64,000 nucleotides of DNA from Azorinus chamasolen (taxonomy: Eukaryota > Mollusca > Bivalvia > Cardiida > Solecurtidae). This document shows positions 1 to 64,000 of this stretch, piece by piece (position 1 is the first letter of the stretch; the number at the start of each line of letters is the position of its first letter). Below the pieces are notes generated by a model. The model was not told the DNA's origin and did no database searches. It was given only the letters and a program-made list of their open reading frames with translations. A program made the translations under genes and the position numbers. The DNA lies in contig OY755240.1 of the NCBI GenBank assembly GCA_963576725.1, positions 56,730,633 through 56,794,632 of the forward strand, written 5' to 3'.

Positions 1-1061
1 TAGTCCAATCTTCATGAAACTTGGTCAGAATAAATGTCTTGATAAAATCTCGGACGAGTTCGAAAGTGGGTCAAGTTGGGTTAAAAACTAGGTCACTAGG
101 TCAAATAGTAGGAAAACCTTGTGAACCCTCTAGAGGTCACATTTTTAGCCCAATTTTCATGAAACTTGGTCAGAATGATTGTCTTGATAAAATCTCGGAG
201 GAGTTTGAAAAGTGGGTTACGTGTGGTAAAAAACTAGGTCACTAGGTCAAACAGTAGAAAAACCTTGTGAACACTCTAGTGGTCACAATTTTAGTCCAAT
301 CTTCATGACACTTGGTCAGAATGAATGTCTTGATAAAATCTCGGACAAGTTCGAAAGTGGGTCAAGTGGGGTTAAAAACTAGGTCACTAGGTCAAACAGT
401 AGAAAAACCTTGTGAACACTCTAGTGGTCACATTTTTTGTCCAATCTTTATCAAACTTAGCCATAATGATTGTCTTGATAAAATCTCAAACAGGTTTGAA
501 AGTGGGTTATGTGGAGTTAAAAACTAGGTCACTAGGTCAAATAGTAGGAAAACCTTGTGAACACTCTAGAGGTCACATTTATAGCCAAATCTTCATGAAA
601 ATTGGCCAGAATGATTGTCCTGATAAAATATTGGACAAGTTTGAAAGTGGGTTATGTGAGGTCAAAAAGTAGGTCACTGGGTCATATCTTAGAAAAATCT
701 AGTTTACACTCCAGTGGCCACATTTTTAGCCCAGTCTTCCTCAAACTTGCTCAGAGTGTTTGTCTTGGTGATACCAAGGTTGAGTGTGATCATGGGTTGG
801 GTGGGAATAAAAAGTAGGTCACTAGGTCAAATCTTAGAAAAATTACTCTAGAGGACACATTTTTAGCCCAATCTTGATAAAATCAATATACTAAATCTTT
901 GAAAATCTTGTTCTGCAGAACTACTGCTCATGATCCATTATCAACATTGTTCAAATATTGTGCCTAAGGTCAATATTGGCCCTACCCATGGGCTACCCAG
1001 CAAAAATCTTAAATCTATGGTAATCAGGTGAGCGATTAAGGGCCATCTTGGCCCTCTTGTT
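1..1061 (-). mobile_element. Z1 element, 145-bp tandem-core, partial
   Basis: Tandem units of about 145 bp (ggtcactaggtcaaa ... cttgtgaac ... tttagcccaatctt) fill 1-870. A single-copy tail follows, ending at 1021-1061 in caggtgagcgattaagggcc and a GGCC hairpin, 'caagagggcc' on the - strand. It is the same family as 44864-46662 and continues past the left edge. Confidence 0.8.
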
Positions 1062-1168
1062 TTATTTTCAATGCTTTTTCTCCATTGTGTTCCTGGTTGC
1101 ATGTTGAGTATCTATCGTTTACAAAAACATTATCTGCTAAAATTCTGCAAAAATTTCTGCCCTTTTCC

Positions 1169-1390
1169 TTAACCCTTTACTCCATAAATACGCCTTTCTA
1201 CGCCTTTGCAAACAGAGTTAAACTAGATCAGACGGCTCCTATAGGAGCTGTCTGATCAGGGTATGCTCTGTTTGCTTATAAAATGTAGATATGATTCTAC
1301 AGTTTTTGCCATGGTTAAAAATTTCTGTGCCCATGTGCTATTACAACAAATTTATCTATTTTAATATTCATGACGTCATTAAAGGGTTAA
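1169..1390 (+). mobile_element. TTAA-A MITE
   Basis: TTAA-bounded: left TTAACCCTTTACTCCATAAA, right AAAGGGTTAA. Hairpin at 1208-1275 centred on ctcctataggag. Confidence 0.85.
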
Positions 1391-1503
1391 AATACTGTCA
1401 GTGTCCAATAGTTCGGATCAAGATGAGAAGCTGAGTTACTTGATAATCTTGATCTGTACTGTTTGCATAGGTAATAAATAATCTTTTGCTAGCTTGCAAG
1501 GAA

Positions 1504-1716
1504 TTAATCCTTCCCTGTTCTATGTTTATTCTAAATTTTAATACCTACTGAATATTTATGGACAAAATAATTATAATAAAATAGGGAAGGTGGAACATTG
1601 CAGCGATTTTTGCAAACAGCAGACCCTGATCAGACGGCTCCTATAGGAGCCGTCTGATCTGGGTCAACTCTGTTTGCAAATGAGTGAAATGGCATTTATA
1701 TGAAGAAAAGGGTTAA
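1504..1716 (-). mobile_element. TTAA-A2 MITE
   Basis: TTAATCCTTCCCTGTTCTAT left, AAAAGGGTTAA right. Hairpin at 1612-1677 with centre ggctcctataggagcc. It lies 45 bp before the first visible exon of gene 1. Confidence 0.85.
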
Positions 1717-1761
1717 CACTTGAAAGGCTTGACTAGTCTCATAACCTTTTGTCTTAACCAG

Positions 1762-1922
1762 GTGACCTTGCCGACCTTATTTTTGTGTTCTTTGACCCAA
1801 TTGGTCAAGCCCTGTGTAAGAGGACTCTGAACATTGTTGAGATCCTCAGTCAGAAACATGCAGACAGGATGAAGTTCTACCTCAGCAAGGCTGATGAAGC
1901 CGGCATGGAAAGTGATAGACAG
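1762..1922 (+). CDS. Gene 1 exon (first visible)
   Basis: Acceptor cttaaccag before 1762 and donor cag|gtgaga after 1922. It opens with two bases completing a split codon and ends in phase 0. It encodes DLADLIFVFFDPIGQALCKR and then, after NIVEILSQKHADRMKFY, LSKADEAGMESDRQ. Confidence 0.8.
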
Positions 1923-4017
1923 GTGAGATATTCAGTGTCTTTATTTGTTAAATGAATATTCATCAGATAAAAGAGTTAAACAGCATCATAAGAAAAGAGG
2001 CATTTTGACATAGTTAACTGTGCAGATTCTGAGGGATCAAACAATTCTGAAAGTCAGCATGCAGTGAGTCTACTGTTTCATCTTTTTTCTGGCTTAAACA
2101 TTTCCCTGTGCAATTCTTATGTAAGAAATAATGACATCATGAATGTTTTGTTTTAATGTAAAATTCCAAGGAAATATTTTGCTTGACAAAAACAGATCTG
2201 TATCATGTCATAAGCAAACAGTGCAGACTGATCAAATGGCTCCTACAGGACCCAGATCAGATGGTTCCCAAAAGGAGCCATCTGATCTGGGTGTACTCTG
2301 CAAATGTATGAAAAGGCATTTATGAAGGAAAGGGTTAACAGTATGTTTCCCATTACTCATAGATGCGAACAATGCAATTTTCAATGGGGCCGACATTGAG
2401 ACAGCTGATCTCAGTTGTACATTATTTGCCATAATTACGTCCCCATCGTTCCATTTTGTATTTAACCCTTTCAAGGAGTGGAATAGCCCATCAAGGGTAG
2501 CAACCACTCAGTATGAAAGGTTTAAACTTGCTAGATGATTTTGAATGACCAACAGTGTAGGCCCTGATCAGAGGGCTCCTCTAGGAGCTCTCTGATCTGG
2601 GTCTACACTGTTTGCAAATGTGTGTCCTACATTCAAAGGTTTGAAATGCAGTTGTTATTGTACATAAAATGAATATTGGCTGTTGACTCTTTGAATGCTG
2701 AGTTTTGAAAAGTTGAATGGTCCATCAGGTTTTAAATGCGTAAATTAAAACATTTTCAAAAATAACTAATTTATTTTTGCACAAAACCCAAAGCTGTAAC
2801 CACTATGCTGTGGTCGCAACAGGGTTTAGTGGAGAAATGATGTTTAGTGTGTACACCTTTCCCTGATTTTGTAACTCCCTGTATGTTCTGCATGTTTAAA
2901 CTTCTCCCGGAGATCAAAACAGGGAGAAGTCATCAGGGTTAGGTAAACATTTTCACCCAAATAGCCGCCTAGCTTGAGCCCTGATAAATGTTTGTGATCT
3001 CATTATTCCTTAGTTCATGATATCTTTATACCTTACATGAATATTCATGAGGTAAAGGATTTTACCCATTCCCTCATGCTGTATTTAGATCTTCTCTGAA
3101 TAAATCTACTGAAAAGGAGCATTTACATGAAAAAAGGTAACTTTCAGAATTGTGTAGTTCAGAACCATTGTGATATTATAGATAAATAGGATAGAGCATT
3201 TGCACCTATGGAACAAATGCTCGTATTTATCACAATGGTTTCAAAAAGTGCTTTTTACAGAGGCGTCAAAAGTCATCAATATGAGGGAAAGGGAAACAGT
3301 CTTCACCATTTCCGTTCAGCAATTACTTGTCTGTTTCAGTTAAGGCTTGGACTTGTCATAAGGCTAAGAGTCTTGTTACTAAACACATTCAAAATTAATG
3401 CACAATCAATAAACTACATAGTTGACCCTTTACCTGATAAACACACAAATCAGAGGATTCTTGTAGGAGTCATCTAATCGGGGTCTACTCTGTTTGCTTA
3501 TGAAATAAAATAGATCTGATTCTACAGTTAAGTTTCTGGTATGGGCAAAACTTCATTTGCCAGAATAAAAATAATTCTGATTCGTGTTCATGATGTCATT
3601 TCTTGTATATATATATTCATGAGGAAAATGTAAAGGTTGAGAACAATAGAACAGTTTGGTCGTGACGTGTTATCAATAATAAATTGCAGTAATATATAAA
3701 CAGTATACGGACAAAAGCCCACTAGGACATAAGCCCACTGCAAGGCATACAAAAGCCCACATGTAAACTAAAATGATTCATTTATTACTACTTAAACAAT
3801 TTGAAGAAGAAAAAACCCCACTGAGAATATAAATTTGTATTGTGAAATAACTATATTTGACTAAGTGTTGGTCCCGATTTAATTGTTCCCTTTGGAGTGA
3901 TTGATTCCGATATTGATCAGGTGCGTTTAATTGAAAAATATGAACCAGTGATTGTCAGGATGTCTATTGATGAAAACCTATTTATTACCATGTGCACAAC
4001 ATAAGTGTCCATTACTA

Positions 4018-4048
<31 letters not shown>

Positions 4049-7000
4049 TATTCTCATAGTTCCAATTAGTTATTTTCTCATATTGTTTGTTCTTCCTTGA
4101 TATTTATTATGTCTCCCCCCTTTAGGGGAGGGAGACATATTGATGTTGTGCTTTCTGTCTGTCTGTCCGTCTGTCTGTTAAAATTCTTGTGCAGCTAACT
4201 CCTCCTAAGGGATTTCCTTCAAATTTTTACATATGAATCAGCTATATGTGAGGATGGTCATGTGGTTTGGAATTTTGGCTGCAACAATTTTGACAGAAGT
4301 TATGGCCCTTTGTATTTTTATGCCCCCGTTGACGATAGTCAGGGGGCATTATGTTTTGCACATGTCCGTCCGTCTGTCTGTCTGTCCGTGTGTCACGCTT
4401 TTAGGTGCAGTTGGATGTCAGAGTTTTTCAAGTGTTATAAGTCAGTAATTTCTTCACTTATGCACATGAAACTTCACATACACATCAATTACCATCTGTG
4501 CTATCATTTGGCACCCCACCCATGCTGCCAGCAAGCCCAAGGTCAAGGTCAAATGACTTAGGAATTTTACGTACAGCTAGGCAAGCACCTACACAGGGCA
4601 TCACTGTACATAACGTACTATGGTTAGCAGTGAGCTTTTGTCCTGTTGGCTTTTGTCCTACCCTTTACAAACAAATTGTGTCCATGTTCCTTTCCCTATT
4701 GAATATTTAGGTAAGAAATAATGGCAGTAAGAATATTAACTAGCCACATTTTTAGACAGCTTTCTCAACAATGGATTTTTTTGCTGTGGCAGAAACTGAA
4801 GAATATGATCAATATTATTCCATAAGCAAACAGCAGATCCTGATCAGAGCGCTACTGATCTGGGTCTACTCTATTTGCAAAAGGTGTGAGGGAAAGGATT
4901 AGCATGACGAGTACAGTGTTCTTTGAATTCTTTACCGGATAGGGATGCCTTTTGGAAACACAGTAGACCCAGATCAGATGGCAAAAATTTTTGCATGCCA
5001 TTATAGAATTCAGCTAATGTATATTTATAAGGTAAAGGGTGGACCTTTGATGAAATAATTGGATCCTAATTAGAAATAGGTATGAAAACTAACTAACTAA
5101 CTTTTCACAAGTTGTTGCATGTCCCGATGGTTTAACCCTTTCCCTCATATAAACACCTTTTAATGCCTTTGCAAACAGAGTAGACCCAGATCAGGCGACT
5201 CTTGCAGCAGCCTGTTGATCAGGGTTTGCTGTTGGTATATGAAATTCTGTCGATACAACTCTACCATACACTGGCAAGTTAACCGTTTCCTCCATAAATA
5301 CGCCTCTCTATGCCTCTGTAAAATCAACAGTTGAAACCATTGTGATAAATGGAGCATTTATTTAACTACAAAATTCTGACATTTTCCTTTTCTCTAGTTA
5401 ATGCTTTTTTGGGTAGATTCATTCAAAGAGGTTCGGTCTGAAAATAGCCTATGGAGGAAAGGGTTAAAATATTAATATGTCCATATACCATTATTAAAAA
5501 AATAGCTTATAAATATTCATTATATCATTATGTTATACATGATCATTCATGAAGTTAAGGGTTAAGAATACTGTTTGCTTTAGTTTTCAAAGTAGTTTTC
5601 ATGTCATTTAATGCTTTCCTTCATGTAAATGCCTTTTCACACATTTGCAAGCAGAGAAGACCCAGATCAGATGCCCCCTACAGAAGCCTTCTGATCAGGC
5701 TCTTCTCTGTTTGCTTTTGACACAATATAGATCCGATTCTTCAGCATTTTTCGAAGCAAAATATTTCCTTGAAAGGTTTACATTATGAAAATTCAGCTAA
5801 TAACTATTCATGATGTTATAATTTCTTACATGAATACTGAACAGGGAAAATGTTAAATATATCCATAATCAGTGTTTGTCTTGATCCAAATTGGTGCAAA
5901 GGATGTCATTAATTCTCTTATTATGTGTCTAATGTATTGTGTGTCATTTCAGAGAGTGATGATGCAGATAGTGCAGGAGCTATGCAAACGACCTGGTCTG
6001 AACAGAACTGGCTTTGACATGCCAACCATCTATGTACCAACAATGAACCAAAAGGTAGACATGGCTATTTTGGGCTTTTTACTTTATTTTGAAAAAGCTA
6101 GTGTTCCAATATACATAAATATTCATGGAGTAAAGGGATAAGATATGTACGGATTGTTCCGTGTATTACATACTCTGACAAGCACTTGGATTGGTGGGTG
6201 CGGGGGTAGTGTTCCGGAATTATGGCATTGCAAACTGTAGACCAGATCAGCTGTTGAAACCATTGTGATAAATAGAGCATTTGCTCCTATAGGAGCCAAT
6301 GCTCTATTCCAATGGTTTCAAACTACAAAATTCTAAAAAAAATCCATTACTCTAGTTAATGTTCCTTTTCGGTAGATTTATTCAAAGTGGATGGATCTAA
6401 AAATAGCCTATGAAGGAAAGGGTTAAATAACAGATGTGGAAGCAGATCTCGGATCTACACTGTTTGAAGCATGACTCGGTTTACTGTTTTGAAAACTGAA
6501 AAATTAGCTCAGCCACCATGAAGTAGACTTGATGGCTGGTCTGGGTCAATATTAGCAGCATGTAGATAATCAGATTTTCTCATGAAATGGCTAAAATATT
6601 TTGGTTACTTATGATAACTACCGGTACAATAATTAAAGTCCCTTTATATTTTAGCATCCATGTGAAAAATTGAAAAGATTGATTTTTAGCATGTCTGTTT
6701 CGAAGGTCAAACTATTGTGATCACTAGGTCGTAGTTGTAGGCGTCATTGTCATCGTGCAAAAACTTTAATGTAGCTCATTACTTGAAAAGTATAAGAGGT
6801 ATCAACATGAAACTTCATAGGTTGGTAGATCTCATTGAGGAGAAGGCCCCTACATAAGAACCATAACTCTTGATTTAAATTCTTTTGAGTTATGGCCCTT
6901 TAATTTTTTTAGTGGACAAGCACCAAATCAGACAAGCGTTGGAGCTGTACGTGGCTCTTGTTTTGTCCAAAGATGGGTTCAAATCACAAACAAATTAATG

Positions 7001-10000
7001 TGATTTTACAATAGAAATCCCTAGTTGGACAGATCGTACACTAAATGCAAAAGAGTAAAGCATTGAACTTCAAAGTATTGGCCTGTAAGGCAGGTTGTAG
7101 CTTAAAACAGGCCAAAAGTAATGCAGAAGAGCTATCTGCATTACTTTTATCCTGTATTAAGAAACCACCTGCTCTTTAAAGATTCCTGTGTCCCATTGAT
7201 ATAAAGTTGCTTAAGACCGGTTCTACTGTACATGTAAATGAATTTTTCATGCTTTGTAAAGAGGCTTGATCCATAAAAGCATAATTCTCACTTTCAGGGA
7301 TCTCGCTGTGTGAATCAGATAGACGAAGTTTGCAAGGAGATTGAGAAGACAATCAACCAGACAATACAGACCACGCTGAACTCATTGGAGCGTGACTGTG
7401 ACCTCATTGCCAGTACTGTAGAGGACAAACTAGCCAATGATAGGTAAAGCCGAGACTCACTGGTTCACTGAAGTTTTTATGAAAATAGCAGAACCTCTCT
7501 TAAGCGACCTTGTTAACTCTTTCTTTCATGTAAACACCTTTCATATATTTGCAAACAGAGTAGACCCAGATCAGACAGCTCCAGCAGGACCCTTTTTAGG
7601 CCTTTGCAAACAGTAGACCCAGATCAGACTGCTCTTGTAAGAGCCATCTGATCAGGGTCTGCTCTGTTTGCTTATGGAATGATAGCTGTGTTTCTACAGT
7701 TTATGCCAAGGTAGAAATATACCATTAGTGGCAATAAAAACTCGATAATGATAAAGGATTAAGCACATTAAATCATTCCCTTAGACAGTTAAACTGTAAA
7801 CTCTGTGTATCAGATATTAATTTCCTCTCATTGGCAAATAAAATGTAATGTAATAGTGTTGACCATTTGCCAAATTCTTTTTAACCCTTTCCTTGTTCTG
7901 TGTTTATTTCAAATTTCAGTACCTACTGAATATTCATGGACACAATAGTTTGCTCCTATAGGAGTGAAATAGCAAATATAGCAAATGTGTGAAAAAGTGT
8001 TTATATGAAGAAAAGGGTTTAATCAAATAGAAAAATAACTTGTTATCCAAGTCAAAATATCTCAGGGTTGCCACGCGTCAGGGAAATTTTTAATAAAAAT
8101 TCAAGGTCAGGGAATTTTGTGAAATGTCAGGAGAATTTGAAAATATGGGCAAATGTCAGGGAATTTTGAAAAAAATCAGAACCAAGGCCATATATTTTAA
8201 GTTCCTCGAAAATATAACATAATTTATGATGGAAGACCAAAGGTTGTTAAAAGTTGATACTAGTAGCTCCCTTGTCTACGCTTGACATTAAAAGGGTAGT
8301 TCTAGGACTTGTCGGCCTGGTGTCAGGACAATGTGACTGGGTGGGGTGCCCTTGCCACATGCCCGCGGCAGGGGCATTACAGTGAGGCAGCACTATAACT
8401 TGTCACAAGCGGGTGCCGTCTGCAAATATCTGAAATACTGTTGGTCGGACATAAAACCCAGCTCACTCACTTATGACGGAAAGACCAAATGTAGCGACGT
8501 AACATGTGAGGGAAATTTAAAATTATGTTGGGGAAGTTTGTTTCCTCTGATTTGTGGCAACCTTGTATCTGTATCTGCCAATGGAGATAAATGAGATGTG
8601 TGCCAGCTAGTCTCATTCTTAGCCATTACCATATTTACTCTTAAATATTTTTTACATTAAATCTCAATTCTCGACCAGTTTGTGTAAAGCTGAAACAAAT
8701 CAACTTGGTACCTTAACTCTTTGCTTGTTGAATATTCATGTAAGAAATGACAACATGCATATTTAATTGCTGAACTTTGATAATGACATGTACTCATGAA
8801 GTTTTGGTATTGGTAGAAACTGTAGTTGGATCAATTGTTATTTTGTAAGCAAACGGCGCAGACCCTGATCCGATGGCTTCCACACAAGCTGTCTGATCTG
8901 TGTCGGCGTGGTTTGCAAAGGCATGAAAAAGTGTTTGTATTAAGGAAAGGGTTAAATTAGACTGATAGAGTAGCAAATAGTGTTGGCCCAGTTTGTCTTT
9001 ATAAAGTAGAGTAGATGTTTACCAGATGCTAACCAAATTCTTATGGTAATTAGAGTATATGTTTACCAGACACTTGCAAAATACAGTAAATTCGAACACT
9101 AAAATGCGTATTATTATCAATCTTTGAGACAGGTGGCAACTTAATGCTTGGTGAAAGTCATGCAGAAAGCTCCTGTAGGAGCTTTCTGCATGACTTTCAC
9201 CATGCATTAAGCAGCCACCTGCCTAAAAGGGTCTAAAATCTTCTATACAGAAAATTTGAATGATCGAGATTTTACTGTACTTAACCCTTTCCTCCATGGA
9301 TATTGATGCAAGAAATAATGTCATCATGCATATTAAATAGATTAATTATTTGTGGTAGCACATTGACAGGAAATTTTGGCCATGGCACAAACTGGAAAAT
9401 CATATATTTATATTATTTCATAAGCAAACGGAGCAGACCCTGATCAAGTCTACTCTGTTTACAAAGGTGTAGAAAGACGTATATATGGACTAGAGTAAAG
9501 GGTTAAGGTAATTCGGGTACATGTTTGCCAGATGCTTGAAAAATACTCGAGGACCATGCAAATTACCTCGAGATAACAGGTTTGAGTCATCTGATTTATA
9601 ATCTGAACAATTTCAGCATTACTTTTGATCTGCATTAAGCTGTAACATGTGTTTCTAGATCTGTGCAGTGATACATTTTAGGACAATTCTGTATTGTAAA
9701 TTTTGGAACGACCAAAATTTTACTTCGAGTTATCCTGAAATTAGAGTTATCCGAGTTTGAGATATCGAAGTTCAGCTGTAAATGTTTACGAGTTGCCTAC
9801 CAAATACGTAAGGTATGGGTAAATGTTTACCAGTTGCCTACCAAATACGTAAGGTATGGGTAAATGTTTACGAGTTGCCTACCAAATACGTAAGGTATGG
9901 GTAAATGTTTACCAGTTGCCTACCAAATACGTAAGGTATGGGTAAATGTTTACGAGTTGCCTACCAAATACGTAAGGTATGGGTAAATGTTTACCAGATG

Positions 10001-13000
10001 TTTACTAATTACTTATGGTAATAAGGGTGAATGCCTACTAAATGCTTACTCTCTTTTTTCAGTGCCACATCATCTCAAAACTTGAAATCTCGTATGAGAG
10101 GGGCCACCTATGGACTGCTTGGCATGCTTATCCCATTTCTCTTGTTAACCACCTTCCTTATTACTACACAGCAAAAGCTGCTTCAAAATGTCCTTGGCAG
10201 CAATCTGGTGGACACGTTGATTTTGTATCTGGTAAGGAGCTGTGAATCCTTTCCCTGTTTGATACATTTGTGTAAGAAATAATAACAGAATTTTTCTAAT
10301 AGCATGTGTACAAAGGATGTTTTGGTATTGGCAGAAATTGAAGAATCAGATCTATATAATTTTATAGGCAAACAGAGCAGATCCTAATCAGACAGGAGTC
10401 GTCTATCTGGGTGTACTGTTTGGAAAGGTGTTTGTATGAAGGAAAATTTTTAACTCAAATATGTCCAGGGCTAATTTTCCTGCATGTCCTGACGCAACTT
10501 GAAGGAAAACATGTTTGTTTGCTTACCAGCATTCTGTAGGGTGTTTGAAGCTTGAAATCAGGGCCAGTCCCTGTTTAGAAATTGTATTGATATTGATATC
10601 GGCGAAAGTCGCTACTTTCGGTTTGTAAGTGTTTACTTTTGGTTTAAAACCGAAAGTAGTGACTTTCACCAATATCAATATCAAGCCTGTAGAGATTTTT
10701 AGAAGATTATTATTTGAAGAAATTGTGAATACACGATATCCATTCATGCTATCAGTTCGGGGCAATGAAGGGTTGCCACGCGTCAGGGAAATTGATTTTT
10801 TTTTCAAGGTCAGGGAAATTTGAGAACTGTCAGGGAAATTTGAAAATATAGGCAAATGTCAGGGAATTTCGAAAAGATGAGAATGAAGGTCCTAAATTTA
10901 AAAAACACAACACATAAATTATTACAGAAATTATGACAAGAAAGACCAAATTTCGCGATGTAATGTGTCAGGGAAATTTGAAATTATGTCAGGGAGTTTT
11001 GTTAACTGTAGTTTGTGGCACCCCTGCAATGCCTTATAGACCAGTTATATGGTGTTTCAACTTGAATTATAGCGTATTTCTATTTCGAACCTCAGAGTCA
11101 ACCTGTGTCCTAGAGGTGTTGGTTGTCACATTGGTGACTTGTAAAAGCGTGTTAATATTCTGAGAAATAATAGATGACTGCTCATCAACAGTGATGATTT
11201 CTTTGATAAATGAGACACAGTTTATGGAAATCGGTGGTCAAATAAGCTTTCAAGAACAATTGCAGTAAATGAACCCATCGATTTTTTAGCAGATTTTGGC
11301 CAGAGTTGAATACCTTTTACATATTATATAGAGGGGTTTTCGCGAAGAAGCTTTTTTTTTCTTTTCTTTTTTATTTTGGTTGGGTCAGAAACTATCTTTT
11401 GGTATGTTTTAGATACTTATGACATGTGATTAAAAAAATAATGTGTTTGTGATGGAGTTGTTGTTGAGACATAGCATGCGAAGGGCACCTGTGGTCTTGG
11501 GGTTAAATTGGTAAACCTAGTGGAACCTGAATGCAAGTCAAGTGATTCACCATCAGTTATTGGGAGAAGTAAACCTTGTTTTATATACAGTAAATTGCTT
11601 TTTATGCCCCGTTGACGATAGTCAAGGGGCATTATGTTTTGCACATGTTCGTCCGTCCATTCGTGTGTCACGCTTTTACTTGCAGTTGGTTGTCACAGTT
11701 TTTTCATTGTCATATCTCACTAACCGCTATAGCTATTGGCATAGAATCGCATTCAGATTAACCACCATCCATACTTTCATTGTGCACCCAGCCCATGCTG
11801 CCCGCAAGCCCAAGGTCAAGATCAAATGACTTAGGAATTTTACGTGCAGTAAGGCAAGCACCACCACGGGGGCATCGCTGTGTCTTACAGACACAATTTT
11901 CTAGCTTGGGGTAGTGAACTCCTCCCTCAGTTTTAAAGTTATCGACTTTATATTTGGTATACATAATAACCACGAATAGTAGATGTACACAACGAATTTT
12001 TCATGTGTTTACCGCAGAGCATTGCAGAATTATCTCCCCTTGAACTTTGAGTATTTTTTGTCATTTTGGCTTGAAACATGGGTATTTGGATTTGCGATGA
12101 AGGTTGCTGTGCGGGAATATGCCATCACCTTTAGTGATAATTCTAGTTTACACTATAATGAACTGACCTTACAGATTTTGAGAAATTTCATAGAAATACT
12201 TTCACAGAAAGCTGTTTAGAAATGAAAATCTGAAATGTGTATTTTGATAATATAGATTGCTTACAGTTACAGAATGATTGTTTGTTTGCAGGGCCCTCTT
12301 GCCAAATTGTGGAGCAGCATACCGTCTGAGTACACCATGTATGTGCTCTTCTCCTTCATGGGTCTGGCTGTCCTCATGCTGTTATTTGCCAAATATGCAT
12401 CAAGGTGAGTTATTTATTTTATCCAGGCCACAAGGTAACTGGCCATGACAGAAACTGTAAAATCGTATCTATATTGTATCATAAGCAAACAGCAGTCCCA
12501 GACTCCCTGATCAGATGGCTCCTACAGGAGCTTTCAGATCTGGGCCGACTCTGTTTGCAAAGGCAGAGAAAGGCATATTCATCGCTCTTAAGTATTATTG
12601 CCTGCAAAATTGTTGTTTGCTTTCAATTTTTAATTTTCTCTCTTTTTTTTGTTTCTTTCGAAACACATTCATAGCAATAAATTTGGATCTTGATGAGTCG
12701 CCTTATAACATTTGTTCGAGCTTGTGTGCCTAACTTTTGTTCAGTATATTGGCCCCACAGTCTTCAGCACACTGCGTGTGCATGCCTTTCTTTACTATTT
12801 AGATGAGACGCAGAATGACTCTTTCATCATATGACTGTAATTAGCTGGTGGCTTGATATGACTGAAGTATTGCTTAAGTGATGTTAAATCCTAGTTCAAA
12901 CAAAACTACATAAAAATTGACCCTTTCCTCCATAGATATGCTGTATGCCTTTACAAATAGGGTAGACCCAGTTCATACAGCTGCTATAGGAGCCATCTGA

Positions 13001-15029
13001 TCAGGGTCTGCTCTGTTTGCTTATGGAATGATATAGATCTGATTCTGTAGTTTATATTTTCGCTACAAATTCATGTATTAATTTGCCATTTTAAAAATTG
13101 ATCTAATTAATATTCATGATTTCATAATTTCTTATATGAATATTCATGGGTAAAAGGTTAATGTTTGTGACATTTTCTACCAACAAAGATTTGCTCTAAA
13201 TATCAATGAAGTTCGCCCTTTACGTCATGAATATTTATGCAATACTCCACATACTATGAACATTGATTAATTTGATATTATTGTAATAAAAATATGATAT
13301 AAGGCGAGAGAATCATATCTTTAACATATAAGTAAACAGCAGACCCTGATCAGACAACTAAAGGTGCTGTCTAATCTGGGTCTACTCTGTTTGCAAAGGT
13401 ATAAACAAGGATTATGGAGAAAGGGGTTGAGGAAGGAAGTGAGTTGCTATATGCATGTATGTCATATCTCTGATCAGACAGAACTCATAGACAAGAGGTG
13501 AATTAATCCTTTCCTCCATAAATACGCCTTCCTATGCCTTTGCAAACAGAGTAGACCCAGATCAGACGACTCCTATACGAGCTGTCTGATCAGGGTCTGC
13601 TCTGTTTGCTTTTGATGTAATATAGTTCTGATTCTACAGTTTCTGTCATTATAAAAAATAAATTGTTCATAGTGATATTATGTAAATTCTTTGAATTACT
13701 ATTCATGATGTCACTATTTCTTGCATTAATAGTCAAGGAGGTAAGGGTTAAGAAAAAAAATCTGGATAGAGCATTTGCTTTATTTCTCTGCCAAACACTG
13801 CCTTCTTACTAATTAACACTTTACTCCATGAATATTCATGTTACAAATATTGACATCATGAATATTGATTCACTGAATTTTTATAATGGCACTATGAACA
13901 AAATAATAAAAAATAATCATGACAGAAACTGGAGAATTAGATCTATATTATATCAGAGACAAACAGGGCCGAGTCTGATCAGATGGATCCTACAGGGGTA
14001 ATCTGATCTGGGTCTGCTCTATTTGCAAAGACAAAGGCATATTTATGGAGTAAAGGGTTAAAATCACTTCTAGGAGCAATATTTATGAGCACCAATAAGG
14101 TTTAATAGAGAAATAAGAACTAGGTTTTCTAATTTCTTTTTATGTTTTCAGAACAAGGCCCACATTATCTAGGAAACAGAGGAGAAATATGTTGGAGATG
14201 AAAGATTTTGTACAAAGTATAATAAAGACCAAAAAGGTAAACAGAAAAGCTCAATTTACATTAATGTTCTGTGGAAAACTACCTTCTCTGAAACAGCTGG
14301 TTGTTATTATTCAGGAATGTACACTCAAAAAAATTCCACTGGAAATCATTTGTCTGCCTTTTGCAAGTTGAAATGAAGATGTTTACAATAGTTAGCATTG
14401 TTATTAGGGTCTGAAATCTTTAAAAATGGAATAAAGGGAAACTAGGACACAGAGTGCCTGACAAACAAGAAGCGATTTAAACTTAATCTCAGTCCAGTAA
14501 GAGATAGAAAAATAATCTGGATTTAAAATGAGTGACAAAGTGAAAGGCAAAGTGGTTAATTTCTGCTCAGAATGAGAGGTAAAATATAATATATAATACA
14601 TGTATAATAAAATATAATGTTTTCTTTACCATGGTCCCTTGCAAAACATTATAAACGATCTTTACTGTGTGAATATTAATCTGGTAACAGGTTTATAGTA
14701 GATGTCGAGGAAACTTTTGTATCCTCTTCTTTGCATGGTATATGATTCACTTTGTCCATTCTATGAGTCGGCATTTCACTTCATGTGATGACTAGGATTT
14801 ACCTTCAGTTACATTAAGTATTCAGTCACCCTGTCTCCTCCCTTTCCACTTGTTTGTGAAGCTTTTAATTGAACAGCTGGGTAAGCGTTAAGGGCTGTTA
14901 GCTATGTTTCTGACAGAAGCTATCCTGGAGCAGCATTTAGAATGAAATAATTTTTTATTTTTTCTCTCTTTTCAGCAAAACCTTTATTCAGAATACCTGA
15001 AACAAAGTGTGGCAGAACATGATCTTTAA
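1762..15029 (+). CDS. Dynamin/EHD-like membrane GTPase, 3' part (7 exons)
   Basis: Spliced gene entering from the left edge. Exons 1762-1922, 5953-6054, 7298-7443, 10063-10231, 12292-12404, 14152-14236 and 14976-15029 (stop TAA at 15027-15029) join in one frame with GT-AG introns, giving about 276 residues. The first visible exon reads DLADLIFVFFDPIGQ and then LSKADEAG, which resembles the G4 (N/TKAD) segment of dynamin/EHD-type GTPases. A charged helical stretch (CVNQIDEVCKEIEKTINQ) follows, then two hydrophobic segments: TM1 at 10109-10162 (YGLLGMLIPFLLLTTFLI) and TM2 at 12337-12390 (MYVLFSFMGLAVLMLLFA). A short basic tail (SRKQRRN) ends in AEHDL. This suggests a large GTPase anchored in a membrane by a C-terminal hairpin. 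The P-loop, switch regions and start lie outside the window. I do not recognise a named orthologue; the GTPase call is inference from the SKAD context. Confidence 0.75.
2094..2338 (-). mobile_element. TTAA-A MITE with enlarged hairpin
   Basis: TTAA ends. The hairpin region 2215-2312 contains an extra arm (acccagatcagatggttccc), as if one arm had been copied. Confidence 0.8.
2551..2615. repeat. H-type hairpin
   Basis: aacagtgtaggccctgatca pairs with tgatctgggtctacactgtt around gagggctcctctaggagctc. Confidence 0.75.
2733..2870. mobile_element. hAT-like D MITE, degraded
   Basis: taaatgcgtaaattaaaaca left part and gtttagtggagaaatgatg right part of the D palindrome. Confidence 0.6.
3061..3296 (+). 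mobile_element. TTAA-B MITE, degraded ends
   Basis: Contains the B body (ctgaaaaggagcattta) and the B hairpin (gaaccattgtgat ... atcacaatggttt). Ends are CCCATTCCCTCATG and ATGAGGGAAAGGG; terminal TTAA eroded. Confidence 0.75.
3421..3641 (+). mobile_element. TTAA-A MITE, degraded
   Basis: Left gttgaccctttacctg, right gaggaaaatgtaaaggttga; the left hairpin arm is largely missing. Confidence 0.65.
4014..4052. repeat. (TTA)n microsatellite
   Basis: About 12 units of tta/att with two interruptions. Confidence 0.9.
4110..4640 (+). repeat. R repeats, two tandem starts
   Basis: gtctcccccctttaggggag at about 4110 and tgcccccgttgacgatagtc at 4320, each followed by ctgtctgtccgtc runs. The second copy resembles 11599-11880. 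Confidence 0.7.
4690..4905 (-). mobile_element. TTAA-A MITE, degraded
   Basis: cctttccctattgaatattt left and gagggaaaggatta right, with the hairpin remnant gcaaacagcagatcctgatc ... gatctgggtctactctattt. Confidence 0.65.
4918..5046 (+). mobile_element. TTAA-A fragment
   Basis: Arm cagtagacccagatcagatg joined to the A right half (cagctaatgtatatttataa) and aaggtaaagggtgg. Confidence 0.5.
5132..5282 (+). mobile_element. TTAA-A MITE, right end missing
   Basis: TTAACCCTTTCCCTCATATA left end and hairpin, truncated where the next element begins at TTAA 5279-5282. Confidence 0.7.
5279..5467 (-). mobile_element. TTAA-B MITE, half hairpin
   Basis: TTAACCGTTTCCTCC left, AGGAAAGGGTTAA right. Only one hairpin arm remains (gaaaccattgtgataaatgg). 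Confidence 0.8.
5468..5565 (+). mobile_element. TTAA-A right-end fragment
   Basis: A right half ending cattcatgaagttaagggtt with TTAA at 5562-5565. Confidence 0.6.
5608..5856 (+). mobile_element. TTAA-A MITE
   Basis: TTAATGCTTTCCTTCATG left, CAGGGAAAATGTTAA right, hairpin at about 5643-5712. It lies 96 bp before the second gene 1 exon. Confidence 0.8.
5953..6054 (+). CDS. Gene 1 exon
   Basis: 34 codons, phase 0 to phase 0, acceptor catttcag, donor aag|gtagac. Begins RVMMQIVQELCKRPGLNRTG and ends TIYVPTMNQK. Confidence 0.8.
6254..6426 (-). mobile_element. TTAA-B MITE, left end missing
   Basis: Hairpin 6254-6320 (tgaaaccattgtgataaata arm, centre tttgctcctataggagc) and right end GAAGGAAAGGGTTAA. 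Confidence 0.75.
6427..7060. repeat. Intron with R-like segment
   Basis: At 6670-6960 there is an R-type repeat body (catgaaacttcataggttgg, agttatggccctttaa). Nothing else recognisable. Confidence 0.45.
7085..7235. mobile_element. TA-C2 MITE, truncated
   Basis: Hairpin gcaggttgtagcttaaaaca ... tgtattaagaaaccacctgc and C2 end gaccggttctactgta. Confidence 0.65.
7298..7443 (+). CDS. Gene 1 exon
   Basis: Acceptor ctttcag, donor ag|gtaaag; starts phase 0 and ends after two bases. Encodes GSRCVNQIDEVCKEIEKTIN and later ERDCDLIASTVEDKLAND, rich in charged residues and probably helical. Confidence 0.8.
7513..7762 (+). mobile_element. TTAA-A MITE with internal duplication
   Basis: TTAACTCTTTCTTTCATG to AAAGGATTAA. 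The left arm (gcaaacag ... gacccagatcagac) occurs twice, at 7551 and 7596. Confidence 0.8.
7881..8022 (-). mobile_element. TTAA-A2 MITE, hairpin nearly deleted
   Basis: TTAACCCTTTCCTTGTTCTG to AAAAGGGTTTAA. The hairpin is reduced to tttgctcctataggag. Confidence 0.8.
8063..8565. mobile_element. hAT-like J MITE interrupted by a SINE
   Basis: Left CAGGGTTGCCACGCGTCAGG, right gtggcaaccttg. The interior matches the intact copy at 10770-11025 except for the insert at about 8242-8470. Confidence 0.75.
8242..8470 (+). mobile_element. SINE tail inserted in J
   Basis: Carries the molluscan SINE signatures cagtgaggcagcactataa and cataaaacccagctcactca. Flanked by similar 18-bp direct repeats, tttatgatggaagaccaa and cttatgacggaaagacca. 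No A or B box, so 5' truncated. Confidence 0.7.
8713..8955 (-). mobile_element. TTAA-A MITE
   Basis: TTAACTCTTTGCTTGTTG to GGAAAGGGTTAA, hairpin 8851-8918. Confidence 0.8.
9082..9279. mobile_element. TA-C MITE
   Basis: tacagtaaattcgaac left, gagattttactgta right. Hairpin at about 9131-9224 with centre gctcctgtaggagc. Confidence 0.8.
9281..9506 (-). mobile_element. TTAA-A MITE, hairpin centre deleted
   Basis: TTAACCCTTTCCTCCATG to GTAAAGGGTTAA. Arms meet without the gctcc centre (accctgatcaagtctactc). Confidence 0.8.
9559..9780. repeat. Degraded pogo-like remnant
   Basis: cgagttatcctgaaattaga and gtttgagatatcgaagttca resemble the ends of Tigger-like elements. No intact ends. Confidence 0.35.
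9782..9990. repeat. 41-bp tandem array with 82-bp alternation
   Basis: Starts of atgtttac at 9782, 9823, 9864, 9905, 9946 and 9987, exactly 41 bp apart. Copies alternate 'acgagttg' and 'accagttg' (the last copy has accagatg). Diverged single copies lie at about 9015-9075 and 9520. Confidence 0.92.
10063..10231 (+). CDS. Gene 1 exon with transmembrane segment 1
   Basis: Acceptor ttttttcag, donor ctg|gtaagg. One base completes the split Ser codon. TM1 is at 10109-10162, preceded by the basic stretch NLKSRMRG. Confidence 0.8.
10245..10453 (-). mobile_element. TTAA-A MITE beside a splice donor
   Basis: cctttccctgtttgatacat to gaaggaaaatttttaa. It starts about 13 bp after the gene 1 donor at 10231. 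Hairpin partly deleted. Confidence 0.7.
10589..10682. repeat. Long palindrome
   Basis: gatattgatatcggcgaaag pairs with ctttcaccaatatcaatatc, and ctactttcggttt with aaaccgaaagtag. About 38-bp arms around an 18-bp loop. Confidence 0.85.
10770..11025. mobile_element. hAT-like J MITE, intact
   Basis: GGGTTGCCACGCGTCAGGG ... gtggcacccct, flanked by GCAATGAA (10762-10769) and GCAATGCC (11026-11033), an 8-bp target duplication with two differences. Confidence 0.75.
11034..11598. other. Intron, no gene seen
   Basis: AT-rich; a pyrimidine run at 11348-11375. Nothing recognisable. Confidence 0.5.
11599..11885 (+). repeat. R repeat
   Basis: tatgccccgttgacgatagt ... tcgtccgtccattcg, parallel to 4316-4640, including cccatgctgcccgcaagcc. 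Confidence 0.7.
11886..12291. other. Intron, no gene seen
   Basis: Probably the R repeat tail plus single-copy intron before exon 12292. Confidence 0.4.
12292..12404 (+). CDS. Gene 1 exon with transmembrane segment 2
   Basis: Acceptor tgtttgcag, donor ag|gtgagt. Encodes GPLAKLWSSIPSEYT followed by the hydrophobic segment at 12337-12390 and KYAS; ends after two bases of an Arg codon. Confidence 0.8.
12440..12580 (-). mobile_element. TTAA-A fragment
   Basis: ccatgacagaaactgtaaaa, then a hairpin with centre ggctcctacaggagc. It begins about 35 bp after the gene 1 donor. Confidence 0.7.
12581..12914. other. Intron, no gene seen
   Basis: AT-rich single-copy sequence; nothing recognised. Confidence 0.4.
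12915..13161 (+). mobile_element. TTAA-A MITE
   Basis: gaccctttcctccatagata left, ATGGGTAAAAGGTTAA right; hairpin 12951-13021. Confidence 0.8.
13211..13430 (-). mobile_element. TTAA-A MITE, eroded ends
   Basis: gccctttacgtcatgaatat to ggagaaaggggttga; hairpin at 13327-13400. Confidence 0.75.
13503..13751 (+). mobile_element. TTAA-A MITE
   Basis: TTAATCCTTTCCTCCATAAA to GGAGGTAAGGGTTAA; hairpin at about 13542-13610. Confidence 0.85.
13813..14061 (-). mobile_element. TTAA-A MITE
   Basis: TTAACACTTTACTCCATG to GGAGTAAAGGGTTAA; located 91 bp before exon 14152. Confidence 0.85.
14152..14236 (+). CDS. Gene 1 exon
   Basis: Acceptor atgttttcag, donor aag|gtaaac. Basic cytoplasmic-type tail: TRPTLSRKQRRNMLEMKD. 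Confidence 0.75.
14237..14975. other. Last intron of gene 1
   Basis: No MITE seen; single-copy AT-rich sequence with a pyrimidine tract before the acceptor. Confidence 0.5.
14976..15029 (+). CDS. Gene 1 terminal exon
   Basis: Acceptor ctcttttcag; 17 codons ending QSVAEHDL and TAA. No AATAAA signal is obvious in the following 200 bases. Confidence 0.75.
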   Translation, partial: QNLYSEYLKQSVAEHDL

Positions 15030-15194
15030 CCCAAGAATAGGAGGAGGATGAGATTTAACCAGTGGCAGCTATTGTTTCAGATGTCTTCATATATAATTAT
15101 ATAGATTTACAATGAATTATATTTGTAAAAATTGCATGCAAAGTCTTTAACTCTTTCAATGCTGAAATTTCAGAGTAGAATAGTCCCCATTATT

Positions 15195-15634
15195 GTTTCC
15201 TTGTTGAACATTCAGGTATGAAATTATGACATCATGAATATTTATTAGCTGAATTTTTACAGTTGCATGTATACAGTAAAACCTCTCTATAATGGCCACT
15301 AAATTGTGTTAACTAGTAGGTATTTTGGGCAGGTGGTTGCTTAAAGCAAGGTGAAAGTAAAACAGAACGCTCCCATAGGAGCGTTCTGTTTTATTTTCAC
15401 CTTGCTTTAAGCATCCATCTGCCTCTAACACAAAATACTTGATGTAATTTAGTGGTCGTTATAGAGAGGTTTTACTGTATATACATGAATGTTTGGTATT
15501 GGTAGGAACTGTAGAGTTAAATCTTATATCGTTTTATAAGCAAACCAAGCAGACCCTGATCAGATGGCTCCTACAGGAACCATCTGATCTGGGTCTACTC
15601 TTGTCTGTAAACTTGTTAAAAGGAGTAATTATGG
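15195..15634 (-). mobile_element. TTAA-A MITE interrupted by C
   Basis: Left part tttccttgttgaacattcag; right part has the hairpin arm caagcagaccctgatcagat and ttatggag. A C element sits between. Confidence 0.75.
15274..15477. mobile_element. TA-C MITE nested in A
   Basis: TA-CAGTAAAACCTCTCTATA ... TATAGAGAGGTTTTACTG-TA, hairpin centre cgctcccataggagcg, arms about 45 bp with one or two mismatches. Confidence 0.92.
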
Positions 15635-15716
15635 AGTTTGATATTCATGATGTCATTATTTCTTACATGAATATTCATGAGGTAAAAATTTAAGTCCGGT
15701 TGTAGTGTAATACAGC

Positions 15717-15942
15717 CTCATGGTAATACCTTTAAATGCCTAGCAAACAGGGTAGACCTAGATCAGGCAGCTCCTGTAGGAGCTGTTTGATCAGCGTTTG
15801 CTTTGTTTACTAATGGAAGTATATATATATATCTGATCCTGCAGTGATGGTCTAAGTCAATTTTCATTTTGTAAACTTTACATTGTAAAAAAATAAGCTG
15901 ATGAATATTCAGGACTGATCAATTCACATGAAAATGTTAACT
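15717..15942 (+). mobile_element. TTAA-A MITE, degraded
   Basis: Hairpin gcaaacagggtagacctaga ... centre gcagctcctgtaggagctg; right end catgaaaatgttaa. Confidence 0.7.
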
Positions 15943-16136
15943 AAGGGAGGTTGCCTCTATGTATTTGTATGTTGTGAAGGACAATCAGTTCTACAGAAAT
16001 GCAATTCTGTCTCATAGTTTGCCTAAGTCCCTGAAGTCTTTTATGTATGACGGTCCAGGTTTTCTTCACATGTTTTTATGTGTGTACATTAGAATCTATG
16101 TACAGCAGCCACTTAACTAATAAACATAAGTGGTTC

Positions 16137-16310
16137 TTAACCCTTTACTTTATATATACGCCTATAGAATGATGTAAGTCTTAGTTCAACAGTTTCTGTC
16201 ATGGCTAAACATTCTCCTGTTCATATATTATTATAAACAGTCAGCTTATTAATATTCATAATGTCTTTACTTCTGATCTTACATAAATATTCATGGAGTA
16301 AATGAATAAA
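16137..16310 (+). mobile_element. TTAA-A MITE without hairpin
   Basis: TTAACCCTTTACTTTATA joined directly to the A right half (agaatgatgtaagtctta); right end ATGGAGTAAATGAATAA. Confidence 0.75.
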
Positions 16311-16437
16311 ATTAAGGTTGACAATGGCTTTAAATAACTTTTGGCATGCATTCAACTACTGTCTGCCTTAAAAAACAAACCCAGAATAGGATTTCTTTTT
16401 AACTGGCCAATGTAGAGAGGTTTTACCGTAAGATATT

Positions 16438-16603
16438 TTAAGTCTGTTCAGATCGGATGACTCCTGTCTGATCTGGATTTGCTCTGTTTAAATGAAATAA
16501 AATAGATCTGACTCTGTATCGTCTTTATCACTATGAAAGTTCAACTAATAAATATTAACAATGTCATTATTTCTTAATGAATATTCTTAGAGTAAAGGAT
16601 TAA
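16438..16603 (+). mobile_element. TTAA-A MITE, left end missing
   Basis: cagatcggatgactcctgtc hairpin remnant; right end GAGTAAAGGATTAA at 16603. Confidence 0.7.
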
Positions 16604-16607
16604 TGTC

Positions 16608-16736
16608 GCAACACAGGATTTTTTACCATGGCAGAAACTAGACTCATATCTGTATTTATCATGAGCGAACAGAGCAGACCCTGATCTGGGTCTTCTCTGT
16701 TTGCAAAGGTGTATTTATGGAGTAAAGGATAAATAT
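16608..16736 (-). mobile_element. TTAA-A fragment
   Basis: catggcagaaactagactca, then gcagaccctgatctgggtct with the hairpin centre deleted; end ggagtaaaggataa. Confidence 0.65.
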
Positions 16737-16910
16737 GCGATATTATATTTTTTTTACCAAAGACATGCATGTATTCAATTATGCAGCAGTACAGATGTGT
16801 TCATTATCAATTTGACTTGTAAAGATTCTGTTACAAACTGTAATATTACAATCTACATCATTCAATTGTTTACCCTCTGAATGTGGAAAATGAGTTTACT
16901 GGAATTGGAA

Positions 16911-16965
16911 AACATTGTGGATCTAAATCAGAGGGCTCCTCAAGGAGCCCTTCGGTCAGGATACG
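16911..16965. repeat. H-type hairpin
   Basis: gatctaaatcagagggctcc pairs imperfectly with ggagcccttcggtcagg. Confidence 0.55.
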
Positions 16966-17308
16966 CATCATCGTTTAGAATGAACACTACCTTTAAGAAA
17001 TGAAGGATCTTCCCACATTAAAAGCAATCAGAACTGGAATGGTTGTCATTAAGTACACATTTTGTATTATTCTTGTTTTTAATTTGGTCCTTTTTTGGGA
17101 GAAAAGAAGTGACGGTATTATCCATAAGCTGGTCAATGATTTATAACTGGAGTATTTTAGAGCTAGCCCCATCAGACCTTGTATGGTTTTTCACTATCGT
17201 ACACATTTTGTCGCAACCCCTTTCAATCATTTTGATGATGGTGATGCGTTTGAAAACTCGGATATTTGACCGAAGCACAGAGATGCAAGCCTGGTCATTC
17301 AATTAAGG
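16966..17308. other. Intergenic; unsupported 87-codon open frame
   Basis: An open + frame at 17043-17306 has two hydrophobic stretches, but no family, promoter or splice context supports it. Probably chance. Confidence 0.3.
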
Positions 17309-17310
17309 TA

Positions 17311-17525
17311 CAGTAAAAAGCCTCTAAACAGGAATTTTAGTATGTATACAAGAATTTTGATCTTTTTTTGCAGGTGACTGCTTAGTGCAAGATGAAAGTC
17401 ATGCAGAAAGCTCCAAAAGGAGCTCTCTGCATGATTTTCACTCTGCATTAAGCTGCCATCTGTGTTACTGATCGGTATTGATACTAATTTGAATTTCTAG
17501 TTTACAGGTTGTTGTTTTTTTACTG
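17311..17525. mobile_element. TA-C MITE
   Basis: TA-CAGTAAAAAGCCTCTAAA to GTTTTTTTACTG-TA; centre gctccaaaaggagc. Confidence 0.85.
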
Positions 17526-17752
17526 TACTATTCATTTATCAAACAATATAGTCTCTTATCATCTTTTACCAGTTCAAACTAAGTCAGCATTTTTGTAATA
17601 TCATTCCATTTTGTGTTCAGCTTTGATTTTAATTGAGACATGTGTACAATGAGGATATAACTGAAATTACCAGTGCAATAGTATATGCATTTATTTAGAT
17701 TGCATACTATGAGTTATACAACTTGTCAGCAATGTGTGTCTAGCTTGAAGTA

Positions 17753-17951
17753 CAGCAAAACCCCTCTATAACGGCCACTAAATTGTGTTAATTAGTTGGT
17801 ATTTTTGGCAGGCTGTTGCTTAAAGCAGGATGAAAGTAAAACGGAACGCTCCTATAGGACTACTTTACTTTCATCTTGCTTTAAGCATCCACTTGCCTTT
17901 AACACAAGATATTTGATGTAATTTAGTAGTCGTTATAGAGAGGTTTTACTG
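17753..17951. mobile_element. TA-C MITE
   Basis: TA-CAGCAAAACCCCTCTATA to TAGAGAGGTTTTACTG-TA. One arm has lost a few bases at the centre (cgctcctataggactac). Confidence 0.88.
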
Positions 17952-17973
17952 TATAGATAGAGATAGAGACCTT

Positions 17974-18173
17974 TTAACTCCTTTGCCAACTGAGTACACT
18001 CGTATCTACAGGAGCCATCTGGTCAAGGTCTGTTCCGTTTTGCTGATTACTTGCTAGAGATTCGATTCTACATTTTCTTCCAGGGCTATGATGCCATGTT
18101 TATATGCTAATATAGAATGTTAGCTTATTGATATTTATAACTTCTTGCCTGAATTTTCATGAGATACGGGTTT
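17974..18173 (+). mobile_element. TTAA-A MITE, degraded
   Basis: ttaactcctttgccaactga and gattcgattctacattttct; ends eroded. Confidence 0.6.
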
Positions 18174-18189
18174 ATTGTTATCTCTGATT

Positions 18190-18350
18190 TGTCAGCAGGT
18201 GTTCAGTTTTTGGATCCATACCCCATGTTTTATCTCGATGTAAATGGGTTGTGGGTCCAGCATCTTTTCTCCAGTTTCGGCATCATATAACCTATATAGT
18301 ATTGTGGTGCCATAAGACCCAACTCTCTCACTCAGTCAATCACTCATGAG
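18190..18350 (+). mobile_element. SINE-like tail
   Basis: gtaaatgggttgtgggtcca ... tggtgccataagacccaact, similar to 30656-30765 and to the tail type seen at 8453. Confidence 0.55.
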
Positions 18351-18499
18351 ATAGAGAGTTATGGGTTAATGTCCTGTAACTCAGAGGTCAGAAACAATAA
18401 ATAACATAATGACCCTAAATGTGGCTTCTTCATTGGTTTGTAGCATTGGATAAGTTGATCAGTAATTTTAACATCTTCTAATGTAAATGATGGAATAGC

Positions 18500-18575
18500 A
18501 AGTATCAAATAGTGAAGACCCTGATCAAATAGCTCCGTCAAGAGCTGTTTTAATTCGTGTCTGCACTATTTGCCT
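18500..18575. repeat. H-type hairpin
   Basis: gcaagtatcaaatagtgaag ... gtgtctgcactatttgccta, centre agctccgtcaagagct. Confidence 0.65.
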
Positions 18576-18735
18576 AAGTTTGTCTGGCCAAAGTTTCATA
18601 GCAATAATGGTAAGTAGGTATTATAAACAATTGTAAGAACAAGCATGGCTTCTCGTATCTAAAGTTGAATGGAACATAAAACTATGTGATGGGGAAGTTA
18701 TCGGACGGTGGACCAGTTTTTGTTTGTTTTGTCAA

Positions 18736-18869
18736 AAACTATAATCAGATCTGTGTTGTGTCAAAAGCAAACAGAGCTGACACTGATAAGACCGCTCCTA
18801 TAGGAGCCATCTGATCTGGGTCTAGTCTGTTTGCAAAGACGTTAAAGGGCGTTTATGAAGGAAAGGGTG
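18736..18869 (-). mobile_element. TTAA-A fragment
   Basis: Hairpin gcaaacagagctgacactga ... gatctgggtctagtctgttt, centre cgctcctataggagc; end gaaggaaaggg. Confidence 0.75.
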
Positions 18870-19141
18870 AAAAGACTGTCCATCTTTGAAGCCAGTATTG
18901 TAGCGATTAAATCCTGATAACTCTTTTAATTTTTTACAGTGATCCAATGGTTGTATTCAGTGGTTTTATTTGTGTTTGTGGTCTTCACAGGCAGCTTGCA
19001 AATTTGTATAAATCATGCATGTTATGTAAATTATGACCAAAGGGGAGTGGGTTTGATACAATATTGTATCTATACAATATAATTGTCAAGTACATTTGCA
19101 CATGTAGTGCAACTGTGATTTTGTTGGCACATTTTCACTTT
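18870..19141. other. Intergenic, nothing recognised
   Basis: AT-rich sequence without repeats I can place. Confidence 0.4.
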
Positions 19142-19360
19142 TCCATGCTTTTCAAACAGAGTAGACCCAGATCTGACAGCTCCTGTAGGAACCATCTGAT
19201 AAGTGTCTGCTTTGTTTGCTTATGGAATTACATAGATCTGATTCTACAGTTTCTGCTTTTGCAAAAGAATTGATGTGTTAATATACCATTTTAAAAAATA
19301 ATCTAATCAATATTCATGTCTTTATTTTCTTTCATGAATATTCATTGAATAAAGGGTTAA
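19142..19360 (+). mobile_element. TTAA-A MITE, left end eroded
   Basis: Hairpin caaacagagtagacccagat ..., right end TTGAATAAAGGGTTAA (TTAA 19357-19360 shared with the next element). Confidence 0.8.
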
Positions 19361-19606
19361 CCCTTCCCCTCATGTAAACTTGTTTTTACGCATTTGCAAA
19401 CAGAGTAGACCCAGATCCGACGGCTCCTAGAGGAGCCGTCTGATCAGGGTCTGCTCTGTTTGCTATTGGAATTTGATAGATCTGTTCCTTTACTTTCTGA
19501 AATGGCTACAATGCCCCATCTTCCATATTTCTTTGTAACTATTTTGTCCAGGAATAGTCGGTAGGTATTGAAATCTGAAATAAACACAGAACGGGGAAAG
19601 GGTTAT
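19357..19606 (+). mobile_element. TTAA-A2 MITE
   Basis: TTAACCCTTCCCCTCATG to CGGGGAAAGGGTTAT, near-perfect hairpin with centre gctcctagaggagc. It abuts the A element, sharing one TTAA. Confidence 0.88.
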
Positions 19607-19689
19607 GAGAGATACTGTCAGACTATATTGAAATAAGATACAGAATGATTGGGTTTCAGACTAGGATACAATCTGCTTGCTTCTTGCAG

Positions 19690-20035
19690 TCAGTTTATGT
19701 CCAGTCGAGCAAAATATGTATGGGGAATTAGGGATTTGGGTGTGATAGCAGTCGTGTCCAACTGGGCAAAATATGTATGGGGACTAGGGGTTTGGATATG
19801 GAAGCAGTCGGATAAGGTCCAACTAAGCAAAATATGTATGGGGACTAGGGGTTTGGATATGGAAGCAGTCGGACAAGGTCCAACTGAGCAAAATATGTAT
19901 GGGGACTAGGGGTTTGGATATGGAAGCAGTCGGATAAGGTCCAACTGAGCAAAATATGTATGGGGACTAGGGGTTTGGATATGGAAGTAGTCGGATAAGG
20001 TCCAACTGAGCAAAATATGTATGGGGATTAGGGGT
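19690..20035. repeat. 61-bp tandem array
   Basis: gcaaaatatgtatgggg at 19709, 19766, 19827, 19888, 19949 and 20010: spacings 57, then 61 four times. Copies are nearly identical, so the array is young. Confidence 0.95.
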
Positions 20036-20152
20036 TTAGACATGATATTAGCAGTAGATGACATGAAAATTTTTATTGTACTATTTTGAACTAAAAGATA
20101 TTATTTCAAGAAAGATGCATGTAAATCTTTATTTGATCAAGAATTTTACATA

Positions 20153-20340
20153 CAGTAGAACCCCTCTAATGAATATACATGGGTGTCTTAATAAGCAGGT
20201 GGGTGCTTAATGCAGGACAAAAGTAATGCAGAAAGCTATAGGAGCTTTCTGCATTACTTTTGTCCTGCATTAAGCTACCACCTGCATCTAGCACCCAGAA
20301 TACTACCTCTTTTAGGTGGTCGCATTAGCGGGGTTTTACA
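20153..20340. mobile_element. TA-C MITE
   Basis: TA-CAGTAGAACCCCTCTAA to GCGGGGTTTTACA. Hairpin centre aagctataggagctt, shorter than usual. Confidence 0.85.
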
Positions 20341-20469
20341 TATATTAGTTATATTTGTATACTTATTGATTAATTCTGGTACAAAACGAGTTTCCATGGA
20401 GTATGTATTTATATCAGACCCTGATTAACGGATTTCAAAATAATGTTACTGCTAAACATAACAAGATTA

Positions 20470-20697
20470 TAGTAGAACCTGTGTTAAAGGGCCAGCAAAA
20501 GAGGTCTAATAATGGCTCTGTAAGGCACGTGGTAGCTTAATGCAGATCAAAAGTAATGCAGAAAACTCCTATAGGAGCTTTCTGCATTGCTAATGCTTCA
20601 TTACTTTTGCCCTGTATTAAGCAACCACCTGCTTTTTAAGACAAGTCTGTTCAATAAATGAATGACAGCTTAGGACAGGTTCTGCTGTAGATATCTG
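20470..20697. mobile_element. TA-C2 MITE with insertion in one arm
   Basis: agtagaacctgtgttaaagg to gacaggttctgctg. One hairpin arm holds an extra gctaatgcttcatt. Confidence 0.8.
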
Positions 20698-20949
20698 TCA
20701 CTAACTATTGCAATATGTTTTGCTATATTAATATGCTTAGGAGTAATTGAATTGTATAAAACATGGGTCCAAATCATTTAATGTGAATATTGATTGGAGT
20801 TTGCTTTATAGTATTTTGCTTTAAGATTCTATTTTTAGAACTGTGTAGATATTTTCTCAATACACTCTAAACCTCACTGGAATGTGAAGACCTTGTAAAT
20901 AACAAAATAGAGCAAATTTCTGAGTCATGACTTTCGCTTAAATCTGGGG
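20698..20949. other. Intergenic, nothing recognised
   Basis: AT-rich. Confidence 0.4.
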
Positions 20950-21046
20950 TTGTTCCATATGCAAACAGCAGACAGACCCTGATCAGATGGCTCCTACAAG
21001 AGCTGTCTGGTCTGGGTTTACTGTGTTCTATGGAGTAAGGGGATAA
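20950..21046 (-). mobile_element. TTAA-A fragment
   Basis: gcagacagaccctgatcaga ... gtctggtctgggtttactg; end tatggagtaaggggataa. Confidence 0.65.
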
Positions 21047-21369
21047 CATTTTTGTTCTATCAAGCTATTTATTCATTTGGTGCTTAAAAAGAAACTGGCT
21101 CAAACTTTTATTTTCACTAATTGAAAGTGAAAACTCAATGTGTCTTATGGTTTTTGTTTCAACAGTGAATTGTAAACATACATCGACAAATATTGAAGAA
21201 TAGGATAACAGAAATAAAATCAATTTTAACAGAATTATGGTTTGTTTTGTCCCTTTTCAGTTCCACCAAGTAATATTCAAAAAGCACATTTCAAGCTGGA
21301 TTTTTCACATACTGAAAATCATTTGTTTATAAAAGAGGCTCTTTTAGTAAAAATGGCCACTTACAAAAT
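21047..21369. other. Intergenic, nothing recognised
   Basis: AT-rich. Confidence 0.4.
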
Positions 21370-21548
21370 TACACCCTTTCCCTGATGGATTCTTGCAAGA
21401 AATCTTCATGAATATTTATTGGCTAAATGTTTATAATGGTATATGAGGAAAGCAGGAGTTTTTGACCATGACAGAAACTGTAGAATCGGATAAGCAAATG
21501 GAACAGATCCTGCTTTCGGTATCTCTGCTTGCAAAGGTGTTCATGACT
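21370..21548 (-). mobile_element. TTAA-A fragment
   Basis: accctttccctgatggattc left; catgacagaaactgtagaat interior; hairpin mostly lost. Confidence 0.6.
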
Positions 21549-21623
21549 ATCAGCCAAAAGCTGCCTAATGCAGGACAAAAATACAGCAAACTCCTTAGCG
21601 TTCTGCAGAATATCTCTCCCACA

Positions 21624-21848
21624 TTAACCCTTTCCTCCATAAATACGCCTTTCTACGACTGTAATAGTCACTTTATGAAACCAGTGATAAATAGAGCATT
21701 TGCTCCATAGGAGCAAATGCTCTATATATCACAATGGTTTCAAATCTACACAATTCTGAAATTTTCCTTTTCTCTAATTAATGCTCCTTTTCGGTAGATT
21801 TATTCAGAGAGGTAGGATCTAAAAATAGCCTATGAGGGAATGGGTTAT
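21624..21848 (-). mobile_element. TTAA-B MITE
   Basis: TTAACCCTTTCCTCCATAAA to GAGGGAATGGGTTAT; hairpin centre tttgctccataggagcaaa. Confidence 0.85.
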
Positions 21849-21970
21849 GCTAACAGGTCTTAAAAATTTTCCTTTTCTCTAATTAATGCTCCTTTTCGGT
21901 AGATTTATTCAGAGAGGTAGGATCTAAAAATAGCCTATGAGGGAATGGGTTACGCTAACAGGTCTTAAAA
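21761..21970. repeat. 105-bp tandem duplication of a B end
   Basis: The B right part from attttccttttctctaatta through ggtcttaaaa occurs twice, at 21761 and 21866, with one difference seen (ttatgc/ttacgc). Confidence 0.92.
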
Positions 21971-22082
21971 AACCCTGACTTGACCTCTTTTCAGTTCCTG
22001 TATTTATATCATTTTTGCATCACCCACTGTGAGCAGGGCAACACTTTACTGTTTTACAACATGAATTTTGGAATATTCATTA

Positions 22083-22290
22083 TAAACCTTTTACTCCATA
22101 AATGTCTTTTAACACCATTGCAAACAGAAATCCAGGATCAGACTGTAGGAGTCGTCTGATCGGTATCTGTTGTGTGTGCTTATGAAAGAATACAGATCTG
22201 AATTTTGCCGTTTCTGGTCAAAATGTCTTCATATACCATTATAATTCGGCTCTAATATTCTTGATAACTTTATTTCATGGAGTAAATGGC
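22083..22290 (+). mobile_element. TTAA-A MITE, degraded
   Basis: taaaccttttactccataaa left, catggagtaaatgg right; hairpin shortened. Confidence 0.65.
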
Positions 22291-22485
22291 GAGCTAGATT
22301 GCCATGAAGGCCTGTGAACAAGGGAATAAATTTGACCATTTCAGAAACTGTAGAATCGGATCAATATCTAATTTGAGTCTACACTGCAAAGGTGTTATAA
22401 GACATACTTCTTGGTCTGTCATACTTTCAGCAGGTGACAAATGTGCTTTCAAACGCAGAATGGCTTTATGGGTTTGAATTTTTTT

Positions 22486-22622
22486 TTAACCCTTTCCTTC
22501 ATTTAAACATGTTTTCACACAGTTGCAAACAGAGTAGACAGAGTCAGATCAGGGTGTGCTCTATTTGCTAATGGAATTTGAAAGATGTTTCTTTACTTTC
22601 TAAAATGGATATAAAGGGTTAA
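22486..22622 (+). mobile_element. TTAA-A2 MITE, internally deleted
   Basis: TTAACCCTTTCCTTCATT to TATAAAGGGTTAA; 137 bp, lacks the hairpin centre and most of the right half. Confidence 0.8.
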
Positions 22623-22880
22623 CTTAAAGCAAATTATCTTCCATAAAACTTATAATATTCCAATTTCTAATGATATATTTTTCATCTGAAACTTTGTATG
22701 AATTCTTATTTAATGGATGCCAGTTAGATGTAAACTGAATTCATATACACTAACATGACATACAAACTGGAAGAATTGGGGGGCCTTGTTGCACTGGGAC
22801 ATGATGTTGAAAACCGCTTCTTTCTTAGAAGGATGTGAAAAATCTATTTTGAGGACATCTGGCACTAGAATATTATCAGC
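22623..22880. other. Intergenic, nothing recognised
   Basis: AT-rich. Confidence 0.4.
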
Positions 22881-23103
22881 TTAACCCATTCCCTCATAGG
22901 CTATTTTTAGACCCAACCTCTTTGAATAAATCTACTGAAAAGGAGCATTTAATAGCAAAAAGGAAAATTTTAGAATTGTGTAGGATTGAAACCATTGTGA
23001 TAAATTGAGCATTTGCTCCTATGGAGCAAATGCTCTATTTACCACAATGGTTTCAAGAAGTGGTAGAGGCATAGAAAGGCGTATTTATGGAGGAAAGGGT
23101 TAA
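22881..23103 (+). mobile_element. TTAA-B MITE
   Basis: TTAACCCATTCCCTCATAGG to GGAGGAAAGGGTTAA; hairpin centre tttgctcctatggagcaaa. Confidence 0.9.
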
Positions 23104-23115
23104 ATCAATAAAAGG

Positions 23116-23302
23116 TTAACCCCCTCATGAATATTCATGTAAGAAATAATTACACCCGGAATATTAATTATTTTATAATTATTCCAAACATCATAGATCA
23201 ATATAATTCTATAAGCAAACCCAGATTAAATTGCTCCTACTGGAGCTGTCTGGTCTGGATCTAGTCCGTTTTCAAAGTCGTATCTATGGAATAAAGGATT
23301 AA
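23116..23302 (-). mobile_element. TTAA-A MITE
   Basis: TTAACCCCCTCATGAATATT to GGAATAAAGGATTAA. Confidence 0.8.
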
Positions 23303-23774
23303 AGAACGTATTTTAATAGCTCCTTCAAACCTTCCTCCATCTTCTGCCATTTTGGCTTTTAGTTTATTTCAAATTCACTAGTTAGCTGTTTTTAACTGCC
23401 ATGCATTGTCTGCAAAAAATTGATTTTTTTGTGATGTGATGCGGAGTTCATTGGCATTTCATCTGGATCAAAACTGTTTGCAAATGCGATCCGAGATTCA
23501 TAGTGTTCAGATGACATTGACTCTATAAATAGGCAGATAGTTTTGACCACGCAACTAAACCACTGTAGAGGTGTGATAAAACATTTGAATTTGTACGTAC
23601 ACATCTTGATCTGAATTCCTCCAAATAAATTGTGCAACAGCAACCTTTTGACCCTGTTATTGATTATTGACTAAAGCAGGTCATGTTTACAAAGTAAACC
23701 ATTATCACCGTCTTATTATAACTGGGACCTAATGTCTACCAACACTTTTTGGTGGTTGGTTAGTTATTGGGGTA
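23303..23774. other. Intergenic, no gene seen
   Basis: Contains a short remnant tttcatctggatcaaaactg (23457-23476), related to tctcatctggatccaaactg at 31377. Confidence 0.4.
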
Positions 23775-23949
23775 TAAGATAAAATGCATAAATTAAAATA
23801 TTTTCAAGAATAACTTCTTTATTTCTCCACCAAACCCTATGTTGTGACCACTCTTTAGAATTGTCTCAGACAATTCTATAGAGTGGTCACAACATAGGGT
23901 TTGGTGGAGAAATGACGATTTTAGAATTTGAGTACACACCTTTATCTGT
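23775..23949. mobile_element. hAT-like D MITE
   Basis: Near-perfect palindrome at 23822-23913 (tttctccaccaaaccctatg arm) plus arms ending aagataaaatgc and cacacctttatctg. Confidence 0.8.
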
Positions 23950-24248
23950 AGTTCTGGTATAACAATAATTGGTAAATAAAGCACCACAAGAAGCATTCAT
24001 TATTCAGTGTTTTTAATTGCACCAATTTTAACAATCACTGTACATTGTATGAACAATTTTGCCCACAAAAGAAAGCACTGTTGGGCATAGCACTTAACTA
24101 TAATTTCAGAAAAGTTGAATGAAACTGATGTAGTGTTCTATTTCATTTTTCTGAGACAATGCCAATATCTTGCCTGGCCATATGAGTGGGTTTTCCAGCA
24201 GCCTTTAAACTGTGATTCACAGCCTAGGGCATTGTGCAAAATACTGTA
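23950..24248. other. Intergenic, nothing recognised
   Basis: AT-rich. Confidence 0.4.
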
Positions 24249-24456
24249 ACTAGAATAGACTGGTCTTATGTGGCCATCAAAAGGAGGTCTAATTTTGGGT
24301 CTGTTAGGCAGATGGTAGCTTAATGCAGGTCAAAAGTAATGCAGAAAGCTCCTATAGGAGCTTTCTGCATTACTTTTGCCCTGCATTAAGCTACCATCTG
24401 CTTTTTAAGACTCCTATATTCAATAAATGAATGGTTGCTTAGGCTAGGTTCTACTG
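24249..24456. mobile_element. TA-C2 MITE
   Basis: agaatagactggtcttatgt to gctaggttctactg. Hairpin 24309-24403, arms about 45 bp and nearly perfect, centre gctcctataggagc. Confidence 0.88.
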
Positions 24457-24597
24457 TACAGTTTTTCTGCAAACAGAACAGAAGGAACAAAAAGGTAGAA
24501 TTGAGGAAGACCGCATTTTTGCAGTTAACCTTTAAAATATTCAATTGGACATGAAATAATTTCAGTTGAGCAACTGCTTCATTTTGGAGCATATATA

Positions 24598-24827
24598 TTA
24601 ACCCTTTCCTCCATAGGCTATTTTTACACCCAACCTCTTTGAATGAATCTACCAAAAAGGAGCATTTACTAGAGAAACAGAAAATGTTAGAATTGTGTAG
24701 TATTGAAACCACTGTCATAAATAGAGCATTTGCTCCTATGAAGCAAATGCTCTATTTATCACAATGATTTCAAGAAGTGACTATTACAGAGGCGTAGAAA
24801 GGGATATTTATGGAGGAAAGGGTTGAT
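24598..24827 (+). mobile_element. TTAA-B MITE
   Basis: TTAACCCTTTCCTCCATAGG to GGAGGAAAGGGTTGA. Confidence 0.87.
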
Positions 24828-24831
24828 ACTA

Positions 24832-24945
24832 CAGTAAAACCCCTCTAAACCAGAATTCTAGTAGAGGAGACTCACCCTGCATCAAGCTCTCTCCATGACT
24901 GATATTTATACTAAATTGAACGTCCGGTTTAGAGGGGTTTTACTG
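24832..24945. mobile_element. TA-C MITE, hairpin deleted
   Basis: TA-like CAGTAAAACCCCTCTAAAC to TTTAGAGGGGTTTTACTG-TA; 114 bp, only remnants of the central hairpin. Confidence 0.88.
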
Positions 24946-25297
24946 TATATGTATACAATTAGATTTCTGCACACATATTCAAACAAGCTGACATTCAAAC
25001 TGAAGCAATGAAACTTGCTCTACAATGCTTTCTGTCATATCCAGATTGTCCAAGGTTATTCTAATGACTTGAGGAAAGTCATGCTTTTGAAGTTTTTGTC
25101 TTTTTAGCTACCATGATTGCAACTGCAGTTATTTTTGTCAGGGACACCATCCAAAAACTGCAATTAGCATAATGAGTTTCAACAGTTCACGATATTTCAT
25201 GTTACTTGAACATTATCTGGATCTCAGAGCCTCTGATCAAACTATGTTCTTTTCAGTAAATGTTTGTTTGTTTGCTTGTATATGGGCTTGTTGTACT
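24946..25297. other. Intergenic, nothing recognised
   Basis: AT-rich. Confidence 0.4.
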
Positions 25298-25554
25298 TTA
25301 ACCCTTCGCTTGCTATTCGCGTCAATATACCTACCTGTAAATAGTGAAGACCCAGATGAGACAGCTCCTGCAGGAGCTGTCTCATCAGGGTCTGCACTAT
25401 TTACTATTTACAAGTTGAATGTGCAATCAGTGCTTTCCACAGCAGTGATTGCACAGCGAAATACTTGTACACAGTGAAGATATATGTTATTATACAACAG
25501 GGCATGGGTAAAGTAGGAGAAATGTATTTTAAAATTCAGCAAGCGAAGGGTTAA
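25298..25554 (-). mobile_element. TTAA-E MITE with two hairpins
   Basis: TTAACCCTTCGCTTGCT to AGCAAGCGAAGGGTTAA. Hairpin 1 spans about 25338-25405 (centre agctcctgcaggagct). Hairpin 2 at 25421-25454 is gtgcaatca ... tgattgcac. Confidence 0.9.
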
Positions 25555-25803
25555 TCCTTTCCCTATTCAATATTCATGTAAGCTATAATGATATCATAAA
25601 TATTTATTAGTTGAATTTTTTTTATATTGAAAAAAATTTCAAGGGATTTTGTTTTGCTTTGACAAGAGCTAGAATCAGATCTATTTATTGTCTTAAGCAA
25701 ACAGAGCAGACCCTGATCAGACAGCTCCTACAGGAGCCATTTGATCTGGGTCTACTCTGTTTGCAAATGCGTGAAAAAGCACTTATATGAAGGAAAAGGT
25801 TGA
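25551..25803 (-). mobile_element. TTAA-A MITE sharing a TTAA with E
   Basis: TTAATCCTTTCCCTATTC to GAAGGAAAAGGTTGA. It starts in the TTAA that ends the E element. Confidence 0.82.
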
Positions 25804-25839
25804 CAGTATTTCAGTCATATTGTGACATTCAGTTAATTC

Positions 25840-26068
25840 CAGGTAGAGGAATACCCCCGATATTTTTCTCTGCACAAAACAAATTGTATTGTTCTGTGCA
25901 TAGAAGAATACTGGGTAGAACCACTAAACAACAGCAAGCCACCTGGAAGGCTTCCTCACATGAGAATGATGAGGTACCCAAATGCTCAGGTCAGGATTTG
26001 AACCACAGCGGTGAGGGGTGATGTGATTGCCAGTCAAAGGCCATAACCACCCAGCCACAGAGGCCTCT
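25840..26068 (-). mobile_element. tRNA-derived SINE
   Basis: On the - strand: A box TGGCTGGGTGGTTA (26057-26044) and B box GGTTCAAATCC (26004-25994), about 40 bp apart as in tRNA-type Pol III promoters. The body after the B box ends near attcctct (about 25840). No terminal poly-A or clear target duplication seen. Confidence 0.75.
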
Positions 26069-26093
26069 TTCAGAAAATGAATGGAACCAGGTG

Positions 26094-26875
26094 TTTAACC
26101 CTTTACCTGATGAATATTCATGTAAGATATCATGATACCATGAATATTAATTATAGTTTTGGCATTGTCCATGTGTACGACAATGCGTCCTGAAGTCATA
26201 TCTCATGAAATGGTTCGGATTTTTCGATGAAACTTTGTGTAAATGTTCAGTGCCATGAAGAAATGTGACATTGCAAGTACATGTATCACTTATATCGACC
26301 TTGGAACACCCAGAGTTACCGTCCTTTGTTCGCTAACAACTTAACCTTTTTTGTCCGTCCAGAGTCGTTTCTAAAAACCGGTTTGGAGATTTTCTATGAA
26401 ACTTTGTGTTAGTGTTCAATACCATGAGGAAATGTTGCCTTGCAAGAATCACTCACATTGACCTTGAAACACCAGAGTTATGGTCCTTGTTTTGGTGAAA
26501 AACTTCCTCCCTGAACCATATCTCAGAAACAGTTTGGAGTTTTTCTATGAAACTTTGTATAAATGTTAAGTACCATAAAGGAATGTGGGCCTGCAAGTAC
26601 CATTCACATTGGAATACCAGAGCTGTGGCTCTTAGTTGGTGAAAACTTAAACCTTTTTGTCTGTCTGGTCAACAGCTTAATTAAATACTGAGGCCAGCAC
26701 TTGTTTGGCGGGGGATATCAATTCAGTGAATTTGCTTGTTTTATATTGGCATAGCATATGGACATGAATGTTTGGCAATAGCAGAAACTGCAGAAGCACA
26801 TTTATGCTACTTCATTAACTAAGCAGATCAGATGTTTTGTCATCTGATCTGGGTCTACTTTGCAAAGGCATTAAG
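26094..26875 (-). mobile_element. TTAA-A MITE interrupted by R repeat
   Basis: Left part TTAACCCTTTACCTGATG through 26155; right part resumes at about 26753 with ggacatgaatgtttggcaat and the hairpin remnant gcagatcagatgttttgtca. The R-type insert lies between. Confidence 0.6.
26160..26752. repeat. R-type repeat with about 120-170-bp units
   Basis: Three units around tttctatgaaactttgtgt at about 26220, 26390 and 26540, each followed by 'caccagagttatggtcctt'-like text. Confidence 0.6.
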
Positions 26876-27090
26876 CCATTCCAAAATTGGATATTTTAAG
26901 ATCCTACCTCTTTGAATAAATCTAACCAAAAGGAGCATTAACTAGAGAAAAGGAAAATTTCAGAATTGTGTAGTTTTGAAACCATTGTGATAAAAAAAAG
27001 CATATGCTCCTATGGGGCAAATGCTCTAATTATCACAATGGTTTCAGAAAGTGACTTTTACAGAGGCATCAATATGAGGGAATGGGTTAA
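26870..27090 (+). mobile_element. TTAA-B MITE
   Basis: B body and hairpin with an A-rich expansion (gataaaaaaaagcat); right end GAGGGAATGGGTTAA. Confidence 0.8.
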
Positions 27091-27114
27091 AATATGTATC
27101 TATGAGGTAAAAGG

Positions 27115-27330
27115 TTAACCCATTCCCTCATATTGATGCCTCTGCAAAAGTCACATGTTGAAACCATTGTGATAAAAGTATTTGCTCCCATAGGAGCAAA
27201 TGCTCCATTTATCAAAATGGTTTTACACCACAAAATTCTAAAATTTTCCTTTTCTTTAGTAAATGTTTCTATTTGGTAGTTTTATTCAAAGAGGTTGGAT
27301 CTAAAAATAGCCTACGAGGGAATGGGTTAA
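27115..27330 (-). mobile_element. TTAA-B MITE
   Basis: TTAACCCATTCCCTCATATT to GAGGGAATGGGTTAA; the two ends form a 17-bp inverted repeat. Confidence 0.88.
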
Positions 27331-27844
27331 ACCATGATGGACCACTCGACTTTTGAAAATTTATAATTCAGAGGATTCAGCTGGATAAATATCGGGGTAT
27401 ATGCAGAATCTAGAGACAGATTACAAACTGTTTGATTGGTTCTACACTGTAAGCAAAGTCATAAAATTCACTATTACAACCCCATGTGGTTCTGGGCATG
27501 CCATAATGGAACATAAATTGAGACCACTTATTGAGGTTTAACCCTTTATTCCATGAATGCACCTTTCTATGCCTTTGCCAACAGAGTTGACCAAGATCAG
27601 ACGGCTTCTTTAGGAGCCGTCTGATCAGAGTCTGCTATGTTTGCCTTTAGAATAATATAGACTGATTATACAGTTTCTGCCATGGCCAAAACTATTCTTG
27701 TTCATATGCCAAAATAAAATAAGCTAATTTACATTCATGATGTTGTTATTTCTTATCCCAATCCTCCATAGGCTATTTTTAGACCCAATCTCTTTGAATG
27801 AATCTACCCAAAAGGAGCATTTACTAGAGAAAAGGAAAGTGTTA

Positions 27845-29313
27845 GGGTGATTCTTCAAAAAATTGTAATTTTGCCTACAAATTTTTCAAAAACATTTTGC
27901 TCATAAAACCGTTTGCTTAACACGTATACCATAACTATGAACTGTCTTTGACTTATAAAGAGTAATGTCCGTGCTGATTGTTCAATAGAAATTTTTTTTT
28001 TTACATTTTATAAATTGCCAATGACCTGAAAATGTCATTACCGCAACGATGTAAAATTGGACCTCGTTTTATCTTAATATTTAGTTAAAGGGTGTTTATC
28101 GTTCATGATGTGTGTAAATTATGAATATGAATAACGTAATTCTGTTTCTTTTAGTAATACATCTTGCAAAATCAAAAATTGTCTCTTAAGGTGATGGAAA
28201 CAGCTAATTTTTAAGATTTTGATGTATCGAAATTGTCTCCAAAGTCTTACTAAATTTCTTTTAATTAACTAAAAGCATGCTTTATACTAGCTTTAGAACT
28301 AATTTATCGTAAAAGTATACAGTTCAAACATTTCCATTGCTCAACTTTTAAAAAATGGCAAAAAATGCCAAAAAATGAATGAAAAACGTTTCGGTAATGA
28401 CGTTTCGGTAATGACGTTGCGGTAATGACAGCAAAAAGTAAAGCCAAATGGTACTGAATTTATTCAGAAATATTATTTATTTTGTTTTTGGATGAAAGTT
28501 AAAGTCGTATTTTCACAAAATAGTTGTAAGATACCAAAATAATTAAGGGTTATGTCAGTACCGAAACACAGGCCGTTTCGGTAATGACCGTTTCGGTAAT
28601 GACAATTTTGTTTATTTTTCATAATTTCAGGCATTTACCCAATACATGTTTCAATTATTTTATGCATTTAAGCATCGTGTACACACAGCGTATACGACAA
28701 GATCTGTTAACATGAATTTATAGTTCAGCTTGCCTGGTTTGAGGGCGTTTCGGTGCTGACGGCCTAAAAACATAATTAATAGAAATAGATGTTTGGGAGG
28801 CCATTTCTTATAATAGAACTGGGATTGCTAATTCGAAGTGTACCCTATGACGTCAGAAGGGATTTCCCTTAATTTCAAGATAAAATAGGTACAGGCTAAA
28901 ACACCATACCGTTTCGGTACTGACAGGAAATCGAGGGACAAAAATCAGCAGCTGAAAAAAGCCACTAAAGATTAAACTAACAGCTATATTTTGTATTCAT
29001 TCATTCTATGATAATATAATGACATTATCAATAGAGAAAAATTATCAAATTTATGATGATTTAAGGTCAAGATATCTCATTCTATTATGTGTTGTATCAT
29101 GAGGGACATGGGAATTTTGCACCCCCTTTCATATTTCAAACTCGATTCCAAGAAAATGAACATAAATTCTCACTGGTTATCACTATATTCTCACTAAGGT
29201 ATGTCATATTAACTAGGCAAAGATAAAATATTCTTATAAAAGTAAATTTTTATGACTTTTAAATCATGTGAAAGGTGAGGGACAGCATATTACACATTTT
29301 TGAAGAATCACCC
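27845..29313. mobile_element. 1469-bp DNA transposon, non-autonomous, with CGGTAATGAC motifs
   Basis: Terminal inverted repeat GGGTGATTCTTCAAAAA (17 identical bases, then looser similarity). Flanked by the direct repeat GTTA at 27841-27844 and 29314-29317. No long open frame. The interior carries about ten copies of a CGTTTCGGTAATGAC-like motif on both strands. I cannot assign the superfamily. Confidence 0.85.
28034..28925. repeat. Dispersed CGTTTCGGTAATGAC motifs
   Basis: Forward copies near 28386, 28401, 28416 (direct 15-bp tandem), 28572, 28588, 28747 (gtgctgac) and 28910 (gtactgac). Reverse copies near 28034 (gtcattaccgcaacg) and 28554 (gtcagtaccgaaac). Confidence 0.85.
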
Positions 29314-29466
29314 GTTAGAGAATTATGTAGTACTGATACCATTGTGATAAATAGAGCATTTGCTCTTATGGAGCAAATGCTCTATTTATCACAATGGTTT
29401 CAAAAAGAGACATTTACAGAGGCGTATTTAGAAAGGCGTATTTATGAAGGAAAGAGTTAAATGAAT

Positions 29467-30592
29467 ACATGTATATATACGGTGTGCGGTAAAAATGCCA
29501 CAGGTAAAAATGCCTTAGGTAAAAATGCCACAGGTAAAAATGCCACAGGTAAAGTGGTAAAAATGCCTTAGGTAATAATGCCTTAGGTAAATATGCCATA
29601 GATAAAAATGCCACAGTTAAAAAAAAAAATAATAACAAATATTTTTAAATTTATAAAAGGAAGACTGTATAATTTGAAACAATATGTTGTAACATCATTT
29701 CATTATCAATTTTGGTTTATTTTTTTTTTAAATAATTGTATGAAAAATCTTTTTTTTATTTTGGACTCAGACAAAATTTCCAAATATTTGTTATCAAATA
29801 ATGTTTTTATATACCTCTGAAATTTTTTATAATAACAAATACATGTATTTTTAAATTTATATAAAGAAAACTGTATAATTTGAAAAAATATGTTGTACTA
29901 TCATTTCATAATCAATTTTGGTGGTGTCTTGGTCTAATTTTTTGTAAATAATTGTATGAAAATTATTTTTTTATTTGGACTCAGACAAAATTTCCAAATA
30001 TTTGTTATTAAATAATGTTTTTATATACCTCTGGCATTTGAGGGAAGGTGTCTGGGTCAACTCTGTTTAAATAATTTATCGGAAAAATCATAAGAAACAG
30101 GTAGGTAAGATTTCAATATCTATCAAAATCCAGTAACAAACAGAGCAGATCCTGATCAGACTGCTCCTATATAATCTGAGTCTACTATTATAACAATTTT
30201 TTTTCAAAATATAGTTTTCCTTTTATAAATTCAAAAATATTTGTTATTAATTTATTTTTTTATAACTGGCATTTTTAAACACAGTAGACCCAGACACCAC
30301 CCGTCAAATGCCAGAAAATAATAATAAATACTTTTAATTTTGAACATATTTAAATGGTTTTTATACTAAAATTGATTATGAAATGATATTATAACATATT
30401 TTTCAAACTATACAGTTTTCCTTTTATAAATTTAAAAATATGTTATTATTTTTTTTTAACTGTGGCATTTTTACCTATGGCATTTTTACCTAAGGCATTT
30501 TTACCACTTTACCTGTGGCATTTTTACCTGTGGCATTTTTACCTATGGCATATTTACCTGTGGCATTTTTACCTACATTCTATATATACATG
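29467..30592. mobile_element. Inverted element with GGTAAAAATGCC tandem ends
   Basis: Ends CATGTATATATA. Each end carries a tandem of the 13-bp unit aggtaaaaatgcc (29488-29625; inverted at 30464-30572). Internal arms (about 29640-29720, repeated at 29823-29925, inverted at about 30355-30455) pair too. A hairpin fragment of family A lies in the middle (30131-30185). Confidence 0.8.
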
Positions 30593-30639
30593 GAGTAAAA
30601 AGTTAAACACAAACTGAGTATCTGCATCCCTGATTCTCA

Positions 30640-30765
30640 AACAGGTATTGATATCTTATATGTTTATCTCAATGCAAATGAGATGTGGGTCCAGTAACTT
30701 TTCTCCTGCAATGGCGCCATAGAGCCTGTCCAGTGTTGCTGTAAAACCCAACACATGTCAACTAC
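30640..30765 (+). mobile_element. SINE-like tail
   Basis: gcaaatgagatgtgggtcca ... gttgctgtaaaacccaacac, parallel to 18190-18350. Confidence 0.6.
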
Positions 30766-30804
30766 TTAACACAGGCAGTGGTGGATCTGTCAGTGAAATA
30801 CAAC

Positions 30805-30983
30805 TCAGTAGACATCTTTGGTAGCTACAGACTTTGTCACGATGCTTTTAAATGTAGACTGGATGATTTTATACAGTAGGTGATAGGAAGAAGACATTCC
30901 GTGCTGTATTTTTAATCGTTTCCGCAGCTGTGTACTATTTTCCGTGCTACTATCCAGAGACTCTGTACCGCAACATGTGACAA
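30805..30983 (-). CDS. INTS2: INTS2 terminal exon
   Basis: Acceptor gatatttcag then 58 open codons and TGA (30805-30807), in exactly the phase left by exon 34075-34242. Encodes VTCCGTESLDSSTENSTQLR and ends FKSIVTKSVATKDVY. The position and the amphipathic end fit the family's short variable C-terminus, but identity there is low. It has no internal start near its 5' end. Confidence 0.72.
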
Positions 30984-33900
30984 CTGAAATATCTGGAATG
31001 TAAAAAGCACATGCAGCTTGTATGATAAACTTAAAAAAAATCTTCTTTTTACATGAAAAGAGTATTAACCCTTTCAGCTCAGTGTAGACCCAAATGAGAG
31101 GGCTCCAAGAGGAGCCCTCTCATCAGGGTCTGCACTGTTTTTCATGTTACACTTTTCTTTTTAAAAAATCCCTGAATGTTTACAATAAGCTTTACTTATT
31201 TGAAATTTTGGAATAGTCCATTTGAAAATACAGCGTTGCAAGGGTTAACTCTGCATGCTGAGAAGCTCTTATCTGTAAAAAATGTTGTTTGCTACAGTTT
31301 GCATAGTTATTTTCCTACAAAGATACTGTCTACAGAGATACTAAGCTTATACCCCGATGTGACAGTAACTTGGTGTCTCATCTGGATCCAAACTGTATGC
31401 AAAGGTTATCGTAGATACAAACCCAGAGTGCAAAGACAGTGCAAAGAGTTGAAATTCTAATTTCAGAAGGTAACTCCTTTGATGCTGAACAAGTTTTTGA
31501 AGTTGAATGAAGCTAGTTATCACCAGTTAAACTTTATAAAATTTCAAACGGTGACTCGGACAAGGATATCAAATTACCATGACTTGTCTGCAGCAAAAAA
31601 TACGAGACAAACTTAAAATCAGTATCCTTTATAAAAGCAATTTCATACCATCGCCCAATTAACTCTTTTGCAAGCTAGTGGTAAATTTGTAATTACTGTA
31701 AAAACTTGATACTACAAAATTTTAGTAAAGAAGAATTTATCATATGTCTCTGTAGGCAGGTGGCTGCTTAATGCAGGGTAAAAGTCATGCAGAAAGCTCC
31801 TAGAGGAGCTTTCTGCATGACTTTTACCCTGCATTAAGCTGTAACCTATGTTAAAGATCATTAATGGTATGTATTTGAGTGTTTGTAATATCGAGTTTTT
31901 ACTGTATCACGAACAGTTTGGGCAAAGATTAGACGTCGAATAACTTAGTGTCTGATTTAGATGCAAACTCTGTGACATTTTGATTGCATTTTTAGCCCTT
32001 TCCCTGTTAGATATCTATGTAAGAAAAAATGCAATCATGAAAATTAATTAACTGAAATTTTATAATGTAATATTTCTAAGGGAATTGGTTGCTTTGACAA
32101 AAACTGTAGAATCAGATCTATATCATGTCAAAAGCAAGCAGAGCAGACCCTGAGCCATCTCATCGGGGTCTACTCTGATTGCAAAGGCGTGAAAAGACAT
32201 TTACATGAGGTTAACAGAATTAAGGAATATTCTACTTTCAGAATCACAGCAGACAACATATTTTGCAAGCAAAATTTACTAAGGCTGCAAGGAATTTACC
32301 TCTGTAATTGCTGATTTGAAAGTGAGCTTAATCAAGGGAAGATTTCTAATAAACACACATGCTCTTGAAAGTTCCCCCTTTAAGTAATGACTCTGAAATG
32401 CAATCTCATCCACAACTCCTTGTAAAGACAGTTAATTGCAATTGAAGCTCTCCATATGTTCATAATTTTAATTGACACATGATAATTAAGAGAGCAGATA
32501 TTGAGATTCTTACATAATTCCCCTGAGACACAAACTGAAGTGCTGATCACTCAGATTATGTGTCACCTGCTCTAACAGGGTGACAACTGAGGAACTCTTC
32601 TTCATTGTCTGTCCACCCATCTGTCTGTTTCTTACTAATTTTTCTAAACCCTTTCCTTGTTCTGTGTTTATTTCAAATTTCAATACCTACTGAATATTCA
32701 TGGACACAATAGTTATGACAGGTGGAACATTGTAGCCATTTTTGAAAGCAAAGGAACAGAACTATCAAATTACATTAGCAAACAGAGCAGACCCTGATCA
32801 GGGTCCACTCTGTTTGCATATGGAATAATACAGATGAGACTCTACGGTTTCTGCCACAGCCAAATATTTCTGTGTTCATATACTATTATAAAAATTAATA
32901 TAATTAACCCTTTCCTCCATAAATACGCCTTTCTATGCCTCTGTAAAAGTCTCTTTTTGAAACATTGTGATAAATAGGAGCAAATGCTCTACTTATCACA
33001 ATGGTTTCAGAACACAATTCTAAAATTTTCCTTTTCTGTAGTAAATGCTCCTTTTCGGTAGATTCATTCAAAGAGGATGGATCTAAAAATAGCCTATGAG
33101 GTAATGGGTTAATATTCATTATGTCATTTATATTTCTTACAAAAAATATTCATGAAGTAAAAATTAAAAGGCTCTATAAAAGTGTTTGAAGTCTATTATA
33201 AAGTCATTAGGATGACCCTATTTAATGCCTAAAATGCTAACAGAGAAGACCCAGATCAGAGGACTCCTGTATGAGCCGTCCAATCAGGTTCTGCTCTGTT
33301 TGCTTATGAAATTATAACAGACCTGACTCCACAGTTTCTTCCAACACCAACATAGGTACATATACCATTATAAAGATTCAGCTAAAAATATTCATTATGT
33401 CATTATTTCTTACATGAATATTCAACAAGGAAAGGTTAAACTACTTTTATGCCCACTCGTGAACATTTTGTAGGCTTTATATATATGCATCTATAAGTGA
33501 TTCAAAATTCTTATGTACAATGACCATCCGACAAATCCACTACATAATTCATGGGGTAAAATACCATTAACCCTTCGCTTGCTGAATTTTAAAATACATT
33601 TCTCCTTCTTTACCCATGCATTGTTGTATAATTACATATATCTTCACTGTGTACAAGTATTTCGCTGTGCAATCACTGCTGTAAAGTGCATTGGTTGCAC
33701 AATCAACTTGTAAATAGTGCAGACCCTGATGAGACAGCTCCTGCAGGAGCTGTCTCATCTGGGTCTTCACTATTTACAGGTAGGTATATTGACGTGAATA
33801 GCAAGCGAAGGGTTAATATTATATTAGAGCTCCTATATCCTGTTTAGAGATTCAATAGATTATAGTCTGAGCAACTGATAAAGGTACATACCCAAATACT

Positions 33901-36900
33901 AAAATCATCATTTCTCAACCAAACCCAATGTTGTGACCACTCTTGAAAATCGTCTCTAAGAGACATTTTTAAAGAGTGGCCAAAACACAGGGTTTTGTGG
34001 AGAAAAGTTATTCTTGATTTTTTTTTAATTTAAGCATCTTATCTGGACCTATCTGATAGATATTGTATATTCACCTGTCTCTGGTATGTTGCTAGTGGCA
34101 GTGACCTGGGACAGACACACACGGCCTATCTGTATTAAGAGACTCGTCCCGTCCTCACACAATGGTGGAAACGCTGCACAGACTTGTACCAAATGTGGAA
34201 GTGTCTGGGAGAAAAACTCCACTCGCTTGTTGGCCTCAAGAACTAAGAAACAAATCAAGAAATACATGTATTCTTTGGCCTTTAGCTAGCTCAGCAAATT
34301 CTAACTGGCCAAAAAGTACTTCATCAATTCTATTTGTTGTTGTTTTTTTTCTTCTTTTTTTTCCCATAAGAAACATAAATACAGTAAAAAACCCTCTAGA
34401 GAAGAATTTAGATACTTTTAGGCAGGTGGCTGCTTAATGCAGGATGAAAGTCATGCAGAAAGCTCCTCTAGGAGCTTTCTGCATGACTTTCATCCTGCAT
34501 TAAGCTGCCACCTGTCTCCAAGAGTGACATTTATACTAAATTGAAAATCTGGTCTAGAGGGGTTTACTGTATAAAACTTTTTGGATCCTGATGAGATGTG
34601 CACTTACTCAGTATCTCATCAAGATCTATTTGCAGAGATAATCTCAAATTTATTCATAAATGTTAACTCTTACCCTGTTCAATAATCATGTATTAACCCT
34701 TTCCCTCATATAAATGTGTTTTCACACATTTGCAAACAGAGTAGACCCAGATCAGACGGCTCCTAGGAGCCGTCTGATCAGGGTCTGCTCTGTTTGCTAA
34801 TAAAATTTGATAGATTTGTTTCTTTAGTTTCTAAAATGTCTTCCATATTTCTTTATAATTATTTTGTTAATGAATATTCATTAGGTATTGAAATTCGGCC
34901 TAAATACAGAACAGGGAAAGGATTAAGAAATAATGACATCATGAATATATATTGGCTGAATTTTTATAATGTGAACTTTTCAAGGATTTTTTTTTGCTTC
35001 AACAAAAATTGTAGAATCAGATCTACATTTTGTATATCATATCAAAAGCAAACAGAGAATACCCTCATCAGACGGCTCCTATAAGAGGGCTTCTATCAGA
35101 GCAATCTGATCTGGGTCTACTCTGTTTGCAAAGGTGTTAAAAGGCATATTTATGGAGTAAATGACTAAAAGTATTGGGCACAAATAATATCAACAAAATA
35201 CTGAACGCTGTTTCACATGGAGTAGACCCAGATCAGAAGGCAGTAGACCCAGATCTCTGTTTGCTTTTGAAATTACATTAATAGACCTGATCTGATCTGA
35301 TCCTGCTTTTGAAATTACAACAGATCTGATCCTACAGTTTCTTCCAATACTAAAACATTCGTATGTACATATTTATGATGTCATTAATTTCTTAACCCAT
35401 TCCCTCATATTAACGCCTTTTGGCTCCTCTGTTAAATTCACTTTGTGAAACCATTGTGATAAATAGAGCATTTGCTCCTATGGAGCAAATGCTCTATTTA
35501 TCACAATGGTTTCAAAACTATACAATTCTAAAGTTTTCCTTTTCTCCAGTAAATGCTCCTTTTGGGTAGATTTATTCAAAGAGGTAGGATCTAAAAATAG
35601 CTTATGAGGTAATGGGTTAAATAAATATTCAACAGGGAAAGGGTTATAAGACACATCCTAATTACCCTAAGTGTGTGGACACCCAATCTCCCCCTCTCCA
35701 TAGGATTATAAAGTAAATTTGGCATCATTTTGTTAATACTAACCACTTTCGGTGCCAATGTCGCCTATTGGCACCACTGAAAACAGTGCAGTCCCAGGTC
35801 AGATGCCGCCTTTTTAAGGCGGCATCTGACCTAGGACTTCACTGTTTTCTGTATTATTTTAGCCCAAGCATACAGGTTTTAAAAACAAATGTTTTATAAT
35901 ATATCTTCATTATTTAGTTTAGAATTATATTTAATATGAAATTATTATTGCAGACGACACTTTTAAATTTGACAGCCAAAAGAGTAGGTCCTGTAGGAGC
36001 TGTCTGAACAGGGTCTGCTCTGTTTGCTTAAGAAATAATATAGACGTGATTCTACAGTTTCTACTATGGCCAAAATTTCCTGTGCCCATGCCCCTTTGTA
36101 AAACAAATAATCTAATTAAATATTCATAAGGTCATTATTTCTTATATGAATATTCATGGAGTAAAGGTTTAAATTAGACTGACATAGAAGCATATAGTGT
36201 AGACCTTCATCCAACATCTCAACCAGGAGCAGTTTCATCTGGGTATAGACTATTTGATTAACCTTTTCCTAACATAGTTATAATGAATTATGGAAGGTGG
36301 TACATTGTAGCCATTTTAGAAAGTGAGGAAACCGATCTATCAAATTCTATTAGCAAACAGTAAACCCTGATCAGATGGCTCCTCTAGGAGCCGTCTGATC
36401 TGGGTCTACTCTGTTTGCATATGCGTAAAAACATGTTTATATAAGGGAAAGGGTTAAAGGAGCTGTCTTACCTGGGTCTACTCTGTTTGCAATGGCATAG
36501 AAAGGTGTATTTCTGTAGGAAAGGGTTACCCGTTTCCCCGTTTCATATTTATTCAAAATTTCTTCACCTCGTGAATATTCATGCACATAATCAATAAAAT
36601 GCAAAATGGCTTTTTTCACTGTTGCTTATGAAATCATATACATATAGATCTGATTCTACAATTTCATCCATGAAATTCCTTTGTCAGTGGACATTACAAG
36701 CATGAATATTCTCCTACAGGAGCCCTGTGATCAGGATCTGCTCCATTTGGAATGGAATTTGATAGATCTGTTTCATTAGTTTCTGATATGGCTACAATGT
36801 TCCACCTTCCATATTTCATTATAACTAATTTGTCCATGAATATTTGGTAGGTACATGTATTGGAATTTCAACTAAATATAGAACAGAGAATATATTAAAA

Positions 36901-39900
36901 GCAGGTGCTTTAAAGGCAGGTGAGTGCTTAACCCATTACTCTATAAATAAGCCTTTCTACGCCTAGGAGCCGTCTGACCAGGGTCTGCTCTGTTTGCTTA
37001 ACCCTTTCCTCTATAGGCTATTTTAGATCCATCCACTTTGAATAAATCTACCGAAAAGGAGCATTAACTAGAGAAAAGGATTTTTTTTTAGAATTTTGTA
37101 GTTTGAAACCATTGTGATAAATAGAGAATTTGCTCCCATAGGAGCAAATGCTCTATTTATCACAATGGTTTCATAAAGAGACAGTTTCTATTGTGGTCAC
37201 AGATTTCCATGTCCATGTAACAGTATAAAAAATAATCTTATATTAATGATCTCATGGTGTTAAGGGTTAATGTAGAATGGAAGTTATCCTGAAAACTCCT
37301 AAGGAAGCATTCTCCCCAAGTTTTACTGTAGACTCAGCTACCACCTGTCTTAACCCTTTCCTCCATAAATATGCCTCTGCAATAGTCACTTATTGAAACC
37401 ATTGTGATAAATAGAGCATTTGCTCCATAGGAGCAAATGCTCTATTTATCACAATGGTTCCAATACTACACAATTCTAACATTTTCCTTTCCTCTAGTAA
37501 ATGCTCCTTTTCGGTAGATTTATTCAGAGATTGGTCTAAAAATAGCCTATGAGGTAATGGGTTAAAGATCAAATGTTTAAGGTCTTTTGAGTGGCTGTTG
37601 TAGGTTGTTTTTACTGTACAAGAATTTTCTCACCTCAAATCATAGAGAACATGCTCTTTTCTTACCTCCTATCATAGAGAACATCACATTTATACAGAGT
37701 TTTGCTATACTCAGTGACTTTGGCAAGGCATACTGCTCACACAGGTAAGCTGTTAACCTGATGGCAAAAATCTGAAAAACAAAAAACAATAAATAAATGA
37801 AAACATGGGCTAAATATTCATAAACAAGAGTGTTCCAAGGAACATGTGTGTCACCTGCTGGCAGAAGTGAAAAGAAAAAAAGAGTGATGAAAACAATTTA
37901 ACAGATTGGGAAAAAAACATACAAATGAACAGACAACAGGAAAGTGATCCCTAACTGTTATCTTGCTATTATAAGCTGTTATCACATAAAACATCTGACC
38001 AGAGTCAATCTAAGCATGGTGATCATAAATAACTAACAGATGTCCTTCTAACTGAATATAACTAGATTTGCGATACAGTAAAGTCCCTCTCAGCCGGACA
38101 TTAAAACTTAGTATCAGTGCCAGTCTTTCAGACAGGCGGAAGCTTAATGCAGCTTGAGAATCATGCAGAAAGCTTGAGTTTTCTGCATGACATTCACCCC
38201 GCATTAAGCAGCCACAGGCATAAAATAAACCCTAAATTGTTCTTTGTTAAAATTGTGATTTAGAGAGGTTTGAAAGTAAATGATGCAACATAGTGTCATG
38301 GTCAAACACTTTCTGACATTTTTTTTTTATCAATTTCATTTATATTCATCAAGCAAAATTAATGATTAACCCATTCCCGCATAGGCTATTTTTAGATCCA
38401 ACCTCTTTGCTTAAATCTACCAAAAAGGAGCATTTACTAGAGAAAAGGAAATTTTAAGAATTGTGTAGTTTTGAAACCATTGTGATAAATAGAGCATTTG
38501 CTCCTGTGGAGCAAATGCTCTATTTATCACAATGGTTTCACAAAGTGAATTTTATAGAAGTGTCAAAAGGCGTCAATATGCGGGAATGGGTTAATCAATA
38601 ACATACCCGTTACCTTTTTTCTATGACATTATTAACAATTTACCCTTTACTTCATGAATATTCAGGACACAAAATAATGACATCATGAATAATTATTGGC
38701 TGATTTTTTTTAAAAATGGCATATCGAGGGCTTGAAGCAAAGCAATTGTAACTCCTTCACTTTGTGAAGGAGTTACAATAGTTTTGCACCAAGCCCTCAA
38801 TATGAAAACAGGATTATTTGGAAATTGCAGAAACTGTAGAATCATATCTTTATAATTCCCTTAGCAAACAAAGCAAACCCTGATCAGAGAGCTCCTACAG
38901 AAGCCATCTGATCTGGGTTTACTGCTGTTTGCAAAGGCGTGAAAAAGACATCTCCATAAGGAAAAAATTTGAACATCTAAAAATTCAATTGTTTTCAAAT
39001 GCCTGGTTACCTGCTTGTCCATCTGGGGCTGACTCAGCATCTCAGGGATGTAGTCCAGACAAATGTGCATGGACGGGATACCAGCCACAGTCACAGGAAG
39101 GAGCTCACTTGGATAGCCCTGTATATAAATACATGTATACACAAGTCACCAATGTGAAAGCATGTTGTCAGAGGTCCAGATAAGATATGTAAATTAACCC
39201 TTTCCCTGTTCTATGTTTATTCCAAATTTCAATACCTTCTGAATATTCATTAACAAAAATACTTAAAAGAAATATGGAAGGTGGAACATTGTAGACATTT
39301 TAGAAAGCAAAGAAACAGATATTTCAAATTCTAGTAGCAAACAGAGTAGACCCTGATCAGACGGCTCCTCTAGGAGCCATCTGATCTGGGTCTACTGTGT
39401 TTGCAAATGCGTGAAAACACGTTTATATGAGGGAAAGGGTTAAAACATTTTCAAGAATAACTCCTGTATTTCTCCAACAAACCTTATACTGTGACCACTA
39501 AAGACATGTTCATGAATTTTCGGTTTCAATCTCAGAAGTGAATATATGCCTAAATGTATGTAATAATGTCAAGTGGAATAGTTATGTGGATATTCTTTCT
39601 AGAAATTCAAGGCAAGTGGGATGAAAACACAAGACACATCCTATAAATCTATATTTATGTCGAACAATTGAAAACAACACAAACTGACAACTAAAATGCA
39701 AAAGAAGCATCAAATATCAACACCATACAATGTTCCGGCTTTGTTTCCAGTTGTCTATGTACATAGGTAATTGGCAGATCGACTCATGTATGGTAAAATT
39801 CCTTTGAATCAATAGCACTAAACAGAAAAAAATGTTTGACATTTTGAAAAGATTGACTCATATAAGGTTGACACATAAATGGAATTTCATATAGAATAGA

Positions 39901-42900
39901 CAAGCCAAGCTTTTGGGACTTGGAAAGGAGATTGACTTAATGAGACAGTCGAAGGTCAACACATAGAAGTCGCACTGTACCTGAAAATGTACCACCTTGG
40001 CCAAGTTGGGATCCGATATAAATGCTTGATGGATGTATGAGCAAATGAGAGACCTCACCTCACTCAGACTGTTCAATAGACCTGCCCCCTCCTGAAATGG
40101 AATATATATAGGAGATCTTACATAAAACTTCAATAAGAAATGGGATTTATTAAATTGAGCAGATCTTACTGTTTGAAATGGCACTATATTTCCCTTTTAA
40201 ATTAACCCGTTACCTCAAATAAACATCTTTTAACGCATTCGCATCTGTAGACCCAGATCAGATGGATCCTATAAGAGCCGTCTGATCAGGGTCTGCTCTG
40301 TTTGCTTTTGACATAATATAACCTATGCGGGAATGGCATGATGAAAGTGATGCAGTAAGCTGAATGCATTAAGCTCCCCCCTCCTGTCTTAAAAAACTGA
40401 AATTTGACCTCTTTTGAGTGGTCTCCACAGACAAGTTTAATTGTTTTCAGGCAGAGTAGAACCTGTCTTAAGCGGCTATTTTAAAATAATTTATTTCTTG
40501 AACTTAGGAGTCTTAAAAAGCAGGTGGCTGCTTAATGCAAGGCCTTCAGGAGCTTTCTGCATTACTTTTGATCTGCATTAAGCTACCACCTGCCTTACAG
40601 ACCAATAATTAGATCTCATTTTGATGGCTGCTTAAAACAGGTTCTATTGTACATCACCTGTTTGTCAGTGTCTGTTGCCATGCAGTACTCCAGTAATATC
40701 TGTATGACAGCGCTCTCCTGGGCCGCCAGCAGGGCCCCCTTCAGCTCCTGTCTGTCCTGGTCTACCTGACTGTTTCCGTCCAGCACCGGGTTAGACTGGA
40801 TATGGTTCTCCATGTAGACCCGACATGCCAATGTGTACGCAGACAGAATACGCAGCACTATCTCCAACACTGGGGCACACCTAAAATAAAAACAATTGTA
40901 ACCCGTATCCCACTGTGCACAACCCGACTGGCATAGGCAAACAGCTTAGATCAAGACGAGACGCCACTGTCTCATTTGGATCAAAGCTGATTGACACTTT
41001 GTTAACCCTTTCCTCCATAAATACGCCTTTTTACGCCTCTGTCACTTTTTGAAACCATTGTGGTAAATAGAGCATTTGCTCCTATATCACAATGGTTTCA
41101 ATACTACATAATTCTAAATTTTCCTTTTCTCTAGTTAATGCTCCTTTTTGGTAGATATATTCAAAGAGGTTGGATCTAAAAATAGCCTATGAGGGAAAGG
41201 GTTAACCCTTTCCTCATATAAACACCTTGCTAACAGAGTAAACCCAGATAAACTGGCTCCTATATCTGATCAGGGTCTGCTTAGTTTACTTATGGAATTA
41301 AATGTATATAGATCTGATCCTACAGTTTTTGTCAAAGCAAAAAATTGACTTGAAAAATTACATTATAAAAATAAAATATAAATATTCATGAAGTGAACAA
41401 TTAAAGGCATAAATGTTCATTGGGGAAGGGGCTAAACCCATTCCCTCATACTGACACCTTTTGACACCTCTGACAGTAAAAGTCACTTTTTGAAACCATT
41501 GTGATAAATAGAGTGTTTGCTCCATGAGTAAATGCTCTATTTATTACAATGGTTTCAAAACACAATTATAAAATATTCCTTTTTCTAGTAAATGCTCCTT
41601 TTCAATAGATTTATTCGAAGATGTTTGATAGAAAAATAGCCTATGAGGCAAAAGGTAAACATGTTTTCACGCATTTGCAAACAGAGTAGACCCAGATCAG
41701 ACGGCTCCTAGAGGAGCCGTCTGATCAGGGTCTGCTCTGTTTGCTGAAAGAATTTGATAGATATGTTCCTTTACTTTCTAAAATGTCTACAATATTCCAC
41801 CTTCCATATTTCTTTCTAACTATTTTGTTAATGAATATTCAGTAGGTATTGTAATTTGGACTAAATACAGAACAGGGAAAGGGTTAATAGTGTCTCAAAA
41901 GCTGGAACAAAGAATATACATATACACGTAGTAAAATTGCACCAGGTCAGAAGTCAATTATTTACAGCAGGATAAAGAGGTAAAAATAATTTGAGCTGTA
42001 AGCAATATAAGGCTAATGAATACCCTCACTTCTATGTACCAGAGCAACAGATAAATGTGCGTACTCAGATACTAAAATTGTCATTTCTCCACCAAACCCT
42101 ATGTTGTGACCACTCTTTAGAATCGTCTTGAAGAGATGATTCTAAAGAGTGGTTACAACATAGGGTTTGGTGGAGAAATAAAGGAATTATTCTTGAAAAT
42201 ATTCTAATTTATGCATCTAATCTGGAGCTCTGATGTACTATACAGCGGGATAACAGGTAAGAATAATTTGCGCTGTAAGCAATTTAAGGTTAATGAAAAC
42301 CACCATTTCTATCTATGTACTGCCAGATCATTACAAAAAATTGCATGTGCCCAGGGCACCATGGTTGTTCTGCTTTCATAACACATGGTATAAAACTGTC
42401 GGAGTAAAAAACTTCAAATAAATACTTCAAATGTCTTTGAGTCAACACATACTAACCTTTGACTCATTACTTTATGAATATTCATGAAAGACTCAAGCCT
42501 TTATGTATAAGATCTATCTAATTTCTTGCACTAAAATGTAATTTTCCTTCTCTGCATGGCAAACAGAAGAGAATCAGATTTGTAATATTTTACCCTTACA
42601 CACTAGAAGAGGTTTTAGTCCGTAGAAAACGCTGTTAGATGCATTGGTCTACTCACCTATAAACTCTGTAGTCATAGCTACAAAGGTGCATACCCAAATA
42701 CTAAAATCGTCATTTCTCCACCAAACCTTATACTGTGACCACCCTTTAGAATTGTCTCTTCAAGACAATTCTAAAGAGTGGCTACAGTATAGGGTTTGGT
42801 GGAGAAATAAAGGAGTTATTCGTGAAAATATTTTAATTTATGCACTTTATCTGGATCTCTGGTTGTCAGATGCATTGGTCTACTCACCTAAACACTCTGT

Positions 42901-45900
42901 AGTCACAGCGGAGCACAATGAGAGGATCTACTGTGACGTCTGTCTCGGAGTATGCAGAAAATTTAAACACCTTTTTCTTCTGGGGCCTAAGAGCATTCAC
43001 TGTTGCAAGGCGAAGACTGTAAAAGCATCGACATTTAAAAATACAAGAGGGCCAGAATGGCCCTGAAGCGCTCACCAGGCAATCAGAGGAGAAGATTTTC
43101 AAAGTTTTCACTATATGTTTCTATAGAAAACTAGCCTGCCCTGGGGAGGGGCTAATTTTGACCCAATAGGCATAATTTATATAACTTTTGTAGAGGACCT
43201 GAACATGATGCTATGTGCAAAATATGAAAGCTGAGAACCTTCCAGTTTCAGAGAAGAAGATTTTCAAAGATTTCACTATTTGTTTCTATCGAAAACTGCC
43301 CACCCCTGGGGTGGGGCCAATTTTGACCCCGGGGCCATAATTTATTTAAATTTTGTAGAGGACCTACACATGATGCTATGTGCCAAATCTGAAAGTTGAG
43401 AACCTTCAAATTTCAGAGAAGAAGATTTTCAAAGATTTCACTATTTGTTTCTACTGAAAATTGCCCACCCCTGGGGCAGGGCCAGTTTTGACCCCAGGGG
43501 CACAATTTATAAAACTTTTGTAGAGGACCTGAACATGATGCTATGTGCCAAATATGAAAGCTGAGAGACTTCCATTTTCAGAGAAGATGATTTTCAAAGA
43601 TTTCACTATTTGTTTCTATTGAAAACTGCCCACCCCTGGGGCGGGCCAATTTTGACCCCAGGGCCATAATTTATATAACTTTTGTAGAGGACCTGAACAT
43701 GATGCTCTGTGCCAAATATGAAAGCTGAGAGACTTCCAGTTTCAGAGAAGAATATTTTCAAAGATTTCACTATTTGTTTCTATTGAAAACTGCCCACCCA
43801 TGGGGCGGGCCAATTTTGACCCCAGGGCCATAATTTATATAACTTTTGTAGAGGACCTGAACATGATACTCTGTGCCAAATATGAAAGCTGAGAGCCTTC
43901 CCAGTTTCAAAGAAGAAGATTTTCAAAGATTTCACTATTTGATTCTATTGAAAACTGCCAACCCCTGGGGCGGGATAATTTTGACCCCAGGGCCATAATT
44001 TATATAACTTTTGTAGAGGACCTGAACATAATTATATGTGCCAAATATGAAAACTGAGAACCTTCTGGTTTCAGAGGAGATGATTTTCAAAGTTTTACTA
44101 TATGTTTCTATTGAAAACAAGGCACCCCTGGGGCGGGCCAATTTTGACCCCAGGGGCATAATTTATATCACTTTTGTAGAGGACCTAAAGATGATGCTAT
44201 GTGCCAAAGATGAAAGCTGAGAACCCTGTGGATTTAGAGGAGAAGAATTTTAAAGGTTCAAATTGTTGACGACGGACACTGCACGACGCACGCCGACGGA
44301 CGACGGACATCAGGCAATCACAAAAGCTCACCCTGAGCACTTTGTGCTCTGGTGAGCTAATTAGAGGTCTCCTTAATCCACTTTGTCTACTTTATTTTTG
44401 TCATGACAACGTATAAAGAATATAATGAATGTACAGGTATTTACCATTTACCTAAGAGAGACGCCTTTTTATGCCATTCAGAGCTCCAGATAAGATGCGT
44501 AAATTAAAACATTTTCAACAATAGCTCCTTTATTTCTCCATCAAACCCTATACCGTGACCGCTCTTTAGAATCATCTCAAAGAGACGATTCTAAAGAGTG
44601 GTCACAGTATAGGGTTTGGTGGAGAAATGATGATTTTAGTATTTGGGTACGCACCCTTATCTGTAGCTGTGATGCCATTGCAAACTGAGTAGAACCTGAT
44701 TAGATAGCTCCTACAAGAGCCATCTGATCAGGGTCTGCTCTGTCGGGCTATGAAATATTATAGATCTGATTCTACAATTTTTGCAAAAGTAAAAAATAAT
44801 TGTATTCATACACAAATTGTGACAATAATAAAAAAATCATCTAATTGATGTTTTGTAATAATAAACAAGAGGACCCTGAGGGTCCTGGGGCGCTCACCTG
44901 ACATTTGTTAAGTGTTGGTTACAACAATGTTACACACAAGTAATGGACAAGATTTTTCTAAAATTTGAAAATATACAAGATATCATCATGTCTATGATTG
45001 CCAATTCTCTTCATTGCAAATCCAAACTAGCTCATTTAGATATTTAGCTGTATAAACAGCAAGCTTGCTACTTATATAGTTAAATACCTAAATGAGCTAA
45101 TTTTATGGACTAATGGTGAGGGTTGTGTTGAAAACAAATTAATATTTCTAATTTTCATTTGATAACATTGAAAATATCCATATTGTGCAGAGAGTTATGC
45201 AATCTGAAAGGCTTATGCAGACAAGGTACACATTACTATTGTAGCTTGAAAAGTTGACCGCATGTCTATGATTGCCAATTCTCTTCATTGCAAATCCAAA
45301 CTAGCTCATTTAGATATTTAGCTGTATAAACAGCAAGCTTGCTACTTATATAGTTAAATACCTAAATGAGCTAATTTTATGGACTATCGGTGAGGCTTGT
45401 GTTGAAAACAAATTAATATTTCTAATTTTCATTTGATAACATTGAAAATATCCATATTGTGCAGAGAGTTATTCAATCTGAAAGGCTTATGCAGACAAGG
45501 TACACATTACTATTGTAGCTTGAAAAGTTTATTCGAATACAGCCCCTCCAATAGGCTAAAGAATCACACGGCATAAGGTTATCATTCTGAGCAAGAATCA
45601 CACGGCATAAGATTATCATTCTGAGCAAGCGTGATCAAGATTAGGCAGAAAATGTGGCTTCTAGAGTGTAGGCAAGATTTTTCTAAGATTTGACCTAGTG
45701 ACCTACTTTTTCACCCCACACCACCCACAACCGAACTCAAATGAGAGATCATCAAGGTTATCATTCTGAGCAAGTTTGATCAAGATTGGGCTGAAAATGT
45801 GGCCTCTAGGGTGTAAACAAGATTTTTCTAAGATTTGACCTAGTGACCTACATTTTGACCCCAGCCCACCCATGATGGATCTCAATTGAGATATCATCAA

Positions 45901-48900
45901 GGTCATCATTCTGAGCAAGTTTGATGAAGAATAGGCAGAAAATGTGGCTTCTAGAGTGTAAACAAGATTTTTCTAAGATTTGACCTAGTGACCTACTTTT
46001 TGACCCAAGCCCACATATGATCAAACTCGATCAAGATATCATCAAGGTTATCATTCTGAGCAAGTTTGATGAAGATTAGGCAGAAATTGTGGCTTCTACA
46101 GTGTAAACAAGATTTTTTTAAGATTTGACCTAATGACCTACTTTTTAATCCTGCCCCACCCATGATCGAACTTGATCGAGATATCATCAAGAATATCATC
46201 CTGAGCAAGTCTGATCAAGATTGGACTAAAAATGTGACCTCTAGATTGTTCACAAGGTTTTTCAATAATTTGACCCAGTGACCTAGTTTTTAACCGTATG
46301 TGACCCACTTTCAAACTCATCCAAGTTTCTATCAAGACAATCATTCTGACTAAGTTTCATGAAGATTGGACTAAAAATGTGACCTCTAGAGTGTTCACAA
46401 AGATTTTGAATAATTTGACCTAGTGACCTAGTTTTTGACCCCACATGACCCACTTTCGAACTCATCCGAGATTTTTTCAAGACAATCATTCTGACCAAGT
46501 TTCATGAAGATTTGGCTACAAATGTGACCTCTAGAGTGTTCACAAGCCAAATGTTGACGACGCACGACGCACGACGCACGACGCACAACGCACGACGCAC
46601 GACGACGGACGCCGGACGGAGCACCATGACAATAGCTCACTTGAGCAAGCTCAGGTGAGCTAAAAAGCATCTAACTAGAACTTAATTTTAAAAAAACAAA
46701 ACATATGTCACCTGCTTGTTATTAGAAAAAGTGAAATTTCCAAGTAAAAACGGACACACAACTCTATGAAAAATTAGCATGAAATTTTGATAATTTTACA
46801 CGAAAGTAATGGAATAGTAAATACTGTAGACCCAGATCAAACTGCTCCTTGACGATGGGTCTACACTATTTGCCTAAGTTTGTTTGTCCAAATACTTAAT
46901 CCATTCCCCCATAGGCTATTTTTAGATCCAACCACTTTGAATAAATCTACCCAAAACGAGCATTAAGTAGAGAAAAGGGAAATTTTAGAATTGTGTAGTT
47001 CTGAAACCATTGTGATAAATAGAGAATTTGCTCCTTAGGAGCAAATGCTCTATTTATCACATTGGTTTAAAAAAGTGACTTTTACAGAGTCGTAGAAAGG
47101 TGTATTTATGGAGGAAATGGTTAATGTAACTGTGGTAAATCTATTATGATGAATCTGTACCTTCTTGGGGTTAGAGAATGAATCCTGAACCAAAGTTTCT
47201 TCACCAGATCAATAATCTTTCTTGGAACTGATGGCGACAGAATCAAAGGGAGACAATTCACTATTTCATCACTAAAGGGGAGTAATTCCTCAAGTGGCAA
47301 ATCCATCAATCTTTGTAACACCATGAGAAGTTCTGTGGGACAACCTGATAGGTTCTGAAGAGCTGTAAATAAAGACAGAATGATGCTTTCCAGATAATGG
47401 TATTGCAGATAAAATTGGAAAGTGAAATTGTCAAAGCAAAATGATAGCACTCCAGAGCAACAGATAAGGTGCGTATTCAAATACTAAAATCCTCATTTCT
47501 CCAACAAACCCGATGTTGTGACTGCTCTTTAGAATCGTCTCTTCGAGATAATTCTAAAGAGTGTTCACAACTTAGGGTTTGGTTGAGAAATAAAAATGAA
47601 CGACTACCTTGTCAGAGACAGATCTATAGCAAGCATTTTAACCCATTCCATCATATGTTATTTTTAGATCCAACTGCTTTGAATAAATCTACTAAAAAGG
47701 AGCATTTACTAGAGAAAGAAAATTGTTAGAATTTTGTACTTTTGAAACCAACGGAGCAAATGCTCTATTCATCACAATGGTTTCAAAAAGTGACTTTTAC
47801 ATAGGCGTCAAAGGGCATCAACATACGAAAATGACTTTAATTGCACACCGCGCTTGAATGCCAATTTTCATGAAATGATTAGGTAAATGGACAAAATAAA
47901 CCAACATAGATGTTCAGGCTAGAATCTAAGAAACATGTTCATCAGGTAGAAAGTTAAGAATCAACCATTATACAGTCATATTAACCCGTAACCCTTTACC
48001 CCATAAATACACCTTTCTACACCTATGCAAACAGAGTAGACCCAGATCAGGTGGCTCCTGTAGGAGCTGTCTGATCTGGGTCTGCTCTGTTTGCTTATGA
48101 AATAATATAAGGCTGACTCTACAGTTTTTTTCTGATACCAAAGATTCCTGTGTACAAATGCCATAAAAAAAATCTAATTAATATTCAATCATGATGTCAT
48201 TATTTTTTACATGAATATTCATGGGGTAAAGGGTTAAAGTGTGGGAATTGAGTATATATAAGACCTCTGCCAACAGTGTAGATCCAGATCAAAGGGCTCT
48301 TGAGGAAGCCCTTTTATCAGGGTCTAAACTGTCATAAAAAAAATTCTTCAGTAATACAATAGTTAGTTTAATTAATATTCAGAGAATGAGGGCCCGGTTT
48401 TAACCCTTTGCTTGCTGTTCACATCAATATACCTACCTGTAAATAGTGAAGACCCAGATGAGACAGCTCCTGCACTATTTACAAATTGATAGTGCAACCA
48501 GTGCACTCCACAGCAGAGATTGCAGAGAGAAATAGTTGTGGACAGTGAAGATATATGTAATTATACAACAGGGCATGGGTAAAGAAGAAGAAATGCATTT
48601 TAAAATTCAGCAAGAGAAGGGTTAATTATATAGCAGATGTTTCTTTACATTCATGTAAAAAAAATAAATGACTGAGATAGAATTATAGACAACAGCATTA
48701 TAGAGTTAGATCTTACCATGTTTGAACTGGTGAATGGAGCACTTTCTGAGACCATGTGACCCCGTAAGCTGAAGCTCCAGGGAAGGCTTCAGTATCTCCT
48801 CCAGCCAGTCCTCTATGATACACAGGTGGGGAAACTTGTTCACCAACAATCTGAAACGAAGTATATCCCTCAACATAGTGCACATGTATATGTTTTTAGA

Positions 48901-51900
48901 AGTGTCATGAAGTAAAATATCATTATACACTAGGTTGACACCAGTTATATCACACACCCTTAAATTTATTATGGAGGATATACACATTAGTAACTAGATT
49001 TGTATTTTGTATAATTTCATTCCTATCCTATAATAATATTCTTTGTCAGAGCTGGACACGCACTGTTTTGACCCTAACATTGTATTGTTATTTGGATGGT
49101 GAAATAAAATATAATTCAAAAATGACTGAAATTTATGCAGACAAAAAATTCTTGACCCTTTAATCCATATATACGCTTTTCTACACCTTTGCAAACAGAG
49201 TAGATCCAGAGCAGATGTTTAATCAGGGTCCTGCTTTGTTTGCTTATGATATAATAAAGATATGATACTACAGTTTCTGCCATGGCCAAAAATTGATGTG
49301 TCCATGTACTATTATAAAAATTAATCTAATTAATATTCATGATATCAGTATTTCCTACATGAATACTCATGGAGTAAAGATTTAAAAGTGTTAACCCTTT
49401 ACTCCTTAAATACACCTTTCTACGCCTTTGCAAACAGAGTAGATCCAGATCAGGGTCTGCTCTGTTTGCTTCTGATATAATATAGATATGATTCTGCCAT
49501 GGCCAAAAACAGATTTCCGTGTCCATGTGCTATTATAATAATTACTTAAATTAATATTAATAATGTAATTATTTCTTACATAAATATTCATGGAGTAAAG
49601 GGTTTAAAAATTATAACTTCAAGTACAGTAAAACCACTCTATAGCCACTGCACAATCAAGGCTAATTTAACCCTTTCCCTTATATAAATGTGTTTTCACG
49701 CATTTGCAAACAGAGTAGACCCAGATCAGACGGCTCCTTGAGGAGCCGTCTGATCAGGGTCTGCTCTGTTTGCTGATAAAACTTGAAAGATCTGTTTCTT
49801 TACTTTCTTAAATGGCTACAATGTTCTGCCTTCCACATTTCGTTATAACTTTTTTGTCCGTGAATATTCAGTATGTATTGAAATTGTACTAAACATAGAA
49901 CAGGGAAAAGGTTAACGTTTTACCCCATAGAGGCAACTTTTGGCATCTTTGCAAACAGACTTGACCCAGATCCTGTAGAAGCTGTCTGATCAGGGTCTGC
50001 TCTGTTAGCTTATGAAATAAGCAAATAATAATTAGATGTATTTCTATAATAATAAGATGTATTTCTATGCGTTCTGCCATGTTAAGATTACCTTGTTGCT
50101 GATGCCACTAAAAAAATCTGCAAATTAATATTCAAAGAGTCATTATTTCTGATATGAATTTTCTTGATGGATGGGTTATTTGTCTGTCCTCAACACAGAT
50201 GGTAGCTTAATGCACAGGGCAACCAGTACAGAAGCTCCTGAAGAAAGCTCCTTCAGGAGATCTTCTGTTATACTTTCATTCAGCATGAAGCACAATCCTG
50301 CTTTTAAAGACCACTGTTTATTCACCATGAGATTGCTTTAACCCTTTACTCCATAAATATGCCTTTCTACGTCCCAGATCAGACTGCTTCTGTAAGAGCT
50401 GTCTGATTAGAGTCTGCTCTGTTTGTGTATGGAATAATACAGATGTGATTCTACAGTTTCTCCTATGGCCAAACAATCCTGTGTCCATGTGCTATCATAA
50501 AAAATTATCAAATTGCCATTCATGGTGTCATTATTTCTTACATGAATAGTCATGGAGAAAAGAGTTAAAGAAGTTCTACAGTATTCACTTACTTAAGGAG
50601 TGATGAGAACAGACCACCATACAGGTCCTGTCTCTTCTGTGCCTGTTGTATAAGGTGGTTAATTGGTATTGTTGAGAAAAGCGAGTCTGGGTACGAGTCT
50701 GCGGCCCTCCCCGACATCACTGTTGACAGGAAAAACAAGATTAGATACTGCAAGACAGTCCATATTCCACATAGTCTCAACACAACATTTAACCCTTACA
50801 ATGCTGAATTTTCAAATGGACTATTCCAATATTCAAACAGGTCAAGCTTATGGTGAATATTTCGGGATTTTTCTAAAGATAAGTGTAACATCACAAACAC
50901 TACAGACCCTGCTGAGAGGACTACTCTAGGAGCCGTCTCATCTGTTTACAAAGAACATTAGTGACTAGCGTCCTAAACTGTAAATATCTACACACAGAGT
51001 ATAACCAGAGCTGTCTGATCAGTACAGGGTCTGCTCTGTCTATTTATGGAATAATATAGACGTGATAGTTTCTGATAAAGCCAAAACTTGCCTTGTTTAT
51101 ATATCATTCTAAGAAATCAGTGACTAATCAATATTCATCAAGTTATTATTTCTTACATGAATATTTATTAAGTAAAGGGATGAAATGCAGATCTGATCCT
51201 ACAGTTTTTGTCCATGCCAACAAATTCCTTTTGAATTTTAAATTTTGAACATTAACCCATTCCCTCATAGGCTATTTTTAGATCAAACCTCTTTGAATAA
51301 AGCTACCGAAAAGGAGCATTAACTACAGAAAAGGAAAATTTTAGAATTCTGCAGTTCTGAAACCATTGTGATAAATAGAGCATTTGCTCCTAAACAATGG
51401 TTTCAAAAGGTGGCTTTTACAGAGGCGTAGAAAGGCGTATTTATGGAGGAAAGGGTTAAGTTAATGAATATTCATAAAGTGATCACATCATGCATAAATG
51501 TTCATTAGGAAGAGGGTTAATCCTTTCCCTGTTCTATACCTAGTGCAAATTTCAATACCTACTGAATATTCATGGACAAAATTGTTATAATGAAATCGGG
51601 AAAGTGGAACATTGTAGACATTTTAGAAACTAAAGAAACAGATCCATCAAATTCCATTTGTAAACAGAGCAGACCCAAGAGAAGCCATCTGATCTGGGTC
51701 TTCTCTGTTTGCAAATGCGTGAAAAATACTGAAAATGCATTTAAATTAAGGAAAAGGTTAACATGTAAAATATTGTAATTTTTTTAGGGCCCATAATTTT
51801 AGATCAACTAGTCTACATTGGGCAGTAATCAAACTTGACCAAGACCTTGTATATATATTGAATACAAATACCCAGTTTGTGTATGATATTTTTATACCTT

Positions 51901-54900
51901 TTCCTTCATACAAACGCCTTTTACACACATTTGCAAACAGGGTAGACCCATATCAGACGGTTTCTGTAGGAGCTTATGATCAGGGTCTACTCTGATTACT
52001 TGATGTCAAATTATAACAGATCTGCCTTTACAGCACAGCTGCTACGAATATTCATGCACACATATGCCACTGTGAAAAATTCAGCTATTGTATATTCATG
52101 ATGTCATAATATCTTAATCCTTTCTTCCATAAATACGCCTTTCTATGCCTCTGTAAAAGTCACTTTATAAAACCATTGTGATAAATAGAGCATTTGCTCC
52201 TACAGGAGCAAATGCTCAATTTATCACAATGGTTTCAAACCAAAAAACTCTAAAATATGCCTTTTCTTTAATTAATGCTCCTTTTCGGTAGATTTATTCA
52301 AAGTGGTTGGATCTAAAAATAGCCTGAGAGAATGGGTTAAATGAATATTCAAACAGGGGAAGGTTTAATGAACTAATTTTGTTGACAGACGGAGTACTGT
52401 ACTCAGGTGAGCTAAAATGCCCAAAACAATGACACTTACATAGATTTTTTCTTTGTGTGTCCAGGGTATCTTCAAACAACAAAATGTAGTACAACATACA
52501 AAGCTGTGGGGCTAGATTTATCTCCCCTTCTGAACTTGGCTGCTGAAACAATGACAACATATTAATTCACATTAACATATAAATTCATATTAATTTTCAT
52601 GATGTTATTATTTCTTAATGAAATTATTGTTTGGTTTCTATACCATCAGAAGAACAGACAGACAGACCAAAAGAAGACAGATATGTGATAAATGAATCAT
52701 CCCTAAGCATTTCAAAGCAAATGCACTGTTCACTCTTTACCTGATGAATATTCACGTAAGATTACACTCATTTGTACGATTATTAATTTAATTAATGTAT
52801 TAATTATATGATTTTTTTTAAATAAAATTTATTGTCATGGCAGGAGAGAAACAGATTTGTTACATAACAATTATATGCTAAAAGAGCAGACTCTGATCAA
52901 CTGCCCCTACAGAAGTTGTTTGATCTGGGCTTACTCTGTTTGTCGAGGTATTAAAAGGCAGGAATATCAAGTAAAGGGGTAACCCTTTCCTTCATACAAA
53001 CAATTTTTCACAGCTCTGCAAACAGAGTAAACATAGATCAGATGGCTCCAGCAGGACCCATCTGGGTCCATGCTTATAAAGCTTTTTAGTTGAGTCTGAG
53101 TTCGTTCTCAAGCTTTTGATTGGTCAGATTTGAGTTCTCAAGCTTTTGATTGGTCAGATTTGAGCCAAAGGCTCAAATCTGACCAATCAAAAACTTGAGA
53201 ACGAACTCAGACTCAACTAAAAGTTTTATAAGCATGGACCCTGATTAGGGTCTGCTCTATTTGCTTATGAAATTATAATAGATCTGACTCTAGAGTTTTA
53301 CACGAACAACGTGTATTTGTGATACGACATTTGACCTTGATGTATGACCTTGACCTTAATAAGTCACATAATTTTCACATGCATGCTAAGTTTGAAGGTA
53401 TGTATGTGCAACAGACAGACAGAGCAAAAACAATATGCCCCCAAAATTCCTGTGTACGGTACATAACTATTCATGATGTCATTATTTCTCGCATGTATAA
53501 TCTGCAGAGAAAGCGTTCAGCAGATGCAGTAACTATGTAAATTCTTAGACCTTTACAAAAACTGTATCTGTATAGAGTTTGGCAATTGCTGCAGTCTCCA
53601 GGGGCTGGTTGGTCTGGTCTGATTTAGAACTCTTCACGAGCACTGAGCTGACATACACCTCCAGTAGGGAAGGCAGGAGTGGATGTAGAGGGGTGCCACA
53701 GTGTGTAATCTGTCGGTAGATCCAGTCCTGTAAATACAATAGCAACATACTGGTTTAATCCTTTCTTTCATTCAAATGCCTTTTCACACATCTGCAAACT
53801 GTCAGAGTAGATCCAGATCGGACAGTTCCTATAAGAGCCTTCTGTTCAGGACCTGCTCTGTTTGCTAATGAAATTTGAAAGATCTGTTTCTTTATTTTCT
53901 AAAAATGGCTACAATGTTCAACTTTCTATATTTTATTAAAACTAACTTGTCCAAGAATATTAAGTAGGTATTGAAATTCGGAATACACACAGAACAGGGA
54001 AAGGCTTCAGAAGGTGAAATTACCATGTAAAAGATTTGAAACAACAGTTTCTAGACTAGTTTCTCTCCTATCAGTGTTTTTCAAAGCAGTTTAGCTTTTG
54101 AATTATGGCATGTGACAGTAGAAATCAAGACACAAACTACACATCAGAGGGTGGTACTAACCTTGATTGGCACTTTATATTTTGAGAAGGCCCGGCTCTT
54201 CAGCAATTGATAGATACAGTGTATAGGCAGGTAGCCTCCCATGTTGGCATTGAGATTCTCTGTCACAGGCACAGTTACGGCATGGGCAGTGATCACCTGA
54301 AAATAAGGCCAGGAATAGGTTAATTCATTCTTTCCTAGTGACGCATTTTGGCGCCTCTGTAAAAGTCACAATTTGAAACCATTGTGATAAATAGAGCATT
54401 TGCTCCATAGGAGCAAATGCTCTATTTATCACAATGGTTTCAAAACTAAGCAATTCTAAAATTCTCCTTCTCTATAGTTAATGCTCCTTTTCGGTAGATT
54501 AACTCAAAGAGGTTGGGTCTAAAAATAATCTAGGAGGGAATGAGTTAACCCATTCAATACAACACTAATGACCCTAAGTATTCAGACATTTCAGTCTCCT
54601 CTCTCTACCAGTTGTACAGCTATACAATTCACTTTTGGACTTCTTTTGCAACCTTGAATTATACTGACATACATGTAGTAGCAAATAGTGAAGACACCAA
54701 TCTTATATTTGTAAAGACATTGATTTTTACTCGTATTGACACATTTAAATTTGATTAGATTGATAAAAACTTGAAATCTTACTGTGTAATATCCACATAA
54801 TCATTAACCCATTCCCTCATCGGTTATTTTAGACTCAACCTCACCGAATAAAACAACCGAAAAGGAACACTTTCTACAGAATATTCATAATACATTCTTG

Positions 54901-57900
54901 CTCATCTAGCACTTTAATTTCTTGACCACTTTTGCTTTAAGAGTTGTCATGAATAAAAGCTTGGACGAGTTTGATTTTCAGAAGAATCTGTCATGGGGAG
55001 CCACTTTTTTTCTCCAACAATGTGGTGGCTTGGGGTATGTGAGTTTGCTCACCAAAGTTCTTTAACCCTTTCTTCCATAAATACGCCTTTCTACGCCTCT
55101 GTAATAGTCCCTTCTTGAAACCATTGTGATAAATAGAGCATTTGCTCCATAGGAGTCAATGCTCTATTTATCACAATGGTTTCAATACTACACAATTCTA
55201 AAAATTTCCTTTTCTCTAGTTAAAGCACCTTTTTGGTAGATTTATTCAAAGAGGTTGGGTCTAAAAATAGCCTATGAGGGAATGGGTTAATTCTATAAGA
55301 AGTTTAACACTTACTTGTTCAGTAAATATTTCTTGTGTGAAGATTTGCCGAATTCTGGCAATGGCATTGGCCTTTACTGGGCACTGAAATCAATAAACAA
55401 GAACATTGAAAACACAGCTGTAAGAAAGAGGAGATAACACATAGGTTCCATTGGATCATATTACTCTTCTTAATAACCCTTTCCTCCATGAATATTCGTG
55501 TAAGAAATAATGACACGATGAATATTTATTACATTTATTGTTTTATAATAGCACATGAACACAGAAAGTTTTGGTCTTCACAGAAACTATAGAATCATAT
55601 CTTTATCATATCTTAAGCAAATAGAGTAGAGACATCTGATCTGGGTCTACTCTGTTTGCAATGGCATAGAAAGGCGTATTTATTCAAAATTTCTTCACCT
55701 CATGAATATTCATTCACGGAATCAATAAAATGGACCAGGGAAAAGGGATTTTCCTAGCTATTGTGGAAACTGCATAATCAGATCTATAAATATCCAAGCA
55801 AACAGAGCAGAACCTGATCAGAAGGCTCCTACAGAGGCTATCTGATCTGGGTCTACTCAGTTTACAAATGTGTGAAAAGGCATTATATGAGGAAAAGGGT
55901 TAAATTCTCCATAGAACAAGGTGTGTTTGTAGAAACACTATGCCTCAAACAAGCATTTTGACCTATAATTTTGACCTTGAAGTTTGACCTTGACCTTGCA
56001 TACAATCACAAGTTGCAGCTTCGTGAGATAAGTATACATGCCAAGTACAAGGAAACAGTTTAGTTCTTTTCAGGTTGTATGGGGCTCTCAGACACAACCA
56101 GACAAATGAACTGTTTCGACACTATGGATCAATTGCAGATATCCTCTGCGAACAATCTGGATCTAGGTGATATACCCTCAGTAATTCAATGTCCCATCAG
56201 GATGTCAGTTACTCAGCAGCTCATCAAGAGCCTAACTGGATGCATACATTATCACAGATGCGCACTACAGTGTAAAGAGTTAATCAAATTTTAAAGTTAC
56301 AGTTAACCCTTTACTCCATAAGTACGCCTTTCTACACCTTTGCAAACAGAGTAGACCCAGATCAGACGGCTCCTGTAGGAGCTATCTGATCAGGGTCTGC
56401 TCTGTTTGCTTAATATATAATATTGTATGATTCTACAGTTTCTGCCATGGCAGAAATGTCCTGTTTTATTGGTATTAAAGCAATTATTTCTAATTAATAT
56501 TCATGATGTAATTATTCTTACTTGAATATTCATGGAGTAAAGGGTTAAATGACAAATTGAATAAATTTTCAGCAAATACAAGTAATAAATATGGCAGTCT
56601 AACTATTAAGTTTAAAAGCTCAAACACTTTTAAATCTTTACTTGGTAGAGATACATATCTAAACATTTGCAAACAGGTTAGATACAGATCAGACTGCTCC
56701 GGTAAGAGCTGTCTGTTCAGGATCTGCTCCGTTTGCTTATGGACTAATATAGATCAGAATCTTACCTTACTACCATGGCAGAAAAGTCCTGCATTCATAT
56801 GCCAAAATAAATATTCATCTAATTAATATTTCATCAGGTAAAAGGTAACAAACTTGACACTCACCTTCATTCCAAGTGTAGAACACACCAGCTCTGATAT
56901 AGCATGCATATGGTTGCCATGGAAATGTATAGCTATCAGGAATAGCATTTCACCAAAGGATGAGCTTTTTCCAGCTGTTCTGTAACAGTTAACCCTCTAC
57001 TTCATGAATATTTATGCAAGAAATAACGATATCATGAATATTGATTAGCTTAACTATTATAATAGCACATGGACACAGGAAGTTGTAGCAGATACTGTAC
57101 AATCATATCTACAGTGAAACCCCGCTAATGCGACCACTTAATAAACAGCCACTAATGTCGTCTAAAGCAGGTGGTTGCTTAATGCAGGGCGAAAGTTATG
57201 CAGAAAGCTCCTATAGGAGCTTTCTGCATAACTTTCGTCCTGCATTAAGCTACCACCTGCCTCTGCCACCCAGAATTATGGCCCTTTTTGGTGGTCGCAT
57301 TAGCGAGGTTTTACTGTACACTAAAACCCCTCTCATGTGACCACCAAAAAGGGGCATAATTCAGTGGCAAAGGCAGGTGGTAGCTTAATGCAGGATGAAA
57401 CACCTGCTTATGAAGACAACCATCTTTGTTCATTAAGTGGTCGCAAAGGCGAAAGCGGCTCGTGAGAATACTACGGCCAAACAACCACTCATGTGATACA
57501 ACCGTTCATATATTCACTTCGTGTAATATTCCCTATTGTTATTGTTTGTCACACGTTATATCCATGTAACATGTGAAATTAACTGGCAGTCATTCGATTA
57601 AAATCATTGTCTGCCCCGTAAACAAATTGTACCTGTAACGTGAATTTCATTATTTAGCTAGTCAAAGAGTTAGGATCTTGACTAGGCACTTAGTTACTCA
57701 GAAAATGCACGTAAATAAGTTGAATAGGATTGGATCCAGATAATTTGCATAATTGTCAAATGTCTCAAAATGTCGATAACTTATACCATACTGGTGTCAA
57801 AGTAAATTGATGCTACGCTGATGTAAGGAAATAGAGTGAAGTATTGAATTCGTTCACTGATTGCTTCATATTCAATTATGAATTATTTATAAATATTTAG

Positions 57901-59711
57901 ATACATTTTCCTACTAACATTTGCCTATAATATATAACAATTACAAAAAAGTTAAAGGCAAAAACAAAGCAGGAGAAGAATGCCACTACCTTATCACCTA
58001 GGCGGTATAACTATAGAGATACGATTTATATAAAGACCAAATTTATGTGGACGGATTTGTTCGCTTTTTCATGAAATCGCATAATATGCAAAAATTACCC
58101 CCACGTGAACTTAACCACTTATACAGTATTTGAGGCTGTGCATACTAGAAGGATGCATCTTGTTACACCTAGGAAGACTAGGAACATACATTACAGGATA
58201 TGGATAGACCAGTGGTGTGTAAATTAGTGGTGGTTGTTTGCAACTGGTTCCAACTAGAAATTTGCCAACAGTACACCAATTTGAACACTCACCAAGAGTG
58301 TGTAACTGTATATACCCAGTCGTGCAGCTAGCCTACAAATCAGTCGCATACATACATTGCTACTGAATGCATGGTAGGAAGGAGCATTGCAACACTTGAA
58401 AAGACATAAATTGTGTATTGAAGGTCATGGTTCGACTAGAAAGGTACAGTGCAAGGAACTGTTATAAGGTGTAAACCTTTGAAAGACAAGGATTGTGCAT
58501 TCCAACCCATGGTTGGACGATTCTAACAAGTATTAGAAAAGTGCAGTGCAACACCTGGAAGGACTAGGAAGGTGCATTGCATGTCAAAGCCAAAAAGGGC
58601 AATGCCAAGGCATTGACAAGGTAATTTTACTCTCTTTGACAATTTGCATTATTATCTAAACCCTTTCCCTGTTCTGTATTTAGACCAATTTTCAGTACCT
58701 ACTGAATATTCATTAACAAAATAGTTATAAAGAAATCTGGAAGATGGAACAAATGTAGACATTTTAGAAAGTAAAGAAACAGATCTATCAAATTTTATTA
58801 GCAAACAGAGTAGACCCTGATCAGACGGCTCCTCTAGGAGCCGTCTGATCTGGGTCTACTCTGTTTGCAAATGACCCTGATCAGATGGCTCCTCTATGAG
58901 CCGTCTGATCTGGTCTACTCTGTTTGCAAATGCGTAAAACACGTTTATATGAGGGAAAGGGTTAAAATTAACTAAACTAAAGGTTACCTATCAAACATTT
59001 CCTCTGAGGCAATCAGCCAGCGGATCCAGTCAGCCACCTGTCTCTCTTGCTCCTGATTGCTAAAAGACCAAGACAAAAAATGTTGACAATAAAGTAGATG
59101 AAATACAGCTTACATCATACTATACCTTTGCAAACAGAGACCCAGAGCAGACAGCTCATGTAGGAGCCATCTTATCAAGGCCTGTTCTGTTTGCTTATGA
59201 TACATATGTATTATAATAGTTCACTCCATAAAACATTACTCCATAAATACACCTTTCTAAACAGAATGGTGAACTGATGTTTCCAATTATATTCTTTTTA
59301 ACCCTTTACCTCATATAAATGTATTTTTACACATCTGCAAGCAGAGTAGATCCAGATCAGACGGCTCCTATAGGAGCCGTCTGATCAGGGCCTGCTCTGT
59401 TTGCCAATGGAATTTGAAACATCTGTTTCTTTACTTTCTAAAATGGCTACAATGTTCCTACTTCAGTATTTTATTATAACTATTTTGTCCATGAATATTC
59501 AGTAGGTATTGAAATCTTGAATAAACAGGGTTAAACTACTCTAAGACAATAAGTACTCAGACTATCATACATTACACTGACTTACCCAATGATGTAAGGG
59601 CAGGCTATCAGCATACACAATGAAAGGGAGACAAATCTTGCCCCTGGCTGGTTGACTGGTGGTCTTGATGTAATGAGACGAAACAATAACTTCATTTCCC
59701 AATCAGTGAAT
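30805..59711 (-). CDS. INTS2: Integrator complex subunit 2, C-terminal two thirds (17 exons)
   Basis: INTS2 is a helical-repeat scaffold subunit of the nuclear Integrator complex, which cleaves snRNA 3' ends and attenuates paused RNA polymerase II. Reading leftward, the exons are 59711-59586, 59059-58988, 56979-56865, 55383-55315, 54296-54162, 53727-53551, 52542-52440, 50719-50593, 48850-48717, 47362-47161, 43016-42888, 40880-40658, 40091-39981, 39118-39011, 37771-37666, 34242-34075 and 30983-30805. They total 2284 nt (about 761 codons), and every phase matches its neighbour. Family hallmarks I recognise: SRPPVNQPGARFVSLS, GEMLFLIAIHFHGN, ELVCSTLGMK, IFTQEIFTEQ, LPIHCIYQLLKSRAF, DWIYRQ, DPLIVLRCDYRV, LLAAQESAVIQILLEYC, DPNLAKVVHFQ and LLPVTVAGIPSMHICLD. 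The human protein is about 1200 residues, so roughly 400 N-terminal residues are missing, beyond the right edge. Introns are full of MITEs, several 20-40 bp from a splice site. Confidence 0.95.
31065..31248 (+). mobile_element. TTAA-G MITE
   Basis: TTAACCCTTTCAGCTCAGTG to GCAAGGGTTAA. Hairpin 31080-31138 with centre gggctccaagaggagccc. A second copy is at 50789. Confidence 0.85.
31249..31690. other. INTS2 intron, remnant repeats
   Basis: Includes tctcatctggatccaaactg, a short repeat also seen in altered form near 23457, 34610, 40966 and 60517. No gene seen. Confidence 0.4.
31696..31904. mobile_element. TA-C MITE
   Basis: Hairpin at about 31757-31846 with centre gctcctagaggagc and near-perfect arms; right end gagtttttactgta; left end diverged. 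Confidence 0.8.
31992..32216 (-). mobile_element. TTAA-A MITE
   Basis: ttagccctttccctgttaga to catttacatgaggttaa; hairpin centre deleted (cctgagccatctcatcgggg). Confidence 0.75.
32217..32645. other. INTS2 intron, nothing recognised
   Basis: Single-copy sequence with tgtctgtccacccatctgtc near the right end. Confidence 0.4.
32646..33166. mobile_element. Chimeric A2/A MITE hosting a B
   Basis: Left half is A2 (accctttccttgttctgtgt ... ggtggaacattgtagcc). After the hairpin it switches to the A right half (ggaataatacagatgagact). B lies at TTAA 32904; A resumes tattcattatgtcattta and ends gtaaaaattaa. Confidence 0.82.
32904..33112 (-). mobile_element. TTAA-B MITE nested at an internal TTAA
   Basis: TTAACCCTTTCCTCCATAAA to GAGGTAATGGGTTAA. 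Removing it with one TTAA restores the A sequence taattaatattcat. Hairpin arm partly deleted. Confidence 0.92.
33210..33438 (+). mobile_element. TTAA-A MITE
   Basis: taatgcctaaaatgctaaca left; hairpin gagaagacccagatcagagg; right CAAGGAAAGGTTAA. Confidence 0.78.
33567..33816 (+). mobile_element. TTAA-E MITE
   Basis: TTAACCCTTCGCTTGCTG to AGCAAGCGAAGGGTTAA, opposite orientation to 25298. The second hairpin (gtgcaatcactgctg ... ttgcacaatcaacttg) is imperfect. Confidence 0.92.
33869..34046. mobile_element. hAT-like D MITE
   Basis: ctgataaaggtacatacc to gcatcttatctgg; palindromic centre cgtctctaagagaca. It ends about 28 bp from the INTS2 exon at 34075. Confidence 0.8.
34075..34242 (-). CDS. INTS2: INTS2 exon
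   Basis: 168 nt, acceptor tttcttag, donor ACAG|gtgaat. Encodes LEANKRVEFFSQTLPHLVQV, CAAFPPLCEDGTSLLIQIGR and ends SNIPET. A D element ends about 28 bp beyond the donor. Confidence 0.92.
34382..34569. mobile_element. TA-C MITE
   Basis: TA-CAGTAAAAAACCCTCTAG to TAGAGGGGTTTACTG-TA. Hairpin 34422-34515 with 45-bp arms differing by a single base. Confidence 0.92.
34663..35169 (-). mobile_element. TTAA-A MITE hosting an A2
   Basis: TTAACTCTTACCCTGTTC ... catgta, then A2, then gaaataatgacatcatgaat onward through the hairpin (35049-35131) to ggagtaaatgacta. Confidence 0.82.
34693..34926 (+). mobile_element. TTAA-A2 MITE nested in A
   Basis: TTAACCCTTTCCCTCATATA to CAGGGAAAGGATTAA; perfect short-loop hairpin (ggctcctaggagcc). 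Confidence 0.92.
35200..35646 (+). mobile_element. TTAA-A MITE hosting a B
   Basis: Degraded left half with repeated arm fragments (gacccagatcagaaggcagt). A is cut after tcattaatttc, resumes ataaatattcaacaggg and ends aaagggttat. Confidence 0.75.
35392..35620 (-). mobile_element. TTAA-B MITE nested in A
   Basis: TTAACCCATTCCCTCATATT to GAGGTAATGGGTTAA. Hairpin 35446-35513, perfect 33-bp arms (gaaaccattgtgataaatag). Confidence 0.93.
35740..35973 (+). mobile_element. TTAA-F MITE, right end truncated
   Basis: ccactttcggtgccaatgtc left; hairpin caggtcagatgccgcctttt ... ggcatctgacctaggac; interior matches 60739-60968 in reverse. Confidence 0.82.
35976..36172 (+). mobile_element. TTAA-A MITE, left end missing
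   Basis: Hairpin remnant agtaggtcctgtaggagctg; right end ATGGAGTAAAGGTTTAA. Confidence 0.75.
36180..36250. repeat. H-type hairpin
   Basis: catatagtgtagaccttcat ... catctgggtatagactattt, centre weakly paired. Confidence 0.55.
36258..36457 (-). mobile_element. TTAA-A2 MITE
   Basis: TTAACCTTTTCCTAACATAG to AAGGGAAAGGGTTAA; hairpin centre gctcctctaggagc. Confidence 0.85.
36458..37007. repeat. Mosaic of A and A2 fragments
   Basis: Pieces include gagctgtcttacctgggtct (A hairpin half), aatttcttcacctcgtgaat, the A2 right half (ggctacaatgttccaccttc, 36787) and an A left end at 36929-37005 (ttaacccattactctataaa). Confidence 0.65.
37008..37270 (+). mobile_element. B/A chimeric MITE
   Basis: Left end and hairpin are B (TTAACCCTTTCCTCTATAGG ... 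tcacaatggtttcataaag). After gagacagtttct (37190) the sequence is the A right half (catgtccatgtaacagtata), ending TTAAGGGTTAA. Confidence 0.82.
37350..37565 (-). mobile_element. TTAA-B MITE nested in a C2 remnant
   Basis: TTAACCCTTTCCTCCATAAA to GAGGTAATGGGTTAA, between C2 arm ctaccacctgtc and agatcaaatgtttaaggtct. Confidence 0.88.
37566..37665. mobile_element. TA-C2 right-end remnant
   Basis: gagtggctgttgtaggttgt and tttttactgta at 37608-37618. Confidence 0.5.
37666..37771 (-). CDS. INTS2: INTS2 exon
   Basis: 106 nt, acceptor gtttttcag, donor GGAG|gtaaga. IFAIRLTAYLCEQYALPKSL then SIAKLCINVMFSMIG. Confidence 0.92.
37780..38070. other. INTS2 intron, nothing recognised
   Basis: Single-copy; aacaagagtgttccaaggaa resembles the start of other mollusc repeats. 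Confidence 0.35.
38076..38277. mobile_element. TA-C MITE, diverged
   Basis: TA-CAGTAAAGTCCCTCTCAG to GAGAGGTTTGAAAGTA; hairpin shortened to aagcttgagttt. Confidence 0.75.
38366..38594 (+). mobile_element. TTAA-B MITE
   Basis: TTAACCCATTCCCGCATAGG to GCGGGAATGGGTTAA. The ends co-vary: CCCGCATA and TATGCGGG are complementary where other copies have CCCTCATA. Confidence 0.9.
38640..38968 (-). mobile_element. TTAA-A MITE hosting a palindrome
   Basis: taccctttacttcatgaata left; interrupted at about 38727-38801; resumes aacaggattatttggaaatt, with hairpin gcaaaccctgatcagagagc. Confidence 0.75.
38727..38801. mobile_element. 75-bp palindromic insert
   Basis: gagggcttgaagcaaagcaa ... ttttgcaccaagccctc, inner arms gtaactccttcac / gtgaaggagttac around ttt. 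Probably a minimal foldback or MITE; ends unclear. Confidence 0.75.
39011..39118 (-). CDS. INTS2: INTS2 exon
   Basis: 36 codons, acceptor tatatacag, donor CAG|gtaacc. GYPSELLPVTVAGIPSMHIC, the most conserved INTS2 segment, then LDYIPEMLSQPQMDKQ. Confidence 0.97.
39174..39530. mobile_element. hAT-like D MITE, truncated, hosting A2
   Basis: D left end ccagataagatatgtaaa, then A2, then aacattttcaagaataactc ... ctgtgaccactaaagac, where it breaks off. Confidence 0.78.
39194..39443 (-). mobile_element. TTAA-A2 MITE nested in D
   Basis: TTAACCCTTTCCCTGTTC to GAGGGAAAGGGTTAA. Removing it with one TTAA restores the D sequence gtaaattaaaacattttc seen intact near 44493. Confidence 0.93.
39531..39980. 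other. INTS2 intron, nothing recognised
   Basis: Single-copy AT-rich sequence. Confidence 0.4.
39981..40091 (-). CDS. INTS2: INTS2 exon
   Basis: 37 codons, acceptor catttcag, donor CAG|gtacag. EGAGLLNSLSEVRSLICSYI and then HQAFISDPNLAKVVHFQ. Confidence 0.95.
40202..40340 (+). mobile_element. TTAA-A MITE, truncated
   Basis: TTAACCCGTTACCTCAAATA and full hairpin, breaking off into aacctatgcgggaat, which is a B end motif. Confidence 0.72.
40454..40650. mobile_element. TA-C2 MITE at an INTS2 splice donor
   Basis: agtagaacctgtcttaagcg to gcttaaaacaggttctattg-TA. Its right TA lies inside the intron, only about 6 bp past the donor gtgatg of exon 40658-40880. Confidence 0.85.
40658..40880 (-). CDS. 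INTS2: INTS2 exon
   Basis: 223 nt, acceptor attttag, donor CAG|gtgatg. Encodes CAPVLEIVLRILSAYTLACR and later ALLAAQESAVIQILLEYCMA. GC content is higher than in the flanking introns. Confidence 0.95.
41002..41205 (-). mobile_element. TTAA-B MITE, one arm shortened
   Basis: TTAACCCTTTCCTCCATAAA to GAGGGAAAGGGTTAA; the right arm lacks gagcaaatgctctattta. Confidence 0.88.
41202..41404 (+). mobile_element. TTAA-A MITE sharing TTAA with B
   Basis: TTAACCCTTTCCTCATATAA to gaagtgaacaattaa. Confidence 0.78.
41432..41658 (-). mobile_element. TTAA-B MITE, eroded ends
   Basis: aaacccattccctcatactg to tatgaggcaaaaggtaaa. Confidence 0.8.
41655..41887 (+). mobile_element. TTAA-A2 MITE, left end eroded
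   Basis: taaacatgttttcacgcatt, perfect hairpin (ggctcctagaggagcc), right CAGGGAAAGGGTTAA. Confidence 0.85.
41968..42325. repeat. 80-bp direct duplication flanking a D element
   Basis: agcaggataaagaggtaaaa ... cacttctatgtac (about 41968-42038) recurs as agcgggataacaggtaagaa ... ttctatctatgtac (about 42245-42323), roughly 85 percent alike. Confidence 0.8.
42040..42232. mobile_element. hAT-like D MITE
   Basis: CAGAGCAACAGATAAATG to CATCTAATCTGGAGCTCTG, nearly perfect palindrome; flanks tctatgtac and atgtactat. Confidence 0.87.
42634..42908. repeat. 45-bp direct duplication of an INTS2 exon junction
   Basis: agatgcattggtctactcac with taaactctgtagtcatagc (42634-42678) repeats at 42864-42908, which covers the real donor and 3' end of exon 42888-43016. 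Confidence 0.9.
42679..42863. mobile_element. hAT-like D MITE
   Basis: acaaaggtgcatacccaaat to atgcactttatctggatctc, palindromic around ctcttcaagacaa. Confidence 0.83.
42888..43016 (-). CDS. INTS2: INTS2 exon with duplicated 3' end nearby
   Basis: 129 nt, acceptor cttttacag, donor TTTAG|gtgagt. Ends TDVTVDPLIVLRCDYRVF. Its 3' end and donor are copied at 42634-42678 on the far side of a D element. Z2 begins 27 bp upstream of its acceptor. Confidence 0.95.
43044..44359 (+). mobile_element. Z2 element, 165-bp tandem core
   Basis: Starts acaagagggccagaatggcc ... gctcacc and ends in the hairpin agctcaccctgagcac ttt gtgctctggtgagct. Seven units mark at tagaggacct (43191, 43356, 43521, 43685, 43849, 44014, 44177), then the GC-rich tail gacgcacgccgacggacgac. 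Confidence 0.85.
44443..44860 (+). mobile_element. TTAA-A MITE hosting a D, right end truncated
   Basis: accatttacctaagagagac left, D insert, then gcaaactgagtagaacctga hairpin and the A right half, cut by Z1. Confidence 0.8.
44479..44671. mobile_element. hAT-like D MITE with clear 8-bp duplication
   Basis: CAGAGCTCCAGATAAGATG to CTTATCTGTAGCTGTG. Flanked by ATGCCATT at 44471-44478 and 44672-44679. Removing the insert restores the A sequence tttttatgccattgcaaac. Confidence 0.93.
44864..46662 (+). mobile_element. Z1 element, 145-bp tandem core
   Basis: Starts acaagaggaccctgagggtc ... gctcacctg and ends in the hairpin agctcacttgagcaagctcaggtgagct. The core at about 45655-46540 has six units of 145 bp (gatttgacctagtgacctac). 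A pre-terminal tail repeats gacgcac. Confidence 0.87.
44997..45524. repeat. 264-bp tandem duplication inside Z1
   Basis: catgtctatgattgccaatt begins at 44997 and 45261; only a few differences. Each unit contains the palindrome agctcatttagatatttagc ... ttaaatacctaaatgagct with centre agcaagcttgct. Confidence 0.93.
46806..46880. repeat. H-type hairpin
   Basis: atactgtagacccagatcaa ... gggtctacactatttgccta, centre partly deleted. Confidence 0.6.
46896..47124 (+). mobile_element. TTAA-B MITE beside an INTS2 exon
   Basis: TTAATCCATTCCCCCATAGG to GGAGGAAATGGTTAA; ends 36 bp from exon 47161-47362. Confidence 0.87.
47161..47362 (-). CDS. INTS2: INTS2 exon
   Basis: 202 nt, acceptor atttacag, donor AG|gtacag. 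Encodes LQNLSGCPTELLMVLQRLMD and later SVPRKIIDLVKKLWFRIHSL. A B element ends 36 bp beyond the donor. Confidence 0.9.
47453..47600. mobile_element. hAT-like D MITE, one end truncated
   Basis: CCAGAGCAACAGATAAGG and palindrome up to ggtttggttgagaaataaa. Confidence 0.8.
47638..47840 (+). mobile_element. TTAA-B MITE, one arm shortened
   Basis: TTAACCCATTCCATCATATG to CATACGAAAATGACTTTAA; the left arm is cut at gaaaccaacggagc. Confidence 0.8.
47986..48237 (+). mobile_element. TTAA-A MITE
   Basis: gtaaccctttaccccataaa to GGGGTAAAGGGTTAA; hairpin arms fully matched here. Confidence 0.85.
48262..48335. repeat. H-type hairpin
   Basis: aacagtgtagatccagatca ... tatcagggtctaaactgt around gggctcttgaggaagccc. 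Confidence 0.7.
48400..48625 (-). mobile_element. TTAA-E MITE, main hairpin half lost
   Basis: TTAACCCTTTGCTTGCTG to GCAAGAGAAGGGTTAA; after gacagctcctgc the return arm is missing. Confidence 0.85.
48717..48850 (-). CDS. INTS2: INTS2 exon
   Basis: 134 nt, acceptor gtttcag, donor CATG|gtaaga. Begins LLVNKFPHLCIIEDWLEEIL, matching the family's NYPHLCIVDDW region. Confidence 0.9.
48851..49152. other. INTS2 intron, nothing recognised
   Basis: AT-rich single-copy sequence. Confidence 0.4.
49153..49385 (+). mobile_element. TTAA-A MITE
   Basis: tgaccctttaatccatatat to GGAGTAAAGATTTAA. Confidence 0.8.
49391..49607 (+). mobile_element. TTAA-A MITE, hairpin centre deleted
   Basis: TTAACCCTTTACTCCTTAAA to GGAGTAAAGGGTTTAA; six bases separate it from the previous A. 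Confidence 0.85.
49667..49915 (+). mobile_element. TTAA-A2 MITE
   Basis: TTAACCCTTTCCCTTATATA to CAGGGAAAAGGTTAA; hairpin 49706-49773. A half C end (tacagtaaaaccactctata) precedes it at 49624. Confidence 0.9.
49912..50178 (+). mobile_element. TTAA-A MITE sharing TTAA with A2
   Basis: TTAACGTTTTACCCCATAGA to gatggatgggttatt, with a duplicated agatgtatttctat. Confidence 0.75.
50195..50337. mobile_element. TA-C2 remnant
   Basis: agatggtagcttaatgcaca, centre gctccttcaggagat, return arm cagcatgaagcacaatcctg. Confidence 0.65.
50338..50568 (+). mobile_element. TTAA-A MITE beside an INTS2 exon
   Basis: TTAACCCTTTACTCCATAAA to GGAGAAAAGAGTTAA; 24 bp from exon 50593-50719. Confidence 0.87.
50593..50719 (-). 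CDS. INTS2: INTS2 exon
   Basis: 127 nt, acceptor gtcaacag, donor AA|gtaagt. Encodes FSTIPINHLIQQAQKRQDLY and GGLFSSLLK. An A element ends 24 bp beyond the donor. Confidence 0.9.
50789..50962 (-). mobile_element. TTAA-G MITE, degraded
   Basis: TTAACCCTTACAATGCTG, ttttcaaatggactattcca; hairpin gaccctgctgagaggactac ... gccgtctcatctg. Confidence 0.72.
50985..51183 (+). mobile_element. TTAA-A MITE, degraded
   Basis: ctacacacagagtataacca and gaatatttattaagtaaagg. Confidence 0.65.
51184..51520 (+). mobile_element. TTAA-A fragment hosting a B
   Basis: A body agatctgatcctacagtttt, then B at 51252-51459, then gttaatgaatattcataaag and ttaggaagagggttaa. Confidence 0.7.
51252..51459 (+). mobile_element. 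TTAA-B MITE nested in A, one arm lost
   Basis: TTAACCCATTCCCTCATAGG to GGAGGAAAGGGTTAA; hairpin return arm reduced to aacaatggtttc. Confidence 0.88.
51517..51761 (-). mobile_element. TTAA-A2 MITE
   Basis: TTAATCCTTTCCCTGTTC to AAGGAAAAGGTTAA. Confidence 0.85.
51893..52368 (+). mobile_element. TTAA-A MITE hosting a B
   Basis: ttttccttcatacaaacgcc with hairpin, cut after gatgtcataatatc, resuming atgaatattcaaacagggg and ending aggtttaat. Confidence 0.82.
52113..52340 (-). mobile_element. TTAA-B MITE nested in A
   Basis: TTAATCCTTTCTTCCATAAA to GAGAGAATGGGTTAA; near-perfect hairpin. Confidence 0.9.
52440..52542 (-). CDS. INTS2: INTS2 exon
   Basis: 103 nt, acceptor ttgtttcag, donor CTAT|gtaagt. 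Contains GEINLAPQLCMLYYILLFED; ends one base into a codon. Confidence 0.9.
52733..52981 (-). mobile_element. TTAA-A MITE, degraded
   Basis: tctttacctgatgaatattc to atcaagtaaaggggtaa. Confidence 0.72.
52979..53305 (+). mobile_element. TTAA-A MITE interrupted by a long palindrome
   Basis: gtaaccctttccttcataca and the left arm up to agcaggacccatctg, then an insert, then ctgattagggtctgctctat and A right half sequence. Confidence 0.72.
53065..53240. mobile_element. 176-bp palindromic insert
   Basis: ggtccatgcttataaagctt ... aagttttataagcatggacc. Arms of about 70 bp; the left arm has a tandem copy of gttctcaagcttttgattgg (53113 and 53142). Centre gagccaaaggctc. Confidence 0.88.
53329..53440. repeat. 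R-type fragment
   Basis: tttgaccttgatgtatgacc ... gtgcaacagacagacagagc, also echoed at 55962-56045. Confidence 0.5.
53551..53727 (-). CDS. INTS2: INTS2 exon with weak donor
   Basis: 59 codons beginning DWIYRQITHCGTPLHPLLPS. The donor AAG|gtctaa departs from the consensus but gives the only in-frame exit before a stop. Confidence 0.9.
53755..54007 (+). mobile_element. TTAA-A2 MITE beside an INTS2 exon
   Basis: TTAATCCTTTCTTTCATT to CAGGGAAAGGCTT; starts 28 bp upstream of the acceptor of exon 53551-53727. Confidence 0.82.
54162..54296 (-). CDS. INTS2: INTS2 exon
   Basis: 45 codons, acceptor attttcag, donor AAG|gttagt. VITAHAVTVPVTENLNANMG and then YLPIHCIYQLLKSRAFSKYK. Confidence 0.95.
54320..54547 (-). 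mobile_element. TTAA-B MITE
   Basis: TTAATTCATTCTTTCCTAG to GAGGGAATGAGTTAA; hairpin perfect (centre tttgctccataggagcaaa). 24 bp from exon 54162-54296. Confidence 0.88.
54802..54885 (+). mobile_element. TTAA-B left-end fragment
   Basis: TTAACCCATTCCCTCATCGG, body to aaccgaaaaggaacac, then lost. Confidence 0.75.
54886..55061. other. INTS2 intron, nothing recognised
   Basis: Single-copy sequence. Confidence 0.4.
55062..55290 (-). mobile_element. TTAA-B MITE beside an INTS2 exon
   Basis: TTAACCCTTTCTTCCATAAA to GAGGGAATGGGTTAA; 24 bp from exon 55315-55383. Confidence 0.9.
55315..55383 (-). CDS. INTS2: INTS2 exon
   Basis: 23 codons, phase 0 to 0, acceptor gatttcag, donor CAA|gtaagt. Ends RIRQIFTQEIFTEQ, a very conserved INTS2 segment. 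A B element ends 24 bp beyond the donor. Confidence 0.95.
55475..55903 (-). mobile_element. Two fused A-type MITEs
   Basis: First copy accctttcctccatgaatat to aggcgtatttat. At about 55683 it runs straight into ttcaaaatttcttcacctca and a second copy with its own hairpin, ending GGAAAAGGGTTAA. Confidence 0.75.
55904..56302. other. INTS2 intron, short repeats only
   Basis: ttttgaccttgaagtttgac R-type fragment; otherwise nothing recognised. The open frame here has no support. Confidence 0.4.
56303..56548 (+). mobile_element. TTAA-A MITE
   Basis: TTAACCCTTTACTCCATAAG to GGAGTAAAGGGTTAA; hairpin centre gctcctgtaggagc. Confidence 0.9.
56641..56849 (+). mobile_element. TTAA-A MITE, left end missing
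   Basis: gcaaacaggttagatacaga hairpin; right end atcaggtaaaaggtaa, 16 bp from exon 56865-56979. Confidence 0.72.
56865..56979 (-). CDS. INTS2: INTS2 exon
   Basis: 115 nt, acceptor gttacag, donor AAG|gtgagt. Encodes TAGKSSSFGEMLFLIAIHFH and ends ISELVCSTLGMK. Confidence 0.95.
56989..57111 (-). mobile_element. TTAA-A MITE, truncated by a C
   Basis: TTAACCCTCTACTTCATG ... gtacaatcatatcta, then C. Starts about 10 bp upstream of an INTS2 acceptor. Confidence 0.8.
57112..57316. mobile_element. TA-C MITE
   Basis: CAGTGAAACCCCGCTAATG to TTAGCGAGGTTTTACTG; hairpin centre gctcctataggagc, arms about 45 bp. Confidence 0.92.
57318..57440. mobile_element. Second C element, half
   Basis: TACACTAAAACCCCTCTCATG to gcttaatgcaggatgaaa, then a jump to the opposite arm cacctgcttatgaag; hairpin deleted. 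Confidence 0.75.
57441..58655. other. INTS2 intron, largely single copy
   Basis: The longest repeat-poor stretch. From 58150 there are loose repeats of gaaggtgcattgcaacac / aaaggtacagtgcaagg. No gene seen. Confidence 0.45.
58657..58965 (-). mobile_element. TTAA-A2 MITE with tandem-duplicated hairpin
   Basis: accctttccctgttctgtat to GAGGGAAAGGGTTAA. Two hairpins in a row (58801-58868 and 58871-58929), both centred on gctcctctaggagc or gctcctctatgagc. Confidence 0.9.
58988..59059 (-). CDS. INTS2: INTS2 exon
   Basis: 72 nt, acceptor ttttag, donor GATAG|gtaacc. Encodes NQEQERQVADWIRWLIASEE and MFD. A family A2 element ends 22 bp beyond its donor. Confidence 0.9.
59124..59240 (+). mobile_element. 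TTAA-A fragment
   Basis: ctttgcaaacagagacccag hairpin remnant; ends lost. Confidence 0.6.
59298..59534 (+). mobile_element. TTAA-A2 MITE
   Basis: TTAACCCTTTACCTCATATA to AATAAACAGGGTTAA; perfect inner hairpin (ggctcctataggagcc). Confidence 0.9.
59586..59711 (-). CDS. INTS2: INTS2 exon (first visible)
   Basis: Acceptor tctgccag, donor GG|gtaag. Encodes FTDWEMKLLFRLITSRPPVN followed by QPGARFVSLSLCMLIACPYI. The single leading base completes a codon begun in an upstream exon outside the window. Confidence 0.9.
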
Positions 59712-59814
59712 CTGGCAGAAAAGAGACAATATACCTTTTATAGACAAATGAACAGAAAACCAGATATTTTTCTAATGTGCATAGACCTAACTGAGAAGAC
59801 AGCTGATAAAGTGA

Positions 59815-60372
59815 GAGTGGGTGGACGAGTGACAGTGAAAGTGACAGTTGAGTGAGAGAGAGTGAGAAAATGAATGAGTTGGGGTAGAGGTGTGATTGAG
59901 AAAGTGAAAGTTAGAAAGGAAGTGTGTTGTGGTGAAGGGGGATTAAATAAGTGGGTGAGGTTTGTGATAATGGGAAAATGAATGAGTTGGGGTGAATGTG
60001 GGGTTGAGTGAGAGAAAGAAAAATAATGAGTTAGGGTGAATATAGAAGTTGAGTGAGTGAGTATGAGAAAATTTAGTAAGTTGGAAGAAAGTGGGAGTTG
60101 AGTGAGTGAGAAAATGAATGAGTTGGGTGAATGTGGGGGTTCAGTGAGAGTGAGAAAATGAGTGTGTTTGGTGAAAGTGGGGGTTGTGAGAGTGGGAGTG
60201 AGAAAATTAATTGATTGGATGAATGTGGGGGTCAAGTGAGTGAGAGTGAGAAAATGAATGAGTTGGTGAATGTGGGGTTTGGTTGAGTGAGACTGAGAAA
60301 ATCAAATGAGTGAATTGGGAAGGAGATGAGAGGTGAAGTGAATTAGTGAAAGGAAGGGAGAATGAGTGACAC
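59815..60372. repeat. Purine-rich minisatellite
   Basis: Irregular units around gtgagagtgagaaaatgaat gagttgggtgaatgtggg, 40-60 bp each. Strong G/A strand bias; its - frame gives a Thr/His/Ser/Pro-rich pseudo-protein. Confidence 0.9.
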
Positions 60373-60561
60373 CAATTTTAAACATTAGCACTCTTAGCCC
60401 ATCTCTTCTGTAACAATTTGAGCTACTTACAACACAGATTCTTCTTTCTTTTCTTTTAAAAAATGTGAGGATATCAAGCAGTCTGGTTCTTGATCAGTTG
60501 CCAATTTATGGGTTGTCTCATCCAGATCTAAACTATTTGCACTGATAATTACAATTTGTCA

Positions 60562-60698
60562 ATAACCCTTTACTCCATAAATAAGGCCTTCTTACGCCTT
60601 TGCAAACAGAGTAGACCCAGATCATCAGGAGCTATCTGATCTGGGTCTACTCTGTTTGCAAAGGCATAGAAAGGCGTATTAATGGAGTAAAGGGTTAA
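60562..60698. mobile_element. Fully palindromic TTAA-A derivative
   Basis: Both ends are the same A left end: ataaccctttactccataaa and mirrored tta atggagtaaagggttaa. Arms of about 60 bp run to gacccagatca; loop tcaggagctatc. Confidence 0.88.
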
Positions 60699-60738
60699 TG
60701 GTAAAGTGTAACACAATTGTAACTACATTTTTACCTTT

Positions 60739-60968
60739 TTAACACTTTTGGCGCCAAATTTAAAAGTGTCGTCTGCAATAATAATTTCATATTAAATATA
60801 TTCTAAACTAAATAATAAAGGTATATTAGTAAAACATTTGTTTTTAAAAACCTGTATGCCTGGGCTAAAAAAATACAGAAAACAGTGAAGTCCCAGGTCA
60901 GATGCCGCCTTGGAAAGGGGGCATCTGACCTGGGACTGCACTGTTTTCAATGGTGCCAAAAAAGTTAA
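60739..60968 (-). mobile_element. TTAA-F MITE
   Basis: TTAACACTTTTGGCGCCAA to GGTGCCAAAAAAGTTAA; hairpin at about 60884-60955 (gtcccaggtcagatgccgcc). Confidence 0.88.
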
Positions 60969-60969
60969 A

Positions 60970-61564
60970 TCTTGAGAAGTGAATACATTAATCTGCTCCT
61001 CCTTTTAAAAGGCAGTATAGAATTGAATATCTGTTCATGTGGTCCGACGCATATATGAATGACTCTGCATTGGGCTCTAGAAACTACTGAGCCTAAAACT
61101 TGCAAACAGTTGGTTATATCATTAGATGAATGGACTATATTCTAATGCATTTATTGGCTGAAATATCTGGAAGCTGCACAAGGTATGCTGAAATACATGT
61201 CTGTCATAAGGGAATCTGCAAAAAGGTTCTGTACATAAGCTTGGCGGACAGATGACCAACAATTTAGACGTGGGCAGAGAATTACAAGGCAGTCTATGGG
61301 CTTCTTTAAATAGTGAGCTGTGGATCAGACTTATGTTACAGTCAGTGCAAAATACATGTTATCAATCAGCCCCTAAGCCTTATGCAGTAAGAGATTTTAA
61401 TTGCAATGTCTTCAACATCAGTTTTTTGTACCAGAGTACAATGTAGATTCAAGCAATTAGCATGTTTGTGCCATCTGCAATTCTTTCAAGCATGGAAAGG
61501 CCCGATGTCCCAATTCTAAACAAGGATTCAGTCACAGCCAGCAATACTTGAAAAGTAGTAACTA
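60970..61564. other. Right of visible INTS2 exons, nothing recognised
   Basis: No exon with INTS2 similarity found. The 64-codon open frame at 61252 is unsupported. Confidence 0.4.
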
Positions 61565-62320
61565 GGGCCCAACACCTTGGTGTGGGTGCCCTATAGTAAT
61601 CTCCCTGTCCGTCGGTCCGTCCATCCTGCTTTGTCCGCTCTCTAACTCAAGCAGTTTTTCATCTGATCTTCACCAAACTTCCAGAGAATGTTCATAAGTG
61701 TAAAATTTTGTCCAAGTTTGATTACCACCTAAATCGCATTAGACACTAATTGGTTATGGTTTTTGATTCAGTCAAAATTGGCCGTTTTGGCCTTGTCCGT
61801 TCTCTAACTCAAACAGTTTGCATCTGATCTTCACCAAACTTCCAGAGAATGTTTATGTCAGATCGCCTCAGACACTTGACTCAGTCAAAATTTGCCGTTT
61901 AGTCTTATCTGTTCTCGTATTCAAATAGTTTTTATCTGATCTTCACCAAATTTGCAGAGACTGTTTATAGGTGCAAAATCTTGACCAAATTTAACTACAA
62001 GTAAATCCGCATGAAACACCTGAGTTATATCCCTTGATTCAGTCAAAAAATTATTGTTTTAGCCTTGTCTGCTCTCTAATTCAAACAGTTTTTCATCAGA
62101 TCTTCACCAAATCTTTAGAGAATGTCCATACATGTTAACTCTTGGATAAGTTCGATTAACAGATGAATTGCATGACACCTCTGAGTTATAGCCCTTGAAT
62201 TAGTAAAAATCTGCTGTTTTAGCCTTGTCGGCTCTTTAACTCGAAACATTTCTCATCTACATCCAATATATATATACACCAGAATGTTTATAGGTAAACA
62301 GTCTCAGCCAAGTTTTATAC
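61565..62320 (+). repeat. R-type repeat with about 160-bp units
   Basis: Start gggcccaacaccttggtgtg and ccgtcggtccgtcc. Units marked by ctctctaactcaa(g/a)cagt at about 61638, 61800, 62070 and 62231, with a shortened unit near 61912. Confidence 0.75.
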
Positions 62321-62885
62321 CATGTGGGGGCTCTTTCTGACTTGGTCAGCATTCACTTCTGGTTCCTTTCTAGTTTGGCTGCCTCCTCTACAGTGACATG
62401 TTTGTTCCAGTCAGGACAAGTCAATTGTACCAAGATTGGTTTGACAGAACAGTGAAATTTTGAATATCAAAATGAATTAAATAATGAATTGTGCCAAAAG
62501 GGATGGGCGATATCTTGTGCATCAGGACCAACCAATAGCCCCAATATTCCGTGGTTTATCCCAGAGTGGTTCTATGTTGACCACATCAATTTGTCTGAAT
62601 TTGGTAATATAGTACAATGTATTACATACAAACTTTCCTCAACCCACAGCCACTAGAATTTGGGGGAAAAATATTTCATATTTTCTGTGGCGGAAATTCT
62701 AGTGAAGCTTTGGCCTGCTGAAGGGAGGTAACCCATTATAATAAAGTTCCATAACAATTTCATGCTAATAATAATTTGCCTTTCCTTGATAGAGGGAATA
62801 ACAAACCATCTCAAGGAGCTGCACGGCAAATTGGTGATAGCAAAATTTCATGGCTGCATAGTCTGCCTTCCTAGATGGAGGGAAT
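62321..62885. other. Intergenic or upstream INTS2 intron, nothing recognised
   Basis: ccacagccactagaatttg and a partly inverted match cggaaattctagtg near 62645-62705. Confidence 0.4.
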
Positions 62886-62889
62886 TGCA

Positions 62890-63440
62890 TAACGGTTGCT
62901 ACGTATAATGGTTGCATACAATATATACGTTTGGTTGCATGGTTGCAGGTTGCAATTAGGAGGCAGGGTGTTCTTGTCCTTACTTTTAGTGTGCATGCAC
63001 CCGCGTACCCTCCTAATGTTGGTTGCTGAATATGATGCTTGCATAAGTAGATACGTTTGTTTGCAAAATGAAAATCAAGGTAACGGTTGCTAAGTCTGAT
63101 GGTTGCATACAGTATTTACGTTTGGTTGCATGGTTGCAATTAGGAGGCAGGGTGTTCTTGTCCTTACTTTTAGTGTGCAGGCACCTGCGTACCCTCCTAA
63201 TGTTGGTTGCTGAATATGATGGTTGCAAGCAGTTTAAACGTTTGCAAAATGAAAATCAAGGTAACCGTTGCCTAGTCTGATGGTTGCATACAGTATATAT
63301 ACGTTGGTTGAATGGTTGCAATTAGGAGGCAGGGTGTTTGTGTGCAGGCACCTGCGTACCCTCCTAATGTGTGTAAAGTTTACGCATGACTGGTGGTGAA
63401 AGACAAACGTGCTTGCAGCAGTTAATAGTATACCAGTAAT
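62890..63440. repeat. 183-bp tandem repeat containing a palindrome
   Basis: aattaggaggcagggtgtt at 62954, 63138 and 63320 (spacing 184 and 182). Each unit carries attaggaggcagggt ... taccctcctaat inverted arms; the third unit is shortened. Confidence 0.88.
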
Positions 63441-63700
63441 ACTGTACTGAATAATTGTCTCTTTAGGTAACCTCCTTTCCGTGGCCAAAGCTTTGCTAAA
63501 TATAGTCTGACTTGGACTTAACCAGGCAGACTCTTTCCGTCACGGCCAAAACTTCCCATCCAATATGTTGGTATAATAAGAAGTGTAAAATAAAGAAATA
63601 ATCAATACCTAGTATATAGATGTTTGTGTTTGTATAATGGTCATCTTAAAATAAAGCAGAATACTGTTTATCAGTATTCCATGTTATTTTAGTGACCATA

Positions 63701-63756
63701 AATCAGTACAAGGGAAGTAAGTCTTGTCAATCAGTACAAGGGAAGTAAGTCTTGTC
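63701..63756. repeat. 28-bp direct tandem duplication
   Basis: Two identical 28-bp copies starting aatcagtacaaggg at 63701 and 63729, upstream of the promoter-like array. Confidence 0.9.
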
Positions 63757-63800
63757 AATAGTAGAAGTCTAAAAATAGATTTAATCTGCATCAGCAGTTG

Positions 63801-63975
63801 TGACGTCATGGAGTCATGTGACCATAAGTACATGTTTTGAATTGTATACAGAGTGATAGAAACAACTATGGGAAAGAACTAATCTAGACTCCTGATTGGT
63901 CCATAGAATAATCTCAAAATGTCATTGGTCAGTTGGTAAGTATATATAGAAGCACATGCTAGCACATGTTCAGTT
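63801..63975 (+). promoter_or_regulatory. Promoter-like array: CRE, E-box, two CCAAT, TATA, Inr
   Basis: TGACGTCA at 63801-63808, the palindromic E-box GTCATGTGAC at 63813-63822, ATTGG (inverted CCAAT) at 63895-63899 and 63924-63928, TATATATA at 63941-63948, and TCAGTT (initiator) at 63970-63975. Inr lies about 30 bp after TATA, the textbook spacing. The transcript would run + out of the window. It could be a gene promoter or the U3 region of an LTR. Confidence 0.5.
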
Positions 63976-64000
63976 TGCCCTTGAAGCTTCTGAAGAGACT

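Follow-up and report, generated by a model that had tools for sequence, protein, structure and literature searches.

The window, by which we mean the whole 64-kb stretch of DNA that was analysed, is dense in hairpins belonging to miniature inverted-repeat transposable elements (MITEs). When overlapping matches were given to the best family, 114 hairpin copies of five types were counted (A 70, B 21, C 15, D 6 and G 2). The family letters are those of an earlier note on this DNA as we assigned them to the copies, and they may differ from their original use. Representative elements and hairpins are collected in Table 1. According to PMC10294476, bivalve genomes contain DNA elements in abundance, MITEs among them, and the superfamilies found across molluscs include PiggyBac and Mariner. 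The window also contains tandem arrays of 145 and 165 bp, and a tRNA scan of it as well as an Rfam search at gathering scores gave no match.

Table 1. Hairpin centres, elements and hairpins of the window; the positions of the centres in the first five lines are those of their CTCC.
Feature	Position	Strand	Description
Hairpin centre GGCTCCTATAGGAGCC	1638 and 59365		Example of hairpin centre, present
Hairpin centre TTTGCTCCTATGGAGCAAA	23016 and 35475		Example of hairpin centre, present
Hairpin centre AGCTCCTATAGGAGCT	24349 and 57208		Example of hairpin centre, present
Hairpin centre CGCTCCCATAGGAGCG	15370		Example of hairpin centre, present
Hairpin centre AGCTCCTGCAGGAGCT	25365 and 33738		Example of hairpin centre, present
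C element (copy at 15368 of the earlier note)	15272..15479	+	TA CAGTAAAACC / GGTTTTACTG TA ends; hairpin 15329-15422; centre CTCCCATAGGAG
B element	22881..23103	-	TTAA ends; A2-like left end; hairpin 22986-23056; centre CTCCTATGGAG
E element	25298..25554	+	TTAA CCCTTCGCTTGCT ends; hairpin 25338-25402 matched by A query; centre CTCCTGCAGGAG
Putative G hairpin	35781..35847	-	A-related arms; centre GCCGCCTT/AAGGCGGC
B element	38366..38594	-	TTAA ends; hairpin 38471-38540; centre CTCCTGTGGAG
A element, complete	39194..39443	-	TTAA CCCTTT ends; left end followed by the hairpin at 39 bp; right side with a long module
A hairpin of element 39194..39443	39337..39404	-	Centre CTCCTCTAGGAG at 39365
D hairpin, one of 6 copies	42084..42178	-	Different centre (GTCT/AGAC)
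A2 element	56303..56548	+	TTAA ends; hairpin 56342-56409; centre CTCCTGTAGGAG at 56370
C hairpin	57167..57260	+	Centre CTCCTATAGGAG at 57208
Second G-type hairpin	60880..60946	+	

Sites that match CTCCTATAGGAG with up to two mismatches number 54 in the 64-kb window against 1.66 expected, the latter being the mean of 100 shuffles (sd 1.30, maximum 6). They fall into A (38), C (10) and B copies (4), and the two sites outside any family copy, at 2240 and 7953, lie in A-type elements as judged by eye. The perfect form GCTCC-N2..4-GGAGC occurs at 40 sites, of which 22 are in A, 11 in B and 7 in C copies, and it occurs nowhere else in the window. The earlier note had proposed that a centre GCTCCTATAGGAGC is common to MITE families with unrelated ends, and we were able to confirm this observation in part: the quoted examples (GGCTCCTATAGGAGCC to AGCTCCTGCAGGAGCT) are all present and the motif is strongly enriched, but the families that carry it are mostly related. 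The accompanying statement that nearly all hairpins close on the motif is true of the family consensuses but not of the individual copies, which retain an exact CTCC-N2..4-GGAG in 23 of 70 cases in A, 12 of 21 in B, 9 of 15 in C and 0 of 6 in D. The motif extends from about 1.2 to 59.4 kb, and several of the examples lie outside the interval 38640-60968 to which it had been ascribed. D and F were correctly said to have a different centre; D, F, H and I are all without the tip.

The search for hairpins with a single A query (nhmmer) recovered 72 non-overlapping hairpins in the 64 kb, the putative E and G hairpins included. Both E hairpins (25338, 33712) were found with an E-value of 1.8e-10, and the G hairpins (35781, 60880) with E-values of 1.6e-5 and 6.4e-6. 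The hairpins of A, E and G can be aligned column by column, and by the homology of the arms found with this query A, A2, E and G form one hairpin lineage. Family B is connected in another manner. Representative sequences of A2 and B are identical at 36 of 37 bases from the left end inward, the agreement falling to 5 in the following 12, and the arms and the right modules differ; the identity of B with the A lineage, followed from the loop, stops after 5-6 bases, so that B is not part of that lineage by its arms. Since the A query recovers E and G, and since the left end is common to A2 and B, we regard the TTAA set as one modular group, and the description of these families as unrelated could not be upheld. 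Three lineages are left (A, B and C), and only C is of another class, judging from its target and ends. Descent had been set aside in the earlier note, where A, A2, E and G were treated as separate families. As A, A2, E and G are one hairpin lineage, the sharing of the tip is mostly explained by descent. What had appeared as sharing between "unrelated" MITEs would go back mostly to the descent of a single hairpin module whose flanks changed, which is a trap for the naming of families by their ends. Both G copies, related to A by their arms, have another centre, GCCGCCTT, and the motif is absent from them.

The elements of A, A2, E and B given in Table 1 have TTAA at both ends together with inverted terminal repeats. 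Among 111 listed TTAA-type ends, the nearest hairpin is A-type for 54, and 18 of those lie at 38-40 bp from it, including E-type ends with a different sequence. For 32 of the 111 ends the nearest hairpin is B, the distance being 43-57 bp for 11 of them and 102-109 bp for 14. TTAA is the target of the piggyBac superfamily and also of Kolobok. The elements of the window resemble piggyBac-type MITEs in TTAA at both ends, in short terminal inverted repeats starting with CCCTTT, in the absence of visible coding capacity and in their many copies, but they differ in having, close to the left end, a subterminal hairpin about 68 bp long; they are putative members of the piggyBac or Kolobok type.

By its target and ends, C is a putative TA-target MITE of the mariner/pogo type. 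In the copy 15272-15479 the TA target and the matching inverted ends, TACAGTAAAACC at 15272 and GGTTTTACTGTA at 15468, surround the hairpin 15329-15422; this is the only copy with both exact ends around a hairpin, the other C copies having diverged ends. The element is comparable to human Made1, as presented in the available part of PMC1784062, in its TA target and in a palindrome that takes up most of the element and has a short loop. It differs from Made1, which is made of 37-bp repeats around 6 bp in the same source, by its CAGTAAAACC ends and by a tip that it has in common with the TTAA elements. Next to the loop, 10 of 12 bases of the C arms match the A lineage, and the match does not extend further.

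The agreement of the tips was evaluated for seven hairpin lineages compared from the loop outward, F, H and I being represented by single hairpins or a tandem pair. The shuffle used in the scored comparison keeps the last letter, which is T in A, B and C, and is thus conservative. In this comparison the A-C score of 8 over 12 bases was reached in 0 of 2000 shuffles for that pair and with p 0.019 for any pair, A-B and B-C gave p 0.007 and p 0.014 (2000 shuffles), and a triple as good as A-B-C appeared in 1 of 2000. The contiguous identity is 6 bases each for A-B, A-C and B-C, and an equal triple was obtained in 0 or 1 of 20000 shuffles; without the terminal T of the B arm, which depends on the choice of orientation, the values are 5, 6 and 5, and an equal triple occurred in 10 or 20 of 20000. 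The three-way agreement is unlikely to be due to chance, with a triple p from 0 to 0.001 depending on the treatment of the loop bases. A relationship between A and B would reduce this to a single cross-class pair, with p of about 0.006-0.04. Should the tip of A and B be shared by descent, this pair is suggestive, and weakly so, since the feature was chosen after being noticed.

Coincidence, in which independent hairpin lineages share 5-6 loop-adjacent bases that were spotted among many possible features, has to be weighed at this point. The reduction to one cross-class pair speaks for it, since any pair reaches 6 contiguous bases among four or seven lineages with p 0.006-0.038 and the family-wise value for A-C is 0.019, and so do the four families without the tip and the fact that the CAGA which extends the A-C match belongs in C to the motif ATGCAG, present twice in the C arms (in the C consensus, by eye). 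The rarity of the triple match under all treatments of the loop base of B speaks against it, and for the tip sharing as a whole we regard coincidence as unlikely. That C matches the TTAA group is reported as an observation, and it may be chance. Should such a match hold genome-wide in additional families, exchange between elements moved by different transposases would be indicated. A candidate source of the B tip, a third unit within the right module of B itself, was rejected: GGAGCATTTACT is present in many B copies, but it is no evidence because 204 of 2000 shuffled modules match equally well.

The explanation that we favour, with moderate confidence, assumes remnants of a few MITE families, an inherited hairpin in the A lineage, B in the same modular group and the match of C as a further event. 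The hairpin of A, A2, E and probably G, located 38-40 bp inside the left end in numerous elements with TTAA ends, would have been inherited while the ends and the right-hand modules changed, and its centre would be common by descent, as the homology of the arms suggests. B, which combines the left end of A2 with arms and a right module of its own, is most likely a member of this modular group that kept or re-formed the GCTCC tip. The agreement of the C tip with that of A, in 10 of 12 bases of which 6 are contiguous, might be a coincidence or an old capture. Decayed copies appear to lose sequence from the tip outward, as would be expected of hairpins cut at a short loop; the loss has statistical support, and the cutting is what we infer from it. 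Beyond the 5-6 tip bases the arms of B are unmatched in A, and its left end could have joined an unrelated hairpin. Descent leaves C unexplained, and the three-way match is hard to obtain by chance.

Within 4 bases of the centre end 13 of the 21 internal deletions, against 6.51 expected (p 0.0036; 6 insertions excluded, one alignment scheme). The tips thus look like weak points for deletion. Truncated A copies end at the tip in 3 of 14 cases, without a clear excess. In yeast, MRX/Sae2 attacks hairpins with loops <9 nt, according to the available text of PMC8053094. The hairpin or cruciform breakage at palindromes treated there is like the situation in the window in the loops <9 nt and the lesions at the centre, but what the window shows is old deletions in repeat copies. 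A survey that reports more substitution sites than expected in the spacers of inverted repeats (PMC13155455) fits such breakage as well. With 114 copies in 64 kb and deletions clustering at the tip, such dense hairpins may constitute a natural record of hairpin breakage.

Deletions that end at the tip would also arise from a turnover centred on it, in which template switching or fold-back copying follows a break at the tip and gives it new arms, the tip itself being retained and passing between families. Such turnover would fit A2 and B, which share the end and the tip and not the arms, as well as the element 7881-8030, in which the ends are A-type by eye, CTCCTATAGGAG is kept and both A arms are lost. 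However, none of the 69 copies with a readable tip is closer to another family on both arms (37 of the 106 copies of A, B and C were dropped), and the tip exchange proposed in the earlier note is thus not supported for existing copies; single arms closer to another family were found 5 times, all in A copies. Moreover, A copies still carry an A.A mismatch (52 of 64) as well as a T.G pair (38 of 58), and the arms are therefore not regularly copied from each other. We consider this turnover quite improbable, and an ancient exchange between source elements may have taken place. A bolder version, in which the tip acts as a self-priming nucleus and break and fold-back copying replace the arms while a tip of 12-14 bases persists and crosses families and even transposon classes, deserves still less credence. 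A common nucleating palindrome, another of the proposed origins, is not supported in the window: among the 320 palindromes that lie outside the hairpin copies (perfect, 5 bp, loops 2-4) none is GCTCC, and a DNA energy model gives a higher stability for 124 of 160 clamps of equal GC content.

A functional constraint would imply that GCTCCTNNAGGAGC is a site for a transposase, a host protein or RNA processing that has arisen or been kept in several families. The almost constant spacing between the A hairpin and the end (the 18 ends at 38-40 bp) would be in line with it, and so would changes in both partners of some arm pairs (columns 9/60 in 11 of 57 A copies, 26/43 in 11 of 60) and a loop whose bases vary while the adjacent T..A is mostly kept. 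Palindromic MITEs can also become microRNA genes, with Made1 as an example in the available part of PMC1784062. On the other hand, the tip columns of A are conserved at 0.83-0.95, about equal to the arms, and no special constraint is thus visible; the G-type and D hairpins do without the tip; and molluscs are reported, in the available part of PMC12479628, to be without a dedicated endogenous siRNA pathway. The earlier suggestion of a constraint on the loop finds no support in these figures, decayed copies being a weak test, and we hold a functional site to be very improbable.

Columns 26/27 and 42/43 of A, which hold CpG, are the weakest besides the two loop bases. The loop reads TGTA in 19, TATA in 11 and TAGA in 8 of 72 A copies. 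A hypermutable loop was dismissed as a candidate: the loop bases differ between copies but may follow subfamilies, and for this reason we claim no rate for the loop. Unusual stability of the tip was also rejected, on the energy comparison given above for the nucleating palindrome.

Outside the window, the patterns of the A, C and B hairpins gave 0 matches each in the viral contigs scanned, and a generic tip pattern gave at least 116 stretches in bacterial and archaeal contigs, as expected by chance. Among the papers listed for MITEs, palindromes, bivalves, hairpins, template switching and MITE hairpin loops, none dealt with the motif; a match of the DNA strings to the literature returned one paper on another subject, and the peptide strings returned none. 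A search with the peptide of a C copy yielded 0 candidates. Of 11 candidates from ENA assemblies, 7 proteins matched the piece of an open reading frame of the window that runs through an E hairpin (E up to 1), and a profile made from six of these proteins gave at least 7999 matches with E up to 10 among 8000 scored candidates, 120 of them listed. In the 122 proteins compared, D.TA..G.. is present in 109, and the residue at the tip is I in 101, L in 4, M in 2 and V in 2. We read these as putative A-type hairpins in other genomes with the same tip at the amino-acid level, one family dominating the matches listed.

An open frame that encodes the peptide NSxDPDxTAPxGAV runs through hairpins of type A, the subterminal hairpins of a TTAA-ended MITE, and many predicted proteins in ENA assemblies are interpreted as ORFs of this A-hairpin type. 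Two A hairpins retain one arm only, the truncation falling exactly at the tip, the hairpin centre. In another element, judged by eye to be flanked on both sides by A-type ends, CTCCTATAGGAG has been retained despite the loss of both A hairpin arms. The right part of a further A hairpin contains a second, near-perfect inverted repeat with arms of 51 bp, one of which carries a 30-bp tandem duplication.

A lone hairpin with a sequence of another kind appears to be located in the right-hand module, the long part to the right of the hairpin, of an element of the related A2 type. Two elements of the TTAA-ended MITE B lie in opposite orientation, their TTAA ends separated by only a short stretch. The window also contains tandem arrays, whose repeat units measure 145 and 165 bp.

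Coordinates of the features in the window
Feature	Position
Tandem arrays	1-842, 43083-44225, 45609-46546
Element without A hairpin arms	7881-8030
CTCCTATAGGAG	7953
Hairpin with open frame (example)	25338-25402
Paired B elements	26976-27330
One-armed A hairpins	36457-36490, 36964-36997
Lone hairpin	38720-38804
Nested inverted repeat	53084-53222
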